64,000 nucleotides of DNA from Phytohabitans maris. GTDB lineage: Bacteria > Actinomycetota > Actinomycetes > Mycobacteriales > Micromonosporaceae. The notes under the pieces are model-generated. The model searched no databases, was not told the origin of the DNA, and was given only the letters and a program-made list of their open reading frames with translations. The DNA is taken from contig NZ_JAVHUY010000009.1 in NCBI RefSeq assembly GCF_031085175.1, forward strand, positions 1 through 64,000, given 5' to 3'. Of the stretch, positions 1 through 64,000 are shown piece after piece; position 1 is the stretch's first letter; each line of letters starts with the position of its first letter. The position numbers were made by a program, and so were the translations under genes.

Positions 1-1585
1 AGAGGGGGATGTTGCCGTGCTTCTTGGGGGGCAGGGTCTCGCGTTTGGTGCGCAGGGTCCGCAGCGCGCGGACGATCTGCACGCGGGTCTGTGACGGCTG
101 GATCACCGCGTCGACGTAGCCGCGTTCGGCCGCGATGTACGGGTTGGCGAGCGTGTCCTCGTACTCGGTGACGAGCTCGGCCCGCAGCGCCGCTGGATCG
201 TCCGCATCGGACAGCGCACCGCGGTGCAGGATGTTCACCGCGCCCTGCGCGCCCATCACCGCGATCTGCGCGGTCGGCCACGCGAAGTTGAGGTCGGCGC
301 CGAGGTGCTTGGAGCCCATCACGTCGTACGCGCCGCCGTACGCCTTACGGGTGATGACAGTGACCTTCGGGACCGTGGCCTCCGCGTACGCGTAGATGAG
401 CTTGGCGCCGCGCCGGATGATCCCCTCCCACTCCTGACCCGTACCGGGCAGGAAACCAGGAACGTCCACAAAGGTCAAAACCGGGATGTTGAACGCGTCG
501 CAGGTGCGCACGAAACGGGCCGCCTTCTCCGACGCGGCGATATCAAGGCAGCCAGCGAAATGCATCGGCTGGTTGGCGACCACACCGACCGGATGCCCCT
601 CGACCCGACCAAAGCCGACCACAATGTTCTGCGCGTACAGCGCATGCACCTCCAGGAACTCACCATCGTCCAACACATGCTCGACAACCCGGTGCATGTC
701 ATACGGCTGATTGGCCGAGTCGGGAATCAGCGTGTCCAACACCAGGTCCTCCTCACCAACATCCAAAAAGGACGGGGCGGGGAACGCCGGCGCGTCGTCC
801 ATATTGTTCGACGGCAGGTACGACAGCAGCGCCTTGACGTAGTCGATCGCGTCCTCCTCGTCCGTGCCGAGGTAGTGCGCGTTGCCGGAACGAGTGTTAT
901 GGGTACGGGCACCGCCCAACTCCTCGAAGCCCACATCCTCACCGGTGACCGTCTTGATGACATCCGGGCCCGTGATGAACATGTGCGAGGTCTGATCGAC
1001 CATCACCGTGAAATCGGTAACCGCGGGAGAGTAGACCGCCCCGCCCGCACACGGCCCCATCACCAGCGAAATCTGCGGGATCACACCGGAAGCCCGCACG
1101 TTACGGAAAAAGATCTCCCCATACAGACCCAGGCTGACCACACCCTCCTGGATCCGCGCACCACCGGAGTCGTTGATACCGACCACCGGACACCCGGTCT
1201 TCATCGCCAAATCCATCACCTTGACGATCTTCTCGCCGAACACCTCCCCCAACGACCCACCAAAGACCGTGAAATCCTGCGCGAACACACACACCGGCCG
1301 CCCATCGACCGTGCCATAACCAGTCACCACACCATCGCCATACGGCCGGGTCCTATCCAACCCGAACGCCGTCGAACGATGCCGAGCCAACCCATCCAAC
1401 TCCACAAACGAACCCTCATCCAACAGCATCGCGACCCGCTCACGCGCCGTCCTCTTCCCCCGCGCATGCTGCTTCTCCACAGCCCGAACCGAACCCGCAT
1501 GCACCGCCTCATCCACCCGACGCGAAAGGTCGGCGAGCTTACCCGCGGTGGTGTGGAGATCCGGCGCTACGACTACCTCGACCAT
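1..1585 (-). CDS. pccB: Acyl-CoA (propionyl-CoA type) carboxylase beta chain, partial at left edge
   Basis: This is the carboxyltransferase subunit of a biotin-dependent acyl-CoA carboxylase, which moves CO2 from carboxybiotin to propionyl- or acetyl-CoA to supply methylmalonyl- or malonyl-CoA. The reverse strand translates without a stop from ATG 1585 ([20 protein letters not shown]) to the window edge, giving 528 residues; the family is about 530-540 long, so only the extreme C-terminus is missing. Seen: [12 protein letters not shown] near residue 140, the oxyanion-hole stretch [11 protein letters not shown] near 175, and YGGAYDVMG near 415. The first third uses many G/T-ending codons (GGT, TTG, GAT), unlike the rest of the window. 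No strong ribosome site precedes the start. It follows etfA in the same direction across an 82-bp gap. Confidence 0.93.
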
Positions 1586-1601
1586 GAGCCAGACATTTCC
1601 C

Positions 1602-1641
1602 GTCTTCGTGAGTCGTCAAGAGTCTTCGTGAACCGTCAAGA
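1602..1641 (-). repeat. Tandem 20-bp repeat upstream of pccB
   Basis: Two adjacent 20-mers (1602-1621 and 1622-1641) are identical except at two positions. Read on the reverse strand each contains TTGACG, so the duplication places two -35-like hexamers in front of the carboxylase gene. A weak ATGTCT could serve as the -10 for the proximal copy, 17 bp further on. The promoter role is inferred. Confidence 0.6.
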
Positions 1642-1667
1642 GGATGTGCGTCGAAGACCGCACCTCG

Positions 1668-2624
1668 CTATTTACGCTTGCGGATCTCTTCGGCCGCCTG
1701 TGGCACGACCTTGAACAGGTCGCCGACGATGCCGTAGTCGGCGAGTTCGAAGATCGGCGCTTCAGCGTCCTTGTTGACCGCCACGATCGTCTTCGAGGTT
1801 TGCATGCCGGCGCGGTGCTGAATGGCGCCGGAGATCCCTAACGCGATGTACAGCTGCGGCGACACCGTCTTGCCGGTCTGCCCGACCTGGAACTGGTGCG
1901 GGTAGAAGCCCGAGTCGACCGCGGCCCGGGACGCGCCGACCGCGCCGCCGAGCAGATCGGCAAGCTCCTCGACCAGCTTGAAGTTGTCCTCGCTGCCCAC
2001 GCCACGGCCGCCGGAGACGACCACCGACGCCTCGGTGAGCTCGGGCCGTGCCCCCTTGGGCTCGACCTTCCGCTCGACCACCCGGGCCAGCTTCGCCGAG
2101 TCGCCGACCGCGACCTCCAGCGGCGACACCTCGGCCGTCGCCGGGGCGGCGGCCGGGGTGAGCGAGTTGGGGCGCACGGTGACCAGCGGCAGCCCGCGGG
2201 TCACCTGGGACTTCACGATCGTGGAGCCGGCGAACACCGTCTGCGTCGCCGTGCCGTTGGCATCCAGCGCGGAGACGTCGGTGAGCAGCCCGTTGTCGAG
2301 CTTCACCGCGAGCCGGCCGGCGATCTCCTTGCCCTCCTGGGTGGAGCCGAGCAGCACCGCCGTGGGCTGCGCCGAACGCACCAGGTCGGCGAGCACAGCG
2401 GCCTTCGGCGCCACGAGGAAGCCCTGCAGGTCTTCGCTCTCGCCGGCGTAGACCTTCACCGCGCCGTACTCGCTCAGCCTGTCGACCAGCGGCGCGGCCG
2501 CACCGGGGCCACCGAGGACGACCGCCGCGGGCGTGCCCAACTCTCTGGCGAGAGTGAGCATCTCCAGGGTGACCTTCTTGACCTCGCCGCCGGAGTGCTC
2601 GACGACGACCAGAACCTCAGCCAT
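1668..2624 (-). CDS. etfA: Electron transfer flavoprotein alpha subunit
   Basis: The alpha subunit of the EtfAB heterodimer carries FAD and passes electrons from acyl-CoA dehydrogenases to the respiratory chain through ETF:quinone oxidoreductase. The protein is 318 residues, normal for the family. Its C-terminal half holds the FAD site: SGGRGVGSEDNF, then GFYPHQFQVGQTGKTVSPQ and LGISGAIQHRAGM. The start at 2624 (MAEVLVVVEHSGGEVKK) was preferred over longer readings because GAGGAGAG lies just upstream and because homology begins there. It sits 10 bp after etfB and is clearly cotranscribed with it. Next to an acyl-CoA carboxylase, the pair probably serves fatty-acid or branched-chain acyl-CoA oxidation. 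Confidence 0.95.
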   Translation of the reverse strand: MAEVLVVVEHSGGEVKKVTLEMLTLARELGTPAAVVLGGPGAAAPLVDRLSEYGAVKVYAGESEDLQGFLVAPKAAVLADLVRSAQPTAVLLGSTQEGKEIAGRLAVKLDNGLLTDVSALDANGTATQTVFAGSTIVKSQVTRGLPLVTVRPNSLTPAAAPATAEVSPLEVAVGDSAKLARVVERKVEPKGARPELTEASVVVSGGRGVGSEDNFKLVEELADLLGGAVGASRAAVDSGFYPHQFQVGQTGKTVSPQLYIALGISGAIQHRAGMQTSKTIVAVNKDAEAPIFELADYGIVGDLFKVVPQAAEEIRKRK

Positions 2625-2634
2625 TGAGCTCTCC

Positions 2635-3414
2635 TCAGACGAACTTCTCGGACGCGAGGAACTCGACCAGCCTGACGCCGCCCTCACCCTCGTCGTTGAC
2701 CTTCTGCCCACCCGAACGCGGCGGCCGCTTGCTCTGCTCGACCACGGCCGAGGTGGCGCCCTCGATGCCCACCTCGCTCGCCGCGATGCCCAGATCGGCC
2801 AGCGAAACCGTCTGCACGGGCTTCTTCTTGGCCGCCATGATCCCCTTGAACGACGGATAGCGCGGCTCGTTGATCGTGTCCCACACCGAGACGACCGCGG
2901 GGGTCGAGGCAGCCACCACCTCGTACCCCTCCTCGGTCTGCCGCTCGATCGTGAGCGACGTGCCATCGACGGTGAGCTTGCGGGCACCGGTGAGAGCCGC
3001 GACGCCCAACCTTTCGGCCAGCATGTGCGGCATCACCTGCACCCGACCGTCGGTCGACTCCGCGCCGCAGAGCACGAGGTCGGGCTTCAGCGTGCCCAGC
3101 GCGGCCGCCAGCACCCTCGAGGTGGCCAGCGCGCACGAACCGTGCAGCGCGTCATCGAGCACGTGCACCGCCCGGTCCGGGCCCATCGACAACGCCTTAC
3201 GGATCGACTCCGACGCGCCCGCCGGGCCCATCGTCAAGATCGTGACCTCGCCGCCGTGCGCCTCCTGGACCCGCAACGCCTCCTCGATGGCGTACTCGTC
3301 CATCTCGTTGATGACATTGCTCGCCGACCCGCGGTCGACCGTGTTGTCGTCACTGCGCAGGACGCGCTCCGCGCTGGAGTCGGGCACCTGCTTGACGAGT
3401 ACGACGATATTCAT
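2635..3414 (-). CDS. etfB: Electron transfer flavoprotein beta subunit
   Basis: The beta subunit (259 residues) pairs with EtfA, binds AMP and forms the docking surface for dehydrogenases. Seen: MNIVVLVKQVPDSSAERVL at the start, NEMDEYAIEEALRVQE, then VLCGAESTDGRVQVMPHMLA and the late stretch PRYPSFKGIMAAKKKP, all typical of the family. The start at 3414 gives the conserved N-terminus; an AGGAG lies slightly far upstream (about 14 bases), so translation initiation may be modest. It is the first gene of an etfB-etfA(-pccB) unit and is transcribed away from the TetR regulator across 119 bp, the classic layout for local control by that regulator (inference). Confidence 0.95.
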   Translation of the reverse strand: MNIVVLVKQVPDSSAERVLRSDDNTVDRGSASNVINEMDEYAIEEALRVQEAHGGEVTILTMGPAGASESIRKALSMGPDRAVHVLDDALHGSCALATSRVLAAALGTLKPDLVLCGAESTDGRVQVMPHMLAERLGVAALTGARKLTVDGTSLTIERQTEEGYEVVAASTPAVVSVWDTINEPRYPSFKGIMAAKKKPVQTVSLADLGIAASEVGIEGATSAVVEQSKRPPRSGGQKVNDEGEGGVRLVEFLASEKFV

Positions 3415-3533
3415 CCACTCACCCGAGCCTCTCCTGTAACGGCGCGCCCACCCGCTGAAACTGGGTCGCAAAATCTGAGACTATGGCTCATACGTCATGA
3501 TGTCCAGCGTTCGGCTGGAGGGAATGAGGAGGC

Positions 3534-4223
3534 ATGGCCAGCTCACGGGAAGCGATCGCGGATGCCGCGTTCCGGCTCTTCAACACGACTGGCTACGACG
3601 CCACCAGCGCGGACGACATCGCCGCCGCCGCCGGTGTCAGCCGCAGCACCTTCTTCCGCTGGTACGGCTCAAAGGAAGCGGTCATCTTTCCCGACCACGA
3701 GAGCCTGCTGGCCGCCATCGGCAAGCGCCTGACGTCCTCCAGTGCGGAGTCGGCGATCGCGGCGGTCTCGGACGCGGTGCGGCTGGTCCTGTTCCACTAC
3801 GTCTCCGAGGGCGAGCGGGCCCGCGAACGCTACCGACTCACCTCCACCGTCCCAGCGCTGCGCGAACGCGAGCTCGCCAGCACAGCCCGATACCAGCAGC
3901 TCTTCCGGCGATTCATCAGCGCCTGGGGCGATCGCTCCGAGTCCTCGGAGCTACGCGCGGAACTCATGGCCGCATCCGTCGTCGCCGCACACAATCGTGT
4001 GCTGCGGCGATGGCTACGCCGCGAGTGCACCGACCCACAGCTCGAAATCGACGCCGCCCTCGCCACCGTGCACCACCTGTTCGAAGACCGATCGGGATCC
4101 GCTCCCGCCGCCATCCTGATCGTCCAAGAAGGACTGTCGCTGCAAGCCGTCGAAAACACGGTACGAAAAGCCCTCCGCGACCAACTTCAGCCCGGCGGCC
4201 CATCCGATAGCACGAAGGTGTAG
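3534..4223 (+). CDS. TetR-family transcriptional regulator
   Basis: A 229-residue regulator with an N-terminal TetR DNA-binding domain: AIADAAFRLFNTTGYDAT, then DIAAAAGVSRSTFFRWYGSK as the turn-recognition helix pair (residues about 5-48). The C-terminal two thirds are helical and carry ligand specificity that cannot be read from sequence. The ATG at 3534 follows GAGGAGG directly. It is divergent from etfB, so it probably controls etfBA and itself, perhaps in response to an acyl-CoA. No clear palindromic operator was found in the 119-bp gap. The C-terminal half contains several rare-looking Arg/Ala-rich turns but no frameshift. Confidence 0.85.
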   Translation: MASSREAIADAAFRLFNTTGYDATSADDIAAAAGVSRSTFFRWYGSKEAVIFPDHESLLAAIGKRLTSSSAESAIAAVSDAVRLVLFHYVSEGERARERYRLTSTVPALRERELASTARYQQLFRRFISAWGDRSESSELRAELMAASVVAAHNRVLRRWLRRECTDPQLEIDAALATVHHLFEDRSGSAPAAILIVQEGLSLQAVENTVRKALRDQLQPGGPSDSTKV

Positions 4224-4966
4224 ATCCGCACCAGGAAGACCTGGAGCATCGCTGCCACACGGGCCACTGTCGCGAAGGGTGGTCGCGTCAGCCCATGCGG
4301 GCCTGCCCGATGACGCCAGTCGGCGATGAGGTCGGCCAGCGAGCGGACCTCCTTCTCTGGCCGTGTCGAGACGTGGCGGCGCGGATGCCAGGGTCAGCAC
4401 GCCGTCGCGGGCAGGGAGACTGGCCGCCCTTGGGAATCCCGCCCAACCGCCCGCAACGGGCACTTGAGCACCCCCCGTTCACCCCCGAAAACCCTGCCAA
4501 CCGATGACCATCCCCGACAACAGTCACCCACCAGAATCTTGCGTTTTCCCAGCTCAGCAGTGTCCAATGACGAGCGTTGAAAGACAAACGAAAGGCAGCG
4601 TTGACACCTCCGACAGTGTGGGTTCGAATCCCACCCGGGGGGCACGACCTGCCAGGGCGGTCCGGTCCGGCTCGCCGGCGCGCCGACCCGTGCCGCGGGT
4701 GGCGTCGCTTGAGAAAGACGTGGTGTCGCGACGCTTCCCGGCCCACTGGCCGGCGACACGCGGGGGGCGAGGTTGACATACAAGTCACGACTTATTTATC
4801 GTCCCGAAAAGTGGGCGACCTGTACAAACGCACACCCGTCCCCAATCCTCGACCATCTGCCGGAGCGCAGCGGCAAGGGACTCACCGCGAGGGGCACGGT
4901 AGACATTCATCGACCCCGGACACATCCCCCATTCCGCGGACCTACAAGCGTTAGGAGCTCAAACCA
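4224..4966. other. 743-bp stretch without a convincing gene
   Basis: Several overlapping open frames exist on both strands here, but none shows a family signature, a ribosome site or coding-like third-position bias. The only recognisable element is a tRNA 3' fragment at about 4611-4644. A weak AGGAG at the right end belongs to the next gene. The stretch may be an integration scar or decayed sequence. Confidence 0.5.
4611..4644 (+). pseudogene. 3' fragment of a tRNA gene (T-arm plus acceptor strand)
   Basis: Positions 4618-4634 form a perfect T-arm: stem GTGGG/CCCAC closing the loop TTCGAAT. This is followed by CCGGGGGG and CA, as in a 3' acceptor strand. No matching CCCCCGG 5' acceptor strand, D-arm or anticodon arm is found in the 90 bases upstream, so this is not a complete tRNA. 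The preserved part looks most like an arginine tRNA (inference). Such 3' ends are typical attachment-site halves left by integrating elements. Confidence 0.55.
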
Positions 4967-5356
4967 ATGCGCATCGGACACCTAAGCGTCTACGTCGACG
5001 ACCAAGACAAGGCCCTGGACTTCTACACCAGCGTGCTCGGCTTCGTAAAGAAAACCGAGATCCCAGCCGGCGACTTCCGCTGGCTGACAGTAGTGTCGCC
5101 GGAAGACCCCGACGGCGCGGAACTGGTGCTCGAGCCCGACCAACACCCAGCCGCACAGACCTACAAGCGAGCACTCTACGACGACGGCATCCCATTCACC
5201 GTCCTCACCGTCAAGGACGTGACCGCCGAGTACGAACGGCTCCGCACAGCCGGCGTACGATTCACCCAGGAGCCGACGGTCACGGGCCCGGTAACCGTCG
5301 CCGTCCTCGACGACACCTGCGGCAACCTGCTGCAAATCGCGGCACAGAACAGCTGA
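4967..5356 (+). CDS. VOC / glyoxalase-bleomycin resistance superfamily protein
   Basis: A compact 129-residue vicinal-oxygen-chelate protein made of two beta-alpha-beta-beta-beta repeats. Seen: MRIGHLSVYVDDQDKALDFY with the first metal-ligand His at residue 5, EIPAGDFRWLTVVSPEDPDG, ELVLEP with the acidic ligand, and DTCGNLLQI at the end. The size and pattern match the stand-alone VOC proteins that actinomycetes carry in large numbers, whose substrates are mostly unknown. TAGGAGCTCAAACCA precedes the ATG. It is convergent with the SRPBCC gene; VOC and SRPBCC proteins are often neighbours, but here no shared operon exists. The substrate is not predictable. Confidence 0.88.
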   Translation: MRIGHLSVYVDDQDKALDFYTSVLGFVKKTEIPAGDFRWLTVVSPEDPDGAELVLEPDQHPAAQTYKRALYDDGIPFTVLTVKDVTAEYERLRTAGVRFTQEPTVTGPVTVAVLDDTCGNLLQIAAQNS

Positions 5357-5427
5357 CACCCCGCGCGACGGCACCACCGGCACCAAGCGGCCCCGGAGCC
5401 GGATCAGGGCCACCCGCCGGCGTCGGC

Positions 5428-6042
5428 TCAGCCCTCCCGCCAAGCAGCACCCACCGCCACCCACTCCGCGCCAGCGAGCTCCCACAACCGCTGCACCTCG
5501 ATCGACAACTCGTCGGGCAAGTCGTCCCCGGCCAGCTCACCGCGCAGATACGCATCCAAGCGGCAGAACCCATGATCCCAACCAGGCGCGAACCGGCCGA
5601 GATTTGCCAGCCAGAAGTCGTCGTCGAAGGGAAGCACGGCAGTGTGCCTGAGCCCAACCAGCGTCGACTCCTCGCCATCACCCTCGGCCGTGAGCCGCAC
5701 CTCCAGGTCGGACGAGCCACCGCCGTCGTACTCCCAAGTAACCACCAGCAGATTGGGCCGATCACACGTCCGGATCTCGCCACCCGCATTCCCCACCAAC
5801 TGATACTTACCGCCCAGGCGAAGGTCACCACTGACCGGATAGAACCAGCGCTCAAGCCGGACCGGGTCGGTCACCGCCTCCCAGACATCCTCGACAGGCG
5901 CGCCGAAGGAACGACGCAGCAACACCAAGCGGGACCGACCCGCGCCGGTGTCCTCGGCTCCCAGCCCACGGTGAACGGTCCTCAGCCAACCAAGCTGGCC
6001 GAACCCACACAGACCGATGCGGTCCGCCATGCCGCACGGCAC
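5428..6042 (-). CDS. SRPBCC / AHSA1-like domain protein
   Basis: The core of this protein is a START-like lipid-binding fold of the Aha1-C type: RRSFGAPVEDVWEAVTDP, then RLERWFYPVSGDLRLGGKY, followed by WEYDGGGSSDLEVRLTAE and GWDHGFCRLDAYLRGEL. These are the standard family landmarks for small-molecule binding or polyketide-like ligands; no enzyme activity can be assigned. The full frame gives 204 residues, but the first 40 or so (before SRLVLLRRSF) are not conserved-looking and the true start may lie downstream of 6042, for example near 6030. No strong ribosome site is visible. The gene is divergent from the NACHT gene across about 260 bp. Confidence 0.75.
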   Translation of the reverse strand: MPCGMADRIGLCGFGQLGWLRTVHRGLGAEDTGAGRSRLVLLRRSFGAPVEDVWEAVTDPVRLERWFYPVSGDLRLGGKYQLVGNAGGEIRTCDRPNLLVVTWEYDGGGSSDLEVRLTAEGDGEESTLVGLRHTAVLPFDDDFWLANLGRFAPGWDHGFCRLDAYLRGELAGDDLPDELSIEVQRLWELAGAEWVAVGAAWREG

Positions 6043-6305
6043 CCTCCACGGCTACGTAAGCCTGGCCCAGAACCCTGGACGCCCTCGACGCTATCCTCCG
6101 CAACTGGCCAACTGACACCCGATGCCCGCACCTCGGCCGTCGTTCAGCCGCCGGCCTTGGGACGTGTTCCGCCCAGCGAGGCGGAGACCGGCCGGCCGAC
6201 AACGCCCTGTGGCGCATCGCCCTGGCCCGCGCGGCGTGGCCGTGGCGGACCAACCGGGCCAGGTGCGCTGCCTCCGCAGTAGCGGGCCCGGCTAATCTGC
6301 TCATC

Positions 6306-8411
6306 ATGTCCGATGGGCGCCGGCGGATTCCCCTTGCCGTCCTTTTCGGGGTTGTGGCCGCCGGCGTCGGCGTTGCGGGGTACCTTCTGTGGCTTCGGCG
6401 TCCCGAACACGCCGCCGCCACCCAGACCCTCACGGCCGTGTTGGCGCTGGCCATATCGGCCCTGCCCTGGCTGTGGCAGCGGCTGCGGCGCCGGCCGGCC
6501 TCCCCGGAACTGGTTGACCGCGCGGTCGAGCGGCTAGCCGTGGCCGTAGGGATCCGCGTCGGATTCGAAGTGGAGCAACGCGGGCTGCACTTCCCTACGC
6601 CGATCCCGCTGGACTGGCAGTGGTCGGACCGCGGGGTCGGCTCCGCAAGGCACGTCGCGGCCACGCCGGTGTGGACAGCGCAGCACCCGCCCGCCGTGCC
6701 GGGGATCAGCACAGTGGAGCCGGACGACCTCGACGGCGGGAACCTGGCGGATCTGCACCGGGTATACGGCGGCGTGGCCTCGGGGCGGGTGGTGCTGCTG
6801 GGCGACGCCGGAGCGGGCAAGACCAGCGCCGCGCTGCTGCTGGTGCAGCGGGCACTGGCACACCGCGACACCCTGCCCGATGCCGACCGGACCAGCACCC
6901 CGGTACCGGTGATGCTGACCCTGCACGGCTGGAACCCGGGCGATCAGGACGCGTTGTCCTGGGCCGCGTCCGGGTTGCTGCGCGACTATCCCTTCCTGCG
7001 TTCGACCGAGTTCGGGCCGGCGGTGGTCCACGAACTGCTGGCGACCGGCCGCGTCGCCCTCGTCCTCGATAGCCTCGACGTGCTGCCGCAGCGGTTGCGC
7101 CCGGCCGCCCTGCGAAAGCTGAACTCGCTGACGGCACAGCGGATCATCGTGCTCAGCCGTCGCGACGAGATGAGAGACGTAGTCACCAACCAGGGCCTGC
7201 TGTTCGCAGCGGCGACCCTCGAGCTCAAGTCGCCCACGGCGGCACAGGCCGCGGACTATCTGGAAAGCTGTCACGCCGGCCCTGCGCCACCGGCCTGGCA
7301 GCGGCTGCTGCGGCGCCTGCGCGGCGGATCTCGTGACGGCCTCACCAGGACCCTGACCACCACCCCGCTGATGCTCAGCCTGGTCCGCGACCTGTATGGG
7401 CGCGGCGACCTGCTCGGCGACCTGCTCGGCTCGGGCCGTCGCACCCGCAAGGCGGTCGAGGAGTACCTGCTCGACGCCATCCTGCCCAACGCCTACTCCC
7501 CGGATCCCGCCACCGACGGCCCGCCGCCGCGGTACACGGTCGACCAAGCGCGGCACTGGCTCGGCCGGCTCGCCCGACGGATGGACGAGGCGAACGATCG
7601 CGACCTGGCCTGGTGGCGCCTCGCCCGCTGGGTACCTACCTTTCCCCAGTTCGCCATGACGCTCATCATCGCGGGGACGATCGGCACGCTCATCGGCATC
7701 GGCGACAGCATCGGCGCCATCCCCACCCCGATCGCGGCCGGCATCGTCGGCGGGTTGATCTTCGGCATGCCCACCGGTCTGCTCACCCACCACGCCGGCG
7801 ACCTGATGTTCGGCCGGCCCACCGACGAGCCTCGCGCGTGGGCTTTCCACCGGCTGCGCGCGCTGGCCGCCCCTACCGCCATCCTGCTGTGGCCGCTGCT
7901 GGCCGGTGCGGAGTTCGCCCTCGCACGGCTGCGGTTCACCTTCGTTGCAGCGCCCGGCGAGCAGGTGCCCAGCCCGGTCCACACGATGGTCACCGCCGCG
8001 GTCTTCGCCTTGGCGCTGTTGGTCGCGTACGCGGCGGCCCGACCGACCGGCACCGACCTGAGCGTCCTGGACCCGTTGACCTGCTGGCGGCGAGACCTCA
8101 GCTACGGGCTGCTGGTCGGGGCGGTGGTAGGGCTGGGCTGGACTCTCGTCAGCGGAGTGCCGTCAGCCCGCAGGCTCGCCTTCAGCGTGGCGTTCGGCCT
8201 TGGGTTCGGAGTGACGATGTCCCGAGTGTGGCGAGCGTTTCTGGTCTCCATCTGGCTGCGCGTGACCGGCGACGGTCCACTGCGGCTGTTGCGCTTCCTG
8301 GAGGACGCCCGGAGCAAGCACGTCCTGCGCGCCGTCGGCCCGCGGTACCAGTTCCGGCATGCCCGCCTACAGGACCGCCTCGCGACCCAGACCGCACCAC
8401 CCCGCCAGTGA
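6306..8411 (+). CDS. NACHT-domain NTPase with N- and C-terminal membrane segments
   Basis: A 701-residue STAND-type NTPase. Two hydrophobic segments occupy residues about 8-28 and 38-57. The NTPase core follows, with Walker A GDAGAGKTS (about 166-174), Walker B VALVLDSLDVLP (about 249-260) and the sensor-like RIIVLSRRDEM, then the ALTTTPLML-type helix (TLTTTPLMLSLVRDLYGRG). From residue 449 onward there are about six transmembrane segments (for example FAMTLIIAGTIGTLIGIGD and DLSYGLLVGAVVGLGWTLV) in place of the soluble repeat sensor of classical NLR-like proteins. Bacterial NACHT proteins include antiphage systems, but this membrane-tailed actinobacterial form has no established role. It stands alone, upstream of gene debris. 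Confidence 0.82.
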   Translation: MSDGRRRIPLAVLFGVVAAGVGVAGYLLWLRRPEHAAATQTLTAVLALAISALPWLWQRLRRRPASPELVDRAVERLAVAVGIRVGFEVEQRGLHFPTPIPLDWQWSDRGVGSARHVAATPVWTAQHPPAVPGISTVEPDDLDGGNLADLHRVYGGVASGRVVLLGDAGAGKTSAALLLVQRALAHRDTLPDADRTSTPVPVMLTLHGWNPGDQDALSWAASGLLRDYPFLRSTEFGPAVVHELLATGRVALVLDSLDVLPQRLRPAALRKLNSLTAQRIIVLSRRDEMRDVVTNQGLLFAAATLELKSPTAAQAADYLESCHAGPAPPAWQRLLRRLRGGSRDGLTRTLTTTPLMLSLVRDLYGRGDLLGDLLGSGRRTRKAVEEYLLDAILPNAYSPDPATDGPPPRYTVDQARHWLGRLARRMDEANDRDLAWWRLARWVPTFPQFAMTLIIAGTIGTLIGIGDSIGAIPTPIAAGIVGGLIFGMPTGLLTHHAGDLMFGRPTDEPRAWAFHRLRALAAPTAILLWPLLAGAEFALARLRFTFVAAPGEQVPSPVHTMVTAAVFALALLVAYAAARPTGTDLSVLDPLTCWRRDLSYGLLVGAVVGLGWTLVSGVPSARRLAFSVAFGLGFGVTMSRVWRAFLVSIWLRVTGDGPLRLLRFLEDARSKHVLRAVGPRYQFRHARLQDRLATQTAPPRQ

Positions 8412-8429
8412 GCACACCACTGCCGGCAC

Positions 8430-8753
8430 GTGCGGCGGCCGCCGGCGCTTGGCACCGCTCAAGCTCGGGCTTTGTACCAGGTTCTTGGTTCCGAGTGCAG
8501 GCAATGGATGTCGCGCCAGTGGCCTCGGCGGTTGCGCACCACCCGAATAGCCACCGATCTACACCTCGACGTGATGACCTACCAGCGGACCGAAGACCCC
8601 CACACCACGCGTCGATTGCGCGCCCTGCTGGTCGACGAAGTACTCGACTCCGAGTGCTTCAACTACCGCGAAATCTTCGACCGGATGATGGCCGGCGAAC
8701 CGGTGTTCCGGACGGGCCGCACACCACCGCAACACCACACGCCCGACCGATAG
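8430..8753 (+). pseudogene. Possible gene remnant, unrecognised (107-codon frame)
   Basis: I do not recognise this frame. Its second half (DLHLDVMTYQRTEDPHTT, then LLVDEVLDSECFNYREIFDR) looks like a real helical protein end with sensible amino-acid balance, whereas the first 40 residues do not. It has no ribosome site and lies between the NACHT gene and the Hsp70/WD40 relic. The most likely reading is a C-terminal remnant of a lost gene; an expressed small protein is possible. Confidence 0.3.
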
Positions 8754-8895
8754 AACACCCAGAACAGCCGTGCCGCCCGCCGTGCGGGAGCCTCATCAAC
8801 GGGTCGGGCAGGATCAAGTGCTACGGCCCCCATCGCCTACCCGGCCGAGTGTTGATCAGGATCGTAGAGCGTCTGCTGCACGACCCGTCCGTTCG

Positions 8896-9164
8896 ATGAA
8901 CATGACTGCATCCCGGCTCGGCGTCGATTTCGGGACGTCGCATACGGTGGCCGCGTTGCTCGGCTCCGACGGGCGGGTTCGTCCGCTGCTGTTCGATGGG
9001 TCGCCGCTGCTGGTCTCGGCGGTGTACGCCGGGCCGGCCGGCCTGCTGACCGGCGTGGACGCGTTGCGCGCGGCAGCATCGTCGCCAGCGCCGGAAACGA
9101 CGGCACGGCTCGGCTGTGGGACAACGTCGGCAGATGGCCCCACCCGCGTCCGTCACCCCCGTAG
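8896..9164 (+). pseudogene. Collapsed Hsp70/WD40 fusion gene
   Basis: From ATG 8896 the frame encodes an Hsp70/actin-type ATPase N-terminus: RLGVDFGTSHTVAALLGSDG is the phosphate-1 loop, continuing to LLTGVDALRAA. After about 60 codons homology stops. In a neighbouring frame the sequence then reads SIVASAGNDGTARLWDN, a textbook WD40 blade end, followed by a stop at 9162-9164. The two ends of one large gene therefore appear joined by an internal deletion and frameshift. Hsp70-family proteins fused to beta-propellers occur in actinomycetes (general knowledge). The remnant should not be functional. Confidence 0.7.
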
Positions 9165-9282
9165 CACCGCGAGCGGCGGGCAATGCCGCGATCGGGCCCG
9201 CTGCGGCGCGAGCCGCGGAGCGCGGTGCCGGCCTGCGGGAGCTGTGACCAAAAGGACCACAACGCACTCTCCGTCCGAAAGG

Positions 9283-9296
9283 GTGACCGGGGTCAC
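9283..9296. promoter_or_regulatory. 14-bp palindrome upstream of tctCBA
   Basis: GTGACC-GG-GGTCAC is a perfect inverted repeat 73 bp before the tctC start. It is a candidate binding site for the CitB-type regulator encoded at the other end of the locus. That assignment is inference. Confidence 0.4.
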
Positions 9297-9368
9297 TGGC
9301 TCTCGCAGGATGCCCGTAACGCGTGCGCAACCTCCCTGACGCGTACGGACGGACAGGAGCGACCTGCG

Positions 9369-10418
9369 GTGACGACGAAGATTCCGCGTGCCCGGCTGCG
9401 GGCCGGCGCGCTCGCCTTGGCCACATCCCTTCCCTTCGCCCTCGGCGCGGTCGGCTGCGCCGAGGGAGGCAACGACGTGGGTACCTCCGGCGAGCAGAAG
9501 ACGGTGGAGTATCCGACCAGCGCGATCCGTATCATGGCGCCGGCCGCGCCCGGCGGCGGCTGGGACCTGACCGCACGGACCATGCAGAAGGCGCTCAAGG
9601 ACGGCGGTCTCAGTGCGCAGCCGGTCGAGGTGGACAACGTGACTGGTGCGGCCGGTACGGTCGGGCTGGCGCAGTTGGTCAGCAAGCACAACGCCGACCC
9701 GCACCGGCTGATGATCACGGGGCTGGTGATGGTGGGCGGGGTGGTGACGAACAAGTCGGCGGTCAACCTCACCCAGACCACGCCGATCGCGACGCTCACC
9801 GCCGAGGCCGAGGTCGTCGTGGTGCCGAGCGGGTCGAAGTACAAGACTCTGCAGGACCTGGTGGCAGACTTCAAGGCCAACCCGACCGCGATCAAGTGGG
9901 GCGGCGGCTCGGCCGGCGGCACCGACCAGATCCTGATCGGATTGCTCGCGAAGGCCGCCGGCGTGGATCCGAAGCAGGCCAAGTACATCCCGTACTCCGG
10001 CGGCGGCGAGACCAAGGCGGCGCTCCTCTCCGGCGACCTGGGCGTGGGCGTCTCCAGCGTCAGCGAGTTCAAGGAGTTGGTGAAGTCCGGGCAGCTGCGG
10101 GCGCTCGCGGTGTCCGGCGCGTCCGGTGTGGACGCGGGCGCCGGCACCCCGGCACCGACCATCAAGGACGCCGGCTACCCGGTCGAGCTGATGAACTGGC
10201 GCGGCGTCGTGGCCCCGCCCGGGCTGAGCGACGCGCAGCGGCAGGCTGTGGTGTCCATGGTGGACAAGCTGCACTCCTCGCCGGCGTGGAAGGACGCGCT
10301 GACCCAGCAGGGCTGGGACGACTTTTACAAGAGCGGCGAGGAGGCGAAGGTCTTCTTCGACGCGGAGACCACCCGGATCACGGCGGTGCTGACCGAGATC
10401 GGCCTGGCCGGGGCATGA
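9369..10418 (+). CDS. tctC: Tripartite tricarboxylate transporter substrate-binding lipoprotein
   Basis: The extracytoplasmic solute receptor of a TTT-family transporter for citrate-like or other organic acids. GTG 9369 was chosen because ACAGGAGC lies 11 bases upstream and because it yields a lipoprotein signal: Arg-rich start, a hydrophobic core and the lipobox LGAVGC. The mature protein shows RIMAPAAPGGGWDLTARTMQ, the family's ligand-binding loop, and later GGSAGGTDQILIGLLAKAAG and NWRGVVAPPGLSD. The length (349 residues) is normal. Its stop overlaps the tctB start by 4 bases, so tctC, tctB and tctA form one translationally coupled operon. Confidence 0.93.
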   Translation: MTTKIPRARLRAGALALATSLPFALGAVGCAEGGNDVGTSGEQKTVEYPTSAIRIMAPAAPGGGWDLTARTMQKALKDGGLSAQPVEVDNVTGAAGTVGLAQLVSKHNADPHRLMITGLVMVGGVVTNKSAVNLTQTTPIATLTAEAEVVVVPSGSKYKTLQDLVADFKANPTAIKWGGGSAGGTDQILIGLLAKAAGVDPKQAKYIPYSGGGETKAALLSGDLGVGVSSVSEFKELVKSGQLRALAVSGASGVDAGAGTPAPTIKDAGYPVELMNWRGVVAPPGLSDAQRQAVVSMVDKLHSSPAWKDALTQQGWDDFYKSGEEAKVFFDAETTRITAVLTEIGLAGA

Positions 10419-10954
10419 CCGCGCTCACCCACGAACGTCCGGAGGGGACGGTGCCCCCCGCCGCCCCCGGCGGGCGCCCCCTCGGCCCGCGGATCACCGC
10501 CGCGGTGGTAGTGCTCGCCGGCGCCGGGCTGCTCGTACGGGCGATCCGCGACGCGGCCCAGTCCGGCGTCACAGTGGACGGTCCACGGCTGGCTCCACTC
10601 ATCGTCACCGGCGGTTGGGTGGTGCTCGCGGCGGCGTACACCATCCAGACATGGGCCGGAAAATACACCGAGGCGGAGCGCGTCGAGCGGGCGCCGCGGG
10701 CGTCCTGGCTCGTTCCGGCCGGTCTGCTGGCCGCGCTGGTCGGGTACGCGCTGGTACTGGAGTACACAGTGGTCGGTTACGTGCCGGCGACCGCGGCGTT
10801 CTTCGTGGCCGCCGCCCGGCTGCTCGGTGACCGCCCGGTGCGCGCGGTGATCCTTCGCGACGTAGTGGTGGCGCTGGGGCTGTCGTTCGCGATCTACCTG
10901 GCGTTCACGCGGTTTCTCGACATCCAGCTGCCGGCGGGAGTGCTGCCGCTATGA
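10415..10954 (+). CDS. tctB: Tripartite tricarboxylate transporter small membrane subunit
   Basis: The 179-residue small integral subunit, about four transmembrane segments ([72 protein letters not shown]). Sequence conservation in this subunit is always low; the call rests on topology, length and its place between tctC and tctA. The F-L-D-I-Q-L-P ending ([16 protein letters not shown]) is a recurring TctB signature. Both ends overlap neighbours through ATGA. Confidence 0.9.
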
Positions 10955-12483
10955 GCGCGCTGCTGGACGGCTTCGCCGCGGTGCTCACCCCGGAAAACCT
11001 GCTCTTCGCCGTCATCGGCGTCACCGTCGGCACGCTCGTCGGCGTGCTGCCCGGCATCGGGCCAGCGCTGACGATCGCGCTGCTGCTGCCGCTGACCTTC
11101 AACCTGGACTCGCCGACCGGGGCGCTGATCATGTTCGCGGGCATCTACGCCGGCGCCATGTACGGCGGCTCCACCACCTCGATCCTGCTCAACACGCCGG
11201 GCGAATCCGCGTCGGTGGCGACCTCCATCGAGGGGTACCAGATGGCCCGCCGCGGCCGGGCCCGGGCGGCGCTCGCGACGGCGGCGATCGGGTCCTTCGT
11301 GGCCGGTACCATCTCGACGGTCCTGCTGAGCGTGCTCGCCGCGCCGATGGCGAGGTTCGCCGTGATGTTCCGGGCCGCCGACTACTTCGCCCTCGCGGTG
11401 CTCGCGCTGGTCGCGGTGACCGCACTTGTCGGCCGGTCGATGGTGCGCGGGCTGCTCTCACTCACGCTCGGTCTGTTTCTCGGCCTGGTCGGGATCGACT
11501 CGCTGACCGGCCAGGCACGGTTCACGTTCGGGTCGGTCAACCTGCTCGACGGCGTCAACATCGTGGTGGTCATCGTCGGGCTCTTCGCGATCGGCGAGAC
11601 ACTCCACCTGGCCAGCCGGCCGACCGACGTACCGTCCACAGTGGCCCCGCTCGAACCGCCGCGTGGCTTCGCCTGGCTCACCCGGGAGGACTGGCGCCGC
11701 TCGTGGCGGCCGTGGCTGCGCGGCACCGCGCTGGGCTTTCCGTTCGGCGCGCTGCCGTCGGGCGGGGCGGAGCTGCCCACGTTCCTGTCGTACACGTACG
11801 AGTCGCGGCGCTCCCCGCACCGCGACGAGTTCGGCACGGGCGCCATCGAGGGGGTCGCCGGTCCGGAGGCGGCCAACAACGCGTCGTTCTCCGGGGTGCT
11901 GGTGCCGCTGCTCACGCTCGGCATCCCCACCTCGGCTACCGCCGCGGTGATGCTGGCCGCGTTTCAGATCTTCAACGTGCAGCCCGGGCCCGACCTCTTC
12001 GACGAGGGCGGCGCGCTGGTGTGGGCACTGATCGCCTCGCTGTACGTCGGCAACGTGCTGCTGCTCCTGCTCAACCTCCCGCTGATCCGGCTGTGGGTGA
12101 AGGTACTGCGGATCCCGCGGCCGGTGCTGTACGCGTCGATCCTGGTCTTCGCGACCCTCGGCGTGTACGCCGTCTCCGGCAGCGTCTTCCAGGTGCTGCT
12201 GGCGTACGCGATCGGCGTGGCCGGCTTCTTCATGCGCCGCTACGACTTCCCGATCGCGCCGGTGATCCTCGGGCTCATCCTGGGACCGATGATGGAGGAA
12301 CAGTTCCGGCGGGCGCTGAGTCTGTCCAATGGGGACTTCGGCGTGTTCGTGAGCCGCCCGCTGACGGTGGTTCTGCTGTCCCTCGCGGTGCTGGCACTGG
12401 TCGTGCCGTACGCCCCGCGGCTGCTCGCCCATGGCCGCGCTGACCGGGTGCCGGCGAAGGTCACGCTCGGCGAAGACGATTAG
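10951..12483 (+). CDS. tctA: Tripartite tricarboxylate transporter large membrane subunit
   Basis: The 510-residue permease subunit with about 12 transmembrane helices. Family motifs seen: [19 protein letters not shown] near residue 26, [18 protein letters not shown] near 70, [17 protein letters not shown] near 265 and [21 protein letters not shown] near 305. Together with TctC and TctB it imports a tri- or dicarboxylate using the sodium or proton gradient. The substrate cannot be read from sequence. Its 3' end overlaps the convergent response-regulator gene by 4 bases. Confidence 0.95.
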
Positions 12484-13154
12484 GGCGAGCCGAGCCAGTG
12501 GTAGCGGCGCTCCGGGCGGCCGGTGCCGCCGTAGCGCAGCCGGACCTGGGCCTTGCCGGCGGCCACGAAGTACTCCAGGTAGCGGCGGGTGCTGACCCGC
12601 GACAGCCCGGCCCGTTCGGCGCACTCGGCCGCGGACAGGTCGGCGTCGCAGTCGCGCAGCACCCGCCCGACCAGCGCGGCCGTCGGCGGCGTGAGCCCCT
12701 TGGGGAGGCTGACCTGGGCCGGCCGCAGCGCGCCGAAGAGCCGGTCGACGTCGTCCTGCCCAACCTCCCCACGCGCGGCGAGCTGGCGGTGGGCCGCAGT
12801 GTACCGCGCCAGGTGCTCGCGGAGCGTGTCGAACGTGAACGGCTTGATCAGGTAGTGCACCACCCCGCCGCGCAGTGCGGTGCGCACCGTGTCCACGTCG
12901 CGGGCGGCCGTCACGGCCATCACGTCGGCCTCGACCGGTCCGTCGCGGAGGCCGCGGAGCACGTCCAGGCCGGACATGTCGGGCAGGTAGATGTCGAGCA
13001 GGACCAGATCGGGGCGGAGGCGGGTGACCTCGGTGAGTGCCTCGGCGCCGGTATGCGCGCTGCCGACCACCTCGAAGCCCGGCACCCGGGCGACGAAGCC
13101 CGCGTGCACCTTCGCCACCATGAAGTCGTCGTCGACCACGAGCACCCGGATCAC
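12480..13154 (-). CDS. CitB/DcuR-type response regulator
   Basis: A 224-residue two-component regulator. The receiver domain has the acidic pocket VVDDDF, phospho-acceptor Asp54 in [17 protein letters not shown], and the switch Lys in [16 protein letters not shown]. The C-terminal part carries a winged-helix/HTH of the CitB class ([20 protein letters not shown], then [16 protein letters not shown]). It overlaps the end of the kinase gene by 4 bases, so the pair is one unit. Placement next to tctCBA makes tricarboxylate uptake the obvious target. Confidence 0.92.
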
Positions 13155-14716
13155 GACCGCACCGCCGTGGCGAGAGGCAACCGCGTGGTGAACGTCGAGC
13201 CATCCACCGCCACCGACCCGCCGCGCCGGACGCAGACCAGGTGGATCAGGGCCAGGCCGAGGCCGTGGTGCTCGACCTTGGTCGTGTACCCCTGCGCGAA
13301 CACCTCCTGGGCCAGCTCCGCCGCGATCCCCGGGCCTGAGTCCCGGACCACGACGACGACATCGTCACCGTCCACGGCGGCCGAGACCTCGACCCACCCG
13401 CCGGCGCCGACCGAGTCGAACGCGTTGTCGACGAGGTTGCCGACCACCGTCACCAGGTCGGCCGAGAGCGCGTCGTCGACCTCGGGCAGGACCGAGCGCG
13501 CCGACACGCGCAGCTCGATGCCCTGCTCCGAGGCGAGGCTGGACTTCGCGATCAGCAGCGCGGCGAGTGCCGGATCCGGCACCCGGGAGGTGATGTCGCT
13601 GGTCAGCTTGGCCAGCGACCGGCTGGCCCGGCTGATGTACCGGGTGACCTCGTCGAACTCGCCCAGCTCGATCAGCCCCGCGATCGTGTGCAGCCGGTTC
13701 GTGAACTCGTGCGCCTGCGCCCGCAGCGTGTCGGTGGTGTGCCGGCTCAAGTCGAGCTCGCGCTGGAGGGCGGTCAGCTCGGTACGATCGCGCAGCGTGG
13801 TCACCGCGCCGACCTGCCGGCCCCGCAGCATTACCGGCATCCGGTTGAGCACCAGCACCCGGCCGGCGCGCAGGCCGATCTGGTCGGCCCCGGCGGCCTC
13901 GCCGGTCAGCACGTCGAGCAGCCGCGGCTCGAGCGTGAGCGTGTGCAGCGACCGGCCGACCGCGTCTTCGGGCAGGTCGAGCAGGCGGATCGCCTCGTCG
14001 TTGACCAGCGTTACCCGGTCGGCGGCGTCGCTTCCCAGCACACCCTCGCGGATACCGTGCAGCATGGCCTCGCGCTGCTCGACCAGTCCGGTGATCTCGC
14101 GCGGCTCCAGGCCGAGCGTCTGCCGCTTGACCCAGCGGGCCAGCAGCCACGACCCGAGCACCCCGAGCGCCGCGCCCAGCAGCAGGTACGTCAGCAGGTC
14201 GGTCGCGGCGTCGGCGAGCTGCTCCGGCCACGTCGGGTACTGCTGTCCGACCGCGACCAGCCCGACCAGCTCGCGCCCCTCGTCGAGCACCGGCACGTGG
14301 GCGACCAGCGCGTCGCCGACCACGCCGACCCAGGACTTTCCGGAACGGACCGTGCTCACGCCGAGCGGCACCGGGCGGCTGCGGTCCAGACCGGTGAGCA
14401 GCGTCCCGCCTGAGTCGGCGATCAGCACGAAGGAGGCGCCGGAGACGCTGCGGGCCGCCTCCGCCTCGGCCGAGAGGCGCTCGAAGTTGACTGACGCCTC
14501 AGCCAGCTCCTGCCGTACCGTCGCGTTGGCCGCCACCGTCTCGGCGACGGACCGCAGCTGGCGCCCCTCGCCGGACCGAAATCGGGCGTCGGCCTGGGCC
14601 ACCGAGACGGCCGCGACCGCGCCGACGACCAGCAGCACGATGCCGAGCTGGAGCAGCAGGAACTGCCGGGCGAGCGAGAGCCGCCACGGGCGGCGGCGTG
14701 GGCTGGTGCGCAACAT
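13151..14716 (-). CDS. CitA/DcuS-type sensor histidine kinase
   Basis: A 521-residue membrane kinase. One transmembrane helix (QFLLLQLGIVLLVVGAVAAV) precedes an extracytoplasmic PAS-like sensor (about residues 45-170), then a second helix (LLTYLLLGAALGVLGSWLLA). A cytoplasmic PAS follows, then the CitA-specific H-box AQAHEFTNRLHTIAGL with His near 335, the N-box NLVDNAFDSV near 425 and G-boxes DSGPGIAAEL and HHGLGLALIH. This architecture senses di- or tricarboxylates outside the cell. Only 48 bp separate it from a divergent TctC-like lipoprotein gene. Confidence 0.93.
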   Translation of the reverse strand: MLRTSPRRRPWRLSLARQFLLLQLGIVLLVVGAVAAVSVAQADARFRSGEGRQLRSVAETVAANATVRQELAEASVNFERLSAEAEAARSVSGASFVLIADSGGTLLTGLDRSRPVPLGVSTVRSGKSWVGVVGDALVAHVPVLDEGRELVGLVAVGQQYPTWPEQLADAATDLLTYLLLGAALGVLGSWLLARWVKRQTLGLEPREITGLVEQREAMLHGIREGVLGSDAADRVTLVNDEAIRLLDLPEDAVGRSLHTLTLEPRLLDVLTGEAAGADQIGLRAGRVLVLNRMPVMLRGRQVGAVTTLRDRTELTALQRELDLSRHTTDTLRAQAHEFTNRLHTIAGLIELGEFDEVTRYISRASRSLAKLTSDITSRVPDPALAALLIAKSSLASEQGIELRVSARSVLPEVDDALSADLVTVVGNLVDNAFDSVGAGGWVEVSAAVDGDDVVVVVRDSGPGIAAELAQEVFAQGYTTKVEHHGLGLALIHLVCVRRGGSVAVDGSTFTTRLPLATAVRS

Positions 14717-14764
14717 GGTGGAAACAGCAAACTGCCAGGACGGGCACGAAGGCAAGGGGGTGGC

Positions 14765-15730
14765 ATGCGGCGCCGCACACTGATGGCCGCGGCCGCCGCG
14801 CTGACGGTCGGCGGCTGCGGCGATCAGTGGTCCGGACCCGCCGACCTGCGAATCATGGTGCCCAACGCGCCCGACAGCGGGTACGACCTGACCGCTCGCA
14901 CCGTCGCGCAGGCACTGGACGCGGCCGGGCTGGTCCGCGACCCGGAGGTGTTCAACCTGCCCGGGGCGAGCGGCACCGTCGGCCTGCAACGGCTGGTGTA
15001 CGAGCGGGGCAACGGCGACCTGCTGATGCTGATGGGACTGGGCGTGGTCGGCGCGCAGCAGACCGAACGGGCGCGGGCGACACTCGGACAGACCACGCCC
15101 GTAGCGCGGCTCATCGAGGAACCCGCGCTCGTGGTGGTGCCGCAGGCATCGCGATACCGCACCTTCGCCGACCTCGTCGCCGCGTGGCGGGCCGATCCAC
15201 GCGACACAGTCGCCGGCGGCGGCTCCAGCCCTGCCGGCCCGGACCACCTCGCGCTCATGCTGACCGCGAAGGGCATCGGCATCGCGCCTCCCCGAGTCCG
15301 CTACGCCAGCTTCGACGGCGGCGGTGACCTGCTCGCGGCCGTTTTCCGGGGCGACGTGGCGTTCGGCGTGTCCGGGCTGGGCGAGACCGCCGACCAGGTG
15401 CGCTCGGGTCAGCTGCGGGTGCTGGCGGTCACCAGCCCGGCACCGGTACCCGCCGTGGACGCGCCCACGCTCCGCGAGGCCGGCGCCGACGTCGTCTTCG
15501 CCAACTGGCGCGGGCTCGTCGCCCCACCCGGCCTCGACGACCGGGCCCAGGACACCCTGCACGGCACGGTCGAGCAACTGCACGGCTCGCACCCGTGGCG
15601 AGACGCGTTGTCCCGCAACGGCTGGACCGACGCCTACCTGGCCGGCGACGCGTTCGGCACCTTCATAGCGGCGGAAACGGCCCGGGTGACCGCCGTCCTC
15701 CACGACCTCGGCCTGCCCGCAGCCGGCTAG
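14765..15730 (+). CDS. Second TctC-like substrate-binding lipoprotein, divergent from the kinase
   Basis: A 321-residue TctC-family lipoprotein: MRRRTLMAAAAALTVGGCGD gives a short signal with lipobox VGGC, then RIMVPNAPDSGYDLTARTVA, the same binding loop as in tctC, and NWRGLVAPPGLDDRAQD. No membrane subunits accompany it. The gene starts 48 bp from the divergent sensor kinase, so it shares regulation with the two-component system. Related Bordetella systems use a periplasmic TctC-like protein as a co-sensor for the kinase (established), which is a reasonable hypothesis here. It could also be an alternative receptor for the TctAB channel. Confidence 0.9.
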   Translation: MRRRTLMAAAAALTVGGCGDQWSGPADLRIMVPNAPDSGYDLTARTVAQALDAAGLVRDPEVFNLPGASGTVGLQRLVYERGNGDLLMLMGLGVVGAQQTERARATLGQTTPVARLIEEPALVVVPQASRYRTFADLVAAWRADPRDTVAGGGSSPAGPDHLALMLTAKGIGIAPPRVRYASFDGGGDLLAAVFRGDVAFGVSGLGETADQVRSGQLRVLAVTSPAPVPAVDAPTLREAGADVVFANWRGLVAPPGLDDRAQDTLHGTVEQLHGSHPWRDALSRNGWTDAYLAGDAFGTFIAAETARVTAVLHDLGLPAAG

Positions 15731-15752
15731 TGCGGTGGCCACCAACGTTCAC

Positions 15753-15787
15753 CGGGTGACCGGCGGCCTTCGGCCGCTGGTCACCCG
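15753..15787 (+). terminator. Strong hairpin downstream of the second tctC-like gene
   Basis: The arms CGGGTGACC...GCGGCC and GGCCGC...GGTCACCCG pair around a TTC loop with only one mismatched position, 22 bp after the stop at 15730. A second hairpin, GGCCGGC-GAA-GCCGGCC, follows at 15788-15804. There is no T-run, as usual in high-G+C actinomycetes. Confidence 0.65.
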
Positions 15788-15820
15788 GGCCGGCGAAGCC
15801 GGCCAAGGTCAGTGGCCACC

Positions 15821-15982
15821 GCCCTGTTTCAAAAGAGTTGTCGAGGCGAGCCGGAGTCCAGGCGGCGATCCGGCAAGCCGGGCGCAAGGTCGCACACCGG
15901 TGTTGTATGCGGCCTTACGCCCGGCGCCGCCGGTCGTCGTCTGGACCCGGCGCAGCCCGGCAAGGATTTTCGAAACAGGGCC
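15821..15982 (+). repeat. MITE-like element, copy A
   Basis: The right end TTTTCGAAACAGGGCC and left end GCCCTGTTTCAAAAG are inverted terminal repeats, with the right end flanked by TAG. Inside, arms GTCGAGGCGAGCCG...AGTCCAGGCGGCGAT and the far-end GTCTGGACCCGGCGCAGCC are shared with copy B at 58949-59063, in the opposite orientation. Copy A carries about 47 extra bases in its middle. There is no open frame for a transposase, so this is a non-autonomous element; the ends resemble those of IS5-group elements (inference). Confidence 0.75.
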
Positions 15983-16211
15983 TAGCCTTGCCCACGCCAC
16001 GATCTGTGCTCCCCGTTGGCAGCGGCGCGGGTTCGTGGGTACTCGACCGGGGTTGCCTGCGCCGGGACAGCAAACAAGGCCTCGACGTGTCTGGCCGGCG
16101 CTGAGCCGGTGACGGGACGTAGCACGCGGCGTCGCAGTGAAGCGGTGGCGTTGCCGATGCCCGGATCCGGTTGCGGATATGGCGCCTGAACAGTGATCGT
16201 GCTTCAATCAC
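15983..16211. other. Intergenic stretch, nothing recognised
   Basis: About 230 bases between the MITE copy and the rhamnosidase promoter hold no supported gene on either strand. Short antisense frames here run into the MITE and are not credible. Confidence 0.5.
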
Positions 16212-16223
16212 TGAAACGTTCCA
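16212..16223. promoter_or_regulatory. LacI-family-like operator before the rhamnosidase gene
   Basis: TGAAACGTTCCA is a near-perfect inverted repeat (TGAAAC / GTTCCA, one mismatch) around a central CG, the hallmark of LacI/GalR-family operators in actinomycetes. It lies 19 bp upstream of the GTG start of the GH78 gene. No LacI-type gene is in the window, so the regulator would act from elsewhere. Confidence 0.55.
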
Positions 16224-16241
16224 ACGCTTGGGGAGGCATCC

Positions 16242-19200
16242 GTGCCCGCATCCGCTTGGTCCGGACGGTCCCTGCCCCTGGTCATCATCATCTGCCTGCT
16301 GGCTTCACAGATCGGCGTCCAGTCCGCCGGTGCGCACGTCCCGGCCGTCACCGCCGGTCCGGCGGTCCTGCTATCGCACCTGCAGGTGGAGCGCAAGACC
16401 GAGCCGGTGGGCATCGACGTCGAGCGACCGCGGTTCTCGTGGGTCACGGAGTCCGATCGCCGCGGTGTCGAGCAGGCGTCCTGGCGGGTACGCGTCGCCA
16501 CCAGCCCGTCGCGGCTCAACGCCGGCGACCTTGTGTGGGACAGCGGTACAACGGCCTCGGACCGCTCCGTCGACGTGACATACGCCGGCCCCGACCTCGC
16601 CCCCGCCACCGACTACGTCTGGCGGGTCGACACGAGGACCAACGTCGGCTCCGCCAGTGCCACCAGCCGCTTCCGCACCGGCCTGTACGACGAACGGGAC
16701 TGGGCAGGCAGCGCGTGGATCGGCAACGCCCGCACGGAGGACACAGACCAGCTGGATCTGGGCGCAGCCGCGTGGATCTGGACGCCGGAGGCGACGACGC
16801 CGGTCGCGCCCGCGGAGCCGCGGGCGTTCCGCACCGTCCGCACCTCGCCGGCCGGCAAGACCGCCCGGACCGCCGAGATCCTGATCACCGGCGATGACCT
16901 GTACCGGCTCTGGGTCAACGGCACACTGCTCGGCGAGACGCAGGGCGCCGAAAACGAGTGGCAGCAGTCGCGGCTGTTCCGGGTCGACCTCGCCCCGGAA
17001 CGCAACGTGTTCGCGGTCCGCACCGACAACGGCGCGGGGTCGCCAGCCGGTCTCGTCGCCAAGGTCCGGATCACCTACACCGACGGCAGCACCACGGTAT
17101 TCGCCACCGGCACCGACTGGAAGGCCAGCAAGACCGTCCCGGCCGGGTTCGAGGCGCCGTCGTACGACGACAGCGCGTGGGGCAACGCGGTCGTACAGGC
17201 GCCCTACGGCCAAGGCCCGTGGGGCAGCAACGTGCGCCCGCCGCGTGCCGACGTGCGCCCGGCGCCGTTGCTGCGTAAGGAGTTCGCGGTCGACGGCAAG
17301 CTCATCGACGCCACGCTCTACTACGCCGCCGGCGGCTATGCCGAGGTCTTCCTCAACGGCGACCGGGTCACCGACGGCGTACTCTCGCCGGGCTTCACCG
17401 ACTACGACGACACTGTCCAGTACGCGGCCGTCGACGTCACCGACCATCTCGAGCGGGGCGACAACGCGATCGGCATGGAGCTCGGCCGCGGGTTCTACGG
17501 CATGACCGGCGGCAACGTGTGGCGGTGGGACTCGCCACCATGGCACGACGACCCGGTGGTCCGCGCGGTCCTGCATCTGGAGTACGCCGACGGCAGCACC
17601 CAGGACGTCGTCACCGACGACTCGTGGACCGTCGCCGACGGCCCGACGGTCTTCGACGACCTCTACGCCGGCGAGACGTACGACGCCGGCAAGCTGCAGG
17701 ACGGCTACGACACGGTCGGCTTCGACGACCGGGCGTGGGCCGCGGCAAGCGAGGTCCGGGGACCGAAGGGCGTGCTGGTACACCAGCGCCAGCAGCCGAT
17801 CCGGGTCACCGGGTCGCTGCCCGCCGTCGAGATCACGCAGCCGGTGTCCGGCGTCTGGGTGGTCAAGTTTCCGCGGGTGCTCGCCGGCTGGGTGGAGTTC
17901 ACCGCCCAGGGCCCGGCCGGCACCACGATCCGCGCGCAGTACGGGGAGAAGCTGCTCCCCAACGGCCGCGTGAACTTCTCCAACAACGGCGGCTTCCAGT
18001 CCGGCTTCCAGACCGACCGGTTCATCCTGGCCGGCACCGGCGCGCCCGAGTCGTGGCAGGCGCGCTTCTCGTACAAGGGCTTCCAGTACATCGAGGTGAC
18101 CGGCTGGCCCGGCGGCCAGCCGCCGCCGGACGCGTTTACCGCCAAGGCCGTGCACACCGACGCCGCCGAGACCGGCTCGTTCGAGAGCGCGAACGCCACT
18201 ATGAACGAGGTCCACCGCGCGGTCGTGAACACCATGAAAAACAACATCCACGGGATACCGACCGACACCCCGATGTTCGAGAAGAATGGATGGACCGGCG
18301 ACGCCTCGGTGGGTGCCGAAATGTTCATGCTCAACCTCGACGTGCACGAGCTCTTCGCGAAGTGGATGCGCGACGTCCACGAGACCCGCGACGAGAACGG
18401 CGCACCGCTGGTGATCGCGCCGAGCTCGGGCGACTGGGGCCAGTGGGGTGTGAACCCGCCATGGCACTCGGCGTACGTGATGATCCCGTGGTGGCTTTAC
18501 CAGTACGGCGGCGACGACCGCGTCCTGACCGAGCTCTACGACGGCATGAAACGCTACGTGGAGCTCGAGTTCAACAGGTCGTCGAACGGCATCGTGGCCA
18601 ATCCGCGGCTGGGCGACTGGGTCAGCCCGGAGGCCAGCCCGGCCGGCGGCAACGCCCCCGAGGACGTCCGCGTCTCCGGCACGGCATACCTCTACGCGAT
18701 GCTGACCGCAATGGAACGCTCCGCGCGCCACCTCGGCAGGGCCGCCGACGCCGCCGCGTTCGCCGGCCACGCCGCAACCGTGAAGGCCACGTTCAACGAC
18801 ACCTTCCTGAACCGCGCGGACGGTTTCTACCGCGGCAACGGCGACCGCGGCTACCGGCAGACCCACAACGTGCTGGCACTCGCCTTCGGGCTGGCCCCCG
18901 ACGAAGGCACCGCGAAGCGGGTGGCCGACAGCGTCGTCGCCGACATCAGGGCCAAGGGCATGCACCTCAACACCGGCGTGCTCGGCACGAAGTACCTCCT
19001 GCCGGTGCTCACCGATGCCGGGTACGCCGACGTCGCGCTGCAACTGGCCCAGCAAACGACGTACCCGTCATGGGGCTACATGGTCGAGAACGGCGCGACC
19101 ACGATGTGGGAGCACTGGGCGCTGGAGGCACGGTCGCGCGGCCACTACTTCCTCGGCACGGTCGACGACTGGTACTTCCACGACGTGGCCGGCATCCAGG

Positions 19201-20942
19201 CTTCCGCGGAGACCGGATACGACGACCTCACCATCGCGCCCAAGGTCACCAAGCAGCTGGCCTGGGCGAAAGCCACCACGCAGACGCCGTACGGCCCGGT
19301 CACCAGCGACTGGAAACGAACCGGCCGCACGCTGACCCTCCGCGCGACCGTGCCAGTCGGCGCCCGGGCCACCGTTGAGCTGCCGGCGCGGAACGCATGG
19401 GCGGTCACCGAGCGCGGCGTCCCGGTCGCCGACGCGGACGGCGTCCGCAACGTGCGGCACAGCGGCGGGACCGTCCAAGTCGAGGTCGGCTCAGGCCACT
19501 ACACCTTCGTCGTCGACGAGCGGCGCGGGCTGGCCGGTGCCGCGATCGACCGAACCGACGAACTGACCACGCTCGTCCAAGAGCTCCGGGCAGCCGGGAA
19601 GCTGAACGCCGGCCAAGCTCGAAAGCTGCACGGCTATTCCGCGGCGGCACGCGCCCACACCCGCGCGTCGCTCGACGAACTGCTCCACAGCGACGTCCTC
19701 GGCGCCGCGCGCGACCTCGCCGCGGCACACCGCCAGATCGAGGCGTTCGACGCCGCCGCACGCCACCAGGCGCTCAGCCTGACCGACCGGGCCCGGCTGG
19801 CCGCCGCCGTCCTGGCGGTTCGGGACGCGCTCGGCGTGGCCGTCGCCGACCTCCTCACGCTCGACCTAACCGCCGCGCCGCCCGACGCCGTGCTCCGTCC
19901 CGGCGACACCGCGGCGGTGACGGTCAGGATGGCGAACGGCGGCGCCGGCCGCCTCAACAACGTGCGGGCCACCATCACCGGGCTGCCCGACGGCTGGACG
20001 GCCACCCCGGGCAGCGCGCGGCTCACCAACCAGCTGCGTCCCGGCCACTCCGCCGCGAAAGGCTTCTCCATCCACGTGCCGTACCGGCAGAAACCGGGCC
20101 CGGCCGCCGGCACCGCCGTCGCGGTGTACGTCTTCGACGACGCGACGCTCACACTGGCGAAACCGTTCGAGCTGACGGTCGACTCGCCAGCCGTCGTCGA
20201 CTCCGTGACCGCGGCGCCCGCGGAAACCCGGCCCGGACAGCCCGTCACAGTACGCGCGGTCATCCGGAACGTCGGACGTGCCGCCGTCGCCGGCCGGGTC
20301 GAGCTCGACCTGCCGCCGGGGTGGAGCGCGCCCGCACCGACGGCGACGACCATACCGCCCGGACAGACCCACACCGCGACCTTCACCGTCGCCGTGCCGC
20401 GCGACGCCCGCCAAGCGGTCGAAGACGTACCGCTGACCGCCCGCTTCGTCAGCGACGGCGAGACACTCGCGACCGGCGCCGGCACCGTCCGGGTGGCCAT
20501 CGCACCGAACGTGGACGACGCGATCGACCACGTCGACCTCGGCCTGGCCACGTCAGAACAGACGCACAACCTGACCGCGTCGCCCTCCTCAGGCGCCAGC
20601 ACCGAGGCCGGACTCACCCGCCGGTACGCCGGCCACCTGACGCCGTTCTCGCAGTTCGAGTTCGACATGGCGGTCACGCCCGGCCAGCCGTTCGTGGTCC
20701 GCGCCATCGAGACCTACGACAAGGCGCAGGTCAAGCGCTACAAAATCTACGTCGACGGCACCGAGGTGCTCTTGCGCACCTTCGACCACGCCGGCGGGAC
20801 CGGCACCGAGACCTACGAATTCGTGGTACCCGCCTCGCTCGCCGCGACCGACGACACCATCCGCATCCGCTTCGAGCACCAGGGCGACCCCGCCTACTAC
20901 GACCCGTCCATCGCCGACGTCTGGACCCGCCCGCTCAGCTAA
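16242..20942 (+). CDS. Secreted multidomain alpha-L-rhamnosidase (GH78)
   Basis: A 1566-residue exo-rhamnosidase that removes terminal L-rhamnose from plant pectin side chains, flavonoid glycosides or saponins. GTG 16242 follows GGGGAGG; residues 1-32 form a signal peptide. An Fn3-like domain (about 45-145), beta-sandwich rhamnosidase domains (about 210-600) and the (alpha/alpha)6 catalytic barrel (about 640-1010) follow. Catalytic landmarks are PTDTPMFEKNGWTGDAS (general-acid Glu near 679) and TMWEHW (Glu near 957). The C-terminus adds two NEW3/NPCBM-associated sandwiches (about 1220-1415) and a lectin-like tail ending DPSIADVWTRPLS. It is much longer than typical 900-1000 residue enzymes. 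Monocistronic, with a LacI-type operator upstream. Confidence 0.93.
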   Translation: MPASAWSGRSLPLVIIICLLASQIGVQSAGAHVPAVTAGPAVLLSHLQVERKTEPVGIDVERPRFSWVTESDRRGVEQASWRVRVATSPSRLNAGDLVWDSGTTASDRSVDVTYAGPDLAPATDYVWRVDTRTNVGSASATSRFRTGLYDERDWAGSAWIGNARTEDTDQLDLGAAAWIWTPEATTPVAPAEPRAFRTVRTSPAGKTARTAEILITGDDLYRLWVNGTLLGETQGAENEWQQSRLFRVDLAPERNVFAVRTDNGAGSPAGLVAKVRITYTDGSTTVFATGTDWKASKTVPAGFEAPSYDDSAWGNAVVQAPYGQGPWGSNVRPPRADVRPAPLLRKEFAVDGKLIDATLYYAAGGYAEVFLNGDRVTDGVLSPGFTDYDDTVQYAAVDVTDHLERGDNAIGMELGRGFYGMTGGNVWRWDSPPWHDDPVVRAVLHLEYADGSTQDVVTDDSWTVADGPTVFDDLYAGETYDAGKLQDGYDTVGFDDRAWAAASEVRGPKGVLVHQRQQPIRVTGSLPAVEITQPVSGVWVVKFPRVLAGWVEFTAQGPAGTTIRAQYGEKLLPNGRVNFSNNGGFQSGFQTDRFILAGTGAPESWQARFSYKGFQYIEVTGWPGGQPPPDAFTAKAVHTDAAETGSFESANATMNEVHRAVVNTMKNNIHGIPTDTPMFEKNGWTGDASVGAEMFMLNLDVHELFAKWMRDVHETRDENGAPLVIAPSSGDWGQWGVNPPWHSAYVMIPWWLYQYGGDDRVLTELYDGMKRYVELEFNRSSNGIVANPRLGDWVSPEASPAGGNAPEDVRVSGTAYLYAMLTAMERSARHLGRAADAAAFAGHAATVKATFNDTFLNRADGFYRGNGDRGYRQTHNVLALAFGLAPDEGTAKRVADSVVADIRAKGMHLNTGVLGTKYLLPVLTDAGYADVALQLAQQTTYPSWGYMVENGATTMWEHWALEARSRGHYFLGTVDDWYFHDVAGIQASAETGYDDLTIAPKVTKQLAWAKATTQTPYGPVTSDWKRTGRTLTLRATVPVGARATVELPARNAWAVTERGVPVADADGVRNVRHSGGTVQVEVGSGHYTFVVDERRGLAGAAIDRTDELTTLVQELRAAGKLNAGQARKLHGYSAAARAHTRASLDELLHSDVLGAARDLAAAHRQIEAFDAAARHQALSLTDRARLAAAVLAVRDALGVAVADLLTLDLTAAPPDAVLRPGDTAAVTVRMANGGAGRLNNVRATITGLPDGWTATPGSARLTNQLRPGHSAAKGFSIHVPYRQKPGPAAGTAVAVYVFDDATLTLAKPFELTVDSPAVVDSVTAAPAETRPGQPVTVRAVIRNVGRAAVAGRVELDLPPGWSAPAPTATTIPPGQTHTATFTVAVPRDARQAVEDVPLTARFVSDGETLATGAGTVRVAIAPNVDDAIDHVDLGLATSEQTHNLTASPSSGASTEAGLTRRYAGHLTPFSQFEFDMAVTPGQPFVVRAIETYDKAQVKRYKIYVDGTEVLLRTFDHAGGTGTETYEFVVPASLAATDDTIRIRFEHQGDPAYYDPSIADVWTRPLS

Positions 20943-21061
20943 CCCACCCCGAACCCCCACCGAGACCATGCGGGGCCTTGGATGCAGTCCCGGCCGGCAA
21001 TCTCGTGCAGGCGTCGGGCGCTGCGGAACTCGTCCGCCTCCTCCAGCCCGCGCGTACCTCC

Positions 21062-21600
21062 TCAAGGCCACCGCGGGGTCGGGCGGCCCGGGCGGTCGCG
21101 GTGGTCGTCGTTCCAGCGGCGGACCTGGTCGGCGACGTGTGCGGCGAGGTGGTCGCCGTCGGGTCCGTGGCCGATGATGCCGACCTCGTACCGGTTGGTG
21201 CCGTCACCGCCGGTGCTGGCGCGTAGGGTCAGGCACGCGTGGCTGGCCCGGTCGGTGGTGGCCATGGCACCCTGCGGGGTCGACCAGCCCGGCGTCGACG
21301 GCCGGCTGCTGGACGAGCATGCGGCTGATCGCGTCGGGCAGCACGCAGGCCAGGTAGAGGTCGAGCCATTCCAGCGATTCCTGGCCACCGAATCGCACCC
21401 CGGTCCATACCCGCCGTGCCGGCTGGTCGAGGACCCCGGCCAGGGCGTCCGGGTCGATGTGCTGGTCCTGGTGGGCGTGCAGGGTGACGCTCTGGTCGCC
21501 GGTGAGGCCGATCGTGCGGCGTGGGTCGCCGGCGATGCTGTCGCGCAGCGGCATGAAGCTGCACAGCTGGTGGCCGTGGGTGCCGCCGCCGTGGTGTCGA
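21062..21600 (-). pseudogene. Remnant of an FxLD-system-type methyltransferase (C-terminal part)
   Basis: The reverse strand reads GTHGHQLCSFMPLRDSIAGD, then VWTGVRFGGQESLEWLDLYL and LPDAISRMLVQQPAVDAGLV. The homology then shifts frame to MATTDRASHACLTLRA and RYEVGIIGHGPDGDHLAAHV. This ordered set matches the C-terminal domain of the methyltransferases associated with FxLD lanthipeptide clusters (recognised from memory, not searched). The SAM-binding N-terminal half is absent and a frameshift splits the rest near 21290, so the gene is dead. No precursor peptide or lanthionine synthetase is nearby. Confidence 0.6.
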
Positions 21601-21604
21601 CGGG

Positions 21605-21760
21605 CTGGATCGACACCACCGACCTCAACCCGTTCACCGGTGTGGACGATCGCTCCTTCCCGCAGACCCGCCGGGTCGCCGACCTGCGGAACGACTTCGC
21701 CGCCCGCGCCGACTGGGGCGGAGCCGCCCACGCCCCTCGCGTTCCTCCATCAGCCGGGCA
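21605..21760 (+). pseudogene. Short gene fragment, possibly nucleoside-hydrolase-like (DUF1593)
   Basis: The forward strand reads DTTDLNPFTGVDDRSFPQTR, then VADLRNDFAARADWGGAAHA, without start, ribosome site or continuation. The RNDFAARADW...HAPRV pattern resembles the DUF1593/nucleoside hydrolase-like family of secreted proteins, but the match is short. It abuts the methyltransferase remnant. Confidence 0.3.
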
Positions 21761-21888
21761 GCCAGGCCGGCCAAGGGGTCAACTCGTGTTGGTCGGCCCC
21801 ATCCGCTGTCTGTCTACAAGGGATGGTCGAGCCGCCCGACCGAGGCCGTCACCGTGAGCCGCACGAGGTCGGACCGGTTCGGGCGTGC

Positions 21889-22413
21889 TCAGACGGTCAG
21901 CACTCCGGTGGCGAGCGCCCCGCCGTCACAGGTCAGGTTGGCGCCGGTGACGTAGCCGGCGGCGGAGCTGAGCAGCCACAGAATGGCGGCGGCCGGCTCA
22001 GCGGCCGACGCGAGGCGCCCGACCGGCACCTCGCGTTCGATCTGTGTGCGCACCGCTTCGATCTGATCGCCTGTCACGTTGGCCCACATCAGCGGCGTCT
22101 CGGTCGCCCCCGGCGTGACGGCGTTGACCCGGATGCCGGCGCTCGCGTATTCCACGGCCAGTGCGCGCACGAACGAGCTGATGCCGCCCTTGGAGGAGGC
22201 GTACGCGGCTGCGGCGCCCCTTCTGGGTGCGACGAAGCTCCACGGTGAGGAGATGCAGACGATCGACCCGGGCCGTTTCGCTCGTCGGAAGGCCTTGATC
22301 GCCTCCCGGCACGCGAGGAAGGTGCCGGTCAGGTTGGTGGCGATGACGTTGTTCCACATCTCCAGTGTCAGCTCGTGTGTGGGCGTACCGGCCTCGATAC
22401 CGGCGCTGCACAC
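21889..22413 (-). pseudogene. 5'-truncated SDR-family oxidoreductase
   Basis: The frame encodes the middle and C-terminus of a short-chain dehydrogenase: the N-A-G equivalent is MCSAGIE, then NVIATNLTGTFLACREAIKA, the catalytic Ser in IVCISSPWSF, the YASSK pair (Tyr-x-x-x-Lys), IRVNAVTPGATETPL and the C-terminal ANLTCDGGAL. The N-terminal Rossmann TGxxxGIG segment, about 80 residues, is missing. Upstream sequence passes abruptly into an oppositely oriented MFS remnant near 22415. The product cannot bind NAD(P) normally and is most likely inactive. Confidence 0.75.
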
Positions 22414-22420
22414 TGCTCAA

Positions 22421-22990
22421 CTATCTGGTGGAGCCAGGCAGACTTCCCCGCGCGCTGGGCGTGGCGGCGACGCTGAACGAGATCACCTTCGCGTTGTCTC
22501 CCGTGCTCGCATCGTTGCTCGGCGCGGTCTCGCCGGTGTGGGCCATGGTGGTAATGACCTCGCTCGGTGTGGGACCGATGCTCCTGATGCCGAGCATTCC
22601 CGAGGCTCGCGGGCTGCACGTTGACGACTCGGTCGGTGCGCGACAGCGGATACCTCGCGCGGTGCTCCTCTGGTTGTTCTGCGCCACCGCGACCGGAGGA
22701 GCGGTCGCGGCCGTCGAGGTCGGATCGGAGGGCACATCGCTTCGACTCTCGCGGGCGCCGCCGTCGTCGGGTTCTTCCTGCCGATCCTGGCCACGTTCTA
22801 CTCACTGGCCCTCGACGAGCTCGCACCACCGCGGCGCCGAGCGGAGATCTTCGCACTACTGCGGACAGCGACCGCACTCGGCGTCATCACCGTCAGCGGG
22901 CTACTCGCCCTCCTCGGATCGCGGGCCACACTCATCGGCAGCTTCGCACTCCTACTGATCGCCATCTCACTCGCGACAGCGCACTCCCTA
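22421..22990 (+). pseudogene. MFS transporter remnant with internal deletion and frameshift
   Basis: The forward strand first reads LGVAATLNEITFALSPVLAS and VWAMVVMTSLGVGPMLLMPS, typical MFS helices, then after about 22735 continues in another frame as AGAAVVGFFLPILATFYSLA, LLRTATALGVITVSGLLALL and FALLLIAISLATAHSLLPFG. The N-terminal half and part of the central loop are gone. It cannot encode a complete transporter. Its 3' end overlaps the tail of the convergent HxlR gene. Confidence 0.65.
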
Positions 22991-23480
22991 CTGCCCTTCG
23001 GCGGCGACGGACCATCGCCTTCCAGTTCTCGGCGAACACCTGCCGGTCGCCGTACGCCTCATCCATCGCCCGAGTTACCGAAGGCTGACGGTCTTCAGGG
23101 GTTCGCGGCTGCCCCTCCCGCGGCGCGGTGGCGAGCACCGTGTGACCGTGCTCGTCGACCCACCGGATGAGGCCGTCGATCGGGTCGAGCAGGGTGCGGC
23201 CGAGCGCGGTGAGGCCGTACTCGACGCGTGGCGGAACCTCGGCGTGGACGACGCGGCTGACGAGGCCGTCGCGTTCGAGGTCGCGCAGAGTCTTGGCGAG
23301 CATCCGGCGGGAGATGCCGTCGATGTTTCGCAGGATCGTCGTGAACCGCTGCTCTCCTTCGACCAGCGCTGCGATGACCACGAGAGACCACTTGTCGCCG
23401 ATCATCGTGCGCAGACCCCGCAACACCGACGAGAGACGCTCGTCCGCACATGTGGCGGAGACATTCGTACCAGAGTCCAT
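22932..23480 (-). CDS. HxlR-family transcriptional regulator
   Basis: A winged-helix regulator of the HxlR class (182 codons as read). Seen: RGLRTMIGDKWSLVVIAALV, then FTTILRNIDGISRRMLAKTL as the recognition region and LERDGLVSRVVHAEVPPRVE as the wing. These redox- or aldehyde-sensing regulators are 110-150 residues; here an additional C-terminal stretch (MDEAYGDRQVFAENWKAM, then an Arg-rich tail) runs over the MFS remnant on the other strand, so the last 20-30 residues are probably not native. It is divergent from the NADPH-FMN reductase gene and likely controls it. The start at 23480 (MDSGTNVSA) is the only good one. Confidence 0.78.
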   Translation of the reverse strand: MDSGTNVSATCADERLSSVLRGLRTMIGDKWSLVVIAALVEGEQRFTTILRNIDGISRRMLAKTLRDLERDGLVSRVVHAEVPPRVEYGLTALGRTLLDPIDGLIRWVDEHGHTVLATAPREGQPRTPEDRQPSVTRAMDEAYGDRQVFAENWKAMVRRRRRAVGSALSRVRWRSVGVRSCR

Positions 23481-23526
23481 CGGCCTTTTTGCGCCCTCTC
23501 CCAATAGGAAACTCGACGTGCGTACC

Positions 23527-23540
23527 GCACTAAATAGTGC
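23527..23540. promoter_or_regulatory. Palindrome between the HxlR gene and the FMN reductase gene
   Basis: GCACTA-AA-TAGTGC is a perfect 14-bp inverted repeat in the divergent promoter region. HxlR proteins bind sites of this kind. A similar GGCAC-N6-GTGCC repeat precedes the second HxlR gene at 63270-63285. Confidence 0.5.
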
Positions 23541-23632
23541 CCCTTGCCAGCTGGGAATCAACCGCCGCACCGGAGTGCTCACGCCGACGTGACGGTCGTC
23601 GTCACGATAGATCCGCCTAAGGAGAGTTGGAA

Positions 23633-24190
23633 ATGACAAGGATCGCCATCGTCGTCGGGAGCGTACGGCCGGGTCGCTACAGCCGGGCCGTCGCGGATTG
23701 GGTACTCGCCGCGGCGAAGGACCGGGACGACGCCGAGTTCGAGCTGGTCGACCTCGCCGACCACCCGCTTCCGCACCTCGACGAGCCGGTGCCGGCGTCG
23801 GCCGGCAGCTACGCCAACGCGCACACGAAGGCGTGGGCCGAGGTGATCGGTGGGTTCGACGGGTTCGTTTTCGTGACACCCGAGTACAACCACTCGACCA
23901 GCGGCGTACTGAAAAACGCCATCGACTACCTCTTCGCCGAGTGGAACAACAAAGCGGCTGGCTTCGTGAGCTACGGCGTCTCGGGTGGCGTACGCGCCGT
24001 CGAGCACCTGCGGCTCGTCGCCGCCGAGGTGAAGTTGGCGACGGTCCGGGCACAAGTGGGGCTGCTGTTCCACAACGACTTCGAGAACTTCGTGACCCTG
24101 ACCCCGCAGCCGCACCAGGTCGCCGCGTTGACGGCGACCCTCGACGACGTCGTCGCCTGGTCGAGTGCGCTCGCCCCGCTACGCGCCTGA
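23633..24190 (+). CDS. NADPH-dependent FMN reductase (SsuE/azoreductase-like)
   Basis: A 185-residue flavodoxin-like reductase. Seen: IAIVVGSVRPGRYSRAVADW with the FMN-phosphate loop GSVRPGR, VTPEYNHSTSGVLKNAIDYL as the isoalloxazine loop, and FVSYGVSGGVRAVEHLR. It would reduce FMN with NADPH and could feed FMNH2 to the neighbouring LLM monooxygenases, the SsuE role (inference from context). ATG 23633 follows AAGGAGAG at good spacing; a TTG two codons earlier is less likely. It stands alone between a divergent HxlR regulator and a strong bidirectional terminator. Confidence 0.9.
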   Translation: MTRIAIVVGSVRPGRYSRAVADWVLAAAKDRDDAEFELVDLADHPLPHLDEPVPASAGSYANAHTKAWAEVIGGFDGFVFVTPEYNHSTSGVLKNAIDYLFAEWNNKAAGFVSYGVSGGVRAVEHLRLVAAEVKLATVRAQVGLLFHNDFENFVTLTPQPHQVAALTATLDDVVAWSSALAPLRA

Positions 24191-24195
24191 CCGGA

Positions 24196-24229
24196 AGGTG
24201 CGAGCGGGCTCACCGGCCCGCTCGCACCT
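24196..24229. terminator. Bidirectional terminator hairpin
   Basis: AGGTGCGAGCGGG (24196-24208) pairs perfectly with CCCGCTCGCACCT (24217-24229) around an 8-base loop. It separates the convergent ends of the FMN reductase and LLM monooxygenase genes. Confidence 0.85.
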
Positions 24230-25555
24230 CTATGGTGCGGCGGGTGTCGGCGCGAACCGGTTCGCCGGCCGTGGCAGGCCGTAGTGGTCGCGCAGCGTGC
24301 TGCCGGTGTAGGCGGTACGGAACAGGCCGCGCCGCTGGAGGATCGGCACCACGTGGTCGACGAACTCCTCCAGGCCGGACGGGAGCAGCGGCGGCATGAC
24401 GTTGAACCCGTCGGCCGCGCCGGAGGTGTACCACTCCTCCATGGTGTCCGCGATCCCCGCCGGTGTACCGGTGACCGTGCGGTGCCCGCGGCCGCCGCCG
24501 AGCCGGCCCAGCAGCTGCCGGACGGTGAGGCCCTCGCGCCGGGCCAGGTCGGTGACGAGCGCGAACCGGCTCTGCGCGCCCTGTACCTCGGTGACGTCGA
24601 CACCGCCGTCCGGCAGCGGTTTGTCGAGGTCGGCCTCGGTCACCTCGATGCCGGTCAGGCTGGCCAGCTGGCGCAGGCCGTACTCGGCGACCTGGAGGCG
24701 TTCGAGCTCGTGTGCGCGTTCGGCCGCTTCGGCCTCGGTGCGGCCGAGCACGGGGACGATGCCGGGCAGGATCTTGACCAGGTCGGGGTCACGCCCGGCC
24801 GCGGCCACGCGTGCCTTGAGGTCGGCGTAGAAGGCCTGGCCCTCGGCGAGGGTCTGCTGGGCGGTAAAGACCGCCTCGGCGTAGCGGGCCGCGAACTCCC
24901 GACCGTCCGATGAGGACCCCGCCTGAACGAGCAGTGGATGTCCCTGCGGCGTACGCGGCACGTTCAGCGGCCCGCGGACGCGAAAGAACCGTCCGATGTG
25001 GTCGATGGTGTGGATCCGGTCGCCGTCGGCGTAGCGCCCGGATTCCTTGTCGCCGAGGAGGAAGTCGTCCTCCCAGGAGTCCCACAGTCGCAGGCACACC
25101 TCGACGAACTCGGCCGCCCGCTCGTACCGGTGGCGATGCGCCGGCACATCGTCGAGGCCGAAGTTCTGCGCCGCTTCCCTACCGGCCGTGGTGACGATGT
25201 TCCAGCCGGCGCGGCCGCCGCTGATGTGGTCGATGGTCGCGAACCGCCGGGCCAGGTTGTACGGCTCTTCGTAGGTGGTCGAGGCGGTCGCGATCAGTCC
25301 GATGTGCTCGGTGGCGCCGGCGAGGGCGGCGAGCAGGGTGGTCGGCTCGAGCCGCCCGACCGGCCGGTGGCGGACGTCGCCCTGGAGCGAGGGCCCGTCG
25401 GCGAAGAAGACCGAGTCGAACCTGCCCCGCTCGGCCACCCGCGCCAGGTGCCGGTAGTGCGCGACGTCCCACGCGGCGGTCAGGCCGCTCTCCGGAAACC
25501 GCCAGGCCGACTCGTGGTGGCCGACGGTCATCAGGAACGCGTTGAGGTGCAGCAC
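24230..25555 (-). CDS. LLM flavin monooxygenase, NtaA/SnaA/DszA family
   Basis: A 441-residue FMNH2-dependent two-component monooxygenase of the nitrilotriacetate/pristinamycin/DszA branch. Seen: FFADGPSLQGDV near residue 45, ATASTTYEEPYNLARRFATI near 100, GGRAGWNIVTTAGREAAQNF near 125, LWDSWEDDFLLGDKESGRY, GPLNVPRTPQGHPLLVQAGS and the end TAYTGSTLRDHYGLPRPANR. This family attacks C-S or C-N bonds in organosulfur compounds or chelators; the substrate is unknown. GTG 25555 follows GGGGAGG. It is the last gene of an ABC-transporter operon for a sulfonate-like nutrient, so desulfonation of the imported compound is the likely job. Confidence 0.93.
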   Translation of the reverse strand: MLHLNAFLMTVGHHESAWRFPESGLTAAWDVAHYRHLARVAERGRFDSVFFADGPSLQGDVRHRPVGRLEPTTLLAALAGATEHIGLIATASTTYEEPYNLARRFATIDHISGGRAGWNIVTTAGREAAQNFGLDDVPAHRHRYERAAEFVEVCLRLWDSWEDDFLLGDKESGRYADGDRIHTIDHIGRFFRVRGPLNVPRTPQGHPLLVQAGSSSDGREFAARYAEAVFTAQQTLAEGQAFYADLKARVAAAGRDPDLVKILPGIVPVLGRTEAEAAERAHELERLQVAEYGLRQLASLTGIEVTEADLDKPLPDGGVDVTEVQGAQSRFALVTDLARREGLTVRQLLGRLGGGRGHRTVTGTPAGIADTMEEWYTSGAADGFNVMPPLLPSGLEEFVDHVVPILQRRGLFRTAYTGSTLRDHYGLPRPANRFAPTPAAP

Positions 25556-25557
25556 GG

Positions 25558-26276
<719 letters not shown>

Positions 26277-26301
<25 letters not shown>

Positions 26302-27116
26302 GACAGCGCCCTCCTCTGTACGAGCCGGACCGCGCCGTCGGAGAGCAGGCCGAGGATGCCGTACAGCACGAGGCCGACGATGATGACGTCGGTCTGCCCG
26401 TACTCCCGGGCGAGGTCCATCATGTACCCGATGCCGCTGGTCGAGTTGATCTGCTCCACCACGACGAGAGCCAGCCACGCGGCGACGACCGCGAAACGCA
26501 TGCCGAGCAGGAAGCCGGGCAGGGCGCCGGGCAGCACGATCCGGCGCAGGAAGACGCTCGGGCGCAGCCGCAGCGACTCGCCCAGCTCGACGTACCGGCT
26601 GTCGATGCCGCGCAGCCCGTTGTGGGTGTGGATGTAGACCGGGACGAGCACGCCGAGCGTGATGGTCGTGACCTTCATCTGTTCGCCGATGCCCAGCCAC
26701 AGGATGAGCAACGGCACCAGCGCCAGGGCCGGGATCCCCCGCTTGATCTGCACCGGACCGTCGACGACCGCCTCCCCCCAGCGGCTCAGCCCCGAGACGA
26801 CGGCCAGTACGACGCCGATCACCGTGCCGATCACCAGTCCCAGGGCGGCCCGGCGCGCCGAGACCGCCAGGTTGTCCTGCAGCCGGCCGTCCGCGATCAG
26901 GTCGCCCGCCGTCGTCACGACGGTCCACGGCGCCGACAGGGTACGCGAGTCGATCCATCCGGTCGCCGAACCCACCGTCCACAGTGCCAGGAGCAGCAGC
27001 GGCCCGATGGCGGCGCCGAAGGGTATCGGGCGGCCCGGCCCGAGCCGGCGTCGCCGACGCGCCGGCTCGGGCATACCCGGGCGGGTTTCCGGCTTTGCCG
27101 GTGTGAGGACGCTCAT
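26277..27116 (-). CDS. Sulfonate/nitrate-type ABC transporter permease
   Basis: A 279-residue SsuC/TauC-like permease with about six transmembrane helices. After a basic N-terminus (EPARRRRRLGPGRP) come IPFGAAIGPLLLLALWTVG and the EAA-loop region with YVELGESLRLRPSVFLRRIVLPGALPG, which contacts the ATPase. ATG 27116 overlaps the stop of the binding-protein gene by 4 bases, so the three transporter genes are coupled. Confidence 0.93.
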
Positions 27117-28159
27117 GGGTTGCCTCCCGCGCCGAGCGCGTCGGCGGCGACCGTCTCGAACCGGCGGTCGTAGAGATCCTCGGCCCTGAGTGGCTTGTTG
27201 CCGGTCTCCTTGGCGAGCAGGTCGATCGTCTCTTGATGCCGGGCGATCGCCTCGGTCCAGCTGCTGGGGATGTCGGCCACACCGGTGTTCTCGACGATCC
27301 ATCGGCCGTCCTCGGTGCTGAGGCCCTGGTCTTTGACGTAGTACCGTTCGATCCACTCGTCCGGGTGCGCCTCGCGCCACCGCCACGCTTTGGCCCACAC
27401 CTCGACGTACTCCCGGATCGCCGCCGCCTTCGCCGGATCGGCCAGCACGCTGATCGGGGCGTAGAGGTGGCCGGGGTCGTCGCGCAGGCCGTGCGGGATC
27501 GTCTTCGCGCCGTCCTTGCCGTACTTGGCCTCGTAGCGCTTGATCTGCACCCCGCCGATCGGTGCCACCTCGACCTGACGGCTGGCCAGCGCCGTACCGT
27601 AGACGTCGTTCGTGCTCGGCAGCTCGACGAGCTCGACGTCCTTCTTGCTCAGTCCGGCCTGGTGCAGCACCCGGAGCACGAGCGCGCCCTGCGCCTGGCC
27701 CGGACTGTACGCGATCTTCTTGCCCCGCAGGTCCGCGAGCGTGGCGACCGCGACGCCAGGCGCGATGCCGAGCCGGTAGATGGCATGGTTGAGCGGGTCC
27801 TGGCGAAACCTCGACGCGACGATCTTCGTGGGGATGCCGGTCCAGTGCGAGTGGATCGGCGGGATGTCGGCGACCGAGCCGAGGTCGAGCGCGTCGGCCC
27901 GGAACGCCTCCAGCGTCTGCGGGCCGCCGCTGATGTTGGCCCACTTGACCTCGAACGTCAACGAGTCCGCCAGGCCGGAGAACTCGATCGCCTTCTGATG
28001 CTCCTTGTCGCCGACGGCGAGCGTGGTGCCCTGGGGCACCGTGTCCGGCAGCGGCGCGCTGGCCAGCTCGGCGTCCGGCTCGTCGTCGGCCGCGCAGGCG
28101 GTCAGTCCCAGCGCGACCGCGCCTACGGCGGCGGACAGCAGGGTACGGCGTGTTGCCAT
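27113..28159 (-). CDS. Sulfonate/nitrate-type ABC transporter binding lipoprotein
   Basis: A 348-residue SsuA-like receptor. The signal is MATRRTLLSAAVGAVALGL with lipobox LTAC. Family features: GSVADIPPIHSHWTGIPTKI, LRGKKIAYSPGQAQGALVLR, ELPSTNDVYGTALASRQVE. ATG 28159 has AGGAGCG upstream and was chosen; a longer reading from ATG 28222 (MDRVRRRAAS) would begin almost at the predicted -10 and is less likely. A promoter TTGACT-N17-TAGGGT (minus strand, 28253-28225) spans the conserved 17-bp inverted repeat, so the operon is probably controlled together with the rest of the island. The ligand is most likely an alkyl or aryl sulfonate. Confidence 0.93.
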   Translation of the reverse strand: MATRRTLLSAAVGAVALGLTACAADDEPDAELASAPLPDTVPQGTTLAVGDKEHQKAIEFSGLADSLTFEVKWANISGGPQTLEAFRADALDLGSVADIPPIHSHWTGIPTKIVASRFRQDPLNHAIYRLGIAPGVAVATLADLRGKKIAYSPGQAQGALVLRVLHQAGLSKKDVELVELPSTNDVYGTALASRQVEVAPIGGVQIKRYEAKYGKDGAKTIPHGLRDDPGHLYAPISVLADPAKAAAIREYVEVWAKAWRWREAHPDEWIERYYVKDQGLSTEDGRWIVENTGVADIPSSWTEAIARHQETIDLLAKETGNKPLRAEDLYDRRFETVAADALGAGGNP

Positions 28160-28226
28160 GGGACGCTCCTGGGGTCTCGTGCGGCTCGTGCTACTGGCCG
28201 CGCGGCGGCGCACGCGATCCATAAAC

Positions 28227-28243
28227 CCTATGGGTTAGATAGG
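28227..28243. promoter_or_regulatory. Island operator 1: CCTAT-N7-ATAGG
   Basis: CCTAT GGGTTAG ATAGG lies exactly within the spacer and -10 of the minus-strand promoter of the SsuABC-like operon (-35 TTGACT at 28253-28248, -10 TAGGGT at 28230-28225). It is one of six related 17-bp sites in the island. A repressor bound here would block RNA polymerase. Confidence 0.7.
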
Positions 28244-28301
28244 AAATAGTCAACGCTTCGCGGGCACGAGGTTCGATACCACACACGCTCCGGAAGGTTC
28301 G

Positions 28302-28330
28302 TTGACAGCCACAGCGAGGGATGCTGCACT
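28302..28330 (+). promoter_or_regulatory. Promoter of orphan leader peptide 1
   Basis: TTGACA (28302-28307) and a poorer TGCACT (28325-28330) are 17 bp apart, and the leader ATG begins 7 bases after the -10. This predicts a leaderless transcript. Confidence 0.5.
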
Positions 28331-28336
28331 GGCTCC

Positions 28337-28414
28337 ATGCCTGGCGGCGTGCGGCTTACCATCCGCGGCCACATCGACTTCGGTCGCGTGTGGTCGAGTT
28401 CCTGTCCGCGTTGA
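28337..28414 (+). CDS. Cysteine-containing leader peptide 1 (25 aa)
   Basis: The short frame reads MPGGVRLTIRGHIDFGRVWS, then SSCPR and a stop. It matches the pattern of actinobacterial sulfur leader peptides: a central R-x-H-I-D-F/L-x-R-V block and a single cysteine just before the stop. Such peptides make ribosomes respond to cysteinyl-tRNA supply (known for mycobacterial polycysteine leaders; the single-cysteine form is inferred to work similarly). The ATG is at the predicted transcription start. No intact gene follows on this strand; only a signal-peptide remnant at 28509 does. Confidence 0.72.
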   Translation: MPGGVRLTIRGHIDFGRVWSSSCPR

Positions 28415-28851
28415 CGGTCCACCTCCGCCACATCACCCCTGCTTCCACATCGTGGTACACGCGTGCATTCATGCCGCACGCTCTCCTGCTTGTCCACAAG
28501 GGAGACTCATGTCTCGACGCTTTCCGCGAGTGGCGGTGGCGACCACCGCGCTTGCCCGGATCCCGGACGGAGCCGCCGAGAACCGCGGCGTCGCGGCCGG
28601 ACGCGGGGAGGCGGAAAGGCTGATCGCCGCCGCGACGGCGACGGGCTCGACCCGGCATCGGTCAACGCCCCGTACACACCGCCACCGCCCGGGCCTGGAG
28701 TGTGGCGGCCGACGCCACCCGCTTTCGCCGCCGCCACCCAGGCCGGCAGGTCGCGGCGCACACGCTGCGCGAGGCGTGGCGCCTCTTCGCCTGAGACACC
28801 CGGTCCCAGCCGACCAGCCAGGTCGTGCCCTGGCGCGGCGCTCCCGGCCGC
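28415..28851. other. Gene debris behind leader peptide 1
   Basis: Two fragments can be read on the plus strand. ATG 28509, preceded by AGGGAG, encodes MSRRFPRVAVATTALA, the start of an exported-protein signal sequence that then breaks off. At about 28650-28760 another frame reads NAPYTPPPPGPGVWRPTPPA, a segment typical of PAP2/vanadium-haloperoxidase-like proteins. The two are fused by a deletion. The leader presumably once served a transporter operon here. Confidence 0.45.
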
Positions 28852-29184
28852 TCAGTGGGTCCGGGAACGGGACATCCGGCGCAGCCCGGTGGCCAGCGCG
28901 ACGAGGGCGAGGGGCCCGACGACCAGGACGGTGCCGATCGCGGCGATGACCGGCTCCACGTACATCACCACCGAGTTCCAGATCTGCACCGGCAGGGTCT
29001 TGGTGGACGGGCCGCCCATGAAGAGCGCGATGAGCAGGTTGTCGAACGAGGTCAGGAACGCGAACAGCGCGGCGGAGAGCACGGCCGGAGCGATGATCGG
29101 CAGGGTGGTGGTCCGGAAGGCGACGACCGGGCTGGCGCCGAGCCCTTGCGCGGCCCGCTCCAGGGTGGACCGGAAAGCCGCCAT
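28852..29184 (-). pseudogene. Truncated ABC transporter permease (C-terminal half)
   Basis: This 110-codon frame reads MAAFRSTLERAAQGLGASPV, then PIIAPAVLSAALFAFLTSFD, NLLIALFMGGPSTKTLPVQI and IAAIGTVLVVGPLALVALAT. It is the last third of a spermidine/putrescine (PotC)-type permease, including the EAA-loop region. The N-terminal helices are missing; upstream sequence turns directly into the rhodanese promoter. It has no partner ATPase or receptor nearby and is a relic. Confidence 0.75.
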
Positions 29185-29217
29185 TCCCTGGCACCTTGCG
29201 GATCCGCGGGAACGCCG

Positions 29218-29246
29218 TGGACGTATTCCTATCGGCTAAGTATGAT
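29218..29246 (+). promoter_or_regulatory. Promoter of the rhodanese gene with island operator 2
   Basis: TGGACG (29218-29223) and TATGAT (29241-29246) are 17 bp apart; the gene's ATG starts 8 bases after the -10, predicting a leaderless mRNA. The spacer contains CCTAT CGGCTAA GTATG (29228-29244), a half-degenerate form of the 17-bp inverted repeat, in the same position relative to the promoter as at operator 1. Confidence 0.65.
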
Positions 29247-29253
29247 TTGACCA

Positions 29254-29591
29254 TGACTAGTCAGGCACCCGACCTCATCTCCCCTACCGACGCCGGTGCA
29301 CGCGTGGCGAACGGCGCTCTTCTCGTCGACGTGCGAAGCGCGTCCCGCCGCGTGGCGGACGGCGCCATCCCGGGCGCGATCATCGCCGACCGCCACGATC
29401 TGAAGGCGGTGTTCGGCGTCGTTTCGGTGGACACGCCGATCGTGGTGGTCTGCGGCTCCGTCGACGGTTCCCGGCCGGTCGCCGAGGCGCTGGTGGCCGA
29501 GGGCTTCGCCGACGTCGCCCACGTGGACGGCGGCTTCGCCCAGTGGCGCGACGCGGGACTGCCCGTCGAAGCGGCGCCCGCGGCCGGCTGA
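29254..29591 (+). CDS. Rhodanese-like sulfurtransferase domain protein
   Basis: A 112-residue single-domain rhodanese: ALLVDVRSASRRVADGAIPG with the CH2A region, then VVVCGSVDGSRPVAEALVAE carrying active-site Cys in VCGSVDGSR, and VAHVDGGFAQWRDAGLPVEA as the family's typical end. It would move sulfane sulfur from thiosulfate or persulfide donors. ATG 29254 was chosen over an upstream start because it sits at the predicted transcription start and MTSQAPDLISP begins the homology. It fits the island as the step handling released sulfur. Confidence 0.9.
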
Positions 29592-29621
29592 GCGCTGATC
29601 ATCCCTCGCTGTGCGACCCGC

Positions 29622-29648
29622 CTCCTGCCAGCCCTGGGCTGGCAGGAG
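29622..29648. terminator. Bidirectional terminator hairpin
   Basis: CTCCTGCCAGCC (29622-29633) pairs perfectly with GGCTGGCAGGAG (29637-29648) around a CTG loop: a 12-bp stem between the convergent rhodanese and SsuD genes. Confidence 0.88.
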
Positions 29649-29681
29649 AGGCGTCCGCTGCCGAGGCGCCGCTCAGGTGCC

Positions 29682-30734
29682 TCATTCCGGGTCGCGCAGC
29701 AGCGGGAGGAGCTGCTCGCCCTGGCGTCTGATCTCGGGAAGGTACGGGGTGTCGGAGAGCACGAAATGGGTGATGCCCAGGCTCTGGTACCGGCGCAGCG
29801 ACTTCGCCACGTCTTCGGCGGAGCCGACAAGCCAGGTGGTGCCCGCTCCGCCCCCGCCGAACTTCCCGGGCGCGGTGTAGAGATTGTCGTCGAGGACATC
29901 TCCGCGCGCGGCCAGGTCGAGCAGCCGCTGCTGCCCCACCGCCGCCCGCCACGACGGATCCCGCAACCTGCCACCACTCTCGGCCATCCGCGCGACCTTC
30001 GCCTCCGCATCCGCCCACGCCTGCTCGGTGGTGTCCCGCACCAATGTGGTCACCCGCAAGCCGAACTCCAACGGCGGCAACTGACGCCCGAGCTTCTCAC
30101 CCAGGCCCTTGAGCCGCTCTATCCGCTCGGCGACACCGTCCAGCGGCTCACCCCAGAACAACTGCACGTCCGCGTCGGTAGCGGCCACCCGCTCCGCAGC
30201 CGCTGACGCGCCTCCGAAATAGAGCCGCGGTGCCCTGACCGGCCTTGGCTCCACAGTAGAGTCCGTGACGCTGAAATACTCCCCGCGGTGGGTGACGCTC
30301 TCCTCAGCCCACAGCCGGCGCACGATGCGGATGAACTCCCGGGTGCGGGCGTAGCGGTCGGCTTGGTCGCCCTCACTGTCACCGTACGCCGGGAGGTTGT
30401 CCTTACCCGACACGATGTTGACAAGCACCCGTCCGCCGGTCAGATGGTCCAGGGTCGCGGCGGCAGAGGCGAAGTTGGCCGGCCGCCAGTAGCCAGGCCG
30501 GACCGCGATCAACGGCTGGAAGGTCGTGGTCCGCACGGCCAACGCGGTGGCCACGGTGAACGTATCCGGGCGGCCCCAACCGGTGCCGATCAACGCACCA
30601 CCCCACCCGTACTTCTCCACCGCCAACGCGTGACTGGTCAACGTCTCCAGACTGTTGTGCCCCACGACGACATCGTCGCCGTGGTGACCCGGCTCGACCT
30701 GGTTCGGGATGTACCAGAGGAACTCGCGGCTCAT
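29682..30734 (-). CDS. ssuD: Alkanesulfonate monooxygenase, FMNH2-dependent
   Basis: A 350-residue LLM enzyme of the SsuD branch, which converts alkanesulfonates to aldehydes and sulfite. Seen: MSREFLWYIPNQVEPGHHGD at the start, LIGTGWGRPDTFTVATALAV, RPGYWRPANFASAAATLDHL, GGRVLVNIVSGKDNLPAYGD and LYFGGASAAAERVAATDADV, all characteristic. ATG 30734 gives the canonical N-terminus. A GTG at 30776 in the same frame lies 7 bases after a TAGGAT -10 and could be a leaderless alternative start. Its promoter region is shared with leader peptide 2 on the other strand. Confidence 0.93.
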   Translation of the reverse strand: MSREFLWYIPNQVEPGHHGDDVVVGHNSLETLTSHALAVEKYGWGGALIGTGWGRPDTFTVATALAVRTTTFQPLIAVRPGYWRPANFASAAATLDHLTGGRVLVNIVSGKDNLPAYGDSEGDQADRYARTREFIRIVRRLWAEESVTHRGEYFSVTDSTVEPRPVRAPRLYFGGASAAAERVAATDADVQLFWGEPLDGVAERIERLKGLGEKLGRQLPPLEFGLRVTTLVRDTTEQAWADAEAKVARMAESGGRLRDPSWRAAVGQQRLLDLAARGDVLDDNLYTAPGKFGGGGAGTTWLVGSAEDVAKSLRRYQSLGITHFVLSDTPYLPEIRRQGEQLLPLLRDPE

Positions 30735-30784
30735 GACGGGACCCTTCCGCTCGCGACCAATGGTGGCCTGGATCACACATAAAT

Positions 30785-30801
30785 CCTATCGACCCGATAG
30801 G
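30785..30801. promoter_or_regulatory. Island operator 3: CCTATCG-N3-CGATAGG
   Basis: This is the most perfect site: a 7-bp inverted repeat around ACC, 17 bp in all, in the divergent region between ssuD and leader peptide 2. It overlaps the -10 (TAGGAT) facing ssuD and lies just upstream of the -10 TATAGT (30802-30807) facing the leader. Confidence 0.75.
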
Positions 30802-30814
30802 TATAGTATAGAAC

Positions 30815-30889
30815 ATGGTCGGGCCGCTCCTTCACTCCAGACGCGAGATCGACCTCGCGCACTGCGCCAGCGTGCTCTGTCTGCGCTGA
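30815..30889 (+). CDS. Cysteine-containing leader peptide 2 (24 aa)
   Basis: The frame MVGPLLHSRREIDLAHCASV, then LCLR and stop, has the S-R-R-x-I-D-L core and late cysteines (positions 17 and 22) of the actinobacterial sulfur leader peptides. Its ATG lies 8 bases after TATAGT, so the mRNA is predicted to be leaderless. It precedes the binding-protein gene at 31001 by 111 bases and probably couples expression of the whole transporter/monooxygenase operon to cysteine supply. The mechanism is known for mycobacterial polycysteine leaders; here it is inferred. Confidence 0.85.
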   Translation: MVGPLLHSRREIDLAHCASVLCLR

Positions 30890-31000
30890 CTCGCTGCCAC
30901 ACCGCCCACCGGGATCGCCGCCGCATGGCCGCCGCGGCAATTCGGACCTCGATCCGCCTTCCACCGAAGTGTTTCCGCGCATCGTGCATTGGAGCAGCTC

Positions 31001-32722
31001 ATGTCCGAGCTACGCGAGACCGTCGAAAGCGCCGCACGGGCACACCGCCGCAGATGGCCCTGGGCCGCGGGTGCCGCTGTCCTGCTCCTCCTCATCGCCG
31101 GGATCGGACTCGCCGTCGACCGCGGCGGCGTTTCCGGTGACGCGTCCGCCGCCGCGGGCGAGCCGGTCCGCGGCGGCACCCTGGAGTTCGCCCTGATCGA
31201 CTTCCAGCGCAGCCCGGATCCGCAGTGGGGCACCAACTATGCCGAGTCGCTGATCGGCAACAACATCACCGACAAGCTGACCTGGCAGGACCCCGAGACC
31301 GGCGAGATCACGCCGTGGCTGGCGAAGTCCTGGGAGTACAACGACGACCTGACCGAGTTCACCTTCCACCTGCGCGACGACGTGACTTTCAGCGACGGCA
31401 CGCCGTTCGACGCGGCAGTGGTCAAGGCCAACCTCGACCAGTACGTGCGCGGCGACAAGGCGCTGGACATCAACCCCAACGGTGCCGTGCTGCTGCCCGG
31501 CTACATCGAGACGCGCACGCCCGACGAGTACACCGCCGTGGTCCGCTTCGAGAAGCCGCTGGCCAGTTTCCTGCAGGCATCGTCCTTCACCGCCAACGCG
31601 CAGCCGGGCTTCCTGTCACTGTCCACATTGAAGCTCAGCGCCGCGGAACGCACCGACCCGACCAAGGTGATCGGCACCGGCCCCTTCGTGTACGAGTCCT
31701 GGGAGGAACAGGTCAAGACCGTCCTGGTCAAGCGGAAGGGCTACAACTGGGCGCCACCCGCGATCGGCCACACCGGCGAGGCATACCTGGACCGGATCGT
31801 CTTCAACACCATCCCCGAAGCCAGCGTCCGCACCGGCTCCCTCGCCTCCGGCACCATCGACGCCACCCTCGACGTCGGCACCACCGACGAGAAACCCCTC
31901 ACCGCGCAGGGCTTCACCATCATCCACCGGGGCGTGTCGGGCACGGCCATCTTCTTCAACCTCAACTCGCAGCTGTTCCCCACCAACGACATCGCGGTAC
32001 GCAAGGCGATCCAGCTCGGCTGGGACCGCGCGGCGATCGAGAAGACCGTGCTGACCGACTCGTACTCGGTGGCCAGGTCGGTCCTGGCCGACTCGGTGCG
32101 CGGATACGTGGACTACAGCGGCTCGGTGCTGCGGTACGACCCGGAGGCCGCCGGGAAGCTGCTGGACGAGGCCGGCTGGCGCCCTGGGCCCGGCGGGATC
32201 CGGGTCAAGGACGGCAGGTCGCTGGTGGTCAAGCTCATCGGCATCAACAACCTCGTGGTCAACAAGCCCGCCTACGAGTCGATCCAGCAGGACCTCAAGA
32301 AGATCGGCATCGACCTCCAGCTCACCGTCGTGCCGATCCCGGACTACGCGGCCCTGCAGGCCAAGGCGAAGACCGACGCGAACATCACCGCGGCCAACCG
32401 TTCGCGCAACGACCCGGCCGTGCTCAACCTGCAGTACAGCCCGCTGCTGGGCAACGGCGCCTACCTCACGAAGGACTCCACCGGCGTCGACGTCGAGGAG
32501 GTCACCCGCGTCCTGGGCCAGCTGGAGCTCACGCTCGACCCGGCCGAGCGGGACGCGTACGCCAAGGCGGCGCAGGACATCCTGCTCGACAAGTACGCGC
32601 TGGTGAACCCGGTCTACAACCCGTCGCAGGTGATCGCCCACGCGGGCTACGTACACGGGATCATCTTCGACGCCCAGTCCCGCAACCACTTCGTGGACAC
32701 CTGGAAGAGCAACGGGAAGTAG
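31001..32722 (+). CDS. Oligopeptide-type ABC transporter substrate-binding protein
   Basis: A 573-residue family-5 (OppA/DppA) receptor. Instead of a lipobox it has an N-terminal basic stretch and one hydrophobic anchor (WAAGAAVLLLLIAGIGLAVD). The SBP_bac_5 landmarks follow: GGTLEFALIDFQRSPDPQWG, PWLAKSWEYNDDLTEFTFHL, FSDGTPFDAAVVKANLDQY, VIGTGPFVYESWEEQ. ATG 31001 follows TTGGAGCAGC. It heads a long coupled operon to at least 42866 that also encodes both permeases, a fused ATPase and several flavoenzymes. The cargo is more likely a sulfur-bearing small molecule than a peptide (context). Confidence 0.92.
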   Translation: MSELRETVESAARAHRRRWPWAAGAAVLLLLIAGIGLAVDRGGVSGDASAAAGEPVRGGTLEFALIDFQRSPDPQWGTNYAESLIGNNITDKLTWQDPETGEITPWLAKSWEYNDDLTEFTFHLRDDVTFSDGTPFDAAVVKANLDQYVRGDKALDINPNGAVLLPGYIETRTPDEYTAVVRFEKPLASFLQASSFTANAQPGFLSLSTLKLSAAERTDPTKVIGTGPFVYESWEEQVKTVLVKRKGYNWAPPAIGHTGEAYLDRIVFNTIPEASVRTGSLASGTIDATLDVGTTDEKPLTAQGFTIIHRGVSGTAIFFNLNSQLFPTNDIAVRKAIQLGWDRAAIEKTVLTDSYSVARSVLADSVRGYVDYSGSVLRYDPEAAGKLLDEAGWRPGPGGIRVKDGRSLVVKLIGINNLVVNKPAYESIQQDLKKIGIDLQLTVVPIPDYAALQAKAKTDANITAANRSRNDPAVLNLQYSPLLGNGAYLTKDSTGVDVEEVTRVLGQLELTLDPAERDAYAKAAQDILLDKYALVNPVYNPSQVIAHAGYVHGIIFDAQSRNHFVDTWKSNGK

Positions 32723-32728
32723 GACGCC

Positions 32729-33703
32729 GTGCTCCGCTACGTCGCGCTGAAGGTGGGCCGGGCCCTGTTCGTCGTCTGGGCCGCGTTCACCCTGACCTTC
32801 GTCCTGCTGTTCGTGCTGCCGGCGAACCCGGTCGACCTGCTCTTCGACCCCGCCGAGATCAACGCCGTCCCGCCGGAGGTCCGGGAGCGGGTGGCGGAGA
32901 ACTACGGCTTCAACGAGCCGGTGCTCCTGCAGTACCTCGACCGGCTCGGCCACGCGCTGACCGGCGACTTCGGCAACTCCGTGCAGTCCGGGCGGCCGGT
33001 GACCGCGGCGATCCTCGACGTGCTGCCCAGCACCCTGATCCTCGCCGCCGGCGCGCTCGTGCTGGCGCTGGTCATCGCGTTCGTGATCGCGCTGGTGGCG
33101 ACCTCGACCCGGCACGACTGGGTACGCAACCTGGTGGAGGCGCTCCCCTCGACCTCCGTCTCGGTGCCGGTCTTCCTCTCCGGCATCCTGATCCTGCAGA
33201 TCTTCTCCTTCCAGCTCGGTTGGTTTCCGGCCTTCGGCGACGAAGGCTGGCGCAGCCTGGTCCTTCCGCTGGTCACCCTCGCGATCCCGGTGTCCGGCCC
33301 GATCGCGCAGCTGCTCGTGCGCAGCTTCGCCAAGGAGTTCCACTCCGGCTACGTCACCACCAGCTGGGCGAAGGGCGCGACCCGCGGCGCGATCGTCATC
33401 GGGGACGTCTTCCGCAACGCCAGCCTGCCGGCGCTGACCATCGCCGGAGTCACGTTCGGCAACCTGATCGCCGGCTCGGTGATCACCGAGACCGTCTTCG
33501 CCCGCAAGGGCATCGGCCGGATGACCCAGACCGCGATCAACACCCTCGACCTCCCGCTGGTACAGGGAATCGTCGTGCTCGTCGCGGCCAGCTTCGCGCT
33601 GATCAACCTGGTCGTCGACCTCACCTATCCCGTGCTGGACCCGCGACTGCGGGCCACGCTCGCGGCCCCCACCGCCAAGGCCGCCTCAGGAGGAGCGCGA
33701 TGA
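32729..33703 (+). CDS. Oligopeptide-type ABC transporter permease (DppB-like)
   Basis: A 324-residue permease with the usual first helix VGRALFVVWAAFTLTFVLLF, the short external loop ending YGFNEPVLLQYLDRLGHALT, GDFGNSVQSGRPVTAAIL and five more helices. The EAA loop is present (TTSWAKGATRGAIVIGDVFR). It starts with GTG 32729, 6 bp after the receptor gene, and overlaps the next permease by 4 bases. Confidence 0.93.
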   Translation: MLRYVALKVGRALFVVWAAFTLTFVLLFVLPANPVDLLFDPAEINAVPPEVRERVAENYGFNEPVLLQYLDRLGHALTGDFGNSVQSGRPVTAAILDVLPSTLILAAGALVLALVIAFVIALVATSTRHDWVRNLVEALPSTSVSVPVFLSGILILQIFSFQLGWFPAFGDEGWRSLVLPLVTLAIPVSGPIAQLLVRSFAKEFHSGYVTTSWAKGATRGAIVIGDVFRNASLPALTIAGVTFGNLIAGSVITETVFARKGIGRMTQTAINTLDLPLVQGIVVLVAASFALINLVVDLTYPVLDPRLRATLAAPTAKAASGGAR

Positions 33704-34581
33704 CCGTCGAACTGGAGACGCTCGCCCCGCCGGCGGCCGCGCGGCCCGCGTTCGCGCCCTCACTGGCCGGGCGCGCCGCCGAACTCGTCCGCCAGCCGAT
33801 GCTGGTGCTCTCCTGGCTCGTCGTGGCGGTCGTGATCGGCTGGGCGGTCGTGCCGGACCTGTTCACCTCCTACGGCCCGTACGACGGCGACACCACCGCG
33901 AGCTTCGCGCCGCCGAGCCTGGAGCACTGGTTCGGCACCGACCGGCTCGGGCGGGACCTGTTCGCCCGCAGCGTGTACGGCGCCCGCACCACGCTGATCG
34001 CCACGCTGCTGGCCGTCGTCATCGCGTTCGGCATCGGCACGGTCGTCGGCCTGGTCGCCGGCTTCGCCGGTGGGATCGTGGACACCGCGGTCATGCGGGT
34101 GGTCGACGTGTTCCTGGCCATCCCCAGCCTGCTGCTCGCGATGGTGGTGGTCTCGGTCCTGGGCTACTCCACGCAAAACATCGCCCTGGCCGTCGGCATC
34201 TCCTCCATCGCCTCGTTCGCCCGGGTGATGCGGGCCGAGGTGCTCTCGGTGGTGACCCAGGACTACGTCAAGGCGGCGTACGGCCTGGGCGTCGGCCGGC
34301 TGGGCGTGATGCTGCGGCATGTGGTGCCCAACTCGCTCAACTCGGTGGTCGCGCTGGCCGCGCTGGAGGTCGGCACCGCCGTCCTGGCCGTCGCCTCGCT
34401 CGGCTTCCTCGGCTACGGCGCCCCGCCGCCGCAGCCGGAGTGGGGGCTGCTGGTCGCCGAGGGGCGCGACTTCGTCGCCGTCCACCCATGGACCTCGATC
34501 CTGCCCGGGGTGGCGCTCGCGATCGTCGTGATCGCCACCCATCGGATCAGCGCCTCGTTCCGGAAGGACCGCCGCCGATGA
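33700..34581 (+). CDS. Oligopeptide-type ABC transporter permease (DppC-like)
   Basis: A 293-residue second permease. N-terminal helix VLSWLVVAVVIGWAVVPDLF is followed by the DppC signature HWFGTDRLGRDLFARSVYGA, then six-helix core with the EAA loop DYVKAAYGLGVGRLGVMLRH and the end ISSIASFARVMRAE/PEWGLLVAEGRDF. ATG 33700 has AGGAGGAG directly upstream. It pairs with the DppB-like subunit. Confidence 0.94.
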   Translation: MTVELETLAPPAAARPAFAPSLAGRAAELVRQPMLVLSWLVVAVVIGWAVVPDLFTSYGPYDGDTTASFAPPSLEHWFGTDRLGRDLFARSVYGARTTLIATLLAVVIAFGIGTVVGLVAGFAGGIVDTAVMRVVDVFLAIPSLLLAMVVVSVLGYSTQNIALAVGISSIASFARVMRAEVLSVVTQDYVKAAYGLGVGRLGVMLRHVVPNSLNSVVALAALEVGTAVLAVASLGFLGYGAPPPQPEWGLLVAEGRDFVAVHPWTSILPGVALAIVVIATHRISASFRKDRRR

Positions 34582-36221
34582 GCACAGTCGATCCCCTGTT
34601 GCGGATCACCGATCTCGCCATCGACTACCGCACCGGGCACCGGGAGTGGACGACCGCCGTACGCGGCGCCAGCCTCCACGTCCAGCCGGGCGAGTTCGTC
34701 TCGCTCGTCGGCGAGTCCGGTTCGGGCAAGACGACCCTGGTGCACGCCGCGCTCGGGCTGCTCCCGCCGGCCGCGCGGATCCGGTCCGGCGCGATCGCGT
34801 ACTCCGATGTGGACGTCACCGGCTGGAACGACCGGCGGATGGCGCTGGTGCGCGGCAACTACGTGGGCTTCATCCCGCAGGACCCGAACACCTCGCTCAA
34901 CCCGGTCAAGAAGATCGGCCAGCAGGTGGTCGAGGCGGTCCGGTTCAACGCGCCCAAGCCCGGCAACGCCGAACGCCACCACCAGGCGGCCTTGGACAGC
35001 CTGCGGACCGCCGGGCTCAAGGACGTCGAGCGGGTCTTCCAGCAGTACCCGCACGAGCTCAGCGGCGGCATGAAGCAGCGCGCGCTCATCGCCATCGCAC
35101 TGGCCGGCAAGCCGAGGATCATCGTCGCCGACGAGCCCACCAGCTCGCTGGACGTCACCGTCCAGAAGGTCATCCTCGACCACCTCGTACGGCTGCGCGA
35201 GGAGCTCGACATCGGCATCCTGCTGGTCACCCACAACCTCGGCGTGGCACTGGACCGCTCCGACCGGATCCTGGTCATGCGGGACGGCGAGATCGTCGAG
35301 CAAGGCCCGGTCGACCAGGTGCTGGAGCAGTCGACCAACGAGTACACCCGAAGGCTGCTCGACGCCGCACCCACCCGGCTCGCCGCCTCCTTCGGCGCGC
35401 GGCCGGTCCGCGCCGAGGCGCCGTACGTGCTGCGGGCGCGGGCGCTGTCCAAGACGTACCGGCTGCGCGGCCGGGGCCAGCGCCGTGACCTGCGCGCGGT
35501 CGACGGCGTGGACCTCGCCGTGCGCAAGGGCACCACGCACGCGATCGTCGGCGAATCCGGCGCCGGCAAGTCGACGCTCGCCAGCATCCTGGTCGGCTTC
35601 ACCGCGCCGGACCGCGGCACCGTCCACATCGGAGATACCGAGCTCACCGGCCGGCGCCGCGGGCGGCTGCGGGAGATCCGCCGGCACCTGCAGTTCGTCT
35701 TCCAGAACCCGTTCACGTCGCTGGACCCGCGGTTTACCGTCGGCCGGATCGTCGCCGAACCGCTGCACGCGTTCGGCTTGGCACCCGGCCGGGCGCAGCG
35801 GACCGCCCGGGTGGTCGAGCTGCTGGCGGCGGTGGCGCTGGACGAGAGCTACCTGCACCGGCTGCCCGGCCAGCTCTCCGGCGGGCAGCGCCAGCGGGTC
35901 GCGATCGCCCGGGCGCTCGCGCTCAACCCCGAGATCCTGGTGCTCGACGAGGCGGTCAGCGCGCTCGACGTGTCCGTGCAGGCCCAGATCCTGCGGCTGC
36001 TGGTCGACCTGCAAGCCGGGTACGGGCTCAGCTACGTGTTCGTCACCCACGACCTGGGCGTCGTACGCCTGGTCGCCGACGACGTCACGGTGATGAAGGA
36101 CGGCGTCGCGGTGGAGACCGGCCCGGTCGAGCGGGTGTTCGGCGAGCCGCGGCACCCGTACACCCGGGAACTGCTGGACGCGATCCCGGGCACCCGGCTG
36201 GCGCTGGCCGGCCCGGGTTAA
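34578..36221 (+). CDS. Fused dual ATPase of an oligopeptide-type ABC transporter
   Basis: A 547-residue tandem ATPase equivalent to DppD plus DppF in one chain. The first half has Walker A GESGSGKTTLV, signature LSGGMKQRALIAIAL and Walker B IIVADEPTSSLDVTV. The second half (from about residue 275) has GESGAGKSTLASILV, LSGGQRQRVAIARALA and ILVLDEAVSALDVSV, where DEP is replaced by DEA, a common tolerated change. Each half ends with the oligopeptide-binding motif (NEYTRRLLDAAPT and HPYTRELLDAIPG). ATG 34578 overlaps the preceding stop. Confidence 0.94.
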   Translation: MSTVDPLLRITDLAIDYRTGHREWTTAVRGASLHVQPGEFVSLVGESGSGKTTLVHAALGLLPPAARIRSGAIAYSDVDVTGWNDRRMALVRGNYVGFIPQDPNTSLNPVKKIGQQVVEAVRFNAPKPGNAERHHQAALDSLRTAGLKDVERVFQQYPHELSGGMKQRALIAIALAGKPRIIVADEPTSSLDVTVQKVILDHLVRLREELDIGILLVTHNLGVALDRSDRILVMRDGEIVEQGPVDQVLEQSTNEYTRRLLDAAPTRLAASFGARPVRAEAPYVLRARALSKTYRLRGRGQRRDLRAVDGVDLAVRKGTTHAIVGESGAGKSTLASILVGFTAPDRGTVHIGDTELTGRRRGRLREIRRHLQFVFQNPFTSLDPRFTVGRIVAEPLHAFGLAPGRAQRTARVVELLAAVALDESYLHRLPGQLSGGQRQRVAIARALALNPEILVLDEAVSALDVSVQAQILRLLVDLQAGYGLSYVFVTHDLGVVRLVADDVTVMKDGVAVETGPVERVFGEPRHPYTRELLDAIPGTRLALAGPG

Positions 36222-36230
36222 GGAGGTCCT

Positions 36231-37481
36231 GTGCCACGTCAACTGCACATCAACGTCAACATCCTCAACGCGGGCGTCTTCGGCGGCTCGTGGCGGTTTC
36301 CCGGCACCGACGGCACCGCCAGCTACACCGTCGAGCACTACACCGCCATCGCGGAGAAGGCCGAGCGGGCCAAGCTCGACGCGGTCTTCCTGGCCGACGG
36401 CCCGTCGCTCGACCCGAGCACCCGGCACCGCACCGGCAACAACCTGGAACCGACCACGGTGCTGGCCCGGATCGCCGCCCGGACCGAGCGGATCGGCCTG
36501 ATCGCGACGCTCTCCTCGTCCTACAACGACCCGGTCGAGCTGACCCGCCGGCTCGGCGACCTCGACCACGTCAGCGGCGGCCGGTTCGGCTGGAACGTGG
36601 TGACCACCGCCGGTCCGGTCGCGGCGCGCAACTTCGGCCGCGGCGGCGAGCCGGAGCACGCGCTGCGCTACCAGCGCGCCGCCGCGTTCACCGAGCAGGT
36701 GGTCGCCGCCTGGGCGGCGCGGACCACGCACACCTCGCCGCAGGGCCGGCCGGTCGTGGTCCAGGCCGGTGGCTCCACCGACGGCCGGCGGCTGGCCTCC
36801 CGGGTCGGCGAGGTGATCTTCTCGGCCGACCAGGACCTCGACCACGCCCGCGCGTTCCGCACCGGGATCCGCGACGGCGCGGTCGCGTTCGGGCGGCGGC
36901 CCGAGGAGGTCGTCGTCCTTCCTGGACTGTCCACAGTGGTTGGCAGCACCACGGCGGAGGCCCGGGCCCGGCGGGAGCTGCTGGACGAGCTGCTTCCCGA
37001 CGCGTACGCCCGCGGCCGGCTCGCCGGCCAGCTCGGCATCTCCCTCGACGGGCTCTCCGACGACGAGCCGATCCCGGCCGAGCTGCTGGTCGACCCCGAC
37101 GAGGCGGGCGGATCGCAGACGTTCTACCGGGTCGTCAAGGCGATCATCGACCGGGAGAAGCCGACGCTCGGGCAGCTGTTGAAGCGGCTCTCCGGCGGCG
37201 GCGGGCACCGGATAGTGGTGGGTACGCCGGAGCAGATCGCCGACGACATCGAGACATGGTTTCGGGCCGGCGCGGCGGACGGGTTCAACGTGATGCCGGA
37301 CGTGCTGCCCTCGGGCTTCGACGACTTCGCCGACCACGTGATACCGGAGCTGCGCCGGCGGGGCCTGTTCCGGACCGACTACACCGGCACGACCCTGCGC
37401 GACCACCTCGGGCTCGGCCTGCCCCCGGCGCCGGCCGGCGGGCGGCTGCCGCTTCCGCGACTGGAGGTGACCGCCCCGTGA
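36231..37481 (+). CDS. LLM flavin monooxygenase, NtaA/SnaA/DszA family, shortened central region
   Basis: A 416-residue DszA-type enzyme: MPRQLHINVNILNAGVFGGS, VFLADGPSLDPSTRH, IATLSSSYNDPVELTRRLGD, GGRFGWNVVTTAGPVAARNF, and the end TDYTGTTLRDHLGLGLPPAP. Compared with its paralogues in this window about 40 residues are missing in the middle: the usual LWDSWEDD...GPLN segment is replaced by AAWAARTTHTSPQGRPVVVQ. The frame is intact on either side, so this is an in-frame deletion or a natural variant; activity is uncertain. GTG 36231 follows AGGAGG. It overlaps the next gene by 4 bases. Confidence 0.9.
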   Translation: MPRQLHINVNILNAGVFGGSWRFPGTDGTASYTVEHYTAIAEKAERAKLDAVFLADGPSLDPSTRHRTGNNLEPTTVLARIAARTERIGLIATLSSSYNDPVELTRRLGDLDHVSGGRFGWNVVTTAGPVAARNFGRGGEPEHALRYQRAAAFTEQVVAAWAARTTHTSPQGRPVVVQAGGSTDGRRLASRVGEVIFSADQDLDHARAFRTGIRDGAVAFGRRPEEVVVLPGLSTVVGSTTAEARARRELLDELLPDAYARGRLAGQLGISLDGLSDDEPIPAELLVDPDEAGGSQTFYRVVKAIIDREKPTLGQLLKRLSGGGGHRIVVGTPEQIADDIETWFRAGAADGFNVMPDVLPSGFDDFADHVIPELRRRGLFRTDYTGTTLRDHLGLGLPPAPAGGRLPLPRLEVTAP

Positions 37482-38401
37482 GCACACCCGTCCTGGTCAC
37501 CCTCGCCGTCGGCGGGCCGGTGCCGCTCGCGCACGCCGGGGCGGTCGCGGCAGTGGCCGAGGAGGTCGGGGTCGCCGCGATCCGCCTGGTCGACGCCGGC
37601 CACACCCTCGATCCGACCGTGGTGGCCGCGTACCTGGCCGGCGTCCACAGTGGCCTCGGCTACGTCGCCGAGGTGCCGACGACCGGCAACGCGCCGTACA
37701 ACGCCGCGCGCCGCCTGCTCTCCCTCGACCGGGCCGCCGGCGGCCGGATCGGTGTGGCGCTGCGCGCCGGGGAGGGCGACGAGGTGAGCGAGGCGACCGT
37801 ACCGGACCCCGCCGCGACCGACCCGGTCCGGCGCTGGACCGAGTACGCCTGGGTGCTGACCCGGCTGTGGGAGTCCTTCCCCCGGGCGGCCCTGCTCGGC
37901 GACCAGGCCGCCGGAGTCGTCATCGACCAGGACCTGCTGCGCCCGGTCGACCACGAGGGCGCCTTCTACCGGGTGGCCGGCCCGCTGGACGGCCCGTCGT
38001 CGGTACAGGGGCGGCCGGTCATCGTCGCGGACCTGGGCGCGCTCGACGCCGCGGCGGTCGCGCGCTCGGCCGACGTGGTCGTGGTCGACCGGGAGCGGGC
38101 GGCCGGTGCGGACACCGCGCTGGCCGAGGCGCTGCGCCGCGCGGGCCGGTCCCGAAGCGACGTGGCGCTGCTGGGCCGGGTGCGGGTCACCGCGGCGGAC
38201 CCGGCCGCGCTCGCCGGCGACCTGCGCGCCTGGGCCGGCGAAGACCAGCTGGACGGCTTCGAGCTCGTCCCCGCCGGTGACGTCGAGGCGGTGGTGGCCG
38301 CGCTGCGGGCGCTGGTGCCCCGGCTGACGGATCCCGCCGCCCCGCCACCCACGCTGCGGGCCGCGTTCGGCCTGCCGGAGGTCGCGGCGGTGCTGTCGTG
38401 A
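37478..38401 (+). CDS. Short LLM-like protein (possible non-catalytic partner)
   Basis: A 307-residue protein with the LLM barrel outline but strongly degenerate: APYNAARRLLSLDRAAGGRI and WTEYAWVLTRLWESFPRAAL, then FYRVAGPLDGPSSVQGRPVI are clear echoes of the NtaA family, while the N-terminal flavin-binding strands and much of the C-terminal region are short or altered. It ends TLRAAFGLPEVAAVLS, mimicking the TLRDHLGLP end of the full enzymes. The other receptor operon has a counterpart at 49679-50650. Coupled to both neighbours by 4-base overlaps. It may be a companion subunit or a divergent enzyme. Confidence 0.72.
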   Translation: MSTPVLVTLAVGGPVPLAHAGAVAAVAEEVGVAAIRLVDAGHTLDPTVVAAYLAGVHSGLGYVAEVPTTGNAPYNAARRLLSLDRAAGGRIGVALRAGEGDEVSEATVPDPAATDPVRRWTEYAWVLTRLWESFPRAALLGDQAAGVVIDQDLLRPVDHEGAFYRVAGPLDGPSSVQGRPVIVADLGALDAAAVARSADVVVVDRERAAGADTALAEALRRAGRSRSDVALLGRVRVTAADPAALAGDLRAWAGEDQLDGFELVPAGDVEAVVAALRALVPRLTDPAAPPPTLRAAFGLPEVAAVLS

Positions 38402-39606
38402 CCGCGGAGGCGGTCCGCGCCGAGGCCGCGGAGTACACGGTGGACGGTGTCCGCGCCGCCGCCGCACCGATCCTGCGGCGCCTGGCCGCCGGCGCCCGCG
38501 AGCGCGAGCAGGCCCGCGCGTACGCCTTCGAGGAGGTCCGGGCGCTCGCCGAGCGGCGGATCACGCTGGTCGGCATCGCCACGGCGGACGGCGGTGCCGG
38601 CGGCTCGGTACGCGACGTGGCCGACCTGGTCATCGCCGTCGCCCGCGCCGACTCCAACGTGGCCCAGGCGCTGCGCAGCAGCTTCCTCACCGCCAACCAG
38701 GTGGCCAGCCGTCCCGACCTGCCGCACCGGGAGCGGACCCTGCGCCGGTTGCGCGACGGCGACCTGTTCGCCGGCACCGGCAACGAGCGCACCGGAGGAG
38801 CCAGCGGATCGGTCAACACCACCATCCGGCGCGACGGCGACGGATACCTGATCAACGGCGAGAAGTACTACTCGACCGGGGCGCTGTACGCGTCGTGGTT
38901 CTCCGGCTCGGCCAAGGACGAGAACGGCACGGTGCTCGGCTTCACGGTGCCGGTCGACCGCGAGGGCGTACAGCGGCTCGACGACTTCGACGCGGTCGGG
39001 CAGCGGCTGACCGCGAGCGGGACCACCCGGCTGGTCGACGTGCGCGCCTTCCCGGACGAGGTCGCGGTGCGCGACATGTCCACGGTGGACAGCCCGTGGC
39101 TGGGCTCGTTCGCCCAGCTCTACCTGGCGGCGGTCGAGGCCGGTATCGCCGCCGCCGTGCTCGACGACGCGACCTGGTTCGCGCGCGAGAAGGCACGGCC
39201 GATCAAGCACAGCACCGCGGACCGGAGCGTCGACGACCCGTACGTGCGCGAGACGGTCGGCCAGATCGCCGCCCGCGCGCACGCCGCCCGTTCGGTGGTG
39301 CTGCTCGCCGCCGAAGCCCTCGAAGGCCTGCGCGGCCTGTCCGGGGCGCGGGCGCGGGCCGCCGGCGCGGCGGCCGCCGTCACCGTCGCGCAGACCGGTG
39401 TGATCGCCATCGAGTCCGCACTGCGCGCGGCCGAGCTGCTCTTCGACGTCGGCGGCGGCTCGATCACCAACCGCGACCTCGGCTTCGACCGGCACTGGCG
39501 CAACGCCCGCACGGTCGCCAACCACAACCCGCGCCAGTGGAAGGCTTCGGTCGCGGGCGCGTACCACCTGACCGGCGAGGAGCCCCCGACCACCGGCCTG
39601 TTCTGA
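38398..39606 (+). CDS. Acyl-CoA-dehydrogenase-fold flavin monooxygenase (DszC/SfnB-like)
   Basis: A 402-residue member of the acyl-CoA dehydrogenase superfamily in its monooxygenase branch. Seen: LVGIATADGGAGGSVRDVAD, GDLFAGTGNERTGGASGSVN, YLINGEKYYSTGALYASWFS (G-x-K-x-x-x-T-G-x-x-x-A-x-W, the branch signature) and ELLFDVGGGSITNRDLGFDR near the end, followed by HWRNARTVANHNPRQWK. DszC and SfnB use FMNH2 and O2 on organosulfur compounds such as thiophenes or sulfones (established). With a DszA-like enzyme in the same operon, stepwise sulfur oxidation and C-S cleavage is plausible. GTG start overlaps the previous stop. Confidence 0.9.
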   Translation: MTAEAVRAEAAEYTVDGVRAAAAPILRRLAAGAREREQARAYAFEEVRALAERRITLVGIATADGGAGGSVRDVADLVIAVARADSNVAQALRSSFLTANQVASRPDLPHRERTLRRLRDGDLFAGTGNERTGGASGSVNTTIRRDGDGYLINGEKYYSTGALYASWFSGSAKDENGTVLGFTVPVDREGVQRLDDFDAVGQRLTASGTTRLVDVRAFPDEVAVRDMSTVDSPWLGSFAQLYLAAVEAGIAAAVLDDATWFAREKARPIKHSTADRSVDDPYVRETVGQIAARAHAARSVVLLAAEALEGLRGLSGARARAAGAAAAVTVAQTGVIAIESALRAAELLFDVGGGSITNRDLGFDRHWRNARTVANHNPRQWKASVAGAYHLTGEEPPTTGLF

Positions 39607-39618
39607 GAAGGAGACCCG

Positions 39619-40662
39619 ATGACCGTCAACCTCGACCGCGTGCTCGGCCGCACCGGCGTGCTGATCACCCCGCTCACGCTCGGCGCGATGAACTTCGGCC
39701 GGTGGCAGGAGGAGGGCGAGAGCATCCGGATCGTCCACGCCGCCCTCGACGCCGGCATCACCGCCATCGACACCGCCGACGTCTACGGCCAGGGCGGGTC
39801 GGAGGAGATCCTCGGCAAGGCGCTCAAGGGCCGCCGCGACGACGTCTTCCTGGCCAGCAAGTTTCACGGCCAGATCGGCGACGACCCCCGGCACGCCGGC
39901 AACTCGCGGCGCTGGATCGTACGCGCCGTGGAGGCGAGCCTGCGCCGGCTCGGCACCGACCACCTCGACCTGTACCAGGCACACCGGCCCGACCCGCACA
40001 CCGACCTGCTGGAGACGCTGCGGGCCCTCGACGACCTGATCCACCAAGGCAAGATCCTCTACTACGGCACGTCCGTCTTCCCCGCGCACCAGCTCGTCGA
40101 GGCGCAGTGGCTGGCCGAGAAACACGGCCTGATCGCCCCGCACACCGAGCAGCTGCCGTACTCCCTGCTGGTCCGCACCGTCGAGCGGGAGGTCTTCCCG
40201 GTCGTGCGCCGGTACGGCGTCGGTGTGATCAGCTACGGCCCGCTGGCCGCCGGCTGGCTCTCCGGCGGGTACCGGATCGGCGGCCCGCAGCCGCGGTCGG
40301 CGCGCGCCGAGCAGATCCCGGGCCGGTTCGACATCACCCTGGAGCGCAACCAGCGCAAGCTCGCCGCCGCCGACGCGCTCGCCCGGCTCGCCGAGCAGAA
40401 CGGCCTGACCCTCGTCGACCTCGCTCTGGGGTTCGCGCTCAACCACCCGGCGGTCAGCAGCGTCATCATCGGCCCGCGCACGCTGGAGCATCTGGAGGCG
40501 TACCTCAAGGCGGCCACGGTCGAGCTCGGCGACGACGTCCTCGACCGGATCGACGAGATCGTCGCCCCGGGCACCCACTTCCTGGAACGTGACACCGGGC
40601 GCGACACCCCTTCCCTGCAGCCGCCCGCGCTGCGCCGCAACCGTGGAGGCGATCCCGCATGA
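39619..40662 (+). CDS. Aldo/keto reductase
   Basis: A 347-residue NADPH-dependent aldo/keto reductase. Seen: VLITPLTLGAMNFGRW, the catalytic Asp and Tyr in ITAIDTADVYGQGGSEEILG, Lys in DVFLASKFHG, His in LDLYQAHRPDPHTDLLETLR and the cofactor-binding end LGFALNHPAVSSVIIGPRTL. In the operon it could reduce the aldehyde or ketone released when a sulfonate is cleaved (inference). AGAAGGAGACCCG precedes the ATG. Its stop overlaps the small ORF that follows. Confidence 0.93.
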   Translation: MTVNLDRVLGRTGVLITPLTLGAMNFGRWQEEGESIRIVHAALDAGITAIDTADVYGQGGSEEILGKALKGRRDDVFLASKFHGQIGDDPRHAGNSRRWIVRAVEASLRRLGTDHLDLYQAHRPDPHTDLLETLRALDDLIHQGKILYYGTSVFPAHQLVEAQWLAEKHGLIAPHTEQLPYSLLVRTVEREVFPVVRRYGVGVISYGPLAAGWLSGGYRIGGPQPRSARAEQIPGRFDITLERNQRKLAAADALARLAEQNGLTLVDLALGFALNHPAVSSVIIGPRTLEHLEAYLKAATVELGDDVLDRIDEIVAPGTHFLERDTGRDTPSLQPPALRRNRGGDPA

Positions 40663-40730
40663 GCCACGGGTTGTGGCAGAGGTTCGGCACCGACTACCCG
40701 TACCAGACCCAGCGTGAGATCGTGCTCTGA
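40659..40730 (+). CDS. 23-residue coupled small ORF
   Basis: ATG 40659 overlaps the aldo/keto reductase stop by 4 bases, has GGAGG 10 bases upstream, and ends one base before the next ATG. The peptide, MSHGLWQRFGTDYPYQTQRE plus IVL, is aromatic-rich and has no known family that I can name. It could be a translated microprotein, a coupling device or the last codons of a lost gene. The perfect stitching on both sides argues that it is translated. Confidence 0.5.
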   Translation: MSHGLWQRFGTDYPYQTQREIVL

Positions 40731-40731
40731 G

Positions 40732-42069
40732 ATGACCCGCTTTCACCTGAACGTCTCGCTGATGACGCCCGGCCACTTCCGGCACGCGTGGCGGCTGCCG
40801 CACGTCGACCCACTGGCCTACCTGGACATCGACTACTTTCAGCGGCTGGCCCGGATCGCCGAGGCCGCGAAGATCGACGCGGTCTTCCTCGGCGACGGTC
40901 CCGCCCTGCGCGGGGAGATCGAGGACGCACCGGGCACCGGACTGGATCCGCTCGTGCTGCTCGGCCACCTGGCCGCCATCACCACGCACCTCGGCGTCGT
41001 CGTAACCAGCTCCACGACGTACAACTCGCCGTACAACCTGGCCCGGCGCTTCCAGAGCCTCGACCACGTGACCAAGGGCCGGGCCGCCGTCAACATCGTC
41101 ACCACCGGCACGCCCGCGGCCGCCGCGAACTTCGGCCTGACCGAGCACCCGGACAAGGAGACCCGCTACCGGCGGGCGTACGAGTTCCTCGACGTGGTGA
41201 CCCGGCTCTGGGACGGCTGGGAGCCCGACGCGATCGTGGCCGACAAACGCGGCGGCCGGTACGCGGAGCCGTCGCGCATCCACCGGATCGACCATCGGGG
41301 CGAGTTCTTCTCCGTCGCCGGACCGCTGCCGGTCACGGCCGGCCCGCAGGGGCGGCCGGTCGTCGTGCAGGCCGGCGGCTCCGACGGCGGGCTCACGCTC
41401 GCCGCCGCCTTCGCCGACGTCGTGTTCACCGTGGCGCAGACCCGGGCCAGGGCGGTCGCGTACCGCGACGACATCCGCCGCCGCGCGGCCGCCGCCGGCC
41501 GCCACCCCGACGACGTCAAGGTCTCACTCGGCGTGGTCGTGCTCGTGGCGGCGACCAAGCGGGAGGCCCGGGGGCGCGAGCGGCAGCTCTACGCGACCCT
41601 GCCGATCGAGCGGCTGACCGCGATGCTCACCCGCAACCTCGGCCTGCCGGCCGGCGTGTTCGGCCCGGACGACCCGATCACCGCCGGCGACCTGCCCGAC
41701 ACCGTCCCCGCCGCTGCCTTCTCCACCGGCTTCAGCGTCTCCACCCGGGAGCTGATCGCCGAAGCCCCTCGCACGCCCCGCGACCTGATCCAGCGGGGCG
41801 CCGGCGGTGCCGGGCACCGGCTCCTCGTCGGCTCCGCCGAACAGGTCGCCGACGACCTCCAGGCATGGTTCGAGGCGGGCACCGCGGACGGGTTCACCGT
41901 CATGCCCGCGGACACCGCCGTAGACCTGGAGAACTTCGCCACCCTGGTGGTGCCGATCCTGCAGGAACGAGGGCTGTTCCAGCGGGAGTACCCCCATCCC
42001 ACCCTCCGCGGCCGCCTCGGGCTCCCGTTACCCCGGCCCCGGCGGCTCGCCGACAAGGTGCCGGCCTGA
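40732..42069 (+). CDS. LLM flavin monooxygenase, NtaA/SnaA/DszA family
   Basis: A 445-residue enzyme: MTRFHLNVSLMTPGHFRHAW, VFLGDGPALRGEIEDA, TSSTTYNSPYNLARRFQSLD, GRAAVNIVTTGTPAAAANFG, LWDGWEPDAIVADKRGGRYA, GPQGRPVVVQAGGSDGGLTL, and the end REYPHPTLRGRLGLPLPRPR. All regions of the family are present. It is distinct from the paralogue at 36231, so the operon carries at least two full enzymes with different pockets. The start overlaps no ribosome site but follows the small ORF by one base, suggesting reinitiation. Its stop overlaps the nitroreductase start. Confidence 0.92.
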   Translation: MTRFHLNVSLMTPGHFRHAWRLPHVDPLAYLDIDYFQRLARIAEAAKIDAVFLGDGPALRGEIEDAPGTGLDPLVLLGHLAAITTHLGVVVTSSTTYNSPYNLARRFQSLDHVTKGRAAVNIVTTGTPAAAANFGLTEHPDKETRYRRAYEFLDVVTRLWDGWEPDAIVADKRGGRYAEPSRIHRIDHRGEFFSVAGPLPVTAGPQGRPVVVQAGGSDGGLTLAAAFADVVFTVAQTRARAVAYRDDIRRRAAAAGRHPDDVKVSLGVVVLVAATKREARGRERQLYATLPIERLTAMLTRNLGLPAGVFGPDDPITAGDLPDTVPAAAFSTGFSVSTRELIAEAPRTPRDLIQRGAGGAGHRLLVGSAEQVADDLQAWFEAGTADGFTVMPADTAVDLENFATLVVPILQERGLFQREYPHPTLRGRLGLPLPRPRRLADKVPA

Positions 42070-42866
42070 TGTCCGCCGCGGTCCGCTACGGCGACCCCGC
42101 AGCCGTCCTCGCTGCCCTCAACGAGGTCATCAGCCTGCAGCTGGCACACCGCTCGGTGCGCAGGTTCGGCACGCGGGACGTCACCGACGACGAGCTGGCC
42201 GCGCTCGTCGCGGCCGCGCAGTCCGCGCCCACCTCCGCTAACCTCCAGTCCTGGAGCGTGGTCGCCGTCCGCGACCACGCCCGCAAGGTCCGGCTGGCCG
42301 GTCTCGCCGCCAACCAGGCCTTCGTCGCGCAGGCGCCGCTGTTCCTGGTGTGGGTCGCCGACCTCAGCCGGGCCAACCGGCTGGCCGTACGCGCGGGTGC
42401 GAGGGTCGCCGCCACGGACTACCTGGAGACCACCCTCCTCGGCGTCATCGACGCGGCGCTGGCCGCCCAGAACGCGGTGGTGGCGGCGGCCTCGCTCGGC
42501 CTCGGCACAGTCTTCGTCGGCGCGGTCCGCAACCATCCGGAAGAGGTCGCCGCCGAGCTGCGGCTGCCGCCGCACGCGGTGGCGGCCTTCGGGCTGGCCG
42601 TCGGCGCACCGGACCCGGCCGAGGCCGCCGGCGTCAAGCCCCGCCTGCCGCAGGCCGCGGTGCTGCACCGGGAGTGGTACGACGCCGACGCCGCGGACGC
42701 GCACATCGCCGCGTACGACGAGCGGCTGTCGGCCTACAACAGCCGGTACGGGCTGCCGGGCAACTGGAGCGACCGGGTGCTCGCCCGGCTCCGGGGCCCG
42801 GCGTCCATGGCCGGGCGGCACCGGCTGCGGCAGACGCTCGCACGCCTGGGCCTGCCGTCCCGCTGA
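42069..42866 (+). CDS. Nitroreductase-family flavoprotein (NfsA/FRP type)
   Basis: A 265-residue NAD(P)H:flavin oxidoreductase. Seen: LQLAHRSVRRFGTRDVTDDE, AAQSAPTSANLQSWSVVAVR (FMN-phosphate region), LFLVWVADLSRANRL, LLGVIDAALAAQNAVVAAAS and LGLGTVFVGAVRNHPEEVAA. FRP-type members supply reduced FMN to luciferase-fold enzymes (established), which is the obvious role at the end of this operon. It begins within the previous stop (TGATG). It converges with the ATPase gene 16 bp away. Confidence 0.92.
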   Translation: MSAAVRYGDPAAVLAALNEVISLQLAHRSVRRFGTRDVTDDELAALVAAAQSAPTSANLQSWSVVAVRDHARKVRLAGLAANQAFVAQAPLFLVWVADLSRANRLAVRAGARVAATDYLETTLLGVIDAALAAQNAVVAAASLGLGTVFVGAVRNHPEEVAAELRLPPHAVAAFGLAVGAPDPAEAAGVKPRLPQAAVLHREWYDADAADAHIAAYDERLSAYNSRYGLPGNWSDRVLARLRGPASMAGRHRLRQTLARLGLPSR

Positions 42867-42882
42867 CCTGCCCGCCGCGGCG

Positions 42883-44490
42883 CTACGGCGCGGCGGCGTG
42901 CGCCGGCCGGCCGGGTATCGCGGCCAGCAGCGCCTTGGTGTAGTCGTGCCGCGGGGCGTCGAAGATCTGCTCGGTGGTGCCGGTCTCGACGACCCGGCCG
43001 TGGCGCATGACGACGACGCGGTGGGCGATCTGCCGTACCACGGCCAGGTCGTGCGAGATGAACAGGTAGCTGAGCGACAGCTCCTGCTGCAGGCGCACGA
43101 GCAGGTCGAGGATCTGCGACTGCACCGACACGTCGAGGGCTGAGACGGGCTCGTCGCAGACGAGCAGGTCGGGCCGGCAGGCGAGCGCACGGGCGATGGC
43201 CACCCGCTGGCGCTGCCCGCCGGAGAGCTCGGTCGACCGGCGGCGCAGCAGCTCCGGCCCGAGTGCCACCTCGTCGAGCAGCCGCGCGACGGTGCGGCGC
43301 CGCTCGGCGGCGGTGCCGGAGGTGAAGACCTTCAGGGGTTCGGCGACGCAGCGCTCCACGGTAAACCTGGGGTCCAGCGTCGAGGCGGGGTCCTGGTGGA
43401 CGAGCTGGATGTGCCGGCGGGTCCGTCGCAGGTCACGCCCGCCGAGCGTGGTGATGTCGGCGCCCTGGAAGAGGATGCGGCCGGCGGTCGGGGCGGCCAG
43501 CCGCAGCACCATCCGGGCGGTCGTGGTCTTGCCCGAGCCGGACTCGCCGACGACGGCGACGGTCTCGCCGGCGTGCACGTCGAAGCTGACCCCGTCGACC
43601 GCCCGGGTGGCCCGCTGCTTTCGCCCGTACACCTTCGTCAGGTCACGGACGCAGAGCAGCGGCATCGGGGCGTCCGTGCGGGCCGGTGCGCGTACCTTGC
43701 GGGCGGAGGTCAGGCCGGGCAGGGCGGTGACGAGCTCGCGGGTGTACGCCGCCGCCGGCCGGTCGAGGACCTGGGCGGCGGGACCGGTCTCGACCATCCG
43801 GCCGTGGCGGAGCACGACGACGCGGTGGGCCCGCTCGGCGGCGACCGCCAGGTCGTGGGTGATCAACAGCACTCCGGTGCCGCCGGCGTTGAGCGCGGTG
43901 ATCTGGTCGAGGATCACGCGCTGGACGGTCACGTCGAGCGCGCTGGTCGGCTCGTCGGCGACGATCAGCCGGGGCCGCAGGGCGATCATCAGGCCGATGA
44001 GGACCCGCTGGCGCATGCCGCCGGAGAGCTCGTGCGGGTAGCGCCGGGCCAGCGGCTCCGGGTCGTCGAGCCCGGCCGCCGCGAGCGCCTCGACCACCTT
44101 GCGGCGCACGCCGCGCCGGTCGACCAGCCGCTGCGCGAGCAGCGCCTCGGCCACCTGGTCGCCGACCCGCATGACCGGGTTCAGCGCGGCGAGCGGATCC
44201 TGGGCGATGAGGCCGATCCCCCGGCCGCGGACCTCCCGCCACCGCCGGGCGTCGAGCGGGAGCAGGTCGCGGCCCTGAAACGCGATCCGCCCCGAGACGT
44301 GGGCGGCCGGGAGGGTCAGGCCGAGCACGGTGCGGGCCATCGTGGACTTGCCGGACCCGGACTCGCCGACGACCGCGACGACCTCGCCCTCGCCCACGGT
44401 GAGGTCGACGCCGTCGAGGGCCGGTACCGCCGGGTCGACCCGGTACCGCACGCGGAGGTCCTCAATGGACAGCAGCGGGGACGTGCTCAT
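42883..44490 (-). CDS. Second fused dual ATPase of an oligopeptide-type ABC transporter
   Basis: A 535-residue tandem ATPase. First half: GESGSGKSTMARTVL, LSGGMRQRVLIGLMI, LIVADEPTSALDVTV. Second half: GESGSGKTTTARMVL, LSGGQRQRVAIARALA, LLVCDEPVSALDVSV. Both halves have intact Walker and signature motifs. No receptor or permease lies on this strand. The matching receptor and permeases are on the plus strand at 46227, 50647 and 51582, so this transporter appears to be built from two divergent operons. ATG 44490 overlaps the LLM stop by 4 bases. Confidence 0.94.
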   Translation of the reverse strand: MSTSPLLSIEDLRVRYRVDPAVPALDGVDLTVGEGEVVAVVGESGSGKSTMARTVLGLTLPAAHVSGRIAFQGRDLLPLDARRWREVRGRGIGLIAQDPLAALNPVMRVGDQVAEALLAQRLVDRRGVRRKVVEALAAAGLDDPEPLARRYPHELSGGMRQRVLIGLMIALRPRLIVADEPTSALDVTVQRVILDQITALNAGGTGVLLITHDLAVAAERAHRVVVLRHGRMVETGPAAQVLDRPAAAYTRELVTALPGLTSARKVRAPARTDAPMPLLCVRDLTKVYGRKQRATRAVDGVSFDVHAGETVAVVGESGSGKTTTARMVLRLAAPTAGRILFQGADITTLGGRDLRRTRRHIQLVHQDPASTLDPRFTVERCVAEPLKVFTSGTAAERRRTVARLLDEVALGPELLRRRSTELSGGQRQRVAIARALACRPDLLVCDEPVSALDVSVQSQILDLLVRLQQELSLSYLFISHDLAVVRQIAHRVVVMRHGRVVETGTTEQIFDAPRHDYTKALLAAIPGRPAHAAAP

Positions 44491-45794
44491 GCCGCGCCCG
44501 CGAAGAGCAGGTCGCGCAGGGTGCCGCCCGGGTAGCTGGACCGGAAGTGGCCGGAGCGCTGCAGCAGCGGGACCACCTCGGCGACGACGTCGTCCAGCCC
44601 GGTCGGCATGAGGTGGGTGGAGAGCACGTAGCCGTCGCAGGCGCCGGCGTCGAACCGCGCCGCCATCTCGGTCGCCACCTCCTTCGGCGAGCCGACGAAG
44701 GTGGGGCGGGCGTAGATCTCGACCATGAGGCTGCGCAGCGTGTGCCCGTCGCGCTCGGCCCGGGCCCGCCACGCGGCGACGGTCGCGCGCGGATCGGCCT
44801 TGGACTGGACCCGGCCCTGCATGACCGGCGTGTCCGGCACGTACGGCTCGACGTCGGGAAGCGGGCCGTCGGGGTCCCAGTCGTGCAGGTCCCGACCCCA
44901 GACCTGCTCGGCGAAGGAGAGCGCGCGCTCGGGTCCGATCTGGGCGAAGCCGATCTCGCGGGCCCGCTCGGCGGCGTCCCGCCCGGTCTCGCCCAGCACG
45001 ATCCGGGCGATCGGCAGCACCAGCACCGAGCGCGGGTCGCGGCCCGCCGCGGTGGCGCGGGCGTCGATGTCGCGGCGGAACGCGATGCCCTCGTCGCGGC
45101 CGCTGTGCCGGGAGAAGACGACGTCGGCGACGGCTACCCCGAAGTCCCGGCCGTCGGGTGAGTCGCCCGCCTGGATGAGGACCGGCCGTCCCTGCGGCGG
45201 CGGCGGGATCGCGGGCTCGCCGCGCAGGCCGACGTACCGGCCGGTGAAGCTCGCCGCGGCCGGCGCGGGCGCCCACAGCGCGGCGCAGGCCGCCAGCACC
45301 TCCTGGGCCCGCACGTACCGGTCGGCGTAGGGCAGGTAGCCGCCACGGCGGAAGTTGCCGCCGGTGAAGGCATCGGAGGAGGTCACGACGTTCCACGCGG
45401 CTCGGCCGCCGCTGAGGTGGTCGAGCGTGCCGAAGGAGCGGGCCAGCTCGGCCGGCTCGTAGAAGGTCGTGTTGACCGTGGCGGCCAGCCCGATCCGGTC
45501 GGTGACCTCGCTCAGCGCCGCCAGCATCGCGAAGGAGTCGGGGCGCCCGGCGATGTCGAGCTCGAAGAGCTCTCCGCGCTGCTCGCGCATCCGCAGCCCC
45601 TGGCCGAGGAAGAAGAAGTCGAACAGGCCGCGCTCGGCGGTCTGGGCGGCGTGGCGGAACGAGGCGAAGGCCATCTGGTCGCCGGCCGCGGGGTCGCGCC
45701 ACACGGTGGTGTGGTTGACGCCCTCGACGAACGCCGCCAGGTGCATCTGGCGGCGTGGCGATCCGGGCTCGCCGGCAGCGGGCGCGTCGGGCAT
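44487..45794 (-). CDS. LLM flavin monooxygenase, NtaA/SnaA/DszA family
   Basis: A 435-residue enzyme of the subgroup with the HLAAFVEGVNHTTVWRDPAA start. Seen: FFFLGQGLRMREQRGELFEL, ATVNTTFYEPAELARSFGTL, GGRAAWNVVTSSDAFTGGNF, GRPVLIQAGDSPDGRDFGVA, then LPIARIVLGETGRDAAERAR and the end RSSYPGGTLRDLLFAGAA. It is the first gene of a minus-strand pair with the ATPase. Direct repeats TGTAACAAAG and TGTAACGAAG lie upstream on its coding strand (about 45850 and 45830). Confidence 0.92.
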   Translation of the reverse strand: MPDAPAAGEPGSPRRQMHLAAFVEGVNHTTVWRDPAAGDQMAFASFRHAAQTAERGLFDFFFLGQGLRMREQRGELFELDIAGRPDSFAMLAALSEVTDRIGLAATVNTTFYEPAELARSFGTLDHLSGGRAAWNVVTSSDAFTGGNFRRGGYLPYADRYVRAQEVLAACAALWAPAPAAASFTGRYVGLRGEPAIPPPPQGRPVLIQAGDSPDGRDFGVAVADVVFSRHSGRDEGIAFRRDIDARATAAGRDPRSVLVLPIARIVLGETGRDAAERAREIGFAQIGPERALSFAEQVWGRDLHDWDPDGPLPDVEPYVPDTPVMQGRVQSKADPRATVAAWRARAERDGHTLRSLMVEIYARPTFVGSPKEVATEMAARFDAGACDGYVLSTHLMPTGLDDVVAEVVPLLQRSGHFRSSYPGGTLRDLLFAGAA

Positions 45795-45924
45795 GCGCTG
45801 AAGGATACCCCGCGTCCCGGCGACCCTTCGTTACACCGGCGACGGAAACTTTGTTACAGCTATTGCTGCCAGAGTGGCGAATTACGTACCAGGTCGCGTG
45901 TGGGCCAGGACACCGGGCGAGTCG

Positions 45925-45954
45925 TTGACACGACGAAAATCGCTCGGCTAACGT
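45925..45954 (+). promoter_or_regulatory. Promoter of leader peptide 3
   Basis: TTGACA (45925-45930) and TAACGT (45949-45954) are separated by 18 bp; the leader's GTG starts 8 bases after the -10, predicting a leaderless transcript running toward the second receptor operon. Confidence 0.65.
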
Positions 45955-45961
45955 CGCTCGC

Positions 45962-46036
45962 GTGACCATCAGCCGACCGTGTGCCCCGCGTCTGACCACG
46001 GGCGACTGTCGGCTGCGCGGCGCTCACTGTCGCTAG
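45962..46036 (+). CDS. Cysteine-rich leader peptide 3 (24 aa)
   Basis: GTG 45962 opens a frame reading VTISRPCAPRLTTGDCRLRG, then AHCR and stop, with three cysteines in 24 residues, one of them next to last. It has the same length as leaders 2 and 4 but lacks the R-R-x-I-D core, so it is a different type. A GC-rich hairpin follows at 46042-46071. Position and content suggest cysteine-dependent attenuation of the operon starting at 46227. Confidence 0.6.
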   Translation: MTISRPCAPRLTTGDCRLRGAHCR

Positions 46037-46041
46037 CGCCG

Positions 46042-46071
46042 GAGCCCGTGCCCGCCGTTCCGAGCGGGCTC
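46042..46071 (+). promoter_or_regulatory. Hairpin behind leader peptide 3 (possible attenuator)
   Basis: GAGCCCG (46042-46048) pairs with CGGGCTC (46065-46071). It begins 6 bases after the leader stop, where ribosome stalling at the cysteine codons could change its folding. The attenuator role is inferred. Confidence 0.4.
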
Positions 46072-46146
46072 GCCAGCGCGGACCGTCCCGCCGCACACTC
46101 GACCACAACCCCCGAAAAATGTTCGGCCCCTCGGCCGGCATAATTT

Positions 46147-46163
46147 CATATTAATCCGATAGG
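46147..46163. promoter_or_regulatory. Island operator 4: CATAT-N7-ATAGG
   Basis: CATAT TAATCCG ATAGG matches the 17-bp island site with one change in the left half. It lies between leader 3 and the receptor gene, about 64 bp before the GTG. Confidence 0.6.
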
Positions 46164-46226
46164 TTAGACAGGTTCGATCGGAGTCTCGCGGCTCGCGACC
46201 GGCCCGCTTTCAGTGAGGAACCCACC

Positions 46227-47870
46227 GTGCGCGTGACCGCTTCACGTCCCGGCCAACGCCGCAGACCCTCGACGCTCGCCAGAGCCGGCGTCGGGCTGGC
46301 TGCCGCCGCCACCCTCCTCGTCGCCTGCTCGTCCGGCGACGGCGCCGCCTCGTCCTCGGCGAGCGACACCCCACGCCGCGGCGGCGCCCTGAAGATCGGC
46401 GTCGCCGGCGACCCGGGCTGCCTCGACCCCCAGCAGAACGGCAACGCCTCGTCGATCAACATCAGCCGGCAGGTCGTCGACAGCCTGACCGACCTGGACC
46501 CGCAGACCGGCGCGACCGCGCCCTGGCTGGCCACCTCGTGGACGGTCAACCCGGACGCCACCCAGTTCACCTTCACGCTCCGCGACGGCGTGACGTTCAG
46601 CGACGGGTCGCCGCTGACCGCGGAGGTCGTGAAGAAGAACTTCGACACCGTGGTCACCCTGGGCGCCGCCACGTCGCTGGTGACCGGCTACCTGGCCGGC
46701 TACCAGGGCACCACCGCACTGGACGCGCACACCGTACGGGTCGACTTCAAGCAGCCGAACGCCGGCTTCCTGCAGGCCACCTCGGTCGTGCAGCTCGGCA
46801 TCCTGTCGGCCGGCACGGTCGCGAAGAGCGCGGCGGAGCGCTGCCAGGCGGGCAACCTCGTCGGCACCGGCCCGTTCGTCCTCGAGTCGTACACGGCGAA
46901 CCAGTCGGCCCTCCTCAACCGCCGGGCCGGCTACGCGTGGCCCTCGGAGGTGTCTCGGCACCGCGACGAGGCGTACCTGGACTCCGTCGAGTTCGACATC
47001 GTCAGCGAAGCGAGCGTACGCACGGGCGCCCTGCAGTCCGGGCAGCTCGACGCGGTCACCGACGTGCAGCCGGACGACGAGGCCTCGTTCGGCAGCGGCG
47101 GGTTCAGCCTCCTCGCCCGCGCCAACCCGGGTGTGGTCAACACCCTGTTCCCGAAGCCGACCTCGGCGTTCGCCGCCGATCCGGTGATCCGCAAGGCGAT
47201 ACAGACCGGCCTGGACCGCAGCCAGCTGACGGCCGTGCTCAGCGGCAGCTACCAGCCGGCCACGTCGGTGCTGGCGAAGACGACGCCCGGGTACAAGGAC
47301 GAGCAGCCGGCGTTGAAGAGCGACCCGGCGGCCGCCGGCAAGCTGCTCGACGACGCCGGCTGGGCGAAGGGCGGCGACGGGATCCGGGCCAAGGACGGCA
47401 GGCGCCTCAGCCTCGACGTCGTCTTCATCTCCAGCGTGGTCACCAACCAGAGCGTTCTGGCAGTGGTGCAGCAGCAGCTCAAGGACCTCGGCATCGAGCT
47501 GAAGCTGCGCCCGCTGGCCGTCGCCGACTACCTCAAGGCGGCGCAGGACCCCACCGTCAACTTCACGTTCGGCAACTTCACCCGGCCGGACCTGGACATC
47601 CTGCGGTCGGCGTTCTCGTCGGCGGCGGCGACCTCACCCAAGCTGACCGACGACGCGCTGGAGCAGCTCTACGTGCGGGCGCGGTCCACCGCCGACGCCA
47701 CCGCCCGGGCCGCGATCGGCGCCGAGATCCAGGACCGGCTGATCGCCGGCGCGTACGCGATCCCCGTCTACGAGCTCTCCCAGGTCGCCGCGCACAGCGG
47801 CGCCGTACGCGGCCTGCGCTTCGAGTCCTCCTCCCGGCTCGTCTTCTACGACACCTGGCTGGACCGATGA
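46227..47870 (+). CDS. Oligopeptide-type ABC transporter substrate-binding lipoprotein (second system)
   Basis: A 547-residue SBP_bac_5 receptor with a true lipobox (AAATLLVAC). Seen: RGGALKIGVAGDPGCLDPQQ, PWLATSWTVNPDATQFTFTL, FSDGSPLTAEVVKKNFDTV, VGTGPFVLESYTANQSALLN and DPVIRKAIQTGLDRSQLTAV. GTG 46227 has GTGAGGAACC upstream. It opens an operon (46227-52445, perhaps to 54199) of receptor, LLM enzyme, acetyltransferase, short LLM-like protein and two permeases. It is only moderately similar to the receptor at 31001, so the two systems probably import different compounds. Confidence 0.93.
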   Translation: MRVTASRPGQRRRPSTLARAGVGLAAAATLLVACSSGDGAASSSASDTPRRGGALKIGVAGDPGCLDPQQNGNASSINISRQVVDSLTDLDPQTGATAPWLATSWTVNPDATQFTFTLRDGVTFSDGSPLTAEVVKKNFDTVVTLGAATSLVTGYLAGYQGTTALDAHTVRVDFKQPNAGFLQATSVVQLGILSAGTVAKSAAERCQAGNLVGTGPFVLESYTANQSALLNRRAGYAWPSEVSRHRDEAYLDSVEFDIVSEASVRTGALQSGQLDAVTDVQPDDEASFGSGGFSLLARANPGVVNTLFPKPTSAFAADPVIRKAIQTGLDRSQLTAVLSGSYQPATSVLAKTTPGYKDEQPALKSDPAAAGKLLDDAGWAKGGDGIRAKDGRRLSLDVVFISSVVTNQSVLAVVQQQLKDLGIELKLRPLAVADYLKAAQDPTVNFTFGNFTRPDLDILRSAFSSAAATSPKLTDDALEQLYVRARSTADATARAAIGAEIQDRLIAGAYAIPVYELSQVAAHSGAVRGLRFESSSRLVFYDTWLDR

Positions 47871-49192
47871 GCGGACGGCAGCTGCATCTCGCGCTCTCCG
47901 CCGGCGTCGGCGGGGTACACCAGGGCGCGTGGCGGCGGCCCGACAGCCGTACCGAGCAGTGGGGCACGCCGGAACTCGTCATCGCGCTGGCGCAGGAGAC
48001 CGAAGCCGCCAAGTTCGACGCGTTCTTCCTCTCCGACATCTCCGCGCCCAACCGCGCCCTGACCCGGGTCCAGGCGCCCTACCTCTACTTCGAGCCGCTC
48101 ACCGCCGCGGTGGCGATCGCCCGGGCGACCAGCCACATCGGGGTGATCGCCACCGCGTCGACCACGTTCCACGAGCCGTACAACCTGGCCCGCCAGGTGG
48201 CGACGCTGGACCACCTGAGCGGCGGACGGGCCGGGTGGAACGCGGTCACGTCCAGCGTCGGCGAGCAGAACTTCGGGCGCCGGCCGTGGCCCGACCACGC
48301 CGGGCGGTACGAGCGGGCCGCCGAGTTCCTCGACGTGGTCGAGCAGCTGTGGGACAGCTGGGAGCAGGACGCGGTACGGCACGACCGGGCAGCCGGTGTT
48401 TTCGCCGACATCGACAAGATCCACCCGATCGACCACGCCGGCACCCACTTCGCGGTCGCCGGGCCGCTGAACGTGCGCCGTACCCCGCAGGGCCGCCCGG
48501 TGATCGTGCAGGCCGGCTCGTCACCGGCCGGGCGGGACCTCGCGGCCCGCCACGCCAGCATGGTCTTCACCGCCCAGCGGGAGCTGGCCGAAGCCCAGCA
48601 GTTCTACCGCGACCTCAAGTCACGGGCCCGCGGGCACGGCCGGCCCGACACCGACGTCGCGATCCTGCCCGGGGTCAGCCCGATCATCGGGGACAGCGCG
48701 GCGGACGCCGAGGAGATCCGGGAGAGCCTGCTCGACCTCGTCGACCAACCGACCGCCACCGCCCGCCTCGCCGACCAGCTGGGCGGGATCGACCTGAGCG
48801 ACATCGGGTTCAACGAGCCGATCCCGGTGGAGCGGCTCCCCGCCGCCGGCGACATCGAACGCCGGCGCAGCCGCTTCCAGATCTTCGCCGACCTCGCCCG
48901 CGAGGAGCGGTGGACCGTACGCCAGCTGGTCGGCCTGGAGGTGGCCTCGTACGGGCACTGGCGGCTGGTGGGCACCGCCGAGCAGGTGGCCGCCGAGCTG
49001 GAGCGCTGGTTTCTGGCCCGGGGCGCCGACGGCTTCGTCCTCATGCCGCCGTATCAGGGCGCGCTGACCCGCTTCTACCAGTGGGTCGTCCCTCTCCTGC
49101 AGGACCGGGGAATCTTCCGGCGCGAGTACGAGGGGCGCACGCTCCGCGACCACCTCGGCGTCTCCTATCCGGCGAACCGGTGGGCGTCGTGA
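47867..49192 (+). CDS. LLM flavin monooxygenase, NtaA/SnaA/DszA family
   Basis: A 441-residue enzyme: LHLALSAGVGGVHQGAWRRP, FFLSDISAPNRALTRVQ, ATASTTFHEPYNLARQVATL, GGRAGWNAVTSSVGEQNFGR, LWDSWEQDAVRHDRAAGVFA, GPLNVRRTPQGRPVIVQAGS, and the end REYEGRTLRDHLGVSYPANR. All landmarks of the family are intact. It overlaps the receptor stop by 4 bases, tying import of the substrate directly to its oxidation. Confidence 0.93.
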   Translation: MSGRQLHLALSAGVGGVHQGAWRRPDSRTEQWGTPELVIALAQETEAAKFDAFFLSDISAPNRALTRVQAPYLYFEPLTAAVAIARATSHIGVIATASTTFHEPYNLARQVATLDHLSGGRAGWNAVTSSVGEQNFGRRPWPDHAGRYERAAEFLDVVEQLWDSWEQDAVRHDRAAGVFADIDKIHPIDHAGTHFAVAGPLNVRRTPQGRPVIVQAGSSPAGRDLAARHASMVFTAQRELAEAQQFYRDLKSRARGHGRPDTDVAILPGVSPIIGDSAADAEEIRESLLDLVDQPTATARLADQLGGIDLSDIGFNEPIPVERLPAAGDIERRRSRFQIFADLAREERWTVRQLVGLEVASYGHWRLVGTAEQVAAELERWFLARGADGFVLMPPYQGALTRFYQWVVPLLQDRGIFRREYEGRTLRDHLGVSYPANRWAS

Positions 49193-49686
49193 CCGCCGGC
49201 TACACGGTGCGCCAGGTGGGGTGGGACGACGCCGGCGCGGTACGCCTGCGGGCCTTGATGGCGCAGGAGATCCTGCCCCGCTACGCGGGCCTCGACCTGT
49301 CCGCGCAGCGCGTGACGCCACCGCGCGCGGAAGACGTGGTGGCCACCTTCGTCGCATACCAGGGTGTGGCGCCGGTCGCGACCGCCTCGCTGGTCACGGT
49401 CGGCCGGTACCACGAGGTCAAGCGGGTCGTCGTCGACCCCGGCCACCGGCGCCAAGGGCTCGCCCGCGCGCTGATATCCGCGATCGAGGGCCTCGCCGCC
49501 GAGCGTGGCATCGAAGAGCTGGTGCTGCAGACCGGCATCCGCCAGCCGGAGGCGATCGGTCTGTACGAGTCGCTCGGCTGGCGGCGGATCCCGCCGTTCG
49601 GCCCGTACGAGCGGGACACGGTGGTCAGCGTCTGCTTCGGCAAACGGATCGCCGCCACGGCGGCAGCGGAGCGGCACGATGGGTGA
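49189..49686 (+). CDS. GNAT-family N-acetyltransferase
   Basis: A 165-residue GNAT enzyme. The acetyl-CoA pyrophosphate loop is VVDPGHRRQGLARALISAIE (Q/RxxGxG/A form), preceded by YHEVKRVVV and followed by LVLQTGIRQPEAIGLYESLG and WRRIPPFGPYERD. It may acetylate the amine or amino-acid part of the imported compound, a known step in S-alkylcysteine breakdown (family knowledge; role here inferred). GTG 49189 overlaps the LLM stop; a GTG 6 bases earlier is possible. Confidence 0.9.
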   Translation: MTAGYTVRQVGWDDAGAVRLRALMAQEILPRYAGLDLSAQRVTPPRAEDVVATFVAYQGVAPVATASLVTVGRYHEVKRVVVDPGHRRQGLARALISAIEGLAAERGIEELVLQTGIRQPEAIGLYESLGWRRIPPFGPYERDTVVSVCFGKRIAATAAAERHDG

Positions 49687-50650
49687 ACACCGGTTCGTGG
49701 TGGGCCTGCGGCTGGACGACCCCACGGTACCGTCCACTGTGGACGTCGCTGGGTACCGGCGGGCGGCGCTGGCCGCGGAGGCCGCCGGCGCCGACTTCGT
49801 CCTCGTCGACGACGGCTACGTCGCCGCCGGGCGGGGCGTCGGGCCCGACCCGGTCATGCTCGCGGCCCGCCTCGCGGCCGCCACGTCGCGGATCGGGGTG
49901 GTCGCGGCCGCCGCGGTGACCTACGGCGAGCCCTTGCTGATCTCGTCCGGGCTCGCCACCCTCGACCACCTCAGCGACGGCCGGGCCGGCTGGCTGGTGC
50001 TCACCGCGCCCACCGCGGCGCAGGCCGCGCTGCACGGCGCCGCGCCCCGCCCGGAGCGGGAGCTGTGGGACGAGGCCGGCGAGGTCGTCGACGTGGTCGG
50101 GCGGCTCTGGGACAGCTGGGAGGACGGCGCGGTCATCCGCGACGCGCGCACCGGCCGGTACCTGGACCGGCGGCGCCTGCACCGGGTCGACTACACCGGG
50201 CCGGCGTTTTCGATCGCCGGGCCCTCCATCACGCCTCGCCCGCCGCAGGGGCACCCGGTGGTGGCCGTGCGCGCCGACGCCTCGGGCAGCCGCGCCGTGA
50301 CCGCCCACGCCGACGTGCTGGTCATCGCGGTCGACCCGGCGGCGCCGGGCGACGCGGTCGCGCGGCGGGCCGGGCAGGCGGTGGCGGAGTCCGGGCGGCC
50401 GCGCCACCAGGTCCGCGTGCTCGGCGAACTGCCCGCGGGCGGCACTGTCGGTGCCGTCGAGCGGCTGGCGGCGGCCGGGGCGCTCGACGGCGTCATCGTC
50501 CCGGCCGGCGACGATCCGGTCGCCGCCCTGCGGGCCGCGCTGGGCTCGCGCGGCGCCGCCGCCCCGCCCGCCGGACCCACGCTGCGCGAGCGGCTCGGCC
50601 TGCCCCGGCCCGCGAACCGGTACGCGACCGCACCGCCGGCCGCGCCGTGA
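49679..50650 (+). CDS. Short LLM-like protein (counterpart of 37478-38401)
   Basis: A 323-residue degenerate LLM protein: GEPLLISSGLATLDHLSDGR (equivalent of NLARRFATLDHLSGGR), AGWLVLTAPTAAQAALHG, LWDSWEDGAVIRDARTGRYL, PPQGHPVVAVRADASGSRAV, and the end TLRERLGLPRPANRYATAPP. The C-terminal 100 residues of full enzymes are compressed. As in the other receptor operon, it is coupled to a nearby full-length LLM gene, which supports a paired function. It overlaps the acetyltransferase gene by 8 bases. Confidence 0.75.
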   Translation: MGEHRFVVGLRLDDPTVPSTVDVAGYRRAALAAEAAGADFVLVDDGYVAAGRGVGPDPVMLAARLAAATSRIGVVAAAAVTYGEPLLISSGLATLDHLSDGRAGWLVLTAPTAAQAALHGAAPRPERELWDEAGEVVDVVGRLWDSWEDGAVIRDARTGRYLDRRRLHRVDYTGPAFSIAGPSITPRPPQGHPVVAVRADASGSRAVTAHADVLVIAVDPAAPGDAVARRAGQAVAESGRPRHQVRVLGELPAGGTVGAVERLAAAGALDGVIVPAGDDPVAALRAALGSRGAAAPPAGPTLRERLGLPRPANRYATAPPAAP

Positions 50651-51585
50651 CCGGGTACGCGCTGCGCCGGGTGGGCCAGGCGATCCTCGTGCTCTGGGCC
50701 GCGTACACGCTCACGTTCTTCGCCGTCTTCCTGCTGCCCAGCGATGCGGCCGAGATCATGGCAGCCGGCAGCGACAGCACCAACAGCGTCGACCCGGCCA
50801 CGCTCGCCGAGTTCCGCGCCCGCTACGGGCTCGACCAGCCGCTGCACCTGCAGTACCTGCGAGCGCTGGGCGGCGTGTTCCGCGGTGACCTCGGCACGTC
50901 CATCCACACTGGACGCCCGGTGGCCCGGATGCTCGGCGAGGCGATCGGCCCGACGGTGACGCTCGCCGCGCTCGGCATGCTCGTCGGCGTGCTGCTCGGC
51001 GCCGCGCTCGCCGTCGCCATCACGCTCGTCCCGCGGCGCGGGCCGCGCCACCTGCTCGCCACCGTCCCGGCGGTCGGCATCTCCGTACCCACGTTCTGCG
51101 TCGGTCTGGTCCTGCTGCAGGTGGTCTCCTTCCAGTGGGGGCTGCTGCCGGCCTTCGGCTCGTCCGGGTTCGAGTCGCTCGTGCTGCCCGTGCTCGCGCT
51201 CAGCCTTCCGGTGGCGGCGCTGATCGCGCAGCTGCTGTCCAAGAGCATCGAGGCCGAGCGGTCCGCCGAGTACGCCGACATCGCCCTGGCCAAGGGCCTC
51301 TCGCGGCTACGAGTGCACCTGGCCCACGTGGTCCGCAACGCGCTGCTGCCCGCGTTCACCATGGCCGGTCTGCTCGCCGGCGAACTGTTCGGCGGCTCGA
51401 TCGTGGTCGAGACGGTCTTCTCCCGCGCCGGGCTCGGGCGCGTGGCGCTCTCCGCGGTACAGGCCCGGGACCTGCCGGTCATCCTGGGGGTGGTCACCGT
51501 GGGCGCCTGCGTCTTCATCGTGGTGAACCTGGCCGTAGACCTGCTCTACCCACTGCTCGACCCCAGGATCGCGGTGGCGCGGTGA
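50647..51585 (+). CDS. Oligopeptide-type ABC transporter permease (DppB-like, second system)
   Basis: A 312-residue permease: LRRVGQAILVLWAAYTLTFF, ARYGLDQPLHLQYLRALGGV, GDLGTSIHTGRPVARMLGEA and the EAA loop YADIALAKGLSRLRVHLAHV. The GTG overlaps the preceding stop. It belongs with the receptor at 46227 and needs the ATPase encoded at 42883. Confidence 0.93.
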   Translation: MTGYALRRVGQAILVLWAAYTLTFFAVFLLPSDAAEIMAAGSDSTNSVDPATLAEFRARYGLDQPLHLQYLRALGGVFRGDLGTSIHTGRPVARMLGEAIGPTVTLAALGMLVGVLLGAALAVAITLVPRRGPRHLLATVPAVGISVPTFCVGLVLLQVVSFQWGLLPAFGSSGFESLVLPVLALSLPVAALIAQLLSKSIEAERSAEYADIALAKGLSRLRVHLAHVVRNALLPAFTMAGLLAGELFGGSIVVETVFSRAGLGRVALSAVQARDLPVILGVVTVGACVFIVVNLAVDLLYPLLDPRIAVAR

Positions 51586-52445
51586 GCACCGCCGTCCTCG
51601 CGCCCCGCCGGGCCTGGCCGCGCCGGGCCCTGCGCGCCGCGGTCCGGCTGCCCGGACGCGCCACCGCGGTACTCTTCATGCTGCTCGTCGCCGCCTGGGC
51701 GGTGCTACCCGGACCGCTGGCGACCCACGACCCGCTGCGCGTCGTACCGGCCGACCGCCTCCAGCCGCCCAGCGCCGCGCACCTGTTCGGCACCGACGAG
51801 CTCGGCCGCGACCTGTACAGCCGGGTCGTGCACGGCACCGCCCTGTCGCTGCAGTCGACGCTGGCGGCGGTACTCATCGGGCTGGCCCTGGGATCCGTCC
51901 TCGGCCTGCTGGCCGGCTTCGCCCGCGGCGTGGTCGACGCGGTGGTCATGCGCCTCGTCGACGTCCTGCTCGCCGTGCCGAGCCTGCTGCTCTCGCTGGT
52001 GATCGTGGCCGCGCTGGGCCCGGGCACCGCCAAGATCGCGTGCGCGGTCGGGATCGGCTCGATGCCGGGGTTCGCCCGGGTCGTACGCGCCGAGGTCCTC
52101 CGGGTCCGGGCCTCCGGCTACGTCGAGGCGGCCACGGTGGTCGGCGCGCGGCGCTTCTCGATCGTGCTCTGGCACGTCGTCCCGAACGCGGCCGGCCCGG
52201 CGATCGTCCTGGCCACCACGACCATCGGCACCGCGATGCTGGCGATCTCGTCGCTCGGCTTCCTCGGGTTCGGCGCGCCGCCGCCGGCGCCCGAGTGGGG
52301 CAGCCTCATCGCCGGCGGCCGCGGCTACCTGGCCACCGCGTGGTGGATCAGCCTGCTGCCGTGCCTGGTCGTGGTCCTGTCCGTCCTCGCGGTCAACCAC
52401 CTCGCGCGGACGGCCGACCGGGCGCGCGTGGCCGGTGTGCCGTGA
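51582..52445 (+). CDS. Oligopeptide-type ABC transporter permease (DppC-like, second system)
   Basis: A 287-residue permease: AVLFMLLVAAWAVLPGPLAT, HLFGTDELGRDLYSRVVHGT, the EAA loop GYVEAATVVGARRFSIVLWH and LGFLGFGAPPPAPEWGSLIA. GTG 51582 overlaps the previous stop by 4 bases. The operon may continue to the aminotransferase 30 bp later. Confidence 0.93.
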   Translation: MSTAVLAPRRAWPRRALRAAVRLPGRATAVLFMLLVAAWAVLPGPLATHDPLRVVPADRLQPPSAAHLFGTDELGRDLYSRVVHGTALSLQSTLAAVLIGLALGSVLGLLAGFARGVVDAVVMRLVDVLLAVPSLLLSLVIVAALGPGTAKIACAVGIGSMPGFARVVRAEVLRVRASGYVEAATVVGARRFSIVLWHVVPNAAGPAIVLATTTIGTAMLAISSLGFLGFGAPPPAPEWGSLIAGGRGYLATAWWISLLPCLVVVLSVLAVNHLARTADRARVAGVP

Positions 52446-52475
52446 CCCGCCCACACCCGAGGAACGGAGCATCCC

Positions 52476-53681
52476 ATGGCCGCCCCTGACCACGACCGGC
52501 TGTCCCAGCTCGCGTCGAGACTGACCAACCCCCAGGCGTTCGTGGGCGTGCTCGGCGACCGCCGCCCGGACGCCGTCGAACTGCTCGGCGGCAACCCCGC
52601 CACCGAGGCGCTGCCGGCCGCGGCGCTGCGCGCCAGCATCGACGGGCTGCTCGCCGACGGGGTACGAGCCGCGCCGGCGCTGCGGTACTCCGGCCCCCGC
52701 GGCCTGGACGAGCTGGTCGCCTGGCTGGCGGACCGCGAGGGGGTCGAACCTTCGCGGATCGTCGTCACCAACGGCGGCCTGCACGCGCTGTCGCTGGTCA
52801 CGCAGGTGCTCCTGGACGCCGGCGACACCGTCGTCACCGACGACCCGATCTTCCCCATCGCGCTGCGCGTGCTCCAGCTCACCGGCGCCGGCGCGCTGCC
52901 GGTACCGGTCGGGCGGGACGGCCTCGACGTCGGCGCGCTGGACGAGCTGCTGGCGCGGGGGCTGCGGCCGCGGGCCGTCTACACGGTCGCCGACTTCCAG
53001 AACCCCACCGGCGGGGTGCTCGGCGCCGCCGCCCGCGCCCGGCTGGTGGACCTGGCCGAGCGGTTCGGCTTCGTGGTGCTCTCCGACAACCCGTACCGCA
53101 CGTCCCGGTTCGCCGGCGCCGACGAGCCGGACCTGCCGGCCGGCAGCGACCGCGTCGTGCGGATCAACACGTTCTCGAAGTCGCTCGGCCCCGGCCTGCG
53201 GCTCGGCTGGCTGGTCCTGCCGCCCTGGCTCGTCCAGCCGGTGCTGAACGTCCGCGCCCGTACCGACCAGCACCCGTCCACGTTCACCCAGGCGGCGATC
53301 CTCGGCATCGTACGCCCGGCCGGCGCGTTCGACCGGATCCTGGCCGCCCTGTCGGCGCTGCACGGCGCCCGGGCCGCGGCGCTGGCCACCGCCCTGCGCA
53401 CCCACCTGGCCGGGCAGGTCGAGGCCGAACGGCCCGACGGCGGGTTCTTCGTCTGGGCCCGGCTGCTCGACCCGGCCGTCACCCTCGAACCGCTGCACCG
53501 CGCCGCCGCCGCGCACGGCACCGGCTTCTCGCGGGGCACGTCGTTCGCCGTACCCGGCGGGCGCGACCACGACCGGTACCTGCGCCTGGGCTTCAGCGAC
53601 ATCCCGGAGGCCGGCATCGAGGAGGCCGTCGGCCGGCTCGCCGCCGCGGTGAGCGCCGTCCGTGACGGACGCGGCGCGTGA
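52476..53681 (+). CDS. PLP-dependent aminotransferase, class I/II
   Basis: A 401-residue fold-type I aminotransferase. Seen: RYSGPRGLDELVAWLADREG, VTNGGLHALSLVTQVLLDAG, VYTVADFQNPTGGVLGAAAR with the substrate-binding N-P-T-G, Tyr in LSDNPYRTSRF, and the Schiff-base Lys in NTFSKSLGPGLRLGWLVLPP. The PLP-phosphate Arg follows. It resembles the stand-alone relatives of MocR regulators. GGAACGGAGC precedes the ATG. Its stop overlaps the start of the decayed LLM gene. In the island it could process an amino acid such as a sulfur amino acid derivative (inference). Confidence 0.9.
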   Translation: MAAPDHDRLSQLASRLTNPQAFVGVLGDRRPDAVELLGGNPATEALPAAALRASIDGLLADGVRAAPALRYSGPRGLDELVAWLADREGVEPSRIVVTNGGLHALSLVTQVLLDAGDTVVTDDPIFPIALRVLQLTGAGALPVPVGRDGLDVGALDELLARGLRPRAVYTVADFQNPTGGVLGAAARARLVDLAERFGFVVLSDNPYRTSRFAGADEPDLPAGSDRVVRINTFSKSLGPGLRLGWLVLPPWLVQPVLNVRARTDQHPSTFTQAAILGIVRPAGAFDRILAALSALHGARAAALATALRTHLAGQVEAERPDGGFFVWARLLDPAVTLEPLHRAAAAHGTGFSRGTSFAVPGGRDHDRYLRLGFSDIPEAGIEEAVGRLAAAVSAVRDGRGA

Positions 53682-54199
53682 CCCGCGTACCACTGTCCAT
53701 CTTGGACCTCGCGCACATCCCGGCCGGCGCCGAGCCGCGGCGGGCGGTGAACGGCCGGCCGGACCGTCGACGGCGTCGTCGTACCGGCGCCCTACGACCG
53801 CGGCGCGATCACCGCCTCCCCCGCCGTGCGGCGCCGGCAGGAGCTGCTGCAGCAGCCGGAGGCGCGGGCGGAGCCGTACCCGGACCAGGTTGCCGCGCTG
53901 CGCTGCCTGCTCGCCGGCCGCTACCGCGCCGGCGACGGGACACCGGCCTCGGCGTTTCCCGGCGGCGCCGCCGACGTGGAGGTCTGGGCGCTGGGCAGCA
54001 GCGGCGGCGAGCGGGAGCGGGCACTGGTCGCCGACCGACGAGCACCCACATCGCCGGGGTGGCGGAGGTCGTCGTCGCGCGGCTGGCAGCGCTGCGGCGG
54101 CTGACCGGCGCGGACGAGCTGATCGTCACGACCGCGGCGCACAACCCGGACGACGTCGACTCCTCCATCCGGCTGCTCGCCGAGGCCTGGCACGCGTAG
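53678..54199 (+). pseudogene. Decayed LLM flavin monooxygenase gene
   Basis: GTG 53678 opens a frame reading VPLSILDLAHIPAGAEPRRA, the standard start of luciferase-like MsnO8-type enzymes. The homology then moves to another frame with YPDQVAALRCLLAGRYRAGD, GTPASAFPGGAADVEVWALG and SSGGE, and returns to the first frame for the end GVAEVVVARLAALRRLTGAD, ELIVTTAAHNPDD and the final LLAEAWHA. About 150 residues in two blocks are missing. The gene was once coupled to the aminotransferase but can no longer make an enzyme. Confidence 0.78.
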
Positions 54200-54219
54200 C
54201 CGCCGGCGCGGTGGCGGCT
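54198..54219. terminator. Short hairpin between convergent genes
   Basis: AGCCGCC (54198-54204) pairs with GGCGGCT (54213-54219), between the decayed LLM gene and the 3' end of the MocR gene. Confidence 0.4.
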
Positions 54220-55577
54220 CAGGCCCGGGCGAAACGGGCCAGCGAGTCGGCCAGGTACTCGATCTCCAGGGTCTGGATGGCGAGCCGGCCGGTCGCGACC
54301 CGCAGGTGCTGCTCCCGCCGCCGCGGGCTGATCCAGCTGGTGGAGCCCATGCTGGTCTCCACCCCGGCGTGCGCCAGCCCGGTGAACGCCCGCTCCTCGT
54401 CGACGACCGGCAACCACACGATCAGCCCGTCCTCGCCACCGACCTGCACGCCCCGGTCGGCGAGGGCGGCGACCAGCGCCGTCCGGCGGCGCCGGTACCG
54501 GCGCCCCGCACGCTCGACGAGCCGGCGGGTGTCGCCGTCGCGCAGCAGGTGGGCGAGTGCGTCCTGCAGGACCCGGCTGTTCCACACGCCGGACATGCCA
54601 CGGATCCGGTTCACCGCGCGCACCAGGTGCTCCGGCCCGGCCAGCACCGACGTGCGCAGGTCCAGACCGAAGGCGGCGCAGTACGAGCGCTGCCGCAGCA
54701 CCTGCCCGGGAAGCAGCGCACCGAGGCTCAGGTCGCGCCCGGCGAGCAGGGGGCCGAGCGTGTCGTCCTCGAAGACCTGGACCTCGGGGTGGCGGGCCAG
54801 CACCTCGGCCAACTCCTCGAGCCGCTGCTCGGTCACCCGGCCCCCGGTCGGCACGTGCCCCCTCGGCTGGTACACGAACGCTCGGGCGCCCCGCCGCAAC
54901 GCCGCGCGGAGCATCGCCGGGCTGGGCCCCTCGCCGTCCCAGTCGACCCCGATCATCGGCACCTTCAGGTGGTCGAGCAGCGTCAGCGTCCGCATCATCG
55001 TCGGCTGCTCGACCGCCACCGGCCGGCCGGCTGTGAGCACCGCCTGCACACCCAGGAAGTTGCCGTGCCAGCCGCCGTCCGCGGTGGTCCACGCCTCAGC
55101 CCGGAACGGCCACGTGCGCCGGACCGCGCCCAGCAGCGCCGGCGTCACGAACGCGAAGTCGAACGCGTGCAGGTCCGGCGACCGCACCCCGGCCAGGACC
55201 GCCTGCTCCAGCGGCGGAAACAGCGCCGGGTCGGGTTCGCCGTCGGCACGGTCGACGGAGAGCACGCCGCTGGGCGTCTGGACCTCCACCCGGCTCCCGA
55301 CCGGCAGCACCAGCGTGCCGCGCCGCCCGGAGGCGCGCAGCATGCCGGCCCGGGTCAACTGGTTCCACGCCTCCTGAACGGTGGTCGGGCTCACCTCCAG
55401 CGCCCGCGCGACGTCCCGGATCGCCGGCAGCCGGGTGCCGGGTCTGATCCGCCCGGCGTGGATCTCGCTACGCACCTCGTTCGCGATACCCGACGCGGTC
55501 CGGCTCGCTATCCGCTCCGCGAACCCGTCGACCGACACGTCCCGCCACGCCGGCGCAGCGGCCGCGTTCAGCGCCAT
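54219..55577 (-). CDS. MocR-type regulator (GntR HTH plus aminotransferase-like domain) lacking the PLP lysine
   Basis: A 452-residue MocR protein. The N-terminal GntR winged helix is IHAGRIRPGTRLPAIRDVAR followed by LEVSPTTVQEAWNQLTRAGM (residues about 35-90). The fold-type I domain follows: GVQAVLTAGRPVAVEQPTMM, YQPRGHVPTGGRVTEQRLEE. At the Schiff-base position, where relatives read R-S-F-S-K, this protein reads RSYCAAFGLDLRTSVLAGP: the lysine is replaced by alanine. It may sense a ligand without covalent PLP. Start 55577 (MALNAAAAP) is a reasonable choice; the frame extends further upstream. Operator 5 and leader 4 lie upstream. Confidence 0.9.
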   Translation of the reverse strand: MALNAAAAPAWRDVSVDGFAERIASRTASGIANEVRSEIHAGRIRPGTRLPAIRDVARALEVSPTTVQEAWNQLTRAGMLRASGRRGTLVLPVGSRVEVQTPSGVLSVDRADGEPDPALFPPLEQAVLAGVRSPDLHAFDFAFVTPALLGAVRRTWPFRAEAWTTADGGWHGNFLGVQAVLTAGRPVAVEQPTMMRTLTLLDHLKVPMIGVDWDGEGPSPAMLRAALRRGARAFVYQPRGHVPTGGRVTEQRLEELAEVLARHPEVQVFEDDTLGPLLAGRDLSLGALLPGQVLRQRSYCAAFGLDLRTSVLAGPEHLVRAVNRIRGMSGVWNSRVLQDALAHLLRDGDTRRLVERAGRRYRRRRTALVAALADRGVQVGGEDGLIVWLPVVDEERAFTGLAHAGVETSMGSTSWISPRRREQHLRVATGRLAIQTLEIEYLADSLARFARA

Positions 55578-55748
55578 CCGGAGCCCATCATCACGTACCA
55601 CCGATTCATCCGGCCGACCCGGCCACTTTACCGTCGCCCGGCTCCGCGCCCGTCCGCGGCAGCGACACCGCCACACGCGACACAGCCGCGGGGGCCAACG
55701 GCCAACGTACCCGTTCAAGATCCCAGACAGTGGAAACTCGTTGCTATT

Positions 55749-55765
55749 CCTACATCGCCCGTAGG
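55749..55765. promoter_or_regulatory. Island operator 5: CCTAC-N7-GTAGG
   Basis: CCTAC ATCGCCC GTAGG is a perfect repeat that extends to TTCCTAC/GTAGGAA (55747-55767). It has the same 5-7-5 geometry as the other island sites. It lies 13 bp before the leader 4 start and about 170 bp from the MocR start on the other strand. Confidence 0.65.
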
Positions 55766-55777
55766 AATATTACGGGT

Positions 55778-55852
55778 ATGCCATCGACGGTCTTCCTGAC
55801 CTCGCGGCGCGCCATCGACTTCGGGCGCGTCGCCAGCGGCCTCTGTCCGTAG
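55778..55852 (+). CDS. Cysteine-containing leader peptide 4 (24 aa)
   Basis: The frame MPSTVFLTSRRAIDFGRVAS, then GLCP and stop, is a classic actinobacterial sulfur leader peptide: S-R-R-x-I-D-F-x-R-V-A-S followed by one cysteine before the stop. AATATT/TATTAC sits 5-7 bases upstream, so a leaderless start is likely. A hairpin GCCCGGC-CTTC-GCCGGGC follows at 55879-55896. There is no gene on this strand behind it; the next gene is convergent, so this leader is orphaned. Confidence 0.85.
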   Translation: MPSTVFLTSRRAIDFGRVASGLCP

Positions 55853-55878
55853 TCGAAGCCACTTCCCACACGTCTCCC

Positions 55879-55896
55879 GCCCGGCCTTCGCCGGGC
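55879..55896. terminator. Hairpin behind leader peptide 4
   Basis: GCCCGGC pairs with GCCGGGC around CTTC. It could be the leader's attenuator or a terminator for the convergent LLM gene ending at 55917. Confidence 0.5.
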
Positions 55897-55916
55897 ACGC
55901 GATGAGGTCCGGCCGT

Positions 55917-56621
55917 TCAGCCGCGATCATCCGCCCACTCGAGCTCCGGCGCCCGGAACGCCTGGATGTGGGAGAGCTGGATCGCGGCGAAGTCTTCCGA
56001 CTCCTCGGCCCTGACCACATTGCTGGTCAGAAAGTTCATCCCGTGCTCGCCGGCCCACTCCGCCGAACGCAAGCTTCCGCCGCCGTACCACATCCGGCTG
56101 CCCAGACCCGGCGAGTGCGGCTGGACGCGGTCGGAGAAGACCTCGAATCCCTCCACCCCGCGAAAGCCCCCGGCCGGCTCGCCGCGGATCAGCTCCAGCA
56201 GCCGGCGTACCCGTCCATAGCCGAAGTCCTCGTGGTCTGCCGTGTCCGGGTACAGCGTCTGCTTGACCTGCTCCCAGTGCATCGGCGGGCCGACGCTGAC
56301 GCCCGGGTTGAGCCGACCGCCGCAGAGGACGTCGACGGTGGCGAGGTCTTCAGCCAGCCGCAACGGGTTCTCCCAGCCGAGCGGGATCACCGCGGTGCCG
56401 AGCGCGATCCGGCTGGTGCGCTGGGAAGCCGCCGCGAGCACCGCCACCGGCGACGAGATGCCGTAATGCAGGTGCCGGTGCCGCACCCAGGCGCTGTCGA
56501 AGCCGAGCCGCTCCCCCAGCTCGATGACCTCCAAGGTCGACTCGTGCCCGGGCCTCGGATCCGCACCGTCGAAGAGCCCGATCGTCAGGAAACCCAGCTT
56601 CCGCAAGGGTCGCACCGTCAC
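55917..56621 (-). pseudogene. LLM flavin-dependent oxidoreductase, C-terminally truncated
   Basis: A 234-residue frame with a good LLM start (LRKLGFLTIGLFDGADPRPG), then FDSAWVRHRHLHYGISSPVA, IALGTAVIPLGWENPLRLAE, MWYGGGSLRSAEWAGEHGMN and LTSNVVRAEESEDFAAIQLS. It ends abruptly at IQAFRAPELEWADDRG, while members of this subgroup are about 330-345 residues. About 100 C-terminal residues have been lost, close to the orphan leader 4, so one deletion or insertion event may explain both. GTG 56621 is the best start. It follows the flavin reductase gene by 46 bp. Confidence 0.72.
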
Positions 56622-56667
56622 CGCCCGATTCCGGCAGAGCCCACCACCGGCCCCCTGAACCGGCGGA

Positions 56668-57186
56668 TCAGGCCGCCGACCGCTGCGAGGGCGGCCCGAC
56701 GGCCGAGTACCCGCCCATGTGGTAGACGAGCGGAGCGCCACCCCGATCGTGCTGGCCCTGCAGCGGCTCGGCCAGCACGATCGCGTGGTCACCGGCCGGC
56801 ACCCGCCTCGTCACCCGGCACAGCAGCCACGCCGCCGGCGAGTCCAGCAGCGGCACCCCGTACGGCCCCAGCCGCCAAGCGCCATGCACCGCGAACCGGT
56901 CGATACCGCTGGTGGCGAACGTCCTGGCCACCTCGTGCTGGCCGTCGGCGAGCAGGTGCACACCGACGTACGCCGCGCGCTCCACCGTCGGCCAACTGGA
57001 CGAGCCCCGGTCCAAACAGAACGACACCAGCGGCGGCCGCAACGACACCGACGTGAACGACGTCGCGGTGAACCCCACCGGCGGCGAGCCGGGCACTGTC
57101 ACCACCGTGACCGTCGCGGCCAGCCGGCGCATCAACGCCCGGAAGGCGTCCGCGCCGAGCGGCGGCACGCGGTCGAGCAAGCCCAT
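56668..57186 (-). CDS. Flavin reductase-like FMN-binding split-barrel protein
   Basis: A 172-residue flavin reductase of the HpaC/DszD type, supplying FMNH2 to two-component monooxygenases. Seen: ADAFRALMRRLAATVTVVTV, GFTATSFTSVSLRPPLVSFC (flavin-binding), SWPTVERAAYVGVHLLADGQ and DHAIVLAEPLQGQ near the end. Start 57186 (MGLLDRVPPLG) has no strong ribosome site. It forms a small operon with the truncated LLM gene and has island operator 6 about 50 bp upstream. Confidence 0.9.
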   Translation of the reverse strand: MGLLDRVPPLGADAFRALMRRLAATVTVVTVPGSPPVGFTATSFTSVSLRPPLVSFCLDRGSSSWPTVERAAYVGVHLLADGQHEVARTFATSGIDRFAVHGAWRLGPYGVPLLDSPAAWLLCRVTRRVPAGDHAIVLAEPLQGQHDRGGAPLVYHMGGYSAVGPPSQRSAA

Positions 57187-57231
57187 AGCCGAACCCCATG
57201 ACCTTCAAGTGAAGCAGCCTTGCCGGCAAAT

Positions 57232-57248
57232 CCTATAGGTAAAATATG
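57232..57248. promoter_or_regulatory. Island operator 6: CCTAT-N7-ATATG
   Basis: CCTAT AGGTAAA ATATG; read on the other strand it is CATAT-N7-ATAGG, the same variant as operator 4. It lies upstream of the flavin reductase gene, where TATAGG could serve as a -10. Confidence 0.6.
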
Positions 57249-57328
57249 CGATACGGAAGGTCTCAGACCGCTGCGCAGCAGGCCAGCGAGGAGGTGGCCG
57301 GCGCGCGCCCGGACTGGCAGGCCGAGAC

Positions 57329-58261
57329 TCACGACCCGGCAAGAGCCCGGAGAACGGCGAGTTGGCGGGCGTCCCGGTCGGCCACGAGCTCCGGGTAGGT
57401 GCGCCCGGCGAACGCGTCGTCCGCCTGGTCGACCAGGGTCCGCACGGTGGTCTCGTCCATCGGCGGCTCCCCCAGCCCACGCCAGCCCGCCTCCAGGCCG
57501 ACGCCGAGGTGCGCCAGCCAGTGCCGCAGCCCTCCCGGTCCGCCGCCGAGGTGGAACGCCTGGAAGGGACCGACGGTTGCCCACCGCAGCCCGATCGAGT
57601 TGACGACCACCGCGTCGAGCTGGGCCACGGTCACCACGCCCGAGCGCACCAGGTGGATGCTCTCGCGCAGCAACGCCGACTGCAGCCGGTTGGCGACGAA
57701 CCCGGGTACCGATCGGGCCAGTACGATCGGCGCCTTGCCCACCGCCCGGTAGAAGTCCTCCGCACGCCGCACCAGTGCCGCGTCGGCCCGCTCGCTGGCG
57801 ACGACCTCCACGAGCGGGATGACGTGCGGCGGGTTGAACGGGTGGCCGACCACCACCCGGGCCGGATCCCGCAGGTCCGCGCCGAGGTCGTCCGGTAGCA
57901 GCGACGACGTGGAGCTGAGCAGGAGCGTGTGCTCCGGCGCGGCCTCGACCACCTGGGCGAAGATCTGCCGCTTCAGGTCCAGGTCCTCCGGGGCGTTCTC
58001 CTGCACCACGTCCGCGCCGTCGACCGCCCGCTTGAGGTCCGGTTGGACCTCCAGCCGCGTGGCGAGCTCCGCCGGATCGGCCGCGCCGCCAGGCAGCGTG
58101 GGCGCGAACAGGGCCAGGCCGTCCCGGACGATCCGCTCGGCGTCGGCACGGCGGCTGTTGACCCGCACCCGCAGCCCGTGGGCGAGGAAGAGCGTGGTCC
58201 AGCCGAGTCCGATGGTGCCCGCGCCGATGATCGTCGCGGTGCGCTGTGTCGCGTCGGGCAT
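57329..58261 (-). CDS. 3-hydroxyacyl-CoA dehydrogenase-family oxidoreductase
   Basis: A 310-residue NAD-dependent dehydrogenase. The Rossmann motif is IIGAGTIGLGWTTLFLAHGL; ADVVQENAPEDLDLKRQIFA, the catalytic region SSTSSLLPDDL, VVVGHPFNPPHVIPLVEVVA with the active-site His, and VPGFVANRLQSALLRESIHL follow. The short single-domain C-terminus points to the carnitine dehydrogenase / lambda-crystallin-like group rather than fatty-acid beta-oxidation. GGAGGG lies just before ATG 58261. Its relation to the sulfur island is unclear. Confidence 0.9.
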   Translation of the reverse strand: MPDATQRTATIIGAGTIGLGWTTLFLAHGLRVRVNSRRADAERIVRDGLALFAPTLPGGAADPAELATRLEVQPDLKRAVDGADVVQENAPEDLDLKRQIFAQVVEAAPEHTLLLSSTSSLLPDDLGADLRDPARVVVGHPFNPPHVIPLVEVVASERADAALVRRAEDFYRAVGKAPIVLARSVPGFVANRLQSALLRESIHLVRSGVVTVAQLDAVVVNSIGLRWATVGPFQAFHLGGGPGGLRHWLAHLGVGLEAGWRGLGEPPMDETTVRTLVDQADDAFAGRTYPELVADRDARQLAVLRALAGS

Positions 58262-58469
58262 GCCCTCCGACCGCCTTTCTCTGGATGTCGACGAGGCTCG
58301 TACGGGCAGCGTGGAGACCGCGGCTCGGACGCCGCTCAAGTCGGGGACGAGGCGGGGCCGCGCGGCAGTAGGGCGGCCGGCAGCAGCGTCAACGCGCCCC
58401 AGGGCCTGCCGGACGAAGTCGCGAGCCGGTCATCCCGGGTGCTGGCCGCGTGAGTTCCGCTGACACTAG

Positions 58470-58482
58470 TTCGTAGTACGAA
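58470..58482. promoter_or_regulatory. MarR operator in front of marR
   Basis: TTCGTA-G-TACGAA is a perfect palindrome 20 bp upstream of the MarR start and next to its predicted -10 (TAGGCT, 58490-58495). The same TTCGTNNNACGAA core recurs three times before the MFS exporter gene. Confidence 0.75.
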
Positions 58483-58501
58483 TTACTGCTAGGCTTTCTC
58501 G

Positions 58502-58945
58502 ATGGCCACGACGATGGGGCTTGGGGTCGCCGCCGCCCTGGTGCGCACGTCGCACCTGGTGCAGCGGGTGTTCGGCGAGGTCGCGCGGGCGCACGGTCTG
58601 CCGCCGCAGCAGCTTCAGCTGCTCTGCGTGCTGGTCAGGGGCCCGGTCGGGATGACCGAGCTGGGCCGGCTGATGCACCTGGAGCGTTCCACCATGACCG
58701 GGCTGGTCGACCGGGTCGAAAAGCGCCGCCTGGTCACCCGGGTCTCCGACCCCACCGACCGGCGGGCCTGCGTGGTCAGGTTGAGCGACGAGGGCTCCCG
58801 GCTGGCCGTCGCGGCGCACGACGAGGTGACCACGCGGCTGGAGTCGATGACGGAGGTCCTCGACCCCGGCGAACGGGGACAGCTGGTCGCCATGACCACG
58901 CGCGTCCTCGCCGCGTACGACCCCTCGTGGGCCGCACCGCGTTAG
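58502..58945 (+). CDS. MarR-family transcriptional regulator
   Basis: A 147-residue winged-helix regulator: PQQLQLLCVLVRGPVGMTEL, RLMHLERSTMTGLVDRVEKR as recognition helix and RVSDPTDRRACVVRLSDEGS as the wing with the conserved D-x-R-(D)RR. The ATG lies 7 bases after TAGGCT, so the mRNA may be leaderless. Shared TTCGTNNNACGAA sites mean it very likely represses itself and the exporter operon transcribed from 61757. MarR ligands are typically phenolics or drugs. Confidence 0.92.
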   Translation: MATTMGLGVAAALVRTSHLVQRVFGEVARAHGLPPQQLQLLCVLVRGPVGMTELGRLMHLERSTMTGLVDRVEKRRLVTRVSDPTDRRACVVRLSDEGSRLAVAAHDEVTTRLESMTEVLDPGERGQLVAMTTRVLAAYDPSWAAPR

Positions 58946-58948
58946 CTA

Positions 58949-59063
58949 GGCCCTGTTTCGAAAATCCTTGCCGGGCTGCGCCGGGTCCAGACGACGACCG
59001 GCGGCGCCGGGCGCATCGCCGCCTGGACCTCGGCTCGCCTCGACAATTCTTTGAAACAGGGCC
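58949..59063 (-). repeat. MITE-like element, copy B
   Basis: The ends GGCCCTGTTTCGAAAA and TTTGAAACAGGGCC are inverted terminal repeats, flanked by CTA on the left and TAG on the right (the target may be CTAG). The interior matches copy A (15821-15982) in reverse orientation, without its 47-bp central block. At 115 bp it has no coding capacity. Confidence 0.8.
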
Positions 59064-59078
59064 TAGCGGGTCACCGGT

Positions 59079-59948
59079 TCAGCCGCGCAGGCGTTCCGCG
59101 GGCCGGCTGGCCCCGACCAGCTCGCGCACGGCGGGGGCGGTCTCGGCCGCGAACCGTTCGACGTCGTACGGGCTGTTGGCCATCACGGTGAAGACGCTGG
59201 TGCCGTGTCCGAGCGCGAGTTCGGCGAGCTGCTCGGCGGGTGCCGGTCTGCCGAGGTTGAGCAGTCGGACGATGTCCCGTGGCGAGCGTCCCGCCGCCGT
59301 GGCGGCCTCGTCGATGATGGCGTTGCCCTCGGCGAGCTGGCCGGCATCCGCGAGGCGCGGCAGGGACGGAAGCCAGCCGTCCGCGGCGCGTCCTACCAGT
59401 CGGAGCATGCGCGGGCGGTACGCGCCGACCCAGATCGCGATGTCGTGGGCGGGAGCGGGTCCGCGCCGTAGGCCGTCGACCCGATAGTGGCGTCCCGCGA
59501 TCCGGATGGCGCCCCGGGTCCCGGTGTCCCAGCACGCGCGGATGATCTGGACCGCCTCGTCCAGCGCCTCGACCGCCGCGCCGGGCGAGCGGCGCGGCCC
59601 GCCCATGCTCGCGACGGCGTCCATGAACCCGCCGGCGCCGAGCGCGAGCTCCAGCCGGCCGCCGCTGAGGAGGTCGAGGCTCGCCGCGGCCTGGGCGAGG
59701 ACGGCCGGTGGGCGCAGCGGTACGGGGTGCACGTTGCCGGCGAGGTGGATCGTGTCGGTTCTGGCGGCGACGTAGCTCAGCAGTGTCCAGGTGTCCAGAA
59801 ACGCCGGCTGGTACGGGTGGTCCTGGAAGGTGACCAGGTCCAGGCCGGCGCGCTCGGCGACCCGGGCGAGGGCCACGATCCGCGACGCGTCCTGGGCCGA
59901 CGGGACGACGTTGGCGGCGAACCGCAGCGGGTGTCCGTAGTCAGCCAT
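59079..59948 (-). CDS. LLM-family oxidoreductase (possibly F420-dependent)
   Basis: A 289-residue luciferase-like protein of the shorter type: LRFAANVVPSAQDASRIVAL, AGLDLVTFQDHPYQPAFLDT, LAGNVHPVPLRPPAVLAQAA, GGRLELALGAGGFMDAVASM and IAIWVGAYRPRMLRLVGRAA. These fit F420-dependent or FMN-dependent LLM enzymes; the cofactor cannot be decided. It overlaps the PPOX gene by 8 bases and is the last gene of the MarR-controlled exporter operon, so it probably modifies the exporter's substrate or a related toxic compound. Confidence 0.88.
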   Translation of the reverse strand: MADYGHPLRFAANVVPSAQDASRIVALARVAERAGLDLVTFQDHPYQPAFLDTWTLLSYVAARTDTIHLAGNVHPVPLRPPAVLAQAAASLDLLSGGRLELALGAGGFMDAVASMGGPRRSPGAAVEALDEAVQIIRACWDTGTRGAIRIAGRHYRVDGLRRGPAPAHDIAIWVGAYRPRMLRLVGRAADGWLPSLPRLADAGQLAEGNAIIDEAATAAGRSPRDIVRLLNLGRPAPAEQLAELALGHGTSVFTVMANSPYDVERFAAETAPAVRELVGASRPAERLRG

Positions 59949-60345
59949 CGACGACGTCCTCGACGTCGCGGGCCCGGTACGTCTCCTCGACGGTCCGGCC
60001 CTCGTGCAGCCCCCAGCTGACCACCCGCGTCGGGATCAGGCGGATCAGCGCCGGCGGGCCGGGGATCGCCTCGGCCCGGCCGCGGATCTCGATGCCCCGC
60101 GGTCGCCAGGGCGGCAGCACGTCGTCGATGACCAGCGCGGCCCGCCCCGACCTGGCCACGTCCCGAAACTTCTTGGACCGGCCGAGGTTGCGGCCGCCGA
60201 TCTCGACGTACGCCCCGCCGGGGTCGAGCGACCAGCCCAGCGGGGCCACGTGCGGCATGCCGTCCGGCCCCACCGTCGCCAGCCGCCCGAGCCGGAGCCG
60301 GTCCTCCCGCAGGTACGCGAGCTCGGCGTCGCTGAAGGATCTCAT
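59941..60345 (-). CDS. PPOX-class (pyridoxamine-phosphate-oxidase-like) flavin/F420 protein
   Basis: A 134-residue split-barrel protein: LAYLREDRLRLGRLATVGPD, GMPHVAPLGWSLDPGGAYVE, SKKFRDVARSGRAALVIDDV and GIEIRGRAEAIPGPPALIRL. Such proteins use F420H2 or FMNH2 in actinomycetes. It sits between the MFS and LLM genes with overlaps on both sides (4 and 8 bases). Confidence 0.88.
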   Translation of the reverse strand: MRSFSDAELAYLREDRLRLGRLATVGPDGMPHVAPLGWSLDPGGAYVEIGGRNLGRSKKFRDVARSGRAALVIDDVLPPWRPRGIEIRGRAEAIPGPPALIRLIPTRVVSWGLHEGRTVEETYRARDVEDVVDG

Positions 60346-61757
60346 CGGGAGGTCACCAGCTCCTCTCGGGTGGGCGTGGCGGCGGGCGCGTCGCGACGGG
60401 TGGCGAAGAACCCGATGGCGATGCCGAGCGCCGCGGTCGCCGCCGCCAGCCAGAACAGCGTGGTGAACGTGGAGTCCGGCAGCCGCCCCGTACCGGCGGA
60501 GGCGATGACCGCGGCGGCGAGCGCGGTGCCGACCGCGCTGCCCACCGTGCGGGCGATGTTGTTGATGCCGTTTGCCGTCCCGGTCCGGGCCAGCGGCACG
60601 ATGTCGGCGATCAGCTTGGGCAGCGAGCCGATGACCAGGCCGGTGCCGGCACCCACGATCGTATAGAAGACCGCGTGCTGCCACATCTGGTCGTGGGCGA
60701 GGACGAACAGCACCGACCCGACGCCGAACAGCGCCCAGCCGCCGGTCAGCGGCCAGCGTGGTCCCAGCACCCGGGCGATCCGGCCGACCGCCATGCTCGC
60801 CGGCACGACAGCCAGCATGCCCGGCAGCATCAGCAGGCCGGCCACCGTGATGGTGGAGCCGAACCCGACGCCGCCCACCGCGGGCAGCTGGGCATAGAGC
60901 GGCAGGGCAAGGTAGAAGAAGTACGATCCGGCGCCGAAGAGGAACGCGGCTGCGTGCGTCATCGCCATCGGCCGGTCGCTCAGCTCACCGACGTCGAGCA
61001 GGGCATCGTTCCTGGCCCGCTCCACCCCGGCCAGGACGGCGAACAGCACGGCGCCGAGCGCGAAGAGGCCGAGCACCCGCGGCGACGACCAGCCCCACGA
61101 CGGCCCTTTGGCCAGGGCCAGCAGCAAAGCGACCAGGCCGCCACCGAGCAGCACGGCGCCCGGATAGTCCGCCCGGCCCGCCGCCACGTACCCGCCGACG
61201 GGCACCCACAGCGCCGCCAGCAGCAGGCTGACCAGGGCGATCACCGTGCCGAGGATGAACAGGTACCGCCAGGAGAGGTGGTCGGCCAGCAGGCCGCCGA
61301 CGACCAGGCCGGCACCGCCGCCGGCGCCGACCGCGCCCGAGACCAGACCCATCGCGAACGGCAGCCGGTTGGCCGGCAGGGCCTCGCGGAGGATCGCCAT
61401 CGACAGCGGAACCAGCGCCAGCGCCGCACCCTGCACGGCCCGCGCCGCGATGAGCTGACCGATGTTCTGCGCGGCTGCGGCGCCGGCCATCCCGACGGCG
61501 TACACGGCGAGCACCGCCAGCGTGACCCGGCGCCGTCCGAACAGGTCGCCGAGCCGTCCCAGCAGCGGGGTCAGCACGGCGCTGGACAGCAGGAACGCGG
61601 TCAAGATCCACGCCGCCGTGGTAGGGGTCGCGTGCAGCCGGACCTCCAGCAACTTCAACGCCGGGACCACCACCGTCTGCATCAACGCGTACCCGAAGAC
61701 CGCCACCACCAGCGCTACCAGGGTCCTGGTCGCGCCCCGTCCTTCCGCCGTACCCAC
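60342..61757 (-). CDS. MFS drug exporter, DHA2-like (14 TM)
   Basis: A 471-residue major facilitator protein with about 14 helices. Seen: motif A-like GRLGDLFGRRRVTLAVLAVY, motif C-type region GLVSGAVGAGGGAGLVVGGL and WRYLFILGTVIALVSLLLAA. DHA2 members export drugs and dyes with proton influx. GTG 61757 (MGTAEGRGATRTLV) has AGGAG 8 bases upstream. Three MarR-type palindromes cover its promoter, so derepression by the MarR ligand is expected. Confidence 0.92.
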   Translation of the reverse strand: MGTAEGRGATRTLVALVVAVFGYALMQTVVVPALKLLEVRLHATPTTAAWILTAFLLSSAVLTPLLGRLGDLFGRRRVTLAVLAVYAVGMAGAAAAQNIGQLIAARAVQGAALALVPLSMAILREALPANRLPFAMGLVSGAVGAGGGAGLVVGGLLADHLSWRYLFILGTVIALVSLLLAALWVPVGGYVAAGRADYPGAVLLGGGLVALLLALAKGPSWGWSSPRVLGLFALGAVLFAVLAGVERARNDALLDVGELSDRPMAMTHAAAFLFGAGSYFFYLALPLYAQLPAVGGVGFGSTITVAGLLMLPGMLAVVPASMAVGRIARVLGPRWPLTGGWALFGVGSVLFVLAHDQMWQHAVFYTIVGAGTGLVIGSLPKLIADIVPLARTGTANGINNIARTVGSAVGTALAAAVIASAGTGRLPDSTFTTLFWLAAATAALGIAIGFFATRRDAPAATPTREELVTSR

Positions 61758-61770
61758 GATCGGCTCCTAG

Positions 61771-61821
61771 TTCGTTATACGAAGTATTCGTAACACGAAG
61801 CACTTTAGTTCGCACTACGAA
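61771..61821. promoter_or_regulatory. Three MarR-type operators before the MFS operon
   Basis: TTCGT-TAT-ACGAA (61771-61783), TTCGT-AAC-ACGAA (61787-61799) and TTCGC-ACT-ACGAA (61809-61821) share the core of the palindrome in front of marR. Starts are 16 and 22 bp apart. The nearest one is 14 bp from the GTG. Confidence 0.8.
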
Positions 61822-62028
61822 TAACCGTCAACCGGAGCGTCGTGGCCACTCCCACGCACCGACATCTGCCAGCCCGGCCCGCAAGGGGCTCCGCGCAGCT
61901 GTCGCGGCGGGTACTCGTGGCACATGGTCCAGGTGGCCGTAGGTGGGCACCCACATTGGAGCCCGCCGTGCCGTCGGGACCACCGCCCCTCTTGCGTCAC
62001 CGCCCCCTCGGTGCGCAAGAATGCCGTC

Positions 62029-62835
62029 ATGGCCGAGGACCGGGAGTTCCCTTCAGACTCCAAACTGGACACCACGGTGCCGCACTCGGCGCGGATCTGG
62101 AACTACTGGCTCGGCGGCAAGGACAACTTCGCGGTCGACCGGGCCGCCGGCGACGAGGTGATCGCACACATCCCGGACATCCCGGTCGGGGCCAAGTCCG
62201 AGCGCGCGTTCCTCAAGCGCGTGGTCAGGTTTCTCGTCCAGGACGCCGGCATCGGTCAGTTCCTCGACGTCGGCACCGGGCTCCCCTCGGCGGACAACAC
62301 CCACGAGGTCGCGCAGTCTCTCGACCCGCGCTGCCGGGTGGTCTACATCGACAACGACCCGCTCGTCATGGCGCATGCGCGTGCGCTGCTGACCAGCGCC
62401 CCGGAAGGCAGCTGCGACTACGTCGAAGCCGATCTGCGCCAGCCGGAGGCGATCCTCGCGTCCGCGCGGCGCACGCTCGACTTCTCCCAGCCGATCGGGC
62501 TCATGCTCCTCGGCGTCGTCAACCACCTCATGGACGACGAGCAGGCGTACGGCGCCGTCGCGCAGCTGGTGCGGGCGATGCCCACCGGTAGCTACCTGGT
62601 GCTCACCCACTCCACCGCGGAGATCCACGGCGAGCCGATGCTGCGCGTGATGCGGGAAACCACCGAGCGCGGCGGCACGCCAATCCGCGCCCGGACCAAG
62701 ATGGAGCTCGAACGGTTCTTCGACGGGTTGGATCTGCTGGAGCCCGGTGTCGTCACGTGCTCGCGCTGGCGCCCCGACCCGGACTCCGACGAGCCGGAGG
62801 TCTACCTGTTCGGCGGCGTCGGCCGCATCGGCTGA
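62029..62835 (+). CDS. SAM-dependent methyltransferase, DUF574 (SCO-type) family
   Basis: A 268-residue actinobacterial methyltransferase. Signature segments: PHSARIWNYWLGGKDNFAVD at the start, FLDVGTGLPSADNTHEVAQS as the SAM-binding glycine loop, CRVVYIDNDPLVMAHARALL, and LMLLGVVNHLMDDEQAYGAV. The family is abundant in actinomycetes; substrates are unknown. ATG 62029 (MAEDREFPSD) is chosen; a GTG 18 bases upstream is possible. It stands alone. Confidence 0.92.
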   Translation: MAEDREFPSDSKLDTTVPHSARIWNYWLGGKDNFAVDRAAGDEVIAHIPDIPVGAKSERAFLKRVVRFLVQDAGIGQFLDVGTGLPSADNTHEVAQSLDPRCRVVYIDNDPLVMAHARALLTSAPEGSCDYVEADLRQPEAILASARRTLDFSQPIGLMLLGVVNHLMDDEQAYGAVAQLVRAMPTGSYLVLTHSTAEIHGEPMLRVMRETTERGGTPIRARTKMELERFFDGLDLLEPGVVTCSRWRPDPDSDEPEVYLFGGVGRIG

Positions 62836-62887
62836 GCCGAGCCTCTCCACGCCAGCCACGAGGGCAACCCACCGGCGTGGGCGAGGG

Positions 62888-63247
62888 TCACCGCGAGCTG
62901 GGCGCCAGGATCCGGTTGTCGTACGCCGCACGGGCGGCGTCGATGTGGGGCAGGTGCGTGATGCTCCACTCGAGCAGCGGCGCGGTGGCCTCGCGCAGGG
63001 TCCGGCCCATCGGGGTCAGCTCGTAGCTGACGTGCGGCGGCATGACCTCGCGGACCGTGCGCGTCAGGATCCCGTCGCGCTCCAGGTCGCGCAGCGTCAC
63101 GGTCAGCATGCGCTGGCTGATGCCGTCGATGGCCCGCTTGAGCTCGGTGAAGCGCCGCGGCCCGTCCTTGAGCATGCGCACGATCAGCAGCGCCCACTTG
63201 TCCCCGACGATCCCGAGGACTTCGCGGGCCTGGCACGGGTCCTGCAC
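62888..63247 (-). CDS. HxlR-family transcriptional regulator
   Basis: A 119-residue HxlR protein of normal length: CQAREVLGIVGDKWALLIVR, RRFTELKRAIDGISQRMLTV as recognition helix and LERDGILTRTVREVMPPHVS as the wing, with the redox-active-type Cys near residue 5. GTG 63247. It is divergent from the hydrolase gene across 119 bp containing a GGCAC-N6-GTGCC palindrome, so it probably regulates that gene. Confidence 0.9.
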   Translation of the reverse strand: MQDPCQAREVLGIVGDKWALLIVRMLKDGPRRFTELKRAIDGISQRMLTVTLRDLERDGILTRTVREVMPPHVSYELTPMGRTLREATAPLLEWSITHLPHIDAARAAYDNRILAPSSR

Positions 63248-63269
63248 TGGTTACCTCCTGAGAACCGGG

Positions 63270-63285
63270 GCACCGAAAAGTGCCG
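63270..63285. promoter_or_regulatory. Palindrome between HxlR and hydrolase genes
   Basis: GGCAC-CGAAAA-GTGCC is a candidate HxlR operator, close in form to GCACTA-AA-TAGTGC at 23527-23540 in front of the other HxlR gene. Confidence 0.5.
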
Positions 63286-63366
63286 TATTGCCGGGGCCGA
63301 GTCGCGGGGATCACGATGTTCCCGGTTACCCAACGGTACCGAGGCACGAGGAGGAACCGTACGGCC

Positions 63367-64000
63367 ATGGCCACATTTCTGCTGGTACACGGCGCCTGGC
63401 ACAGCGGCCGGAGCTGGGACCGGACGGTCCCGCTCCTGGAGTCGGCCGGGCACCGGGTGCTCGCGCCGTCGCTGACCGGCTACGGCGACAAGGCACACCT
63501 GCTGGGCCCCGAGGTCGGGCTCGGCACCCACGTCGACGACGTCGCCGGCCTGATCGAAGATGAGCGTCTCGACGACGTCGTGCTCGTCGGGCACAGCTAC
63601 GCCGGGATGGTCATATCGGGAGTTGCCGACCGGGCCCCGGAGCGGATCGCGCACCTGGTCTTCCTCGACGCGATGGTCCCCGAAGACGGCGAGACCGCGG
63701 TCGACGTCCTTCCGATCACCAAGCAGCTCATCGACGTCGCCGTGGACGGCTGGCGGGTTCCGCCGATGCCGGAGCAGCCGCCGCCGATCGGCTTGTTCGG
63801 GGTCACCGATCCCGACGACGTCGCCTGGTTGCGCTCGATGCTGTCGGACCACCCGGTGCGGTGCCTCCAAGAGCCGGTCCGGCTGGACAACCCGGCCGCG
63901 CGCGCGATCCCACGCACGCACATCCACTGCGTCAGAGGTCGGCCGGCGGGCATCACCCGGCGTCCCGTCCCAGCAGGCGACCGGGTACGGGAGCTACCGA
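63367..64000 (+). CDS. Alpha/beta hydrolase, partial at right edge
   Basis: The frame opens at ATG 63367 with MATFLLVHGAWHSGRSWDRT (oxyanion-hole H-G-A-W), then VLAPSLTGYGDKAHLLG, the nucleophile elbow VLVGHSYAGMVISGVADRAP with Ser near residue 78, and HLVFLDAMVPEDGETAVDVL. It runs 211 codons to the window end without a stop; the family is about 230-250 residues. The pattern matches the esterase/salicylate-esterase-like alpha/beta hydrolases often paired with HxlR regulators. The catalytic His is not yet reached. Confidence 0.88.
   Translation, partial: MATFLLVHGAWHSGRSWDRTVPLLESAGHRVLAPSLTGYGDKAHLLGPEVGLGTHVDDVAGLIEDERLDDVVLVGHSYAGMVISGVADRAPERIAHLVFLDAMVPEDGETAVDVLPITKQLIDVAVDGWRVPPMPEQPPPIGLFGVTDPDDVAWLRSMLSDHPVRCLQEPVRLDNPAARAIPRTHIHCVRGRPAGITRRPVPAGDRVRELP

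Follow-up and report, generated by a model that had tools for sequence, protein, structure and literature searches.

CymR, the regulator of Bacillus subtilis and Staphylococcus aureus, is an Rrf2 protein without an iron-sulfur cluster that controls sulfur genes and responds to O-acetylserine or cysteine. The Fe-S regulators of the Rrf2 family, including NsrR, IscR and RirA, possess conserved cysteines that serve as cluster ligands. McbR is a regulator of Corynebacterium from a protein family other than Rrf2, and cysteine leader-peptide attenuators act on RNA and translation.

The accessible parts of the published work describe a complex of CymR with CysK (PMC2940859, PMC9338935) and an NsrR consensus site of 23 bp, in which the central 7 bp receive no base-specific contacts (PMC9338935). 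In Rhodococcus qingshengii IGTS8, the predicted CymR/Rrf2 regulator IGTS8_peg394 was proposed as a global sulfur regulator; the available portion of that report detects it in dibenzothiophene-grown culture only and states that its immediate neighbourhood contains no sulfur genes (PMC8557817). CymR may act on dsz in Rhodococcus, and DszGR and WhiB1 are other dsz regulators reported in the available text (PMC9426449).

We analyzed a window of 64,000 nucleotides from Phytohabitans maris (positions 1 to 64,000 of contig NZ_JAVHUY010000009.1), in which six copies of an inverted repeat had been noted in a preliminary description. Judged from sequence comparison, these six sites are very probably operators of a sulfur-scavenging regulon. 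The most probable regulator is a CymR-like Rrf2 protein that lacks cysteine and whose gene is on contig C23. This system would resemble CymR in the cluster-free Rrf2 protein, the sulfur-gene targets and the sequence relation, whereas its candidate targets are organosulfur monooxygenases and transporters for sulfonates, peptides and sulfate. The 23-bp length and 8-7-8 layout of the site recall the geometry of the NsrR operator as far as that is described in the source; NsrR, IscR and RsrR carry an Fe-S cluster, whereas none is expected in the four cysteine-free proteins aligned in this study. IGTS8_peg394 is likened to the present candidate by the available description, not by sequence, as an actinomycete Rrf2 protein tied to sulfur control, and the Corynebacterium regulators are comparable in that they, too, govern sulfur genes of an actinobacterium. 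The actinobacterial attenuator families NF042933 and NF042934 both show similarity, under their cut-offs, to a leader peptide of the window, but the operator lies upstream of the leaders and would act on DNA.

The 23-bp palindrome in the window

The repeat was originally given as CCTAT-N7-ATAGG. Sites with the 5-7-5 spacing are present at all six positions, but the exact sequence occurs in only two of them (28227 and 30785), with none expected from 100 shuffles; the sites at 46147 and 57232 have one mismatch each, and those at 29228 and 55749 two each. When as many as two mismatches were tolerated, the window gave eight matches to the literal motif against 3.21 expected, and three of the 100 shuffles attained eight. 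Genome-wide, one-mismatch motifs were no commoner than control motifs (21 versus 23, and 20 versus 18 in a second count), so that it is the better sites, with their contexts, that carry the case. Because these counts equal the control, the literal motif was dropped as a definition and replaced by the actual element, a 23-bp palindrome of about ATTCCTA(T)-N7-(A)TAGGAAT with two 8-bp arms and a 7-bp centre. The site at 55749, when extended, is a perfect 8-7-8 palindrome (ATTCCTAC-N7-GTAGGAAT). The literal motif at up to two mismatches is poor evidence, while the wider element is strong evidence.

The matrices were built as follows. W1 comprises 13 sites of the own genome, namely the window six plus seven others retained after their contexts were seen, and W2 comprises 38 sites near Rrf2 genes in other species, found by using W1 with the window six included. 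The mixing of sets is avoided in W6, which contains the window six alone, and in W7, which contains the seven own-genome sites outside the window. The top six W2 scores in the window (32.2 to 19.2) belong to exactly the six sites, and the next-best scores, 15.1 and 14.4, overlap two of these with a 9-bp shift. In 50 locally shuffled windows, W2 gave a mean of 0.02 matches above 18 and a maximum of 20.1, which exceeds the weakest site. The same six rank first with W7 (31.8 to 21.9), whose sites were themselves found with the literal pattern of the preliminary description; mirrored W7 peaks at 15.8. The statement that the repeat is absent elsewhere in the window is true at these matrix scores, and a W2 scan revealed no further site of such scores in the adjoining 36 kb of the contig. 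No Rfam match was found in the window at gathering thresholds.

The counts of the literal motif, both in the window at two mismatches and genome-wide at one, speak for the reading that the six sites are chance matches picked by eye in the AT-rich gaps of a GC-rich genome. This is hardly credible for sites that are ranked first by a matrix built without the window. Moreover, W6 matched 95 times above 16 in 63 of 80 Rrf2 loci from other species, against zero for mirrored W6; these loci were picked by protein similarity and not by motif. They are the 80 best among at least 566 and stem from related species, so that the C23 subtype is over-represented and the loci are not independent of one another.

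Operators and adjacent genes

Operator 1 (AACCCTATGGGTTAGATAGGAAA, 28224..28246; W2 30.6) has the exact core and lies ahead of an SsuABC-like operon on the minus strand. This operon contains a gene for an SsuA-like substrate-binding protein of the NMT1 family (27113..28222; PF09084, E 4.8e-10) and two minus-strand frames with an ABC permease domain (26277..27944; PF00528, residues 373-546) and an ABC ATPase domain (25558..27282; PF00005, residues 358-486). Operator 2 (ATTCCTATCGGCTAAGTATGATT, 29225..29247; W2 29.4) overlaps a -10-like TATGAT, 6 nt ahead of the ATG at 29253 of a plus-strand rhodanese gene (29253..29591; PF00581, E 4.5e-12), whose mRNA is probably leaderless. Operators 1 and 2 had been placed in the spacer between -35 and -10; as judged by eye only, the TATGAT does overlap the right edge of the site at 29228, but the placement at 28227 was not confirmed.

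Operator 3 (AATCCTATCGACCCGATAGGTAT, 30782..30804; W2 32.2), also with the exact core, separates the divergent genes of an SsuD-like flavin monooxygenase (29682..30776, minus strand; PF00296) and of leader peptide 2 (MVGPLLHSRREIDLAHCASVLCLR, 30815..30889, plus strand), which follows directly behind it. The operator adjoins a TATAGT, 7 nt ahead of the leader ATG. The best NCBIfam model for the SsuD-like enzyme is alkanesulfonate monooxygenase, at 231 bits under a cut-off of 510, and only four of eleven relatives of this gene have a site within about 1.5 kb. No NCBIfam model, NF042934 included, matched leader peptide 2, and the first gene after it encodes an SBP_bac_5 receptor (30989..32722, plus strand; PF00496). 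Operator 4 (TTTCATATTAATCCGATAGGTTA, 46144..46166; W2 28.3) is located ahead of the second SBP_bac_5 operon, with its receptor at 46227..47870 on the plus strand (PF00496).

Operator 5 (ATTCCTACATCGCCCGTAGGAAT, 55746..55768; W2 23.6) fits WWNCCTAN9TAGGNWW exactly and lies between a MocR-type regulator gene (54219..55718, minus strand; GntR and aminotransferase domains, PF00392 and PF00155) and leader peptide 4 (MPSTVFLTSRRAIDFGRVASGLCP, 55778..55852, plus strand), which is directly behind it and scores 23.1 bits with NF042934 (cut-off 27, not reached) and 24 bits with NF042933 (cut-off 45). Operator 6 (57229..57251), ahead of a flavin reductase gene (56668..57186, minus strand; PF01613), has the lowest W2 score, 19.2, and could still be a chance match.

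Sites across the genome and the family

The repeat had been regarded as the mark of an organosulfur island. The six sites are indeed found there, but the element is not restricted to it: about ten more candidate sites occur in the own genome, the majority of them close to flavin monooxygenases, transporters, a cysteine-dioxygenase-family gene and a sulfite-oxidase-type gene, and seven other contigs carry candidate sites. In the family, a variant pattern was found in 23 of 200 sampled genomes, with 30 matches against four control matches, and in 13 of 44 sampled genera. Among 28 loci of other family genomes identified by pattern only (L041-L068), a sulfur-linked family lies within about 1 kb in 16, probably in five (L041, L042, L047, L060 and L064) and unclearly in seven (L043, L044, L045, L053, L057, L058 and L067), a sorting that reflects our judgement from Pfam matches (by eye only for L053) and includes flavin monooxygenases and reductases, which are not sulfur genes exclusively. 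At L055, L056 and L062, the gene first beside the site is not the monooxygenase. A phylum-wide pattern search was uninformative, with matches in 11 of 149 genomes and control matches in eight, and several of the matching genomes were small and from outside the own class. A search for dsz-like genes on plasmids reached no dsz promoter.

The MocR-type protein (54219..55718), proposed earlier as a candidate regulator, has operator 5 about 30 bp ahead of its reading frame, and the six sites might be its own operator, local to the island. This is very unlikely in view of the candidate sites on seven other contigs and of the homologue search (E threshold 1e-60, with no more than 25 candidates per genome being scored), where the closest protein among those of 60 relatives shows 43% identity, yet 13 of 44 sampled genera of the family have the motif. 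In addition, no site above 14 was found within about 1.5 kb at 14 other MocR loci, which are distant homologues (13 in relatives and one own paralogue). The homologue and locus searches therefore lend this candidate no support, and MocR was rejected as the common regulator. It is perhaps a target of the regulon and probably not its common regulator.

Rrf2 loci and the candidate regulator

In the own genome, the C23 rrf2 gene (3909-4328 of locus L038) stands at the end of an operon for a sulfate ABC transporter. The C23 protein scores 112.9 bits with PF02082 (cut-off 30) and 108.7 bits with TIGR00738 (cut-off 73.3), which places it in the Rrf2 superfamily, and the PDB structure of B. subtilis CymR (2y75) is among the matches of the Rrf2 profile (E 3.7e-25). 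The CymR equivalog NF047409 gave 85.3 bits for C23 and 68.5 bits for L056, under its cut-off of 195 bits, and the C23 protein is hence called CymR-like and not CymR. Cysteine is absent from the four aligned proteins (C23, its own paralogues C5 and C56, and L056), so that no Fe-S cluster is expected.

The 80 Rrf2 loci were sorted according to the paralogue nearest to each. In the 3.2 kb upstream, 51 of the 52 C23/L056-subtype loci have a site, against 2 of 16 C5-like and 2 of 12 C56-like loci. The layout of an autoregulated operator, with a site ahead of the regulator gene or its operon, is thus nearly constant for the subtype in other species; the own C23 operon has only a weak and irregular one (AAAGTCTATGGGTTAAGTGGAATAT, 17.8). 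The only subtype locus lacking a site, L105, contains just 980 bases upstream. The sites could instead be bound by C5 or C56, or by some other regulator with sites that simply co-occur with the C23-type gene. Each of the two paralogues is 46% identical to C23 and likewise cysteine-free, a score of 17.8 is also reached close to the own C56 gene, and Streptomyces loci, which are of the C56-like type, have a site within 0.9 kb in five of eight, in L147 ahead of a TauE gene. This reading is unlikely given the distribution of upstream sites among the subtypes, and the C23 protein is preferred as the candidate regulator.

The sites in the Rrf2 loci lie either 26-120 bp ahead of rrf2 or about 2.75 kb upstream, and in L070 the site heads an operon with rrf2 as the last gene. 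Some loci have paired sites about 94 bp apart. A matrix-free dyad search at -2950..-2650 returned CCTA-N9-TAGG as the top dyad, in 23 of 78 loci versus zero expected from control stretches; the dyad was absent from the top 12 in the proximal region (-150..+30). Neighbouring genes encode SsuA (L070, L103), sulfate ABC transporters (L100 and the own L038), TauE (L147) and an SsuD-like enzyme (L078). In a class-wide sample of 30 Rrf2 loci, one site above 16 (16.3) and none above 18 were found, matching local shuffles (mean 0.25, maximum 1), within a 1.5-kb flank that overlooks operon-head sites such as that of the own locus L182.

Promoter elements of an alternative sigma factor, or ordinary leaderless promoters, would conform to the -10-like hexamers that the sites at 29228 and 30785 overlap or abut. 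The link to leaderless promoters is modest, however, at 26 of 102 sites versus 14.9 in shuffled flanks; this count alone was used, and the TAnnnT count (55 of 102 versus 50.9), for which the motif's own TAGG is a confounder, was set aside. Together with the fixed arm spacing of the palindrome, its distance from rrf2 start codons and its occasional pairing, this makes such an origin very improbable compared with a repressor site. The recurrence in other genomes, the sulfur-gene contexts and the co-location with one Rrf2 subtype are, at the level of sequence, in favor of the earlier suggestion that the repeat may be the operator of one sulfur-status regulator, and the co-location also points to an Rrf2-type protein, the other candidate then named.

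In the proposed mechanism, an Rrf2 dimer would bind the site with one arm per subunit and, given that the site covers or adjoins the -10 region, would block RNA polymerase. The repressor would release the DNA when sulfur, as cysteine or its precursors, is scarce. At two promoters, the cysteine-containing leader peptide directly after the operator could add a second, translational check.

No report of this operator was recognised among the papers listed from one open-access library or in the available passages. The available part of a 2011 review states that regulators comparable to CysB and Cbl had not been identified in mycobacteria and mentions a functional analogue in Corynebacterium (PMC3141025). 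Knowledge of sulfur metabolism in antibiotic-producing streptomycetes is called fragmentary in the accessible text (PMC11356490), and a CymR homologue is suspected in fuel-desulfurizing Rhodococcus, with no operator named in the available passages (PMC8557817, PMC9426449). The control of sulfur scavenging in many actinomycetes is thus described as open. With a defined operator, a defined Rrf2 subtype and a list of targets, the suspicion about CymR becomes testable by gel shift; DUF1684 and a small carbonic-anhydrase-like protein, both with unknown role, are flagged as possible sulfur genes. More tentatively, as an appreciable possibility, the organosulfur master switch of the whole actinomycete family may be an Rrf2 repressor without a cluster, its gene lying within or next to operons for sulfonate and sulfate transporters. 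With a single 23-bp palindrome, it would repress numerous monooxygenase and transporter genes at scattered positions; some of the promoters would in addition have a cysteine leader attenuator beneath this control, giving two independent sulfur checks per transcript.

Probable operator sites in the window and in the genome

The genome comprises 9.87 Mb in 95 contigs, and the window, with a G+C content of 71.6%, opens contig C89. Six copies of the inverted repeat CCTAT-N7-ATAGG had been listed in the preliminary description, here termed operators 1 to 6 (28227, 29228, 30785, 46147, 55749 and 57232). Two of them, at 28227 and 30785, are exact, with 0 expected from the shuffled window, whereas the other four carry a single mismatch (46147 and 57232) or two mismatches (29228 and 55749). 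For these four the literal motif is little proof, because eight matches with up to two mismatches were found in the window versus 3.21 expected. Genome-wide, the repeat was found at 5 exact sites versus 1 in the control, and at 21 sites versus 23 with one mismatch. A matrix built from 38 sites near the Rrf2 genes of other species returned the six operators as the top six of the window, and 50 local shuffles of the window gave a mean of 0.02 matches above 18, with one at 20.1. The matrix from seven own-genome sites outside the window likewise ranks the six operators first, with the next non-overlapping match at 8.7 and the mirrored control matrix reaching 15.8.

Comparison of the sites yielded the extended element ATTCCTA(T)-N7-(A)TAGGAAT. 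The context of 13 of the 17 outside-window sites from the one-mismatch search was inspected (C42, C44:62929 and C62 were left out; C numbers denote contigs), and C5:108781, an outside-window site seen separately, has a low score. At seven of the 13, the neighbouring genes are of sulfur or transporter type. C15:10775 and C15:10873 lie upstream of genes for a peptide-binding protein and a luciferase-like monooxygenase, C15:140954 upstream of a sugar-type binding protein, and C22:50542 upstream of a monooxygenase and a second frame that is a monooxygenase by eye. C47:13755 separates a monooxygenase gene from one that is LysR-type by eye, and C34:65524 separates the gene of a cysteine-dioxygenase-family protein from that of a protein judged NMT1-type by eye. 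A monooxygenase and a flavin reductase follow C78:217619 at 2-4 kb downstream. A clear sulfur gene is missing at the other six (C7:195623, C78:177179, C30, C67, C23:352119 and C50). The exact CCTAT-N7-ATAGG copy at C7:195623 (matrix score 19.5) has a LuxR-type regulator on one side and a long frame, by eye a lanthionine synthetase, on the other. Downstream of C78:217619, at about 2890-3510 of locus L027 (C78:215000-224000), a monooxygenase piece appears by eye to be fused to an oligopeptide ABC ATPase piece, perhaps a decayed operon.

The pattern WWNCCTAN9TAGGNWW gave 20 sites in the genome (8 exact and 12 with one mismatch) versus 18 in the control; all eight exact sites are in the window or among the seven with sulfur or transporter context. 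Ten one-mismatch sites are outside the window, three with good scores and seven below 10. The scores are 23.2 at C34:65512, which has one mismatch, 27.1 at C35:41754, upstream of a sulfite-oxidase-type molybdopterin protein, and 21.5 at C7:8980, about 1.25 kb upstream of a Cys/Met-metabolism enzyme.

Pairing of the probable operator with Rrf2 genes

Three full-length Rrf2 proteins (C56, C23 and C5, named after their contigs) and four partial matches were found in the genome. The C23 rrf2 gene immediately follows a sulfate ATPase gene, as the last of a row with a sulfate-binding protein, a CysT-type permease and a second permease (by eye); the operon's own site scores weakly. In L056, a locus from a same-genus genome, a site is located just upstream of the likely rrf2 start, and the gene is about 0.9 kb from another site, upstream of a carbonic-anhydrase-like gene.

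A scan of named genomes provided the best 80 of at least 566 Rrf2 relatives. Most of the 80 come from Micromonospora, Actinoplanes and their kin, and some from Streptomyces or elsewhere; to judge by these best relatives, the window probably belongs to the family of Micromonospora and Actinoplanes. In these 80 loci, the matrix of 13 own sites gave 94 matches above 16 in 62 loci, and that of the six window sites alone 95 in 63, with 0 for either mirrored matrix. When the loci of this best-80 set are assigned by nearest paralogue, the 3.2 kb upstream contain a site in 51 of the 52 of the C23/L056 subtype, versus 2 of 16 C5-like and 2 of 12 C56-like loci, which supports the earlier proposal of an Rrf2-type protein encoded elsewhere as a candidate regulator. 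Gene orders vary: two sites precede an operon that has ssuA as its first gene and rrf2, behind a permease gene, as its last (L070), or the order is rrf2-ssuA-ATPase-permease (L103), rrf2, operators and sulfate operon (L100), or rrf2, operator and TauE (L147, Streptomyces). A matrix-free dyad search of operon heads from the same best-80 set placed CCTA-N9-TAGG at the top (23 of 78 loci versus 0); near rrf2, in stretches including coding sequence, it was not in the top 12.

In a class-wide sample, Rrf2 relatives (E 1e-20 or better) are present in 65 of 98 genomes. Among the 30 class-wide loci listed, unsorted by subtype, a single one has a match scoring over 16 in the flanking 1.5 kb, and shuffles give as many. 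Genome comparison thus demonstrates the pairing only for the C23/L056 subtype in Micromonospora-/Actinoplanes-type genomes, rather than for actinomycetes at large.

Promoter overlap and a proposed mechanism

Operators 2 and 3 (29228 and 30785) overlap or adjoin a -10-like hexamer, and a start codon follows 6-7 nt further on. In S. lividans, the excerpted report gives TAnnnT as the -10 and 17% leaderless transcripts (PMC8079986). Leaderless-like promoters adjoin 26 of 102 sites versus 14.9 with shuffled flanks. This count and the -10 overlap fit a predicted repressor that, bound at the element, would exclude RNA polymerase. The 8-7-8 layout of the element would fit an Rrf2 dimer and resembles the 23-bp NsrR target, whose central 7 bp lack base-specific contacts according to the excerpt of PMC9338935. 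An Fe-S sensor is unlikely, since all four aligned Rrf2 proteins lack cysteine. By sequence, the C23 protein is an Rrf2 member; it scored 85.3 bits against the CymR equivalog model (cut-off 195), so it is not classed as CymR. It probably works like CymR, and a first guess for its signal would be that of CymR, CysK with O-acetylserine or cysteine, as excerpts of PMC2940859 and PMC9338935 describe.

Leader peptides 2 and 4 lie immediately behind operators 3 and 5, respectively. Leader 4 (55778-55852, +) resembles leader-peptide models with scores below the cut-offs. The next recognised genes, a monooxygenase and a flavin reductase (55917-57186, -), run towards it, and no obvious target gene was seen for it. 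The luciferase-like monooxygenase (55917-56792, -) looks truncated, because its match to the family model, 314 positions long, covers no more than positions 22-202.

Conservation and sulfur linkage in the family

Of 200 genomes sampled from the family, 23 carry the pattern CCTATNGGNTANNTAGG, and they belong to 13 of 44 genera; the pattern has 30 matches (two in the own genome) versus 4 for the control. By our count, a sulfur-linked family lies within about 1 kb at 16 of the 28 non-own loci, probably at five, and unclearly at seven. The families at the 16 loci include FMN/flavin reductases, luciferase-like monooxygenases, MetQ-/MetN-type transport, TauE, a sulfite-oxidase-type protein and glutamate-cysteine ligase. 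Among 11 relatives of the SsuD-like gene, four lie no more than about 1.5 kb from a site; the 44 kb scanned contain seven sites in all, and the mirrored matrix reaches at most 10.1.

Other neighbours recur at these family loci. A small Trans_reg_C-only protein (OmpR-type DNA-binding) is encoded beside sites in L046, L063 and L064, adjoined by an FMN reductase in L046 and L063. Immediately behind exact-pattern sites in two genomes, we found a small carbonic-anhydrase-like Pro_CA protein (L047:1532-2020 and L056:1545-2039), for which carbonyl sulfide hydrolysis is one possible role. DUF1684 proteins lie immediately behind operator sites in two genomes (L041:1532-2320 and L062:1529-2326), in one of them followed by a luciferase-like monooxygenase, and this placement suggests a sulfur role for the family.

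For Rhodococcus, an Rrf2 sulfur regulator has already been proposed; the excerpt of that report gives no operator with it (PMC8557817). The pairing of operator and Rrf2 regulator is well supported by comparison and is useful because it turns an open regulatory question into a testable one.
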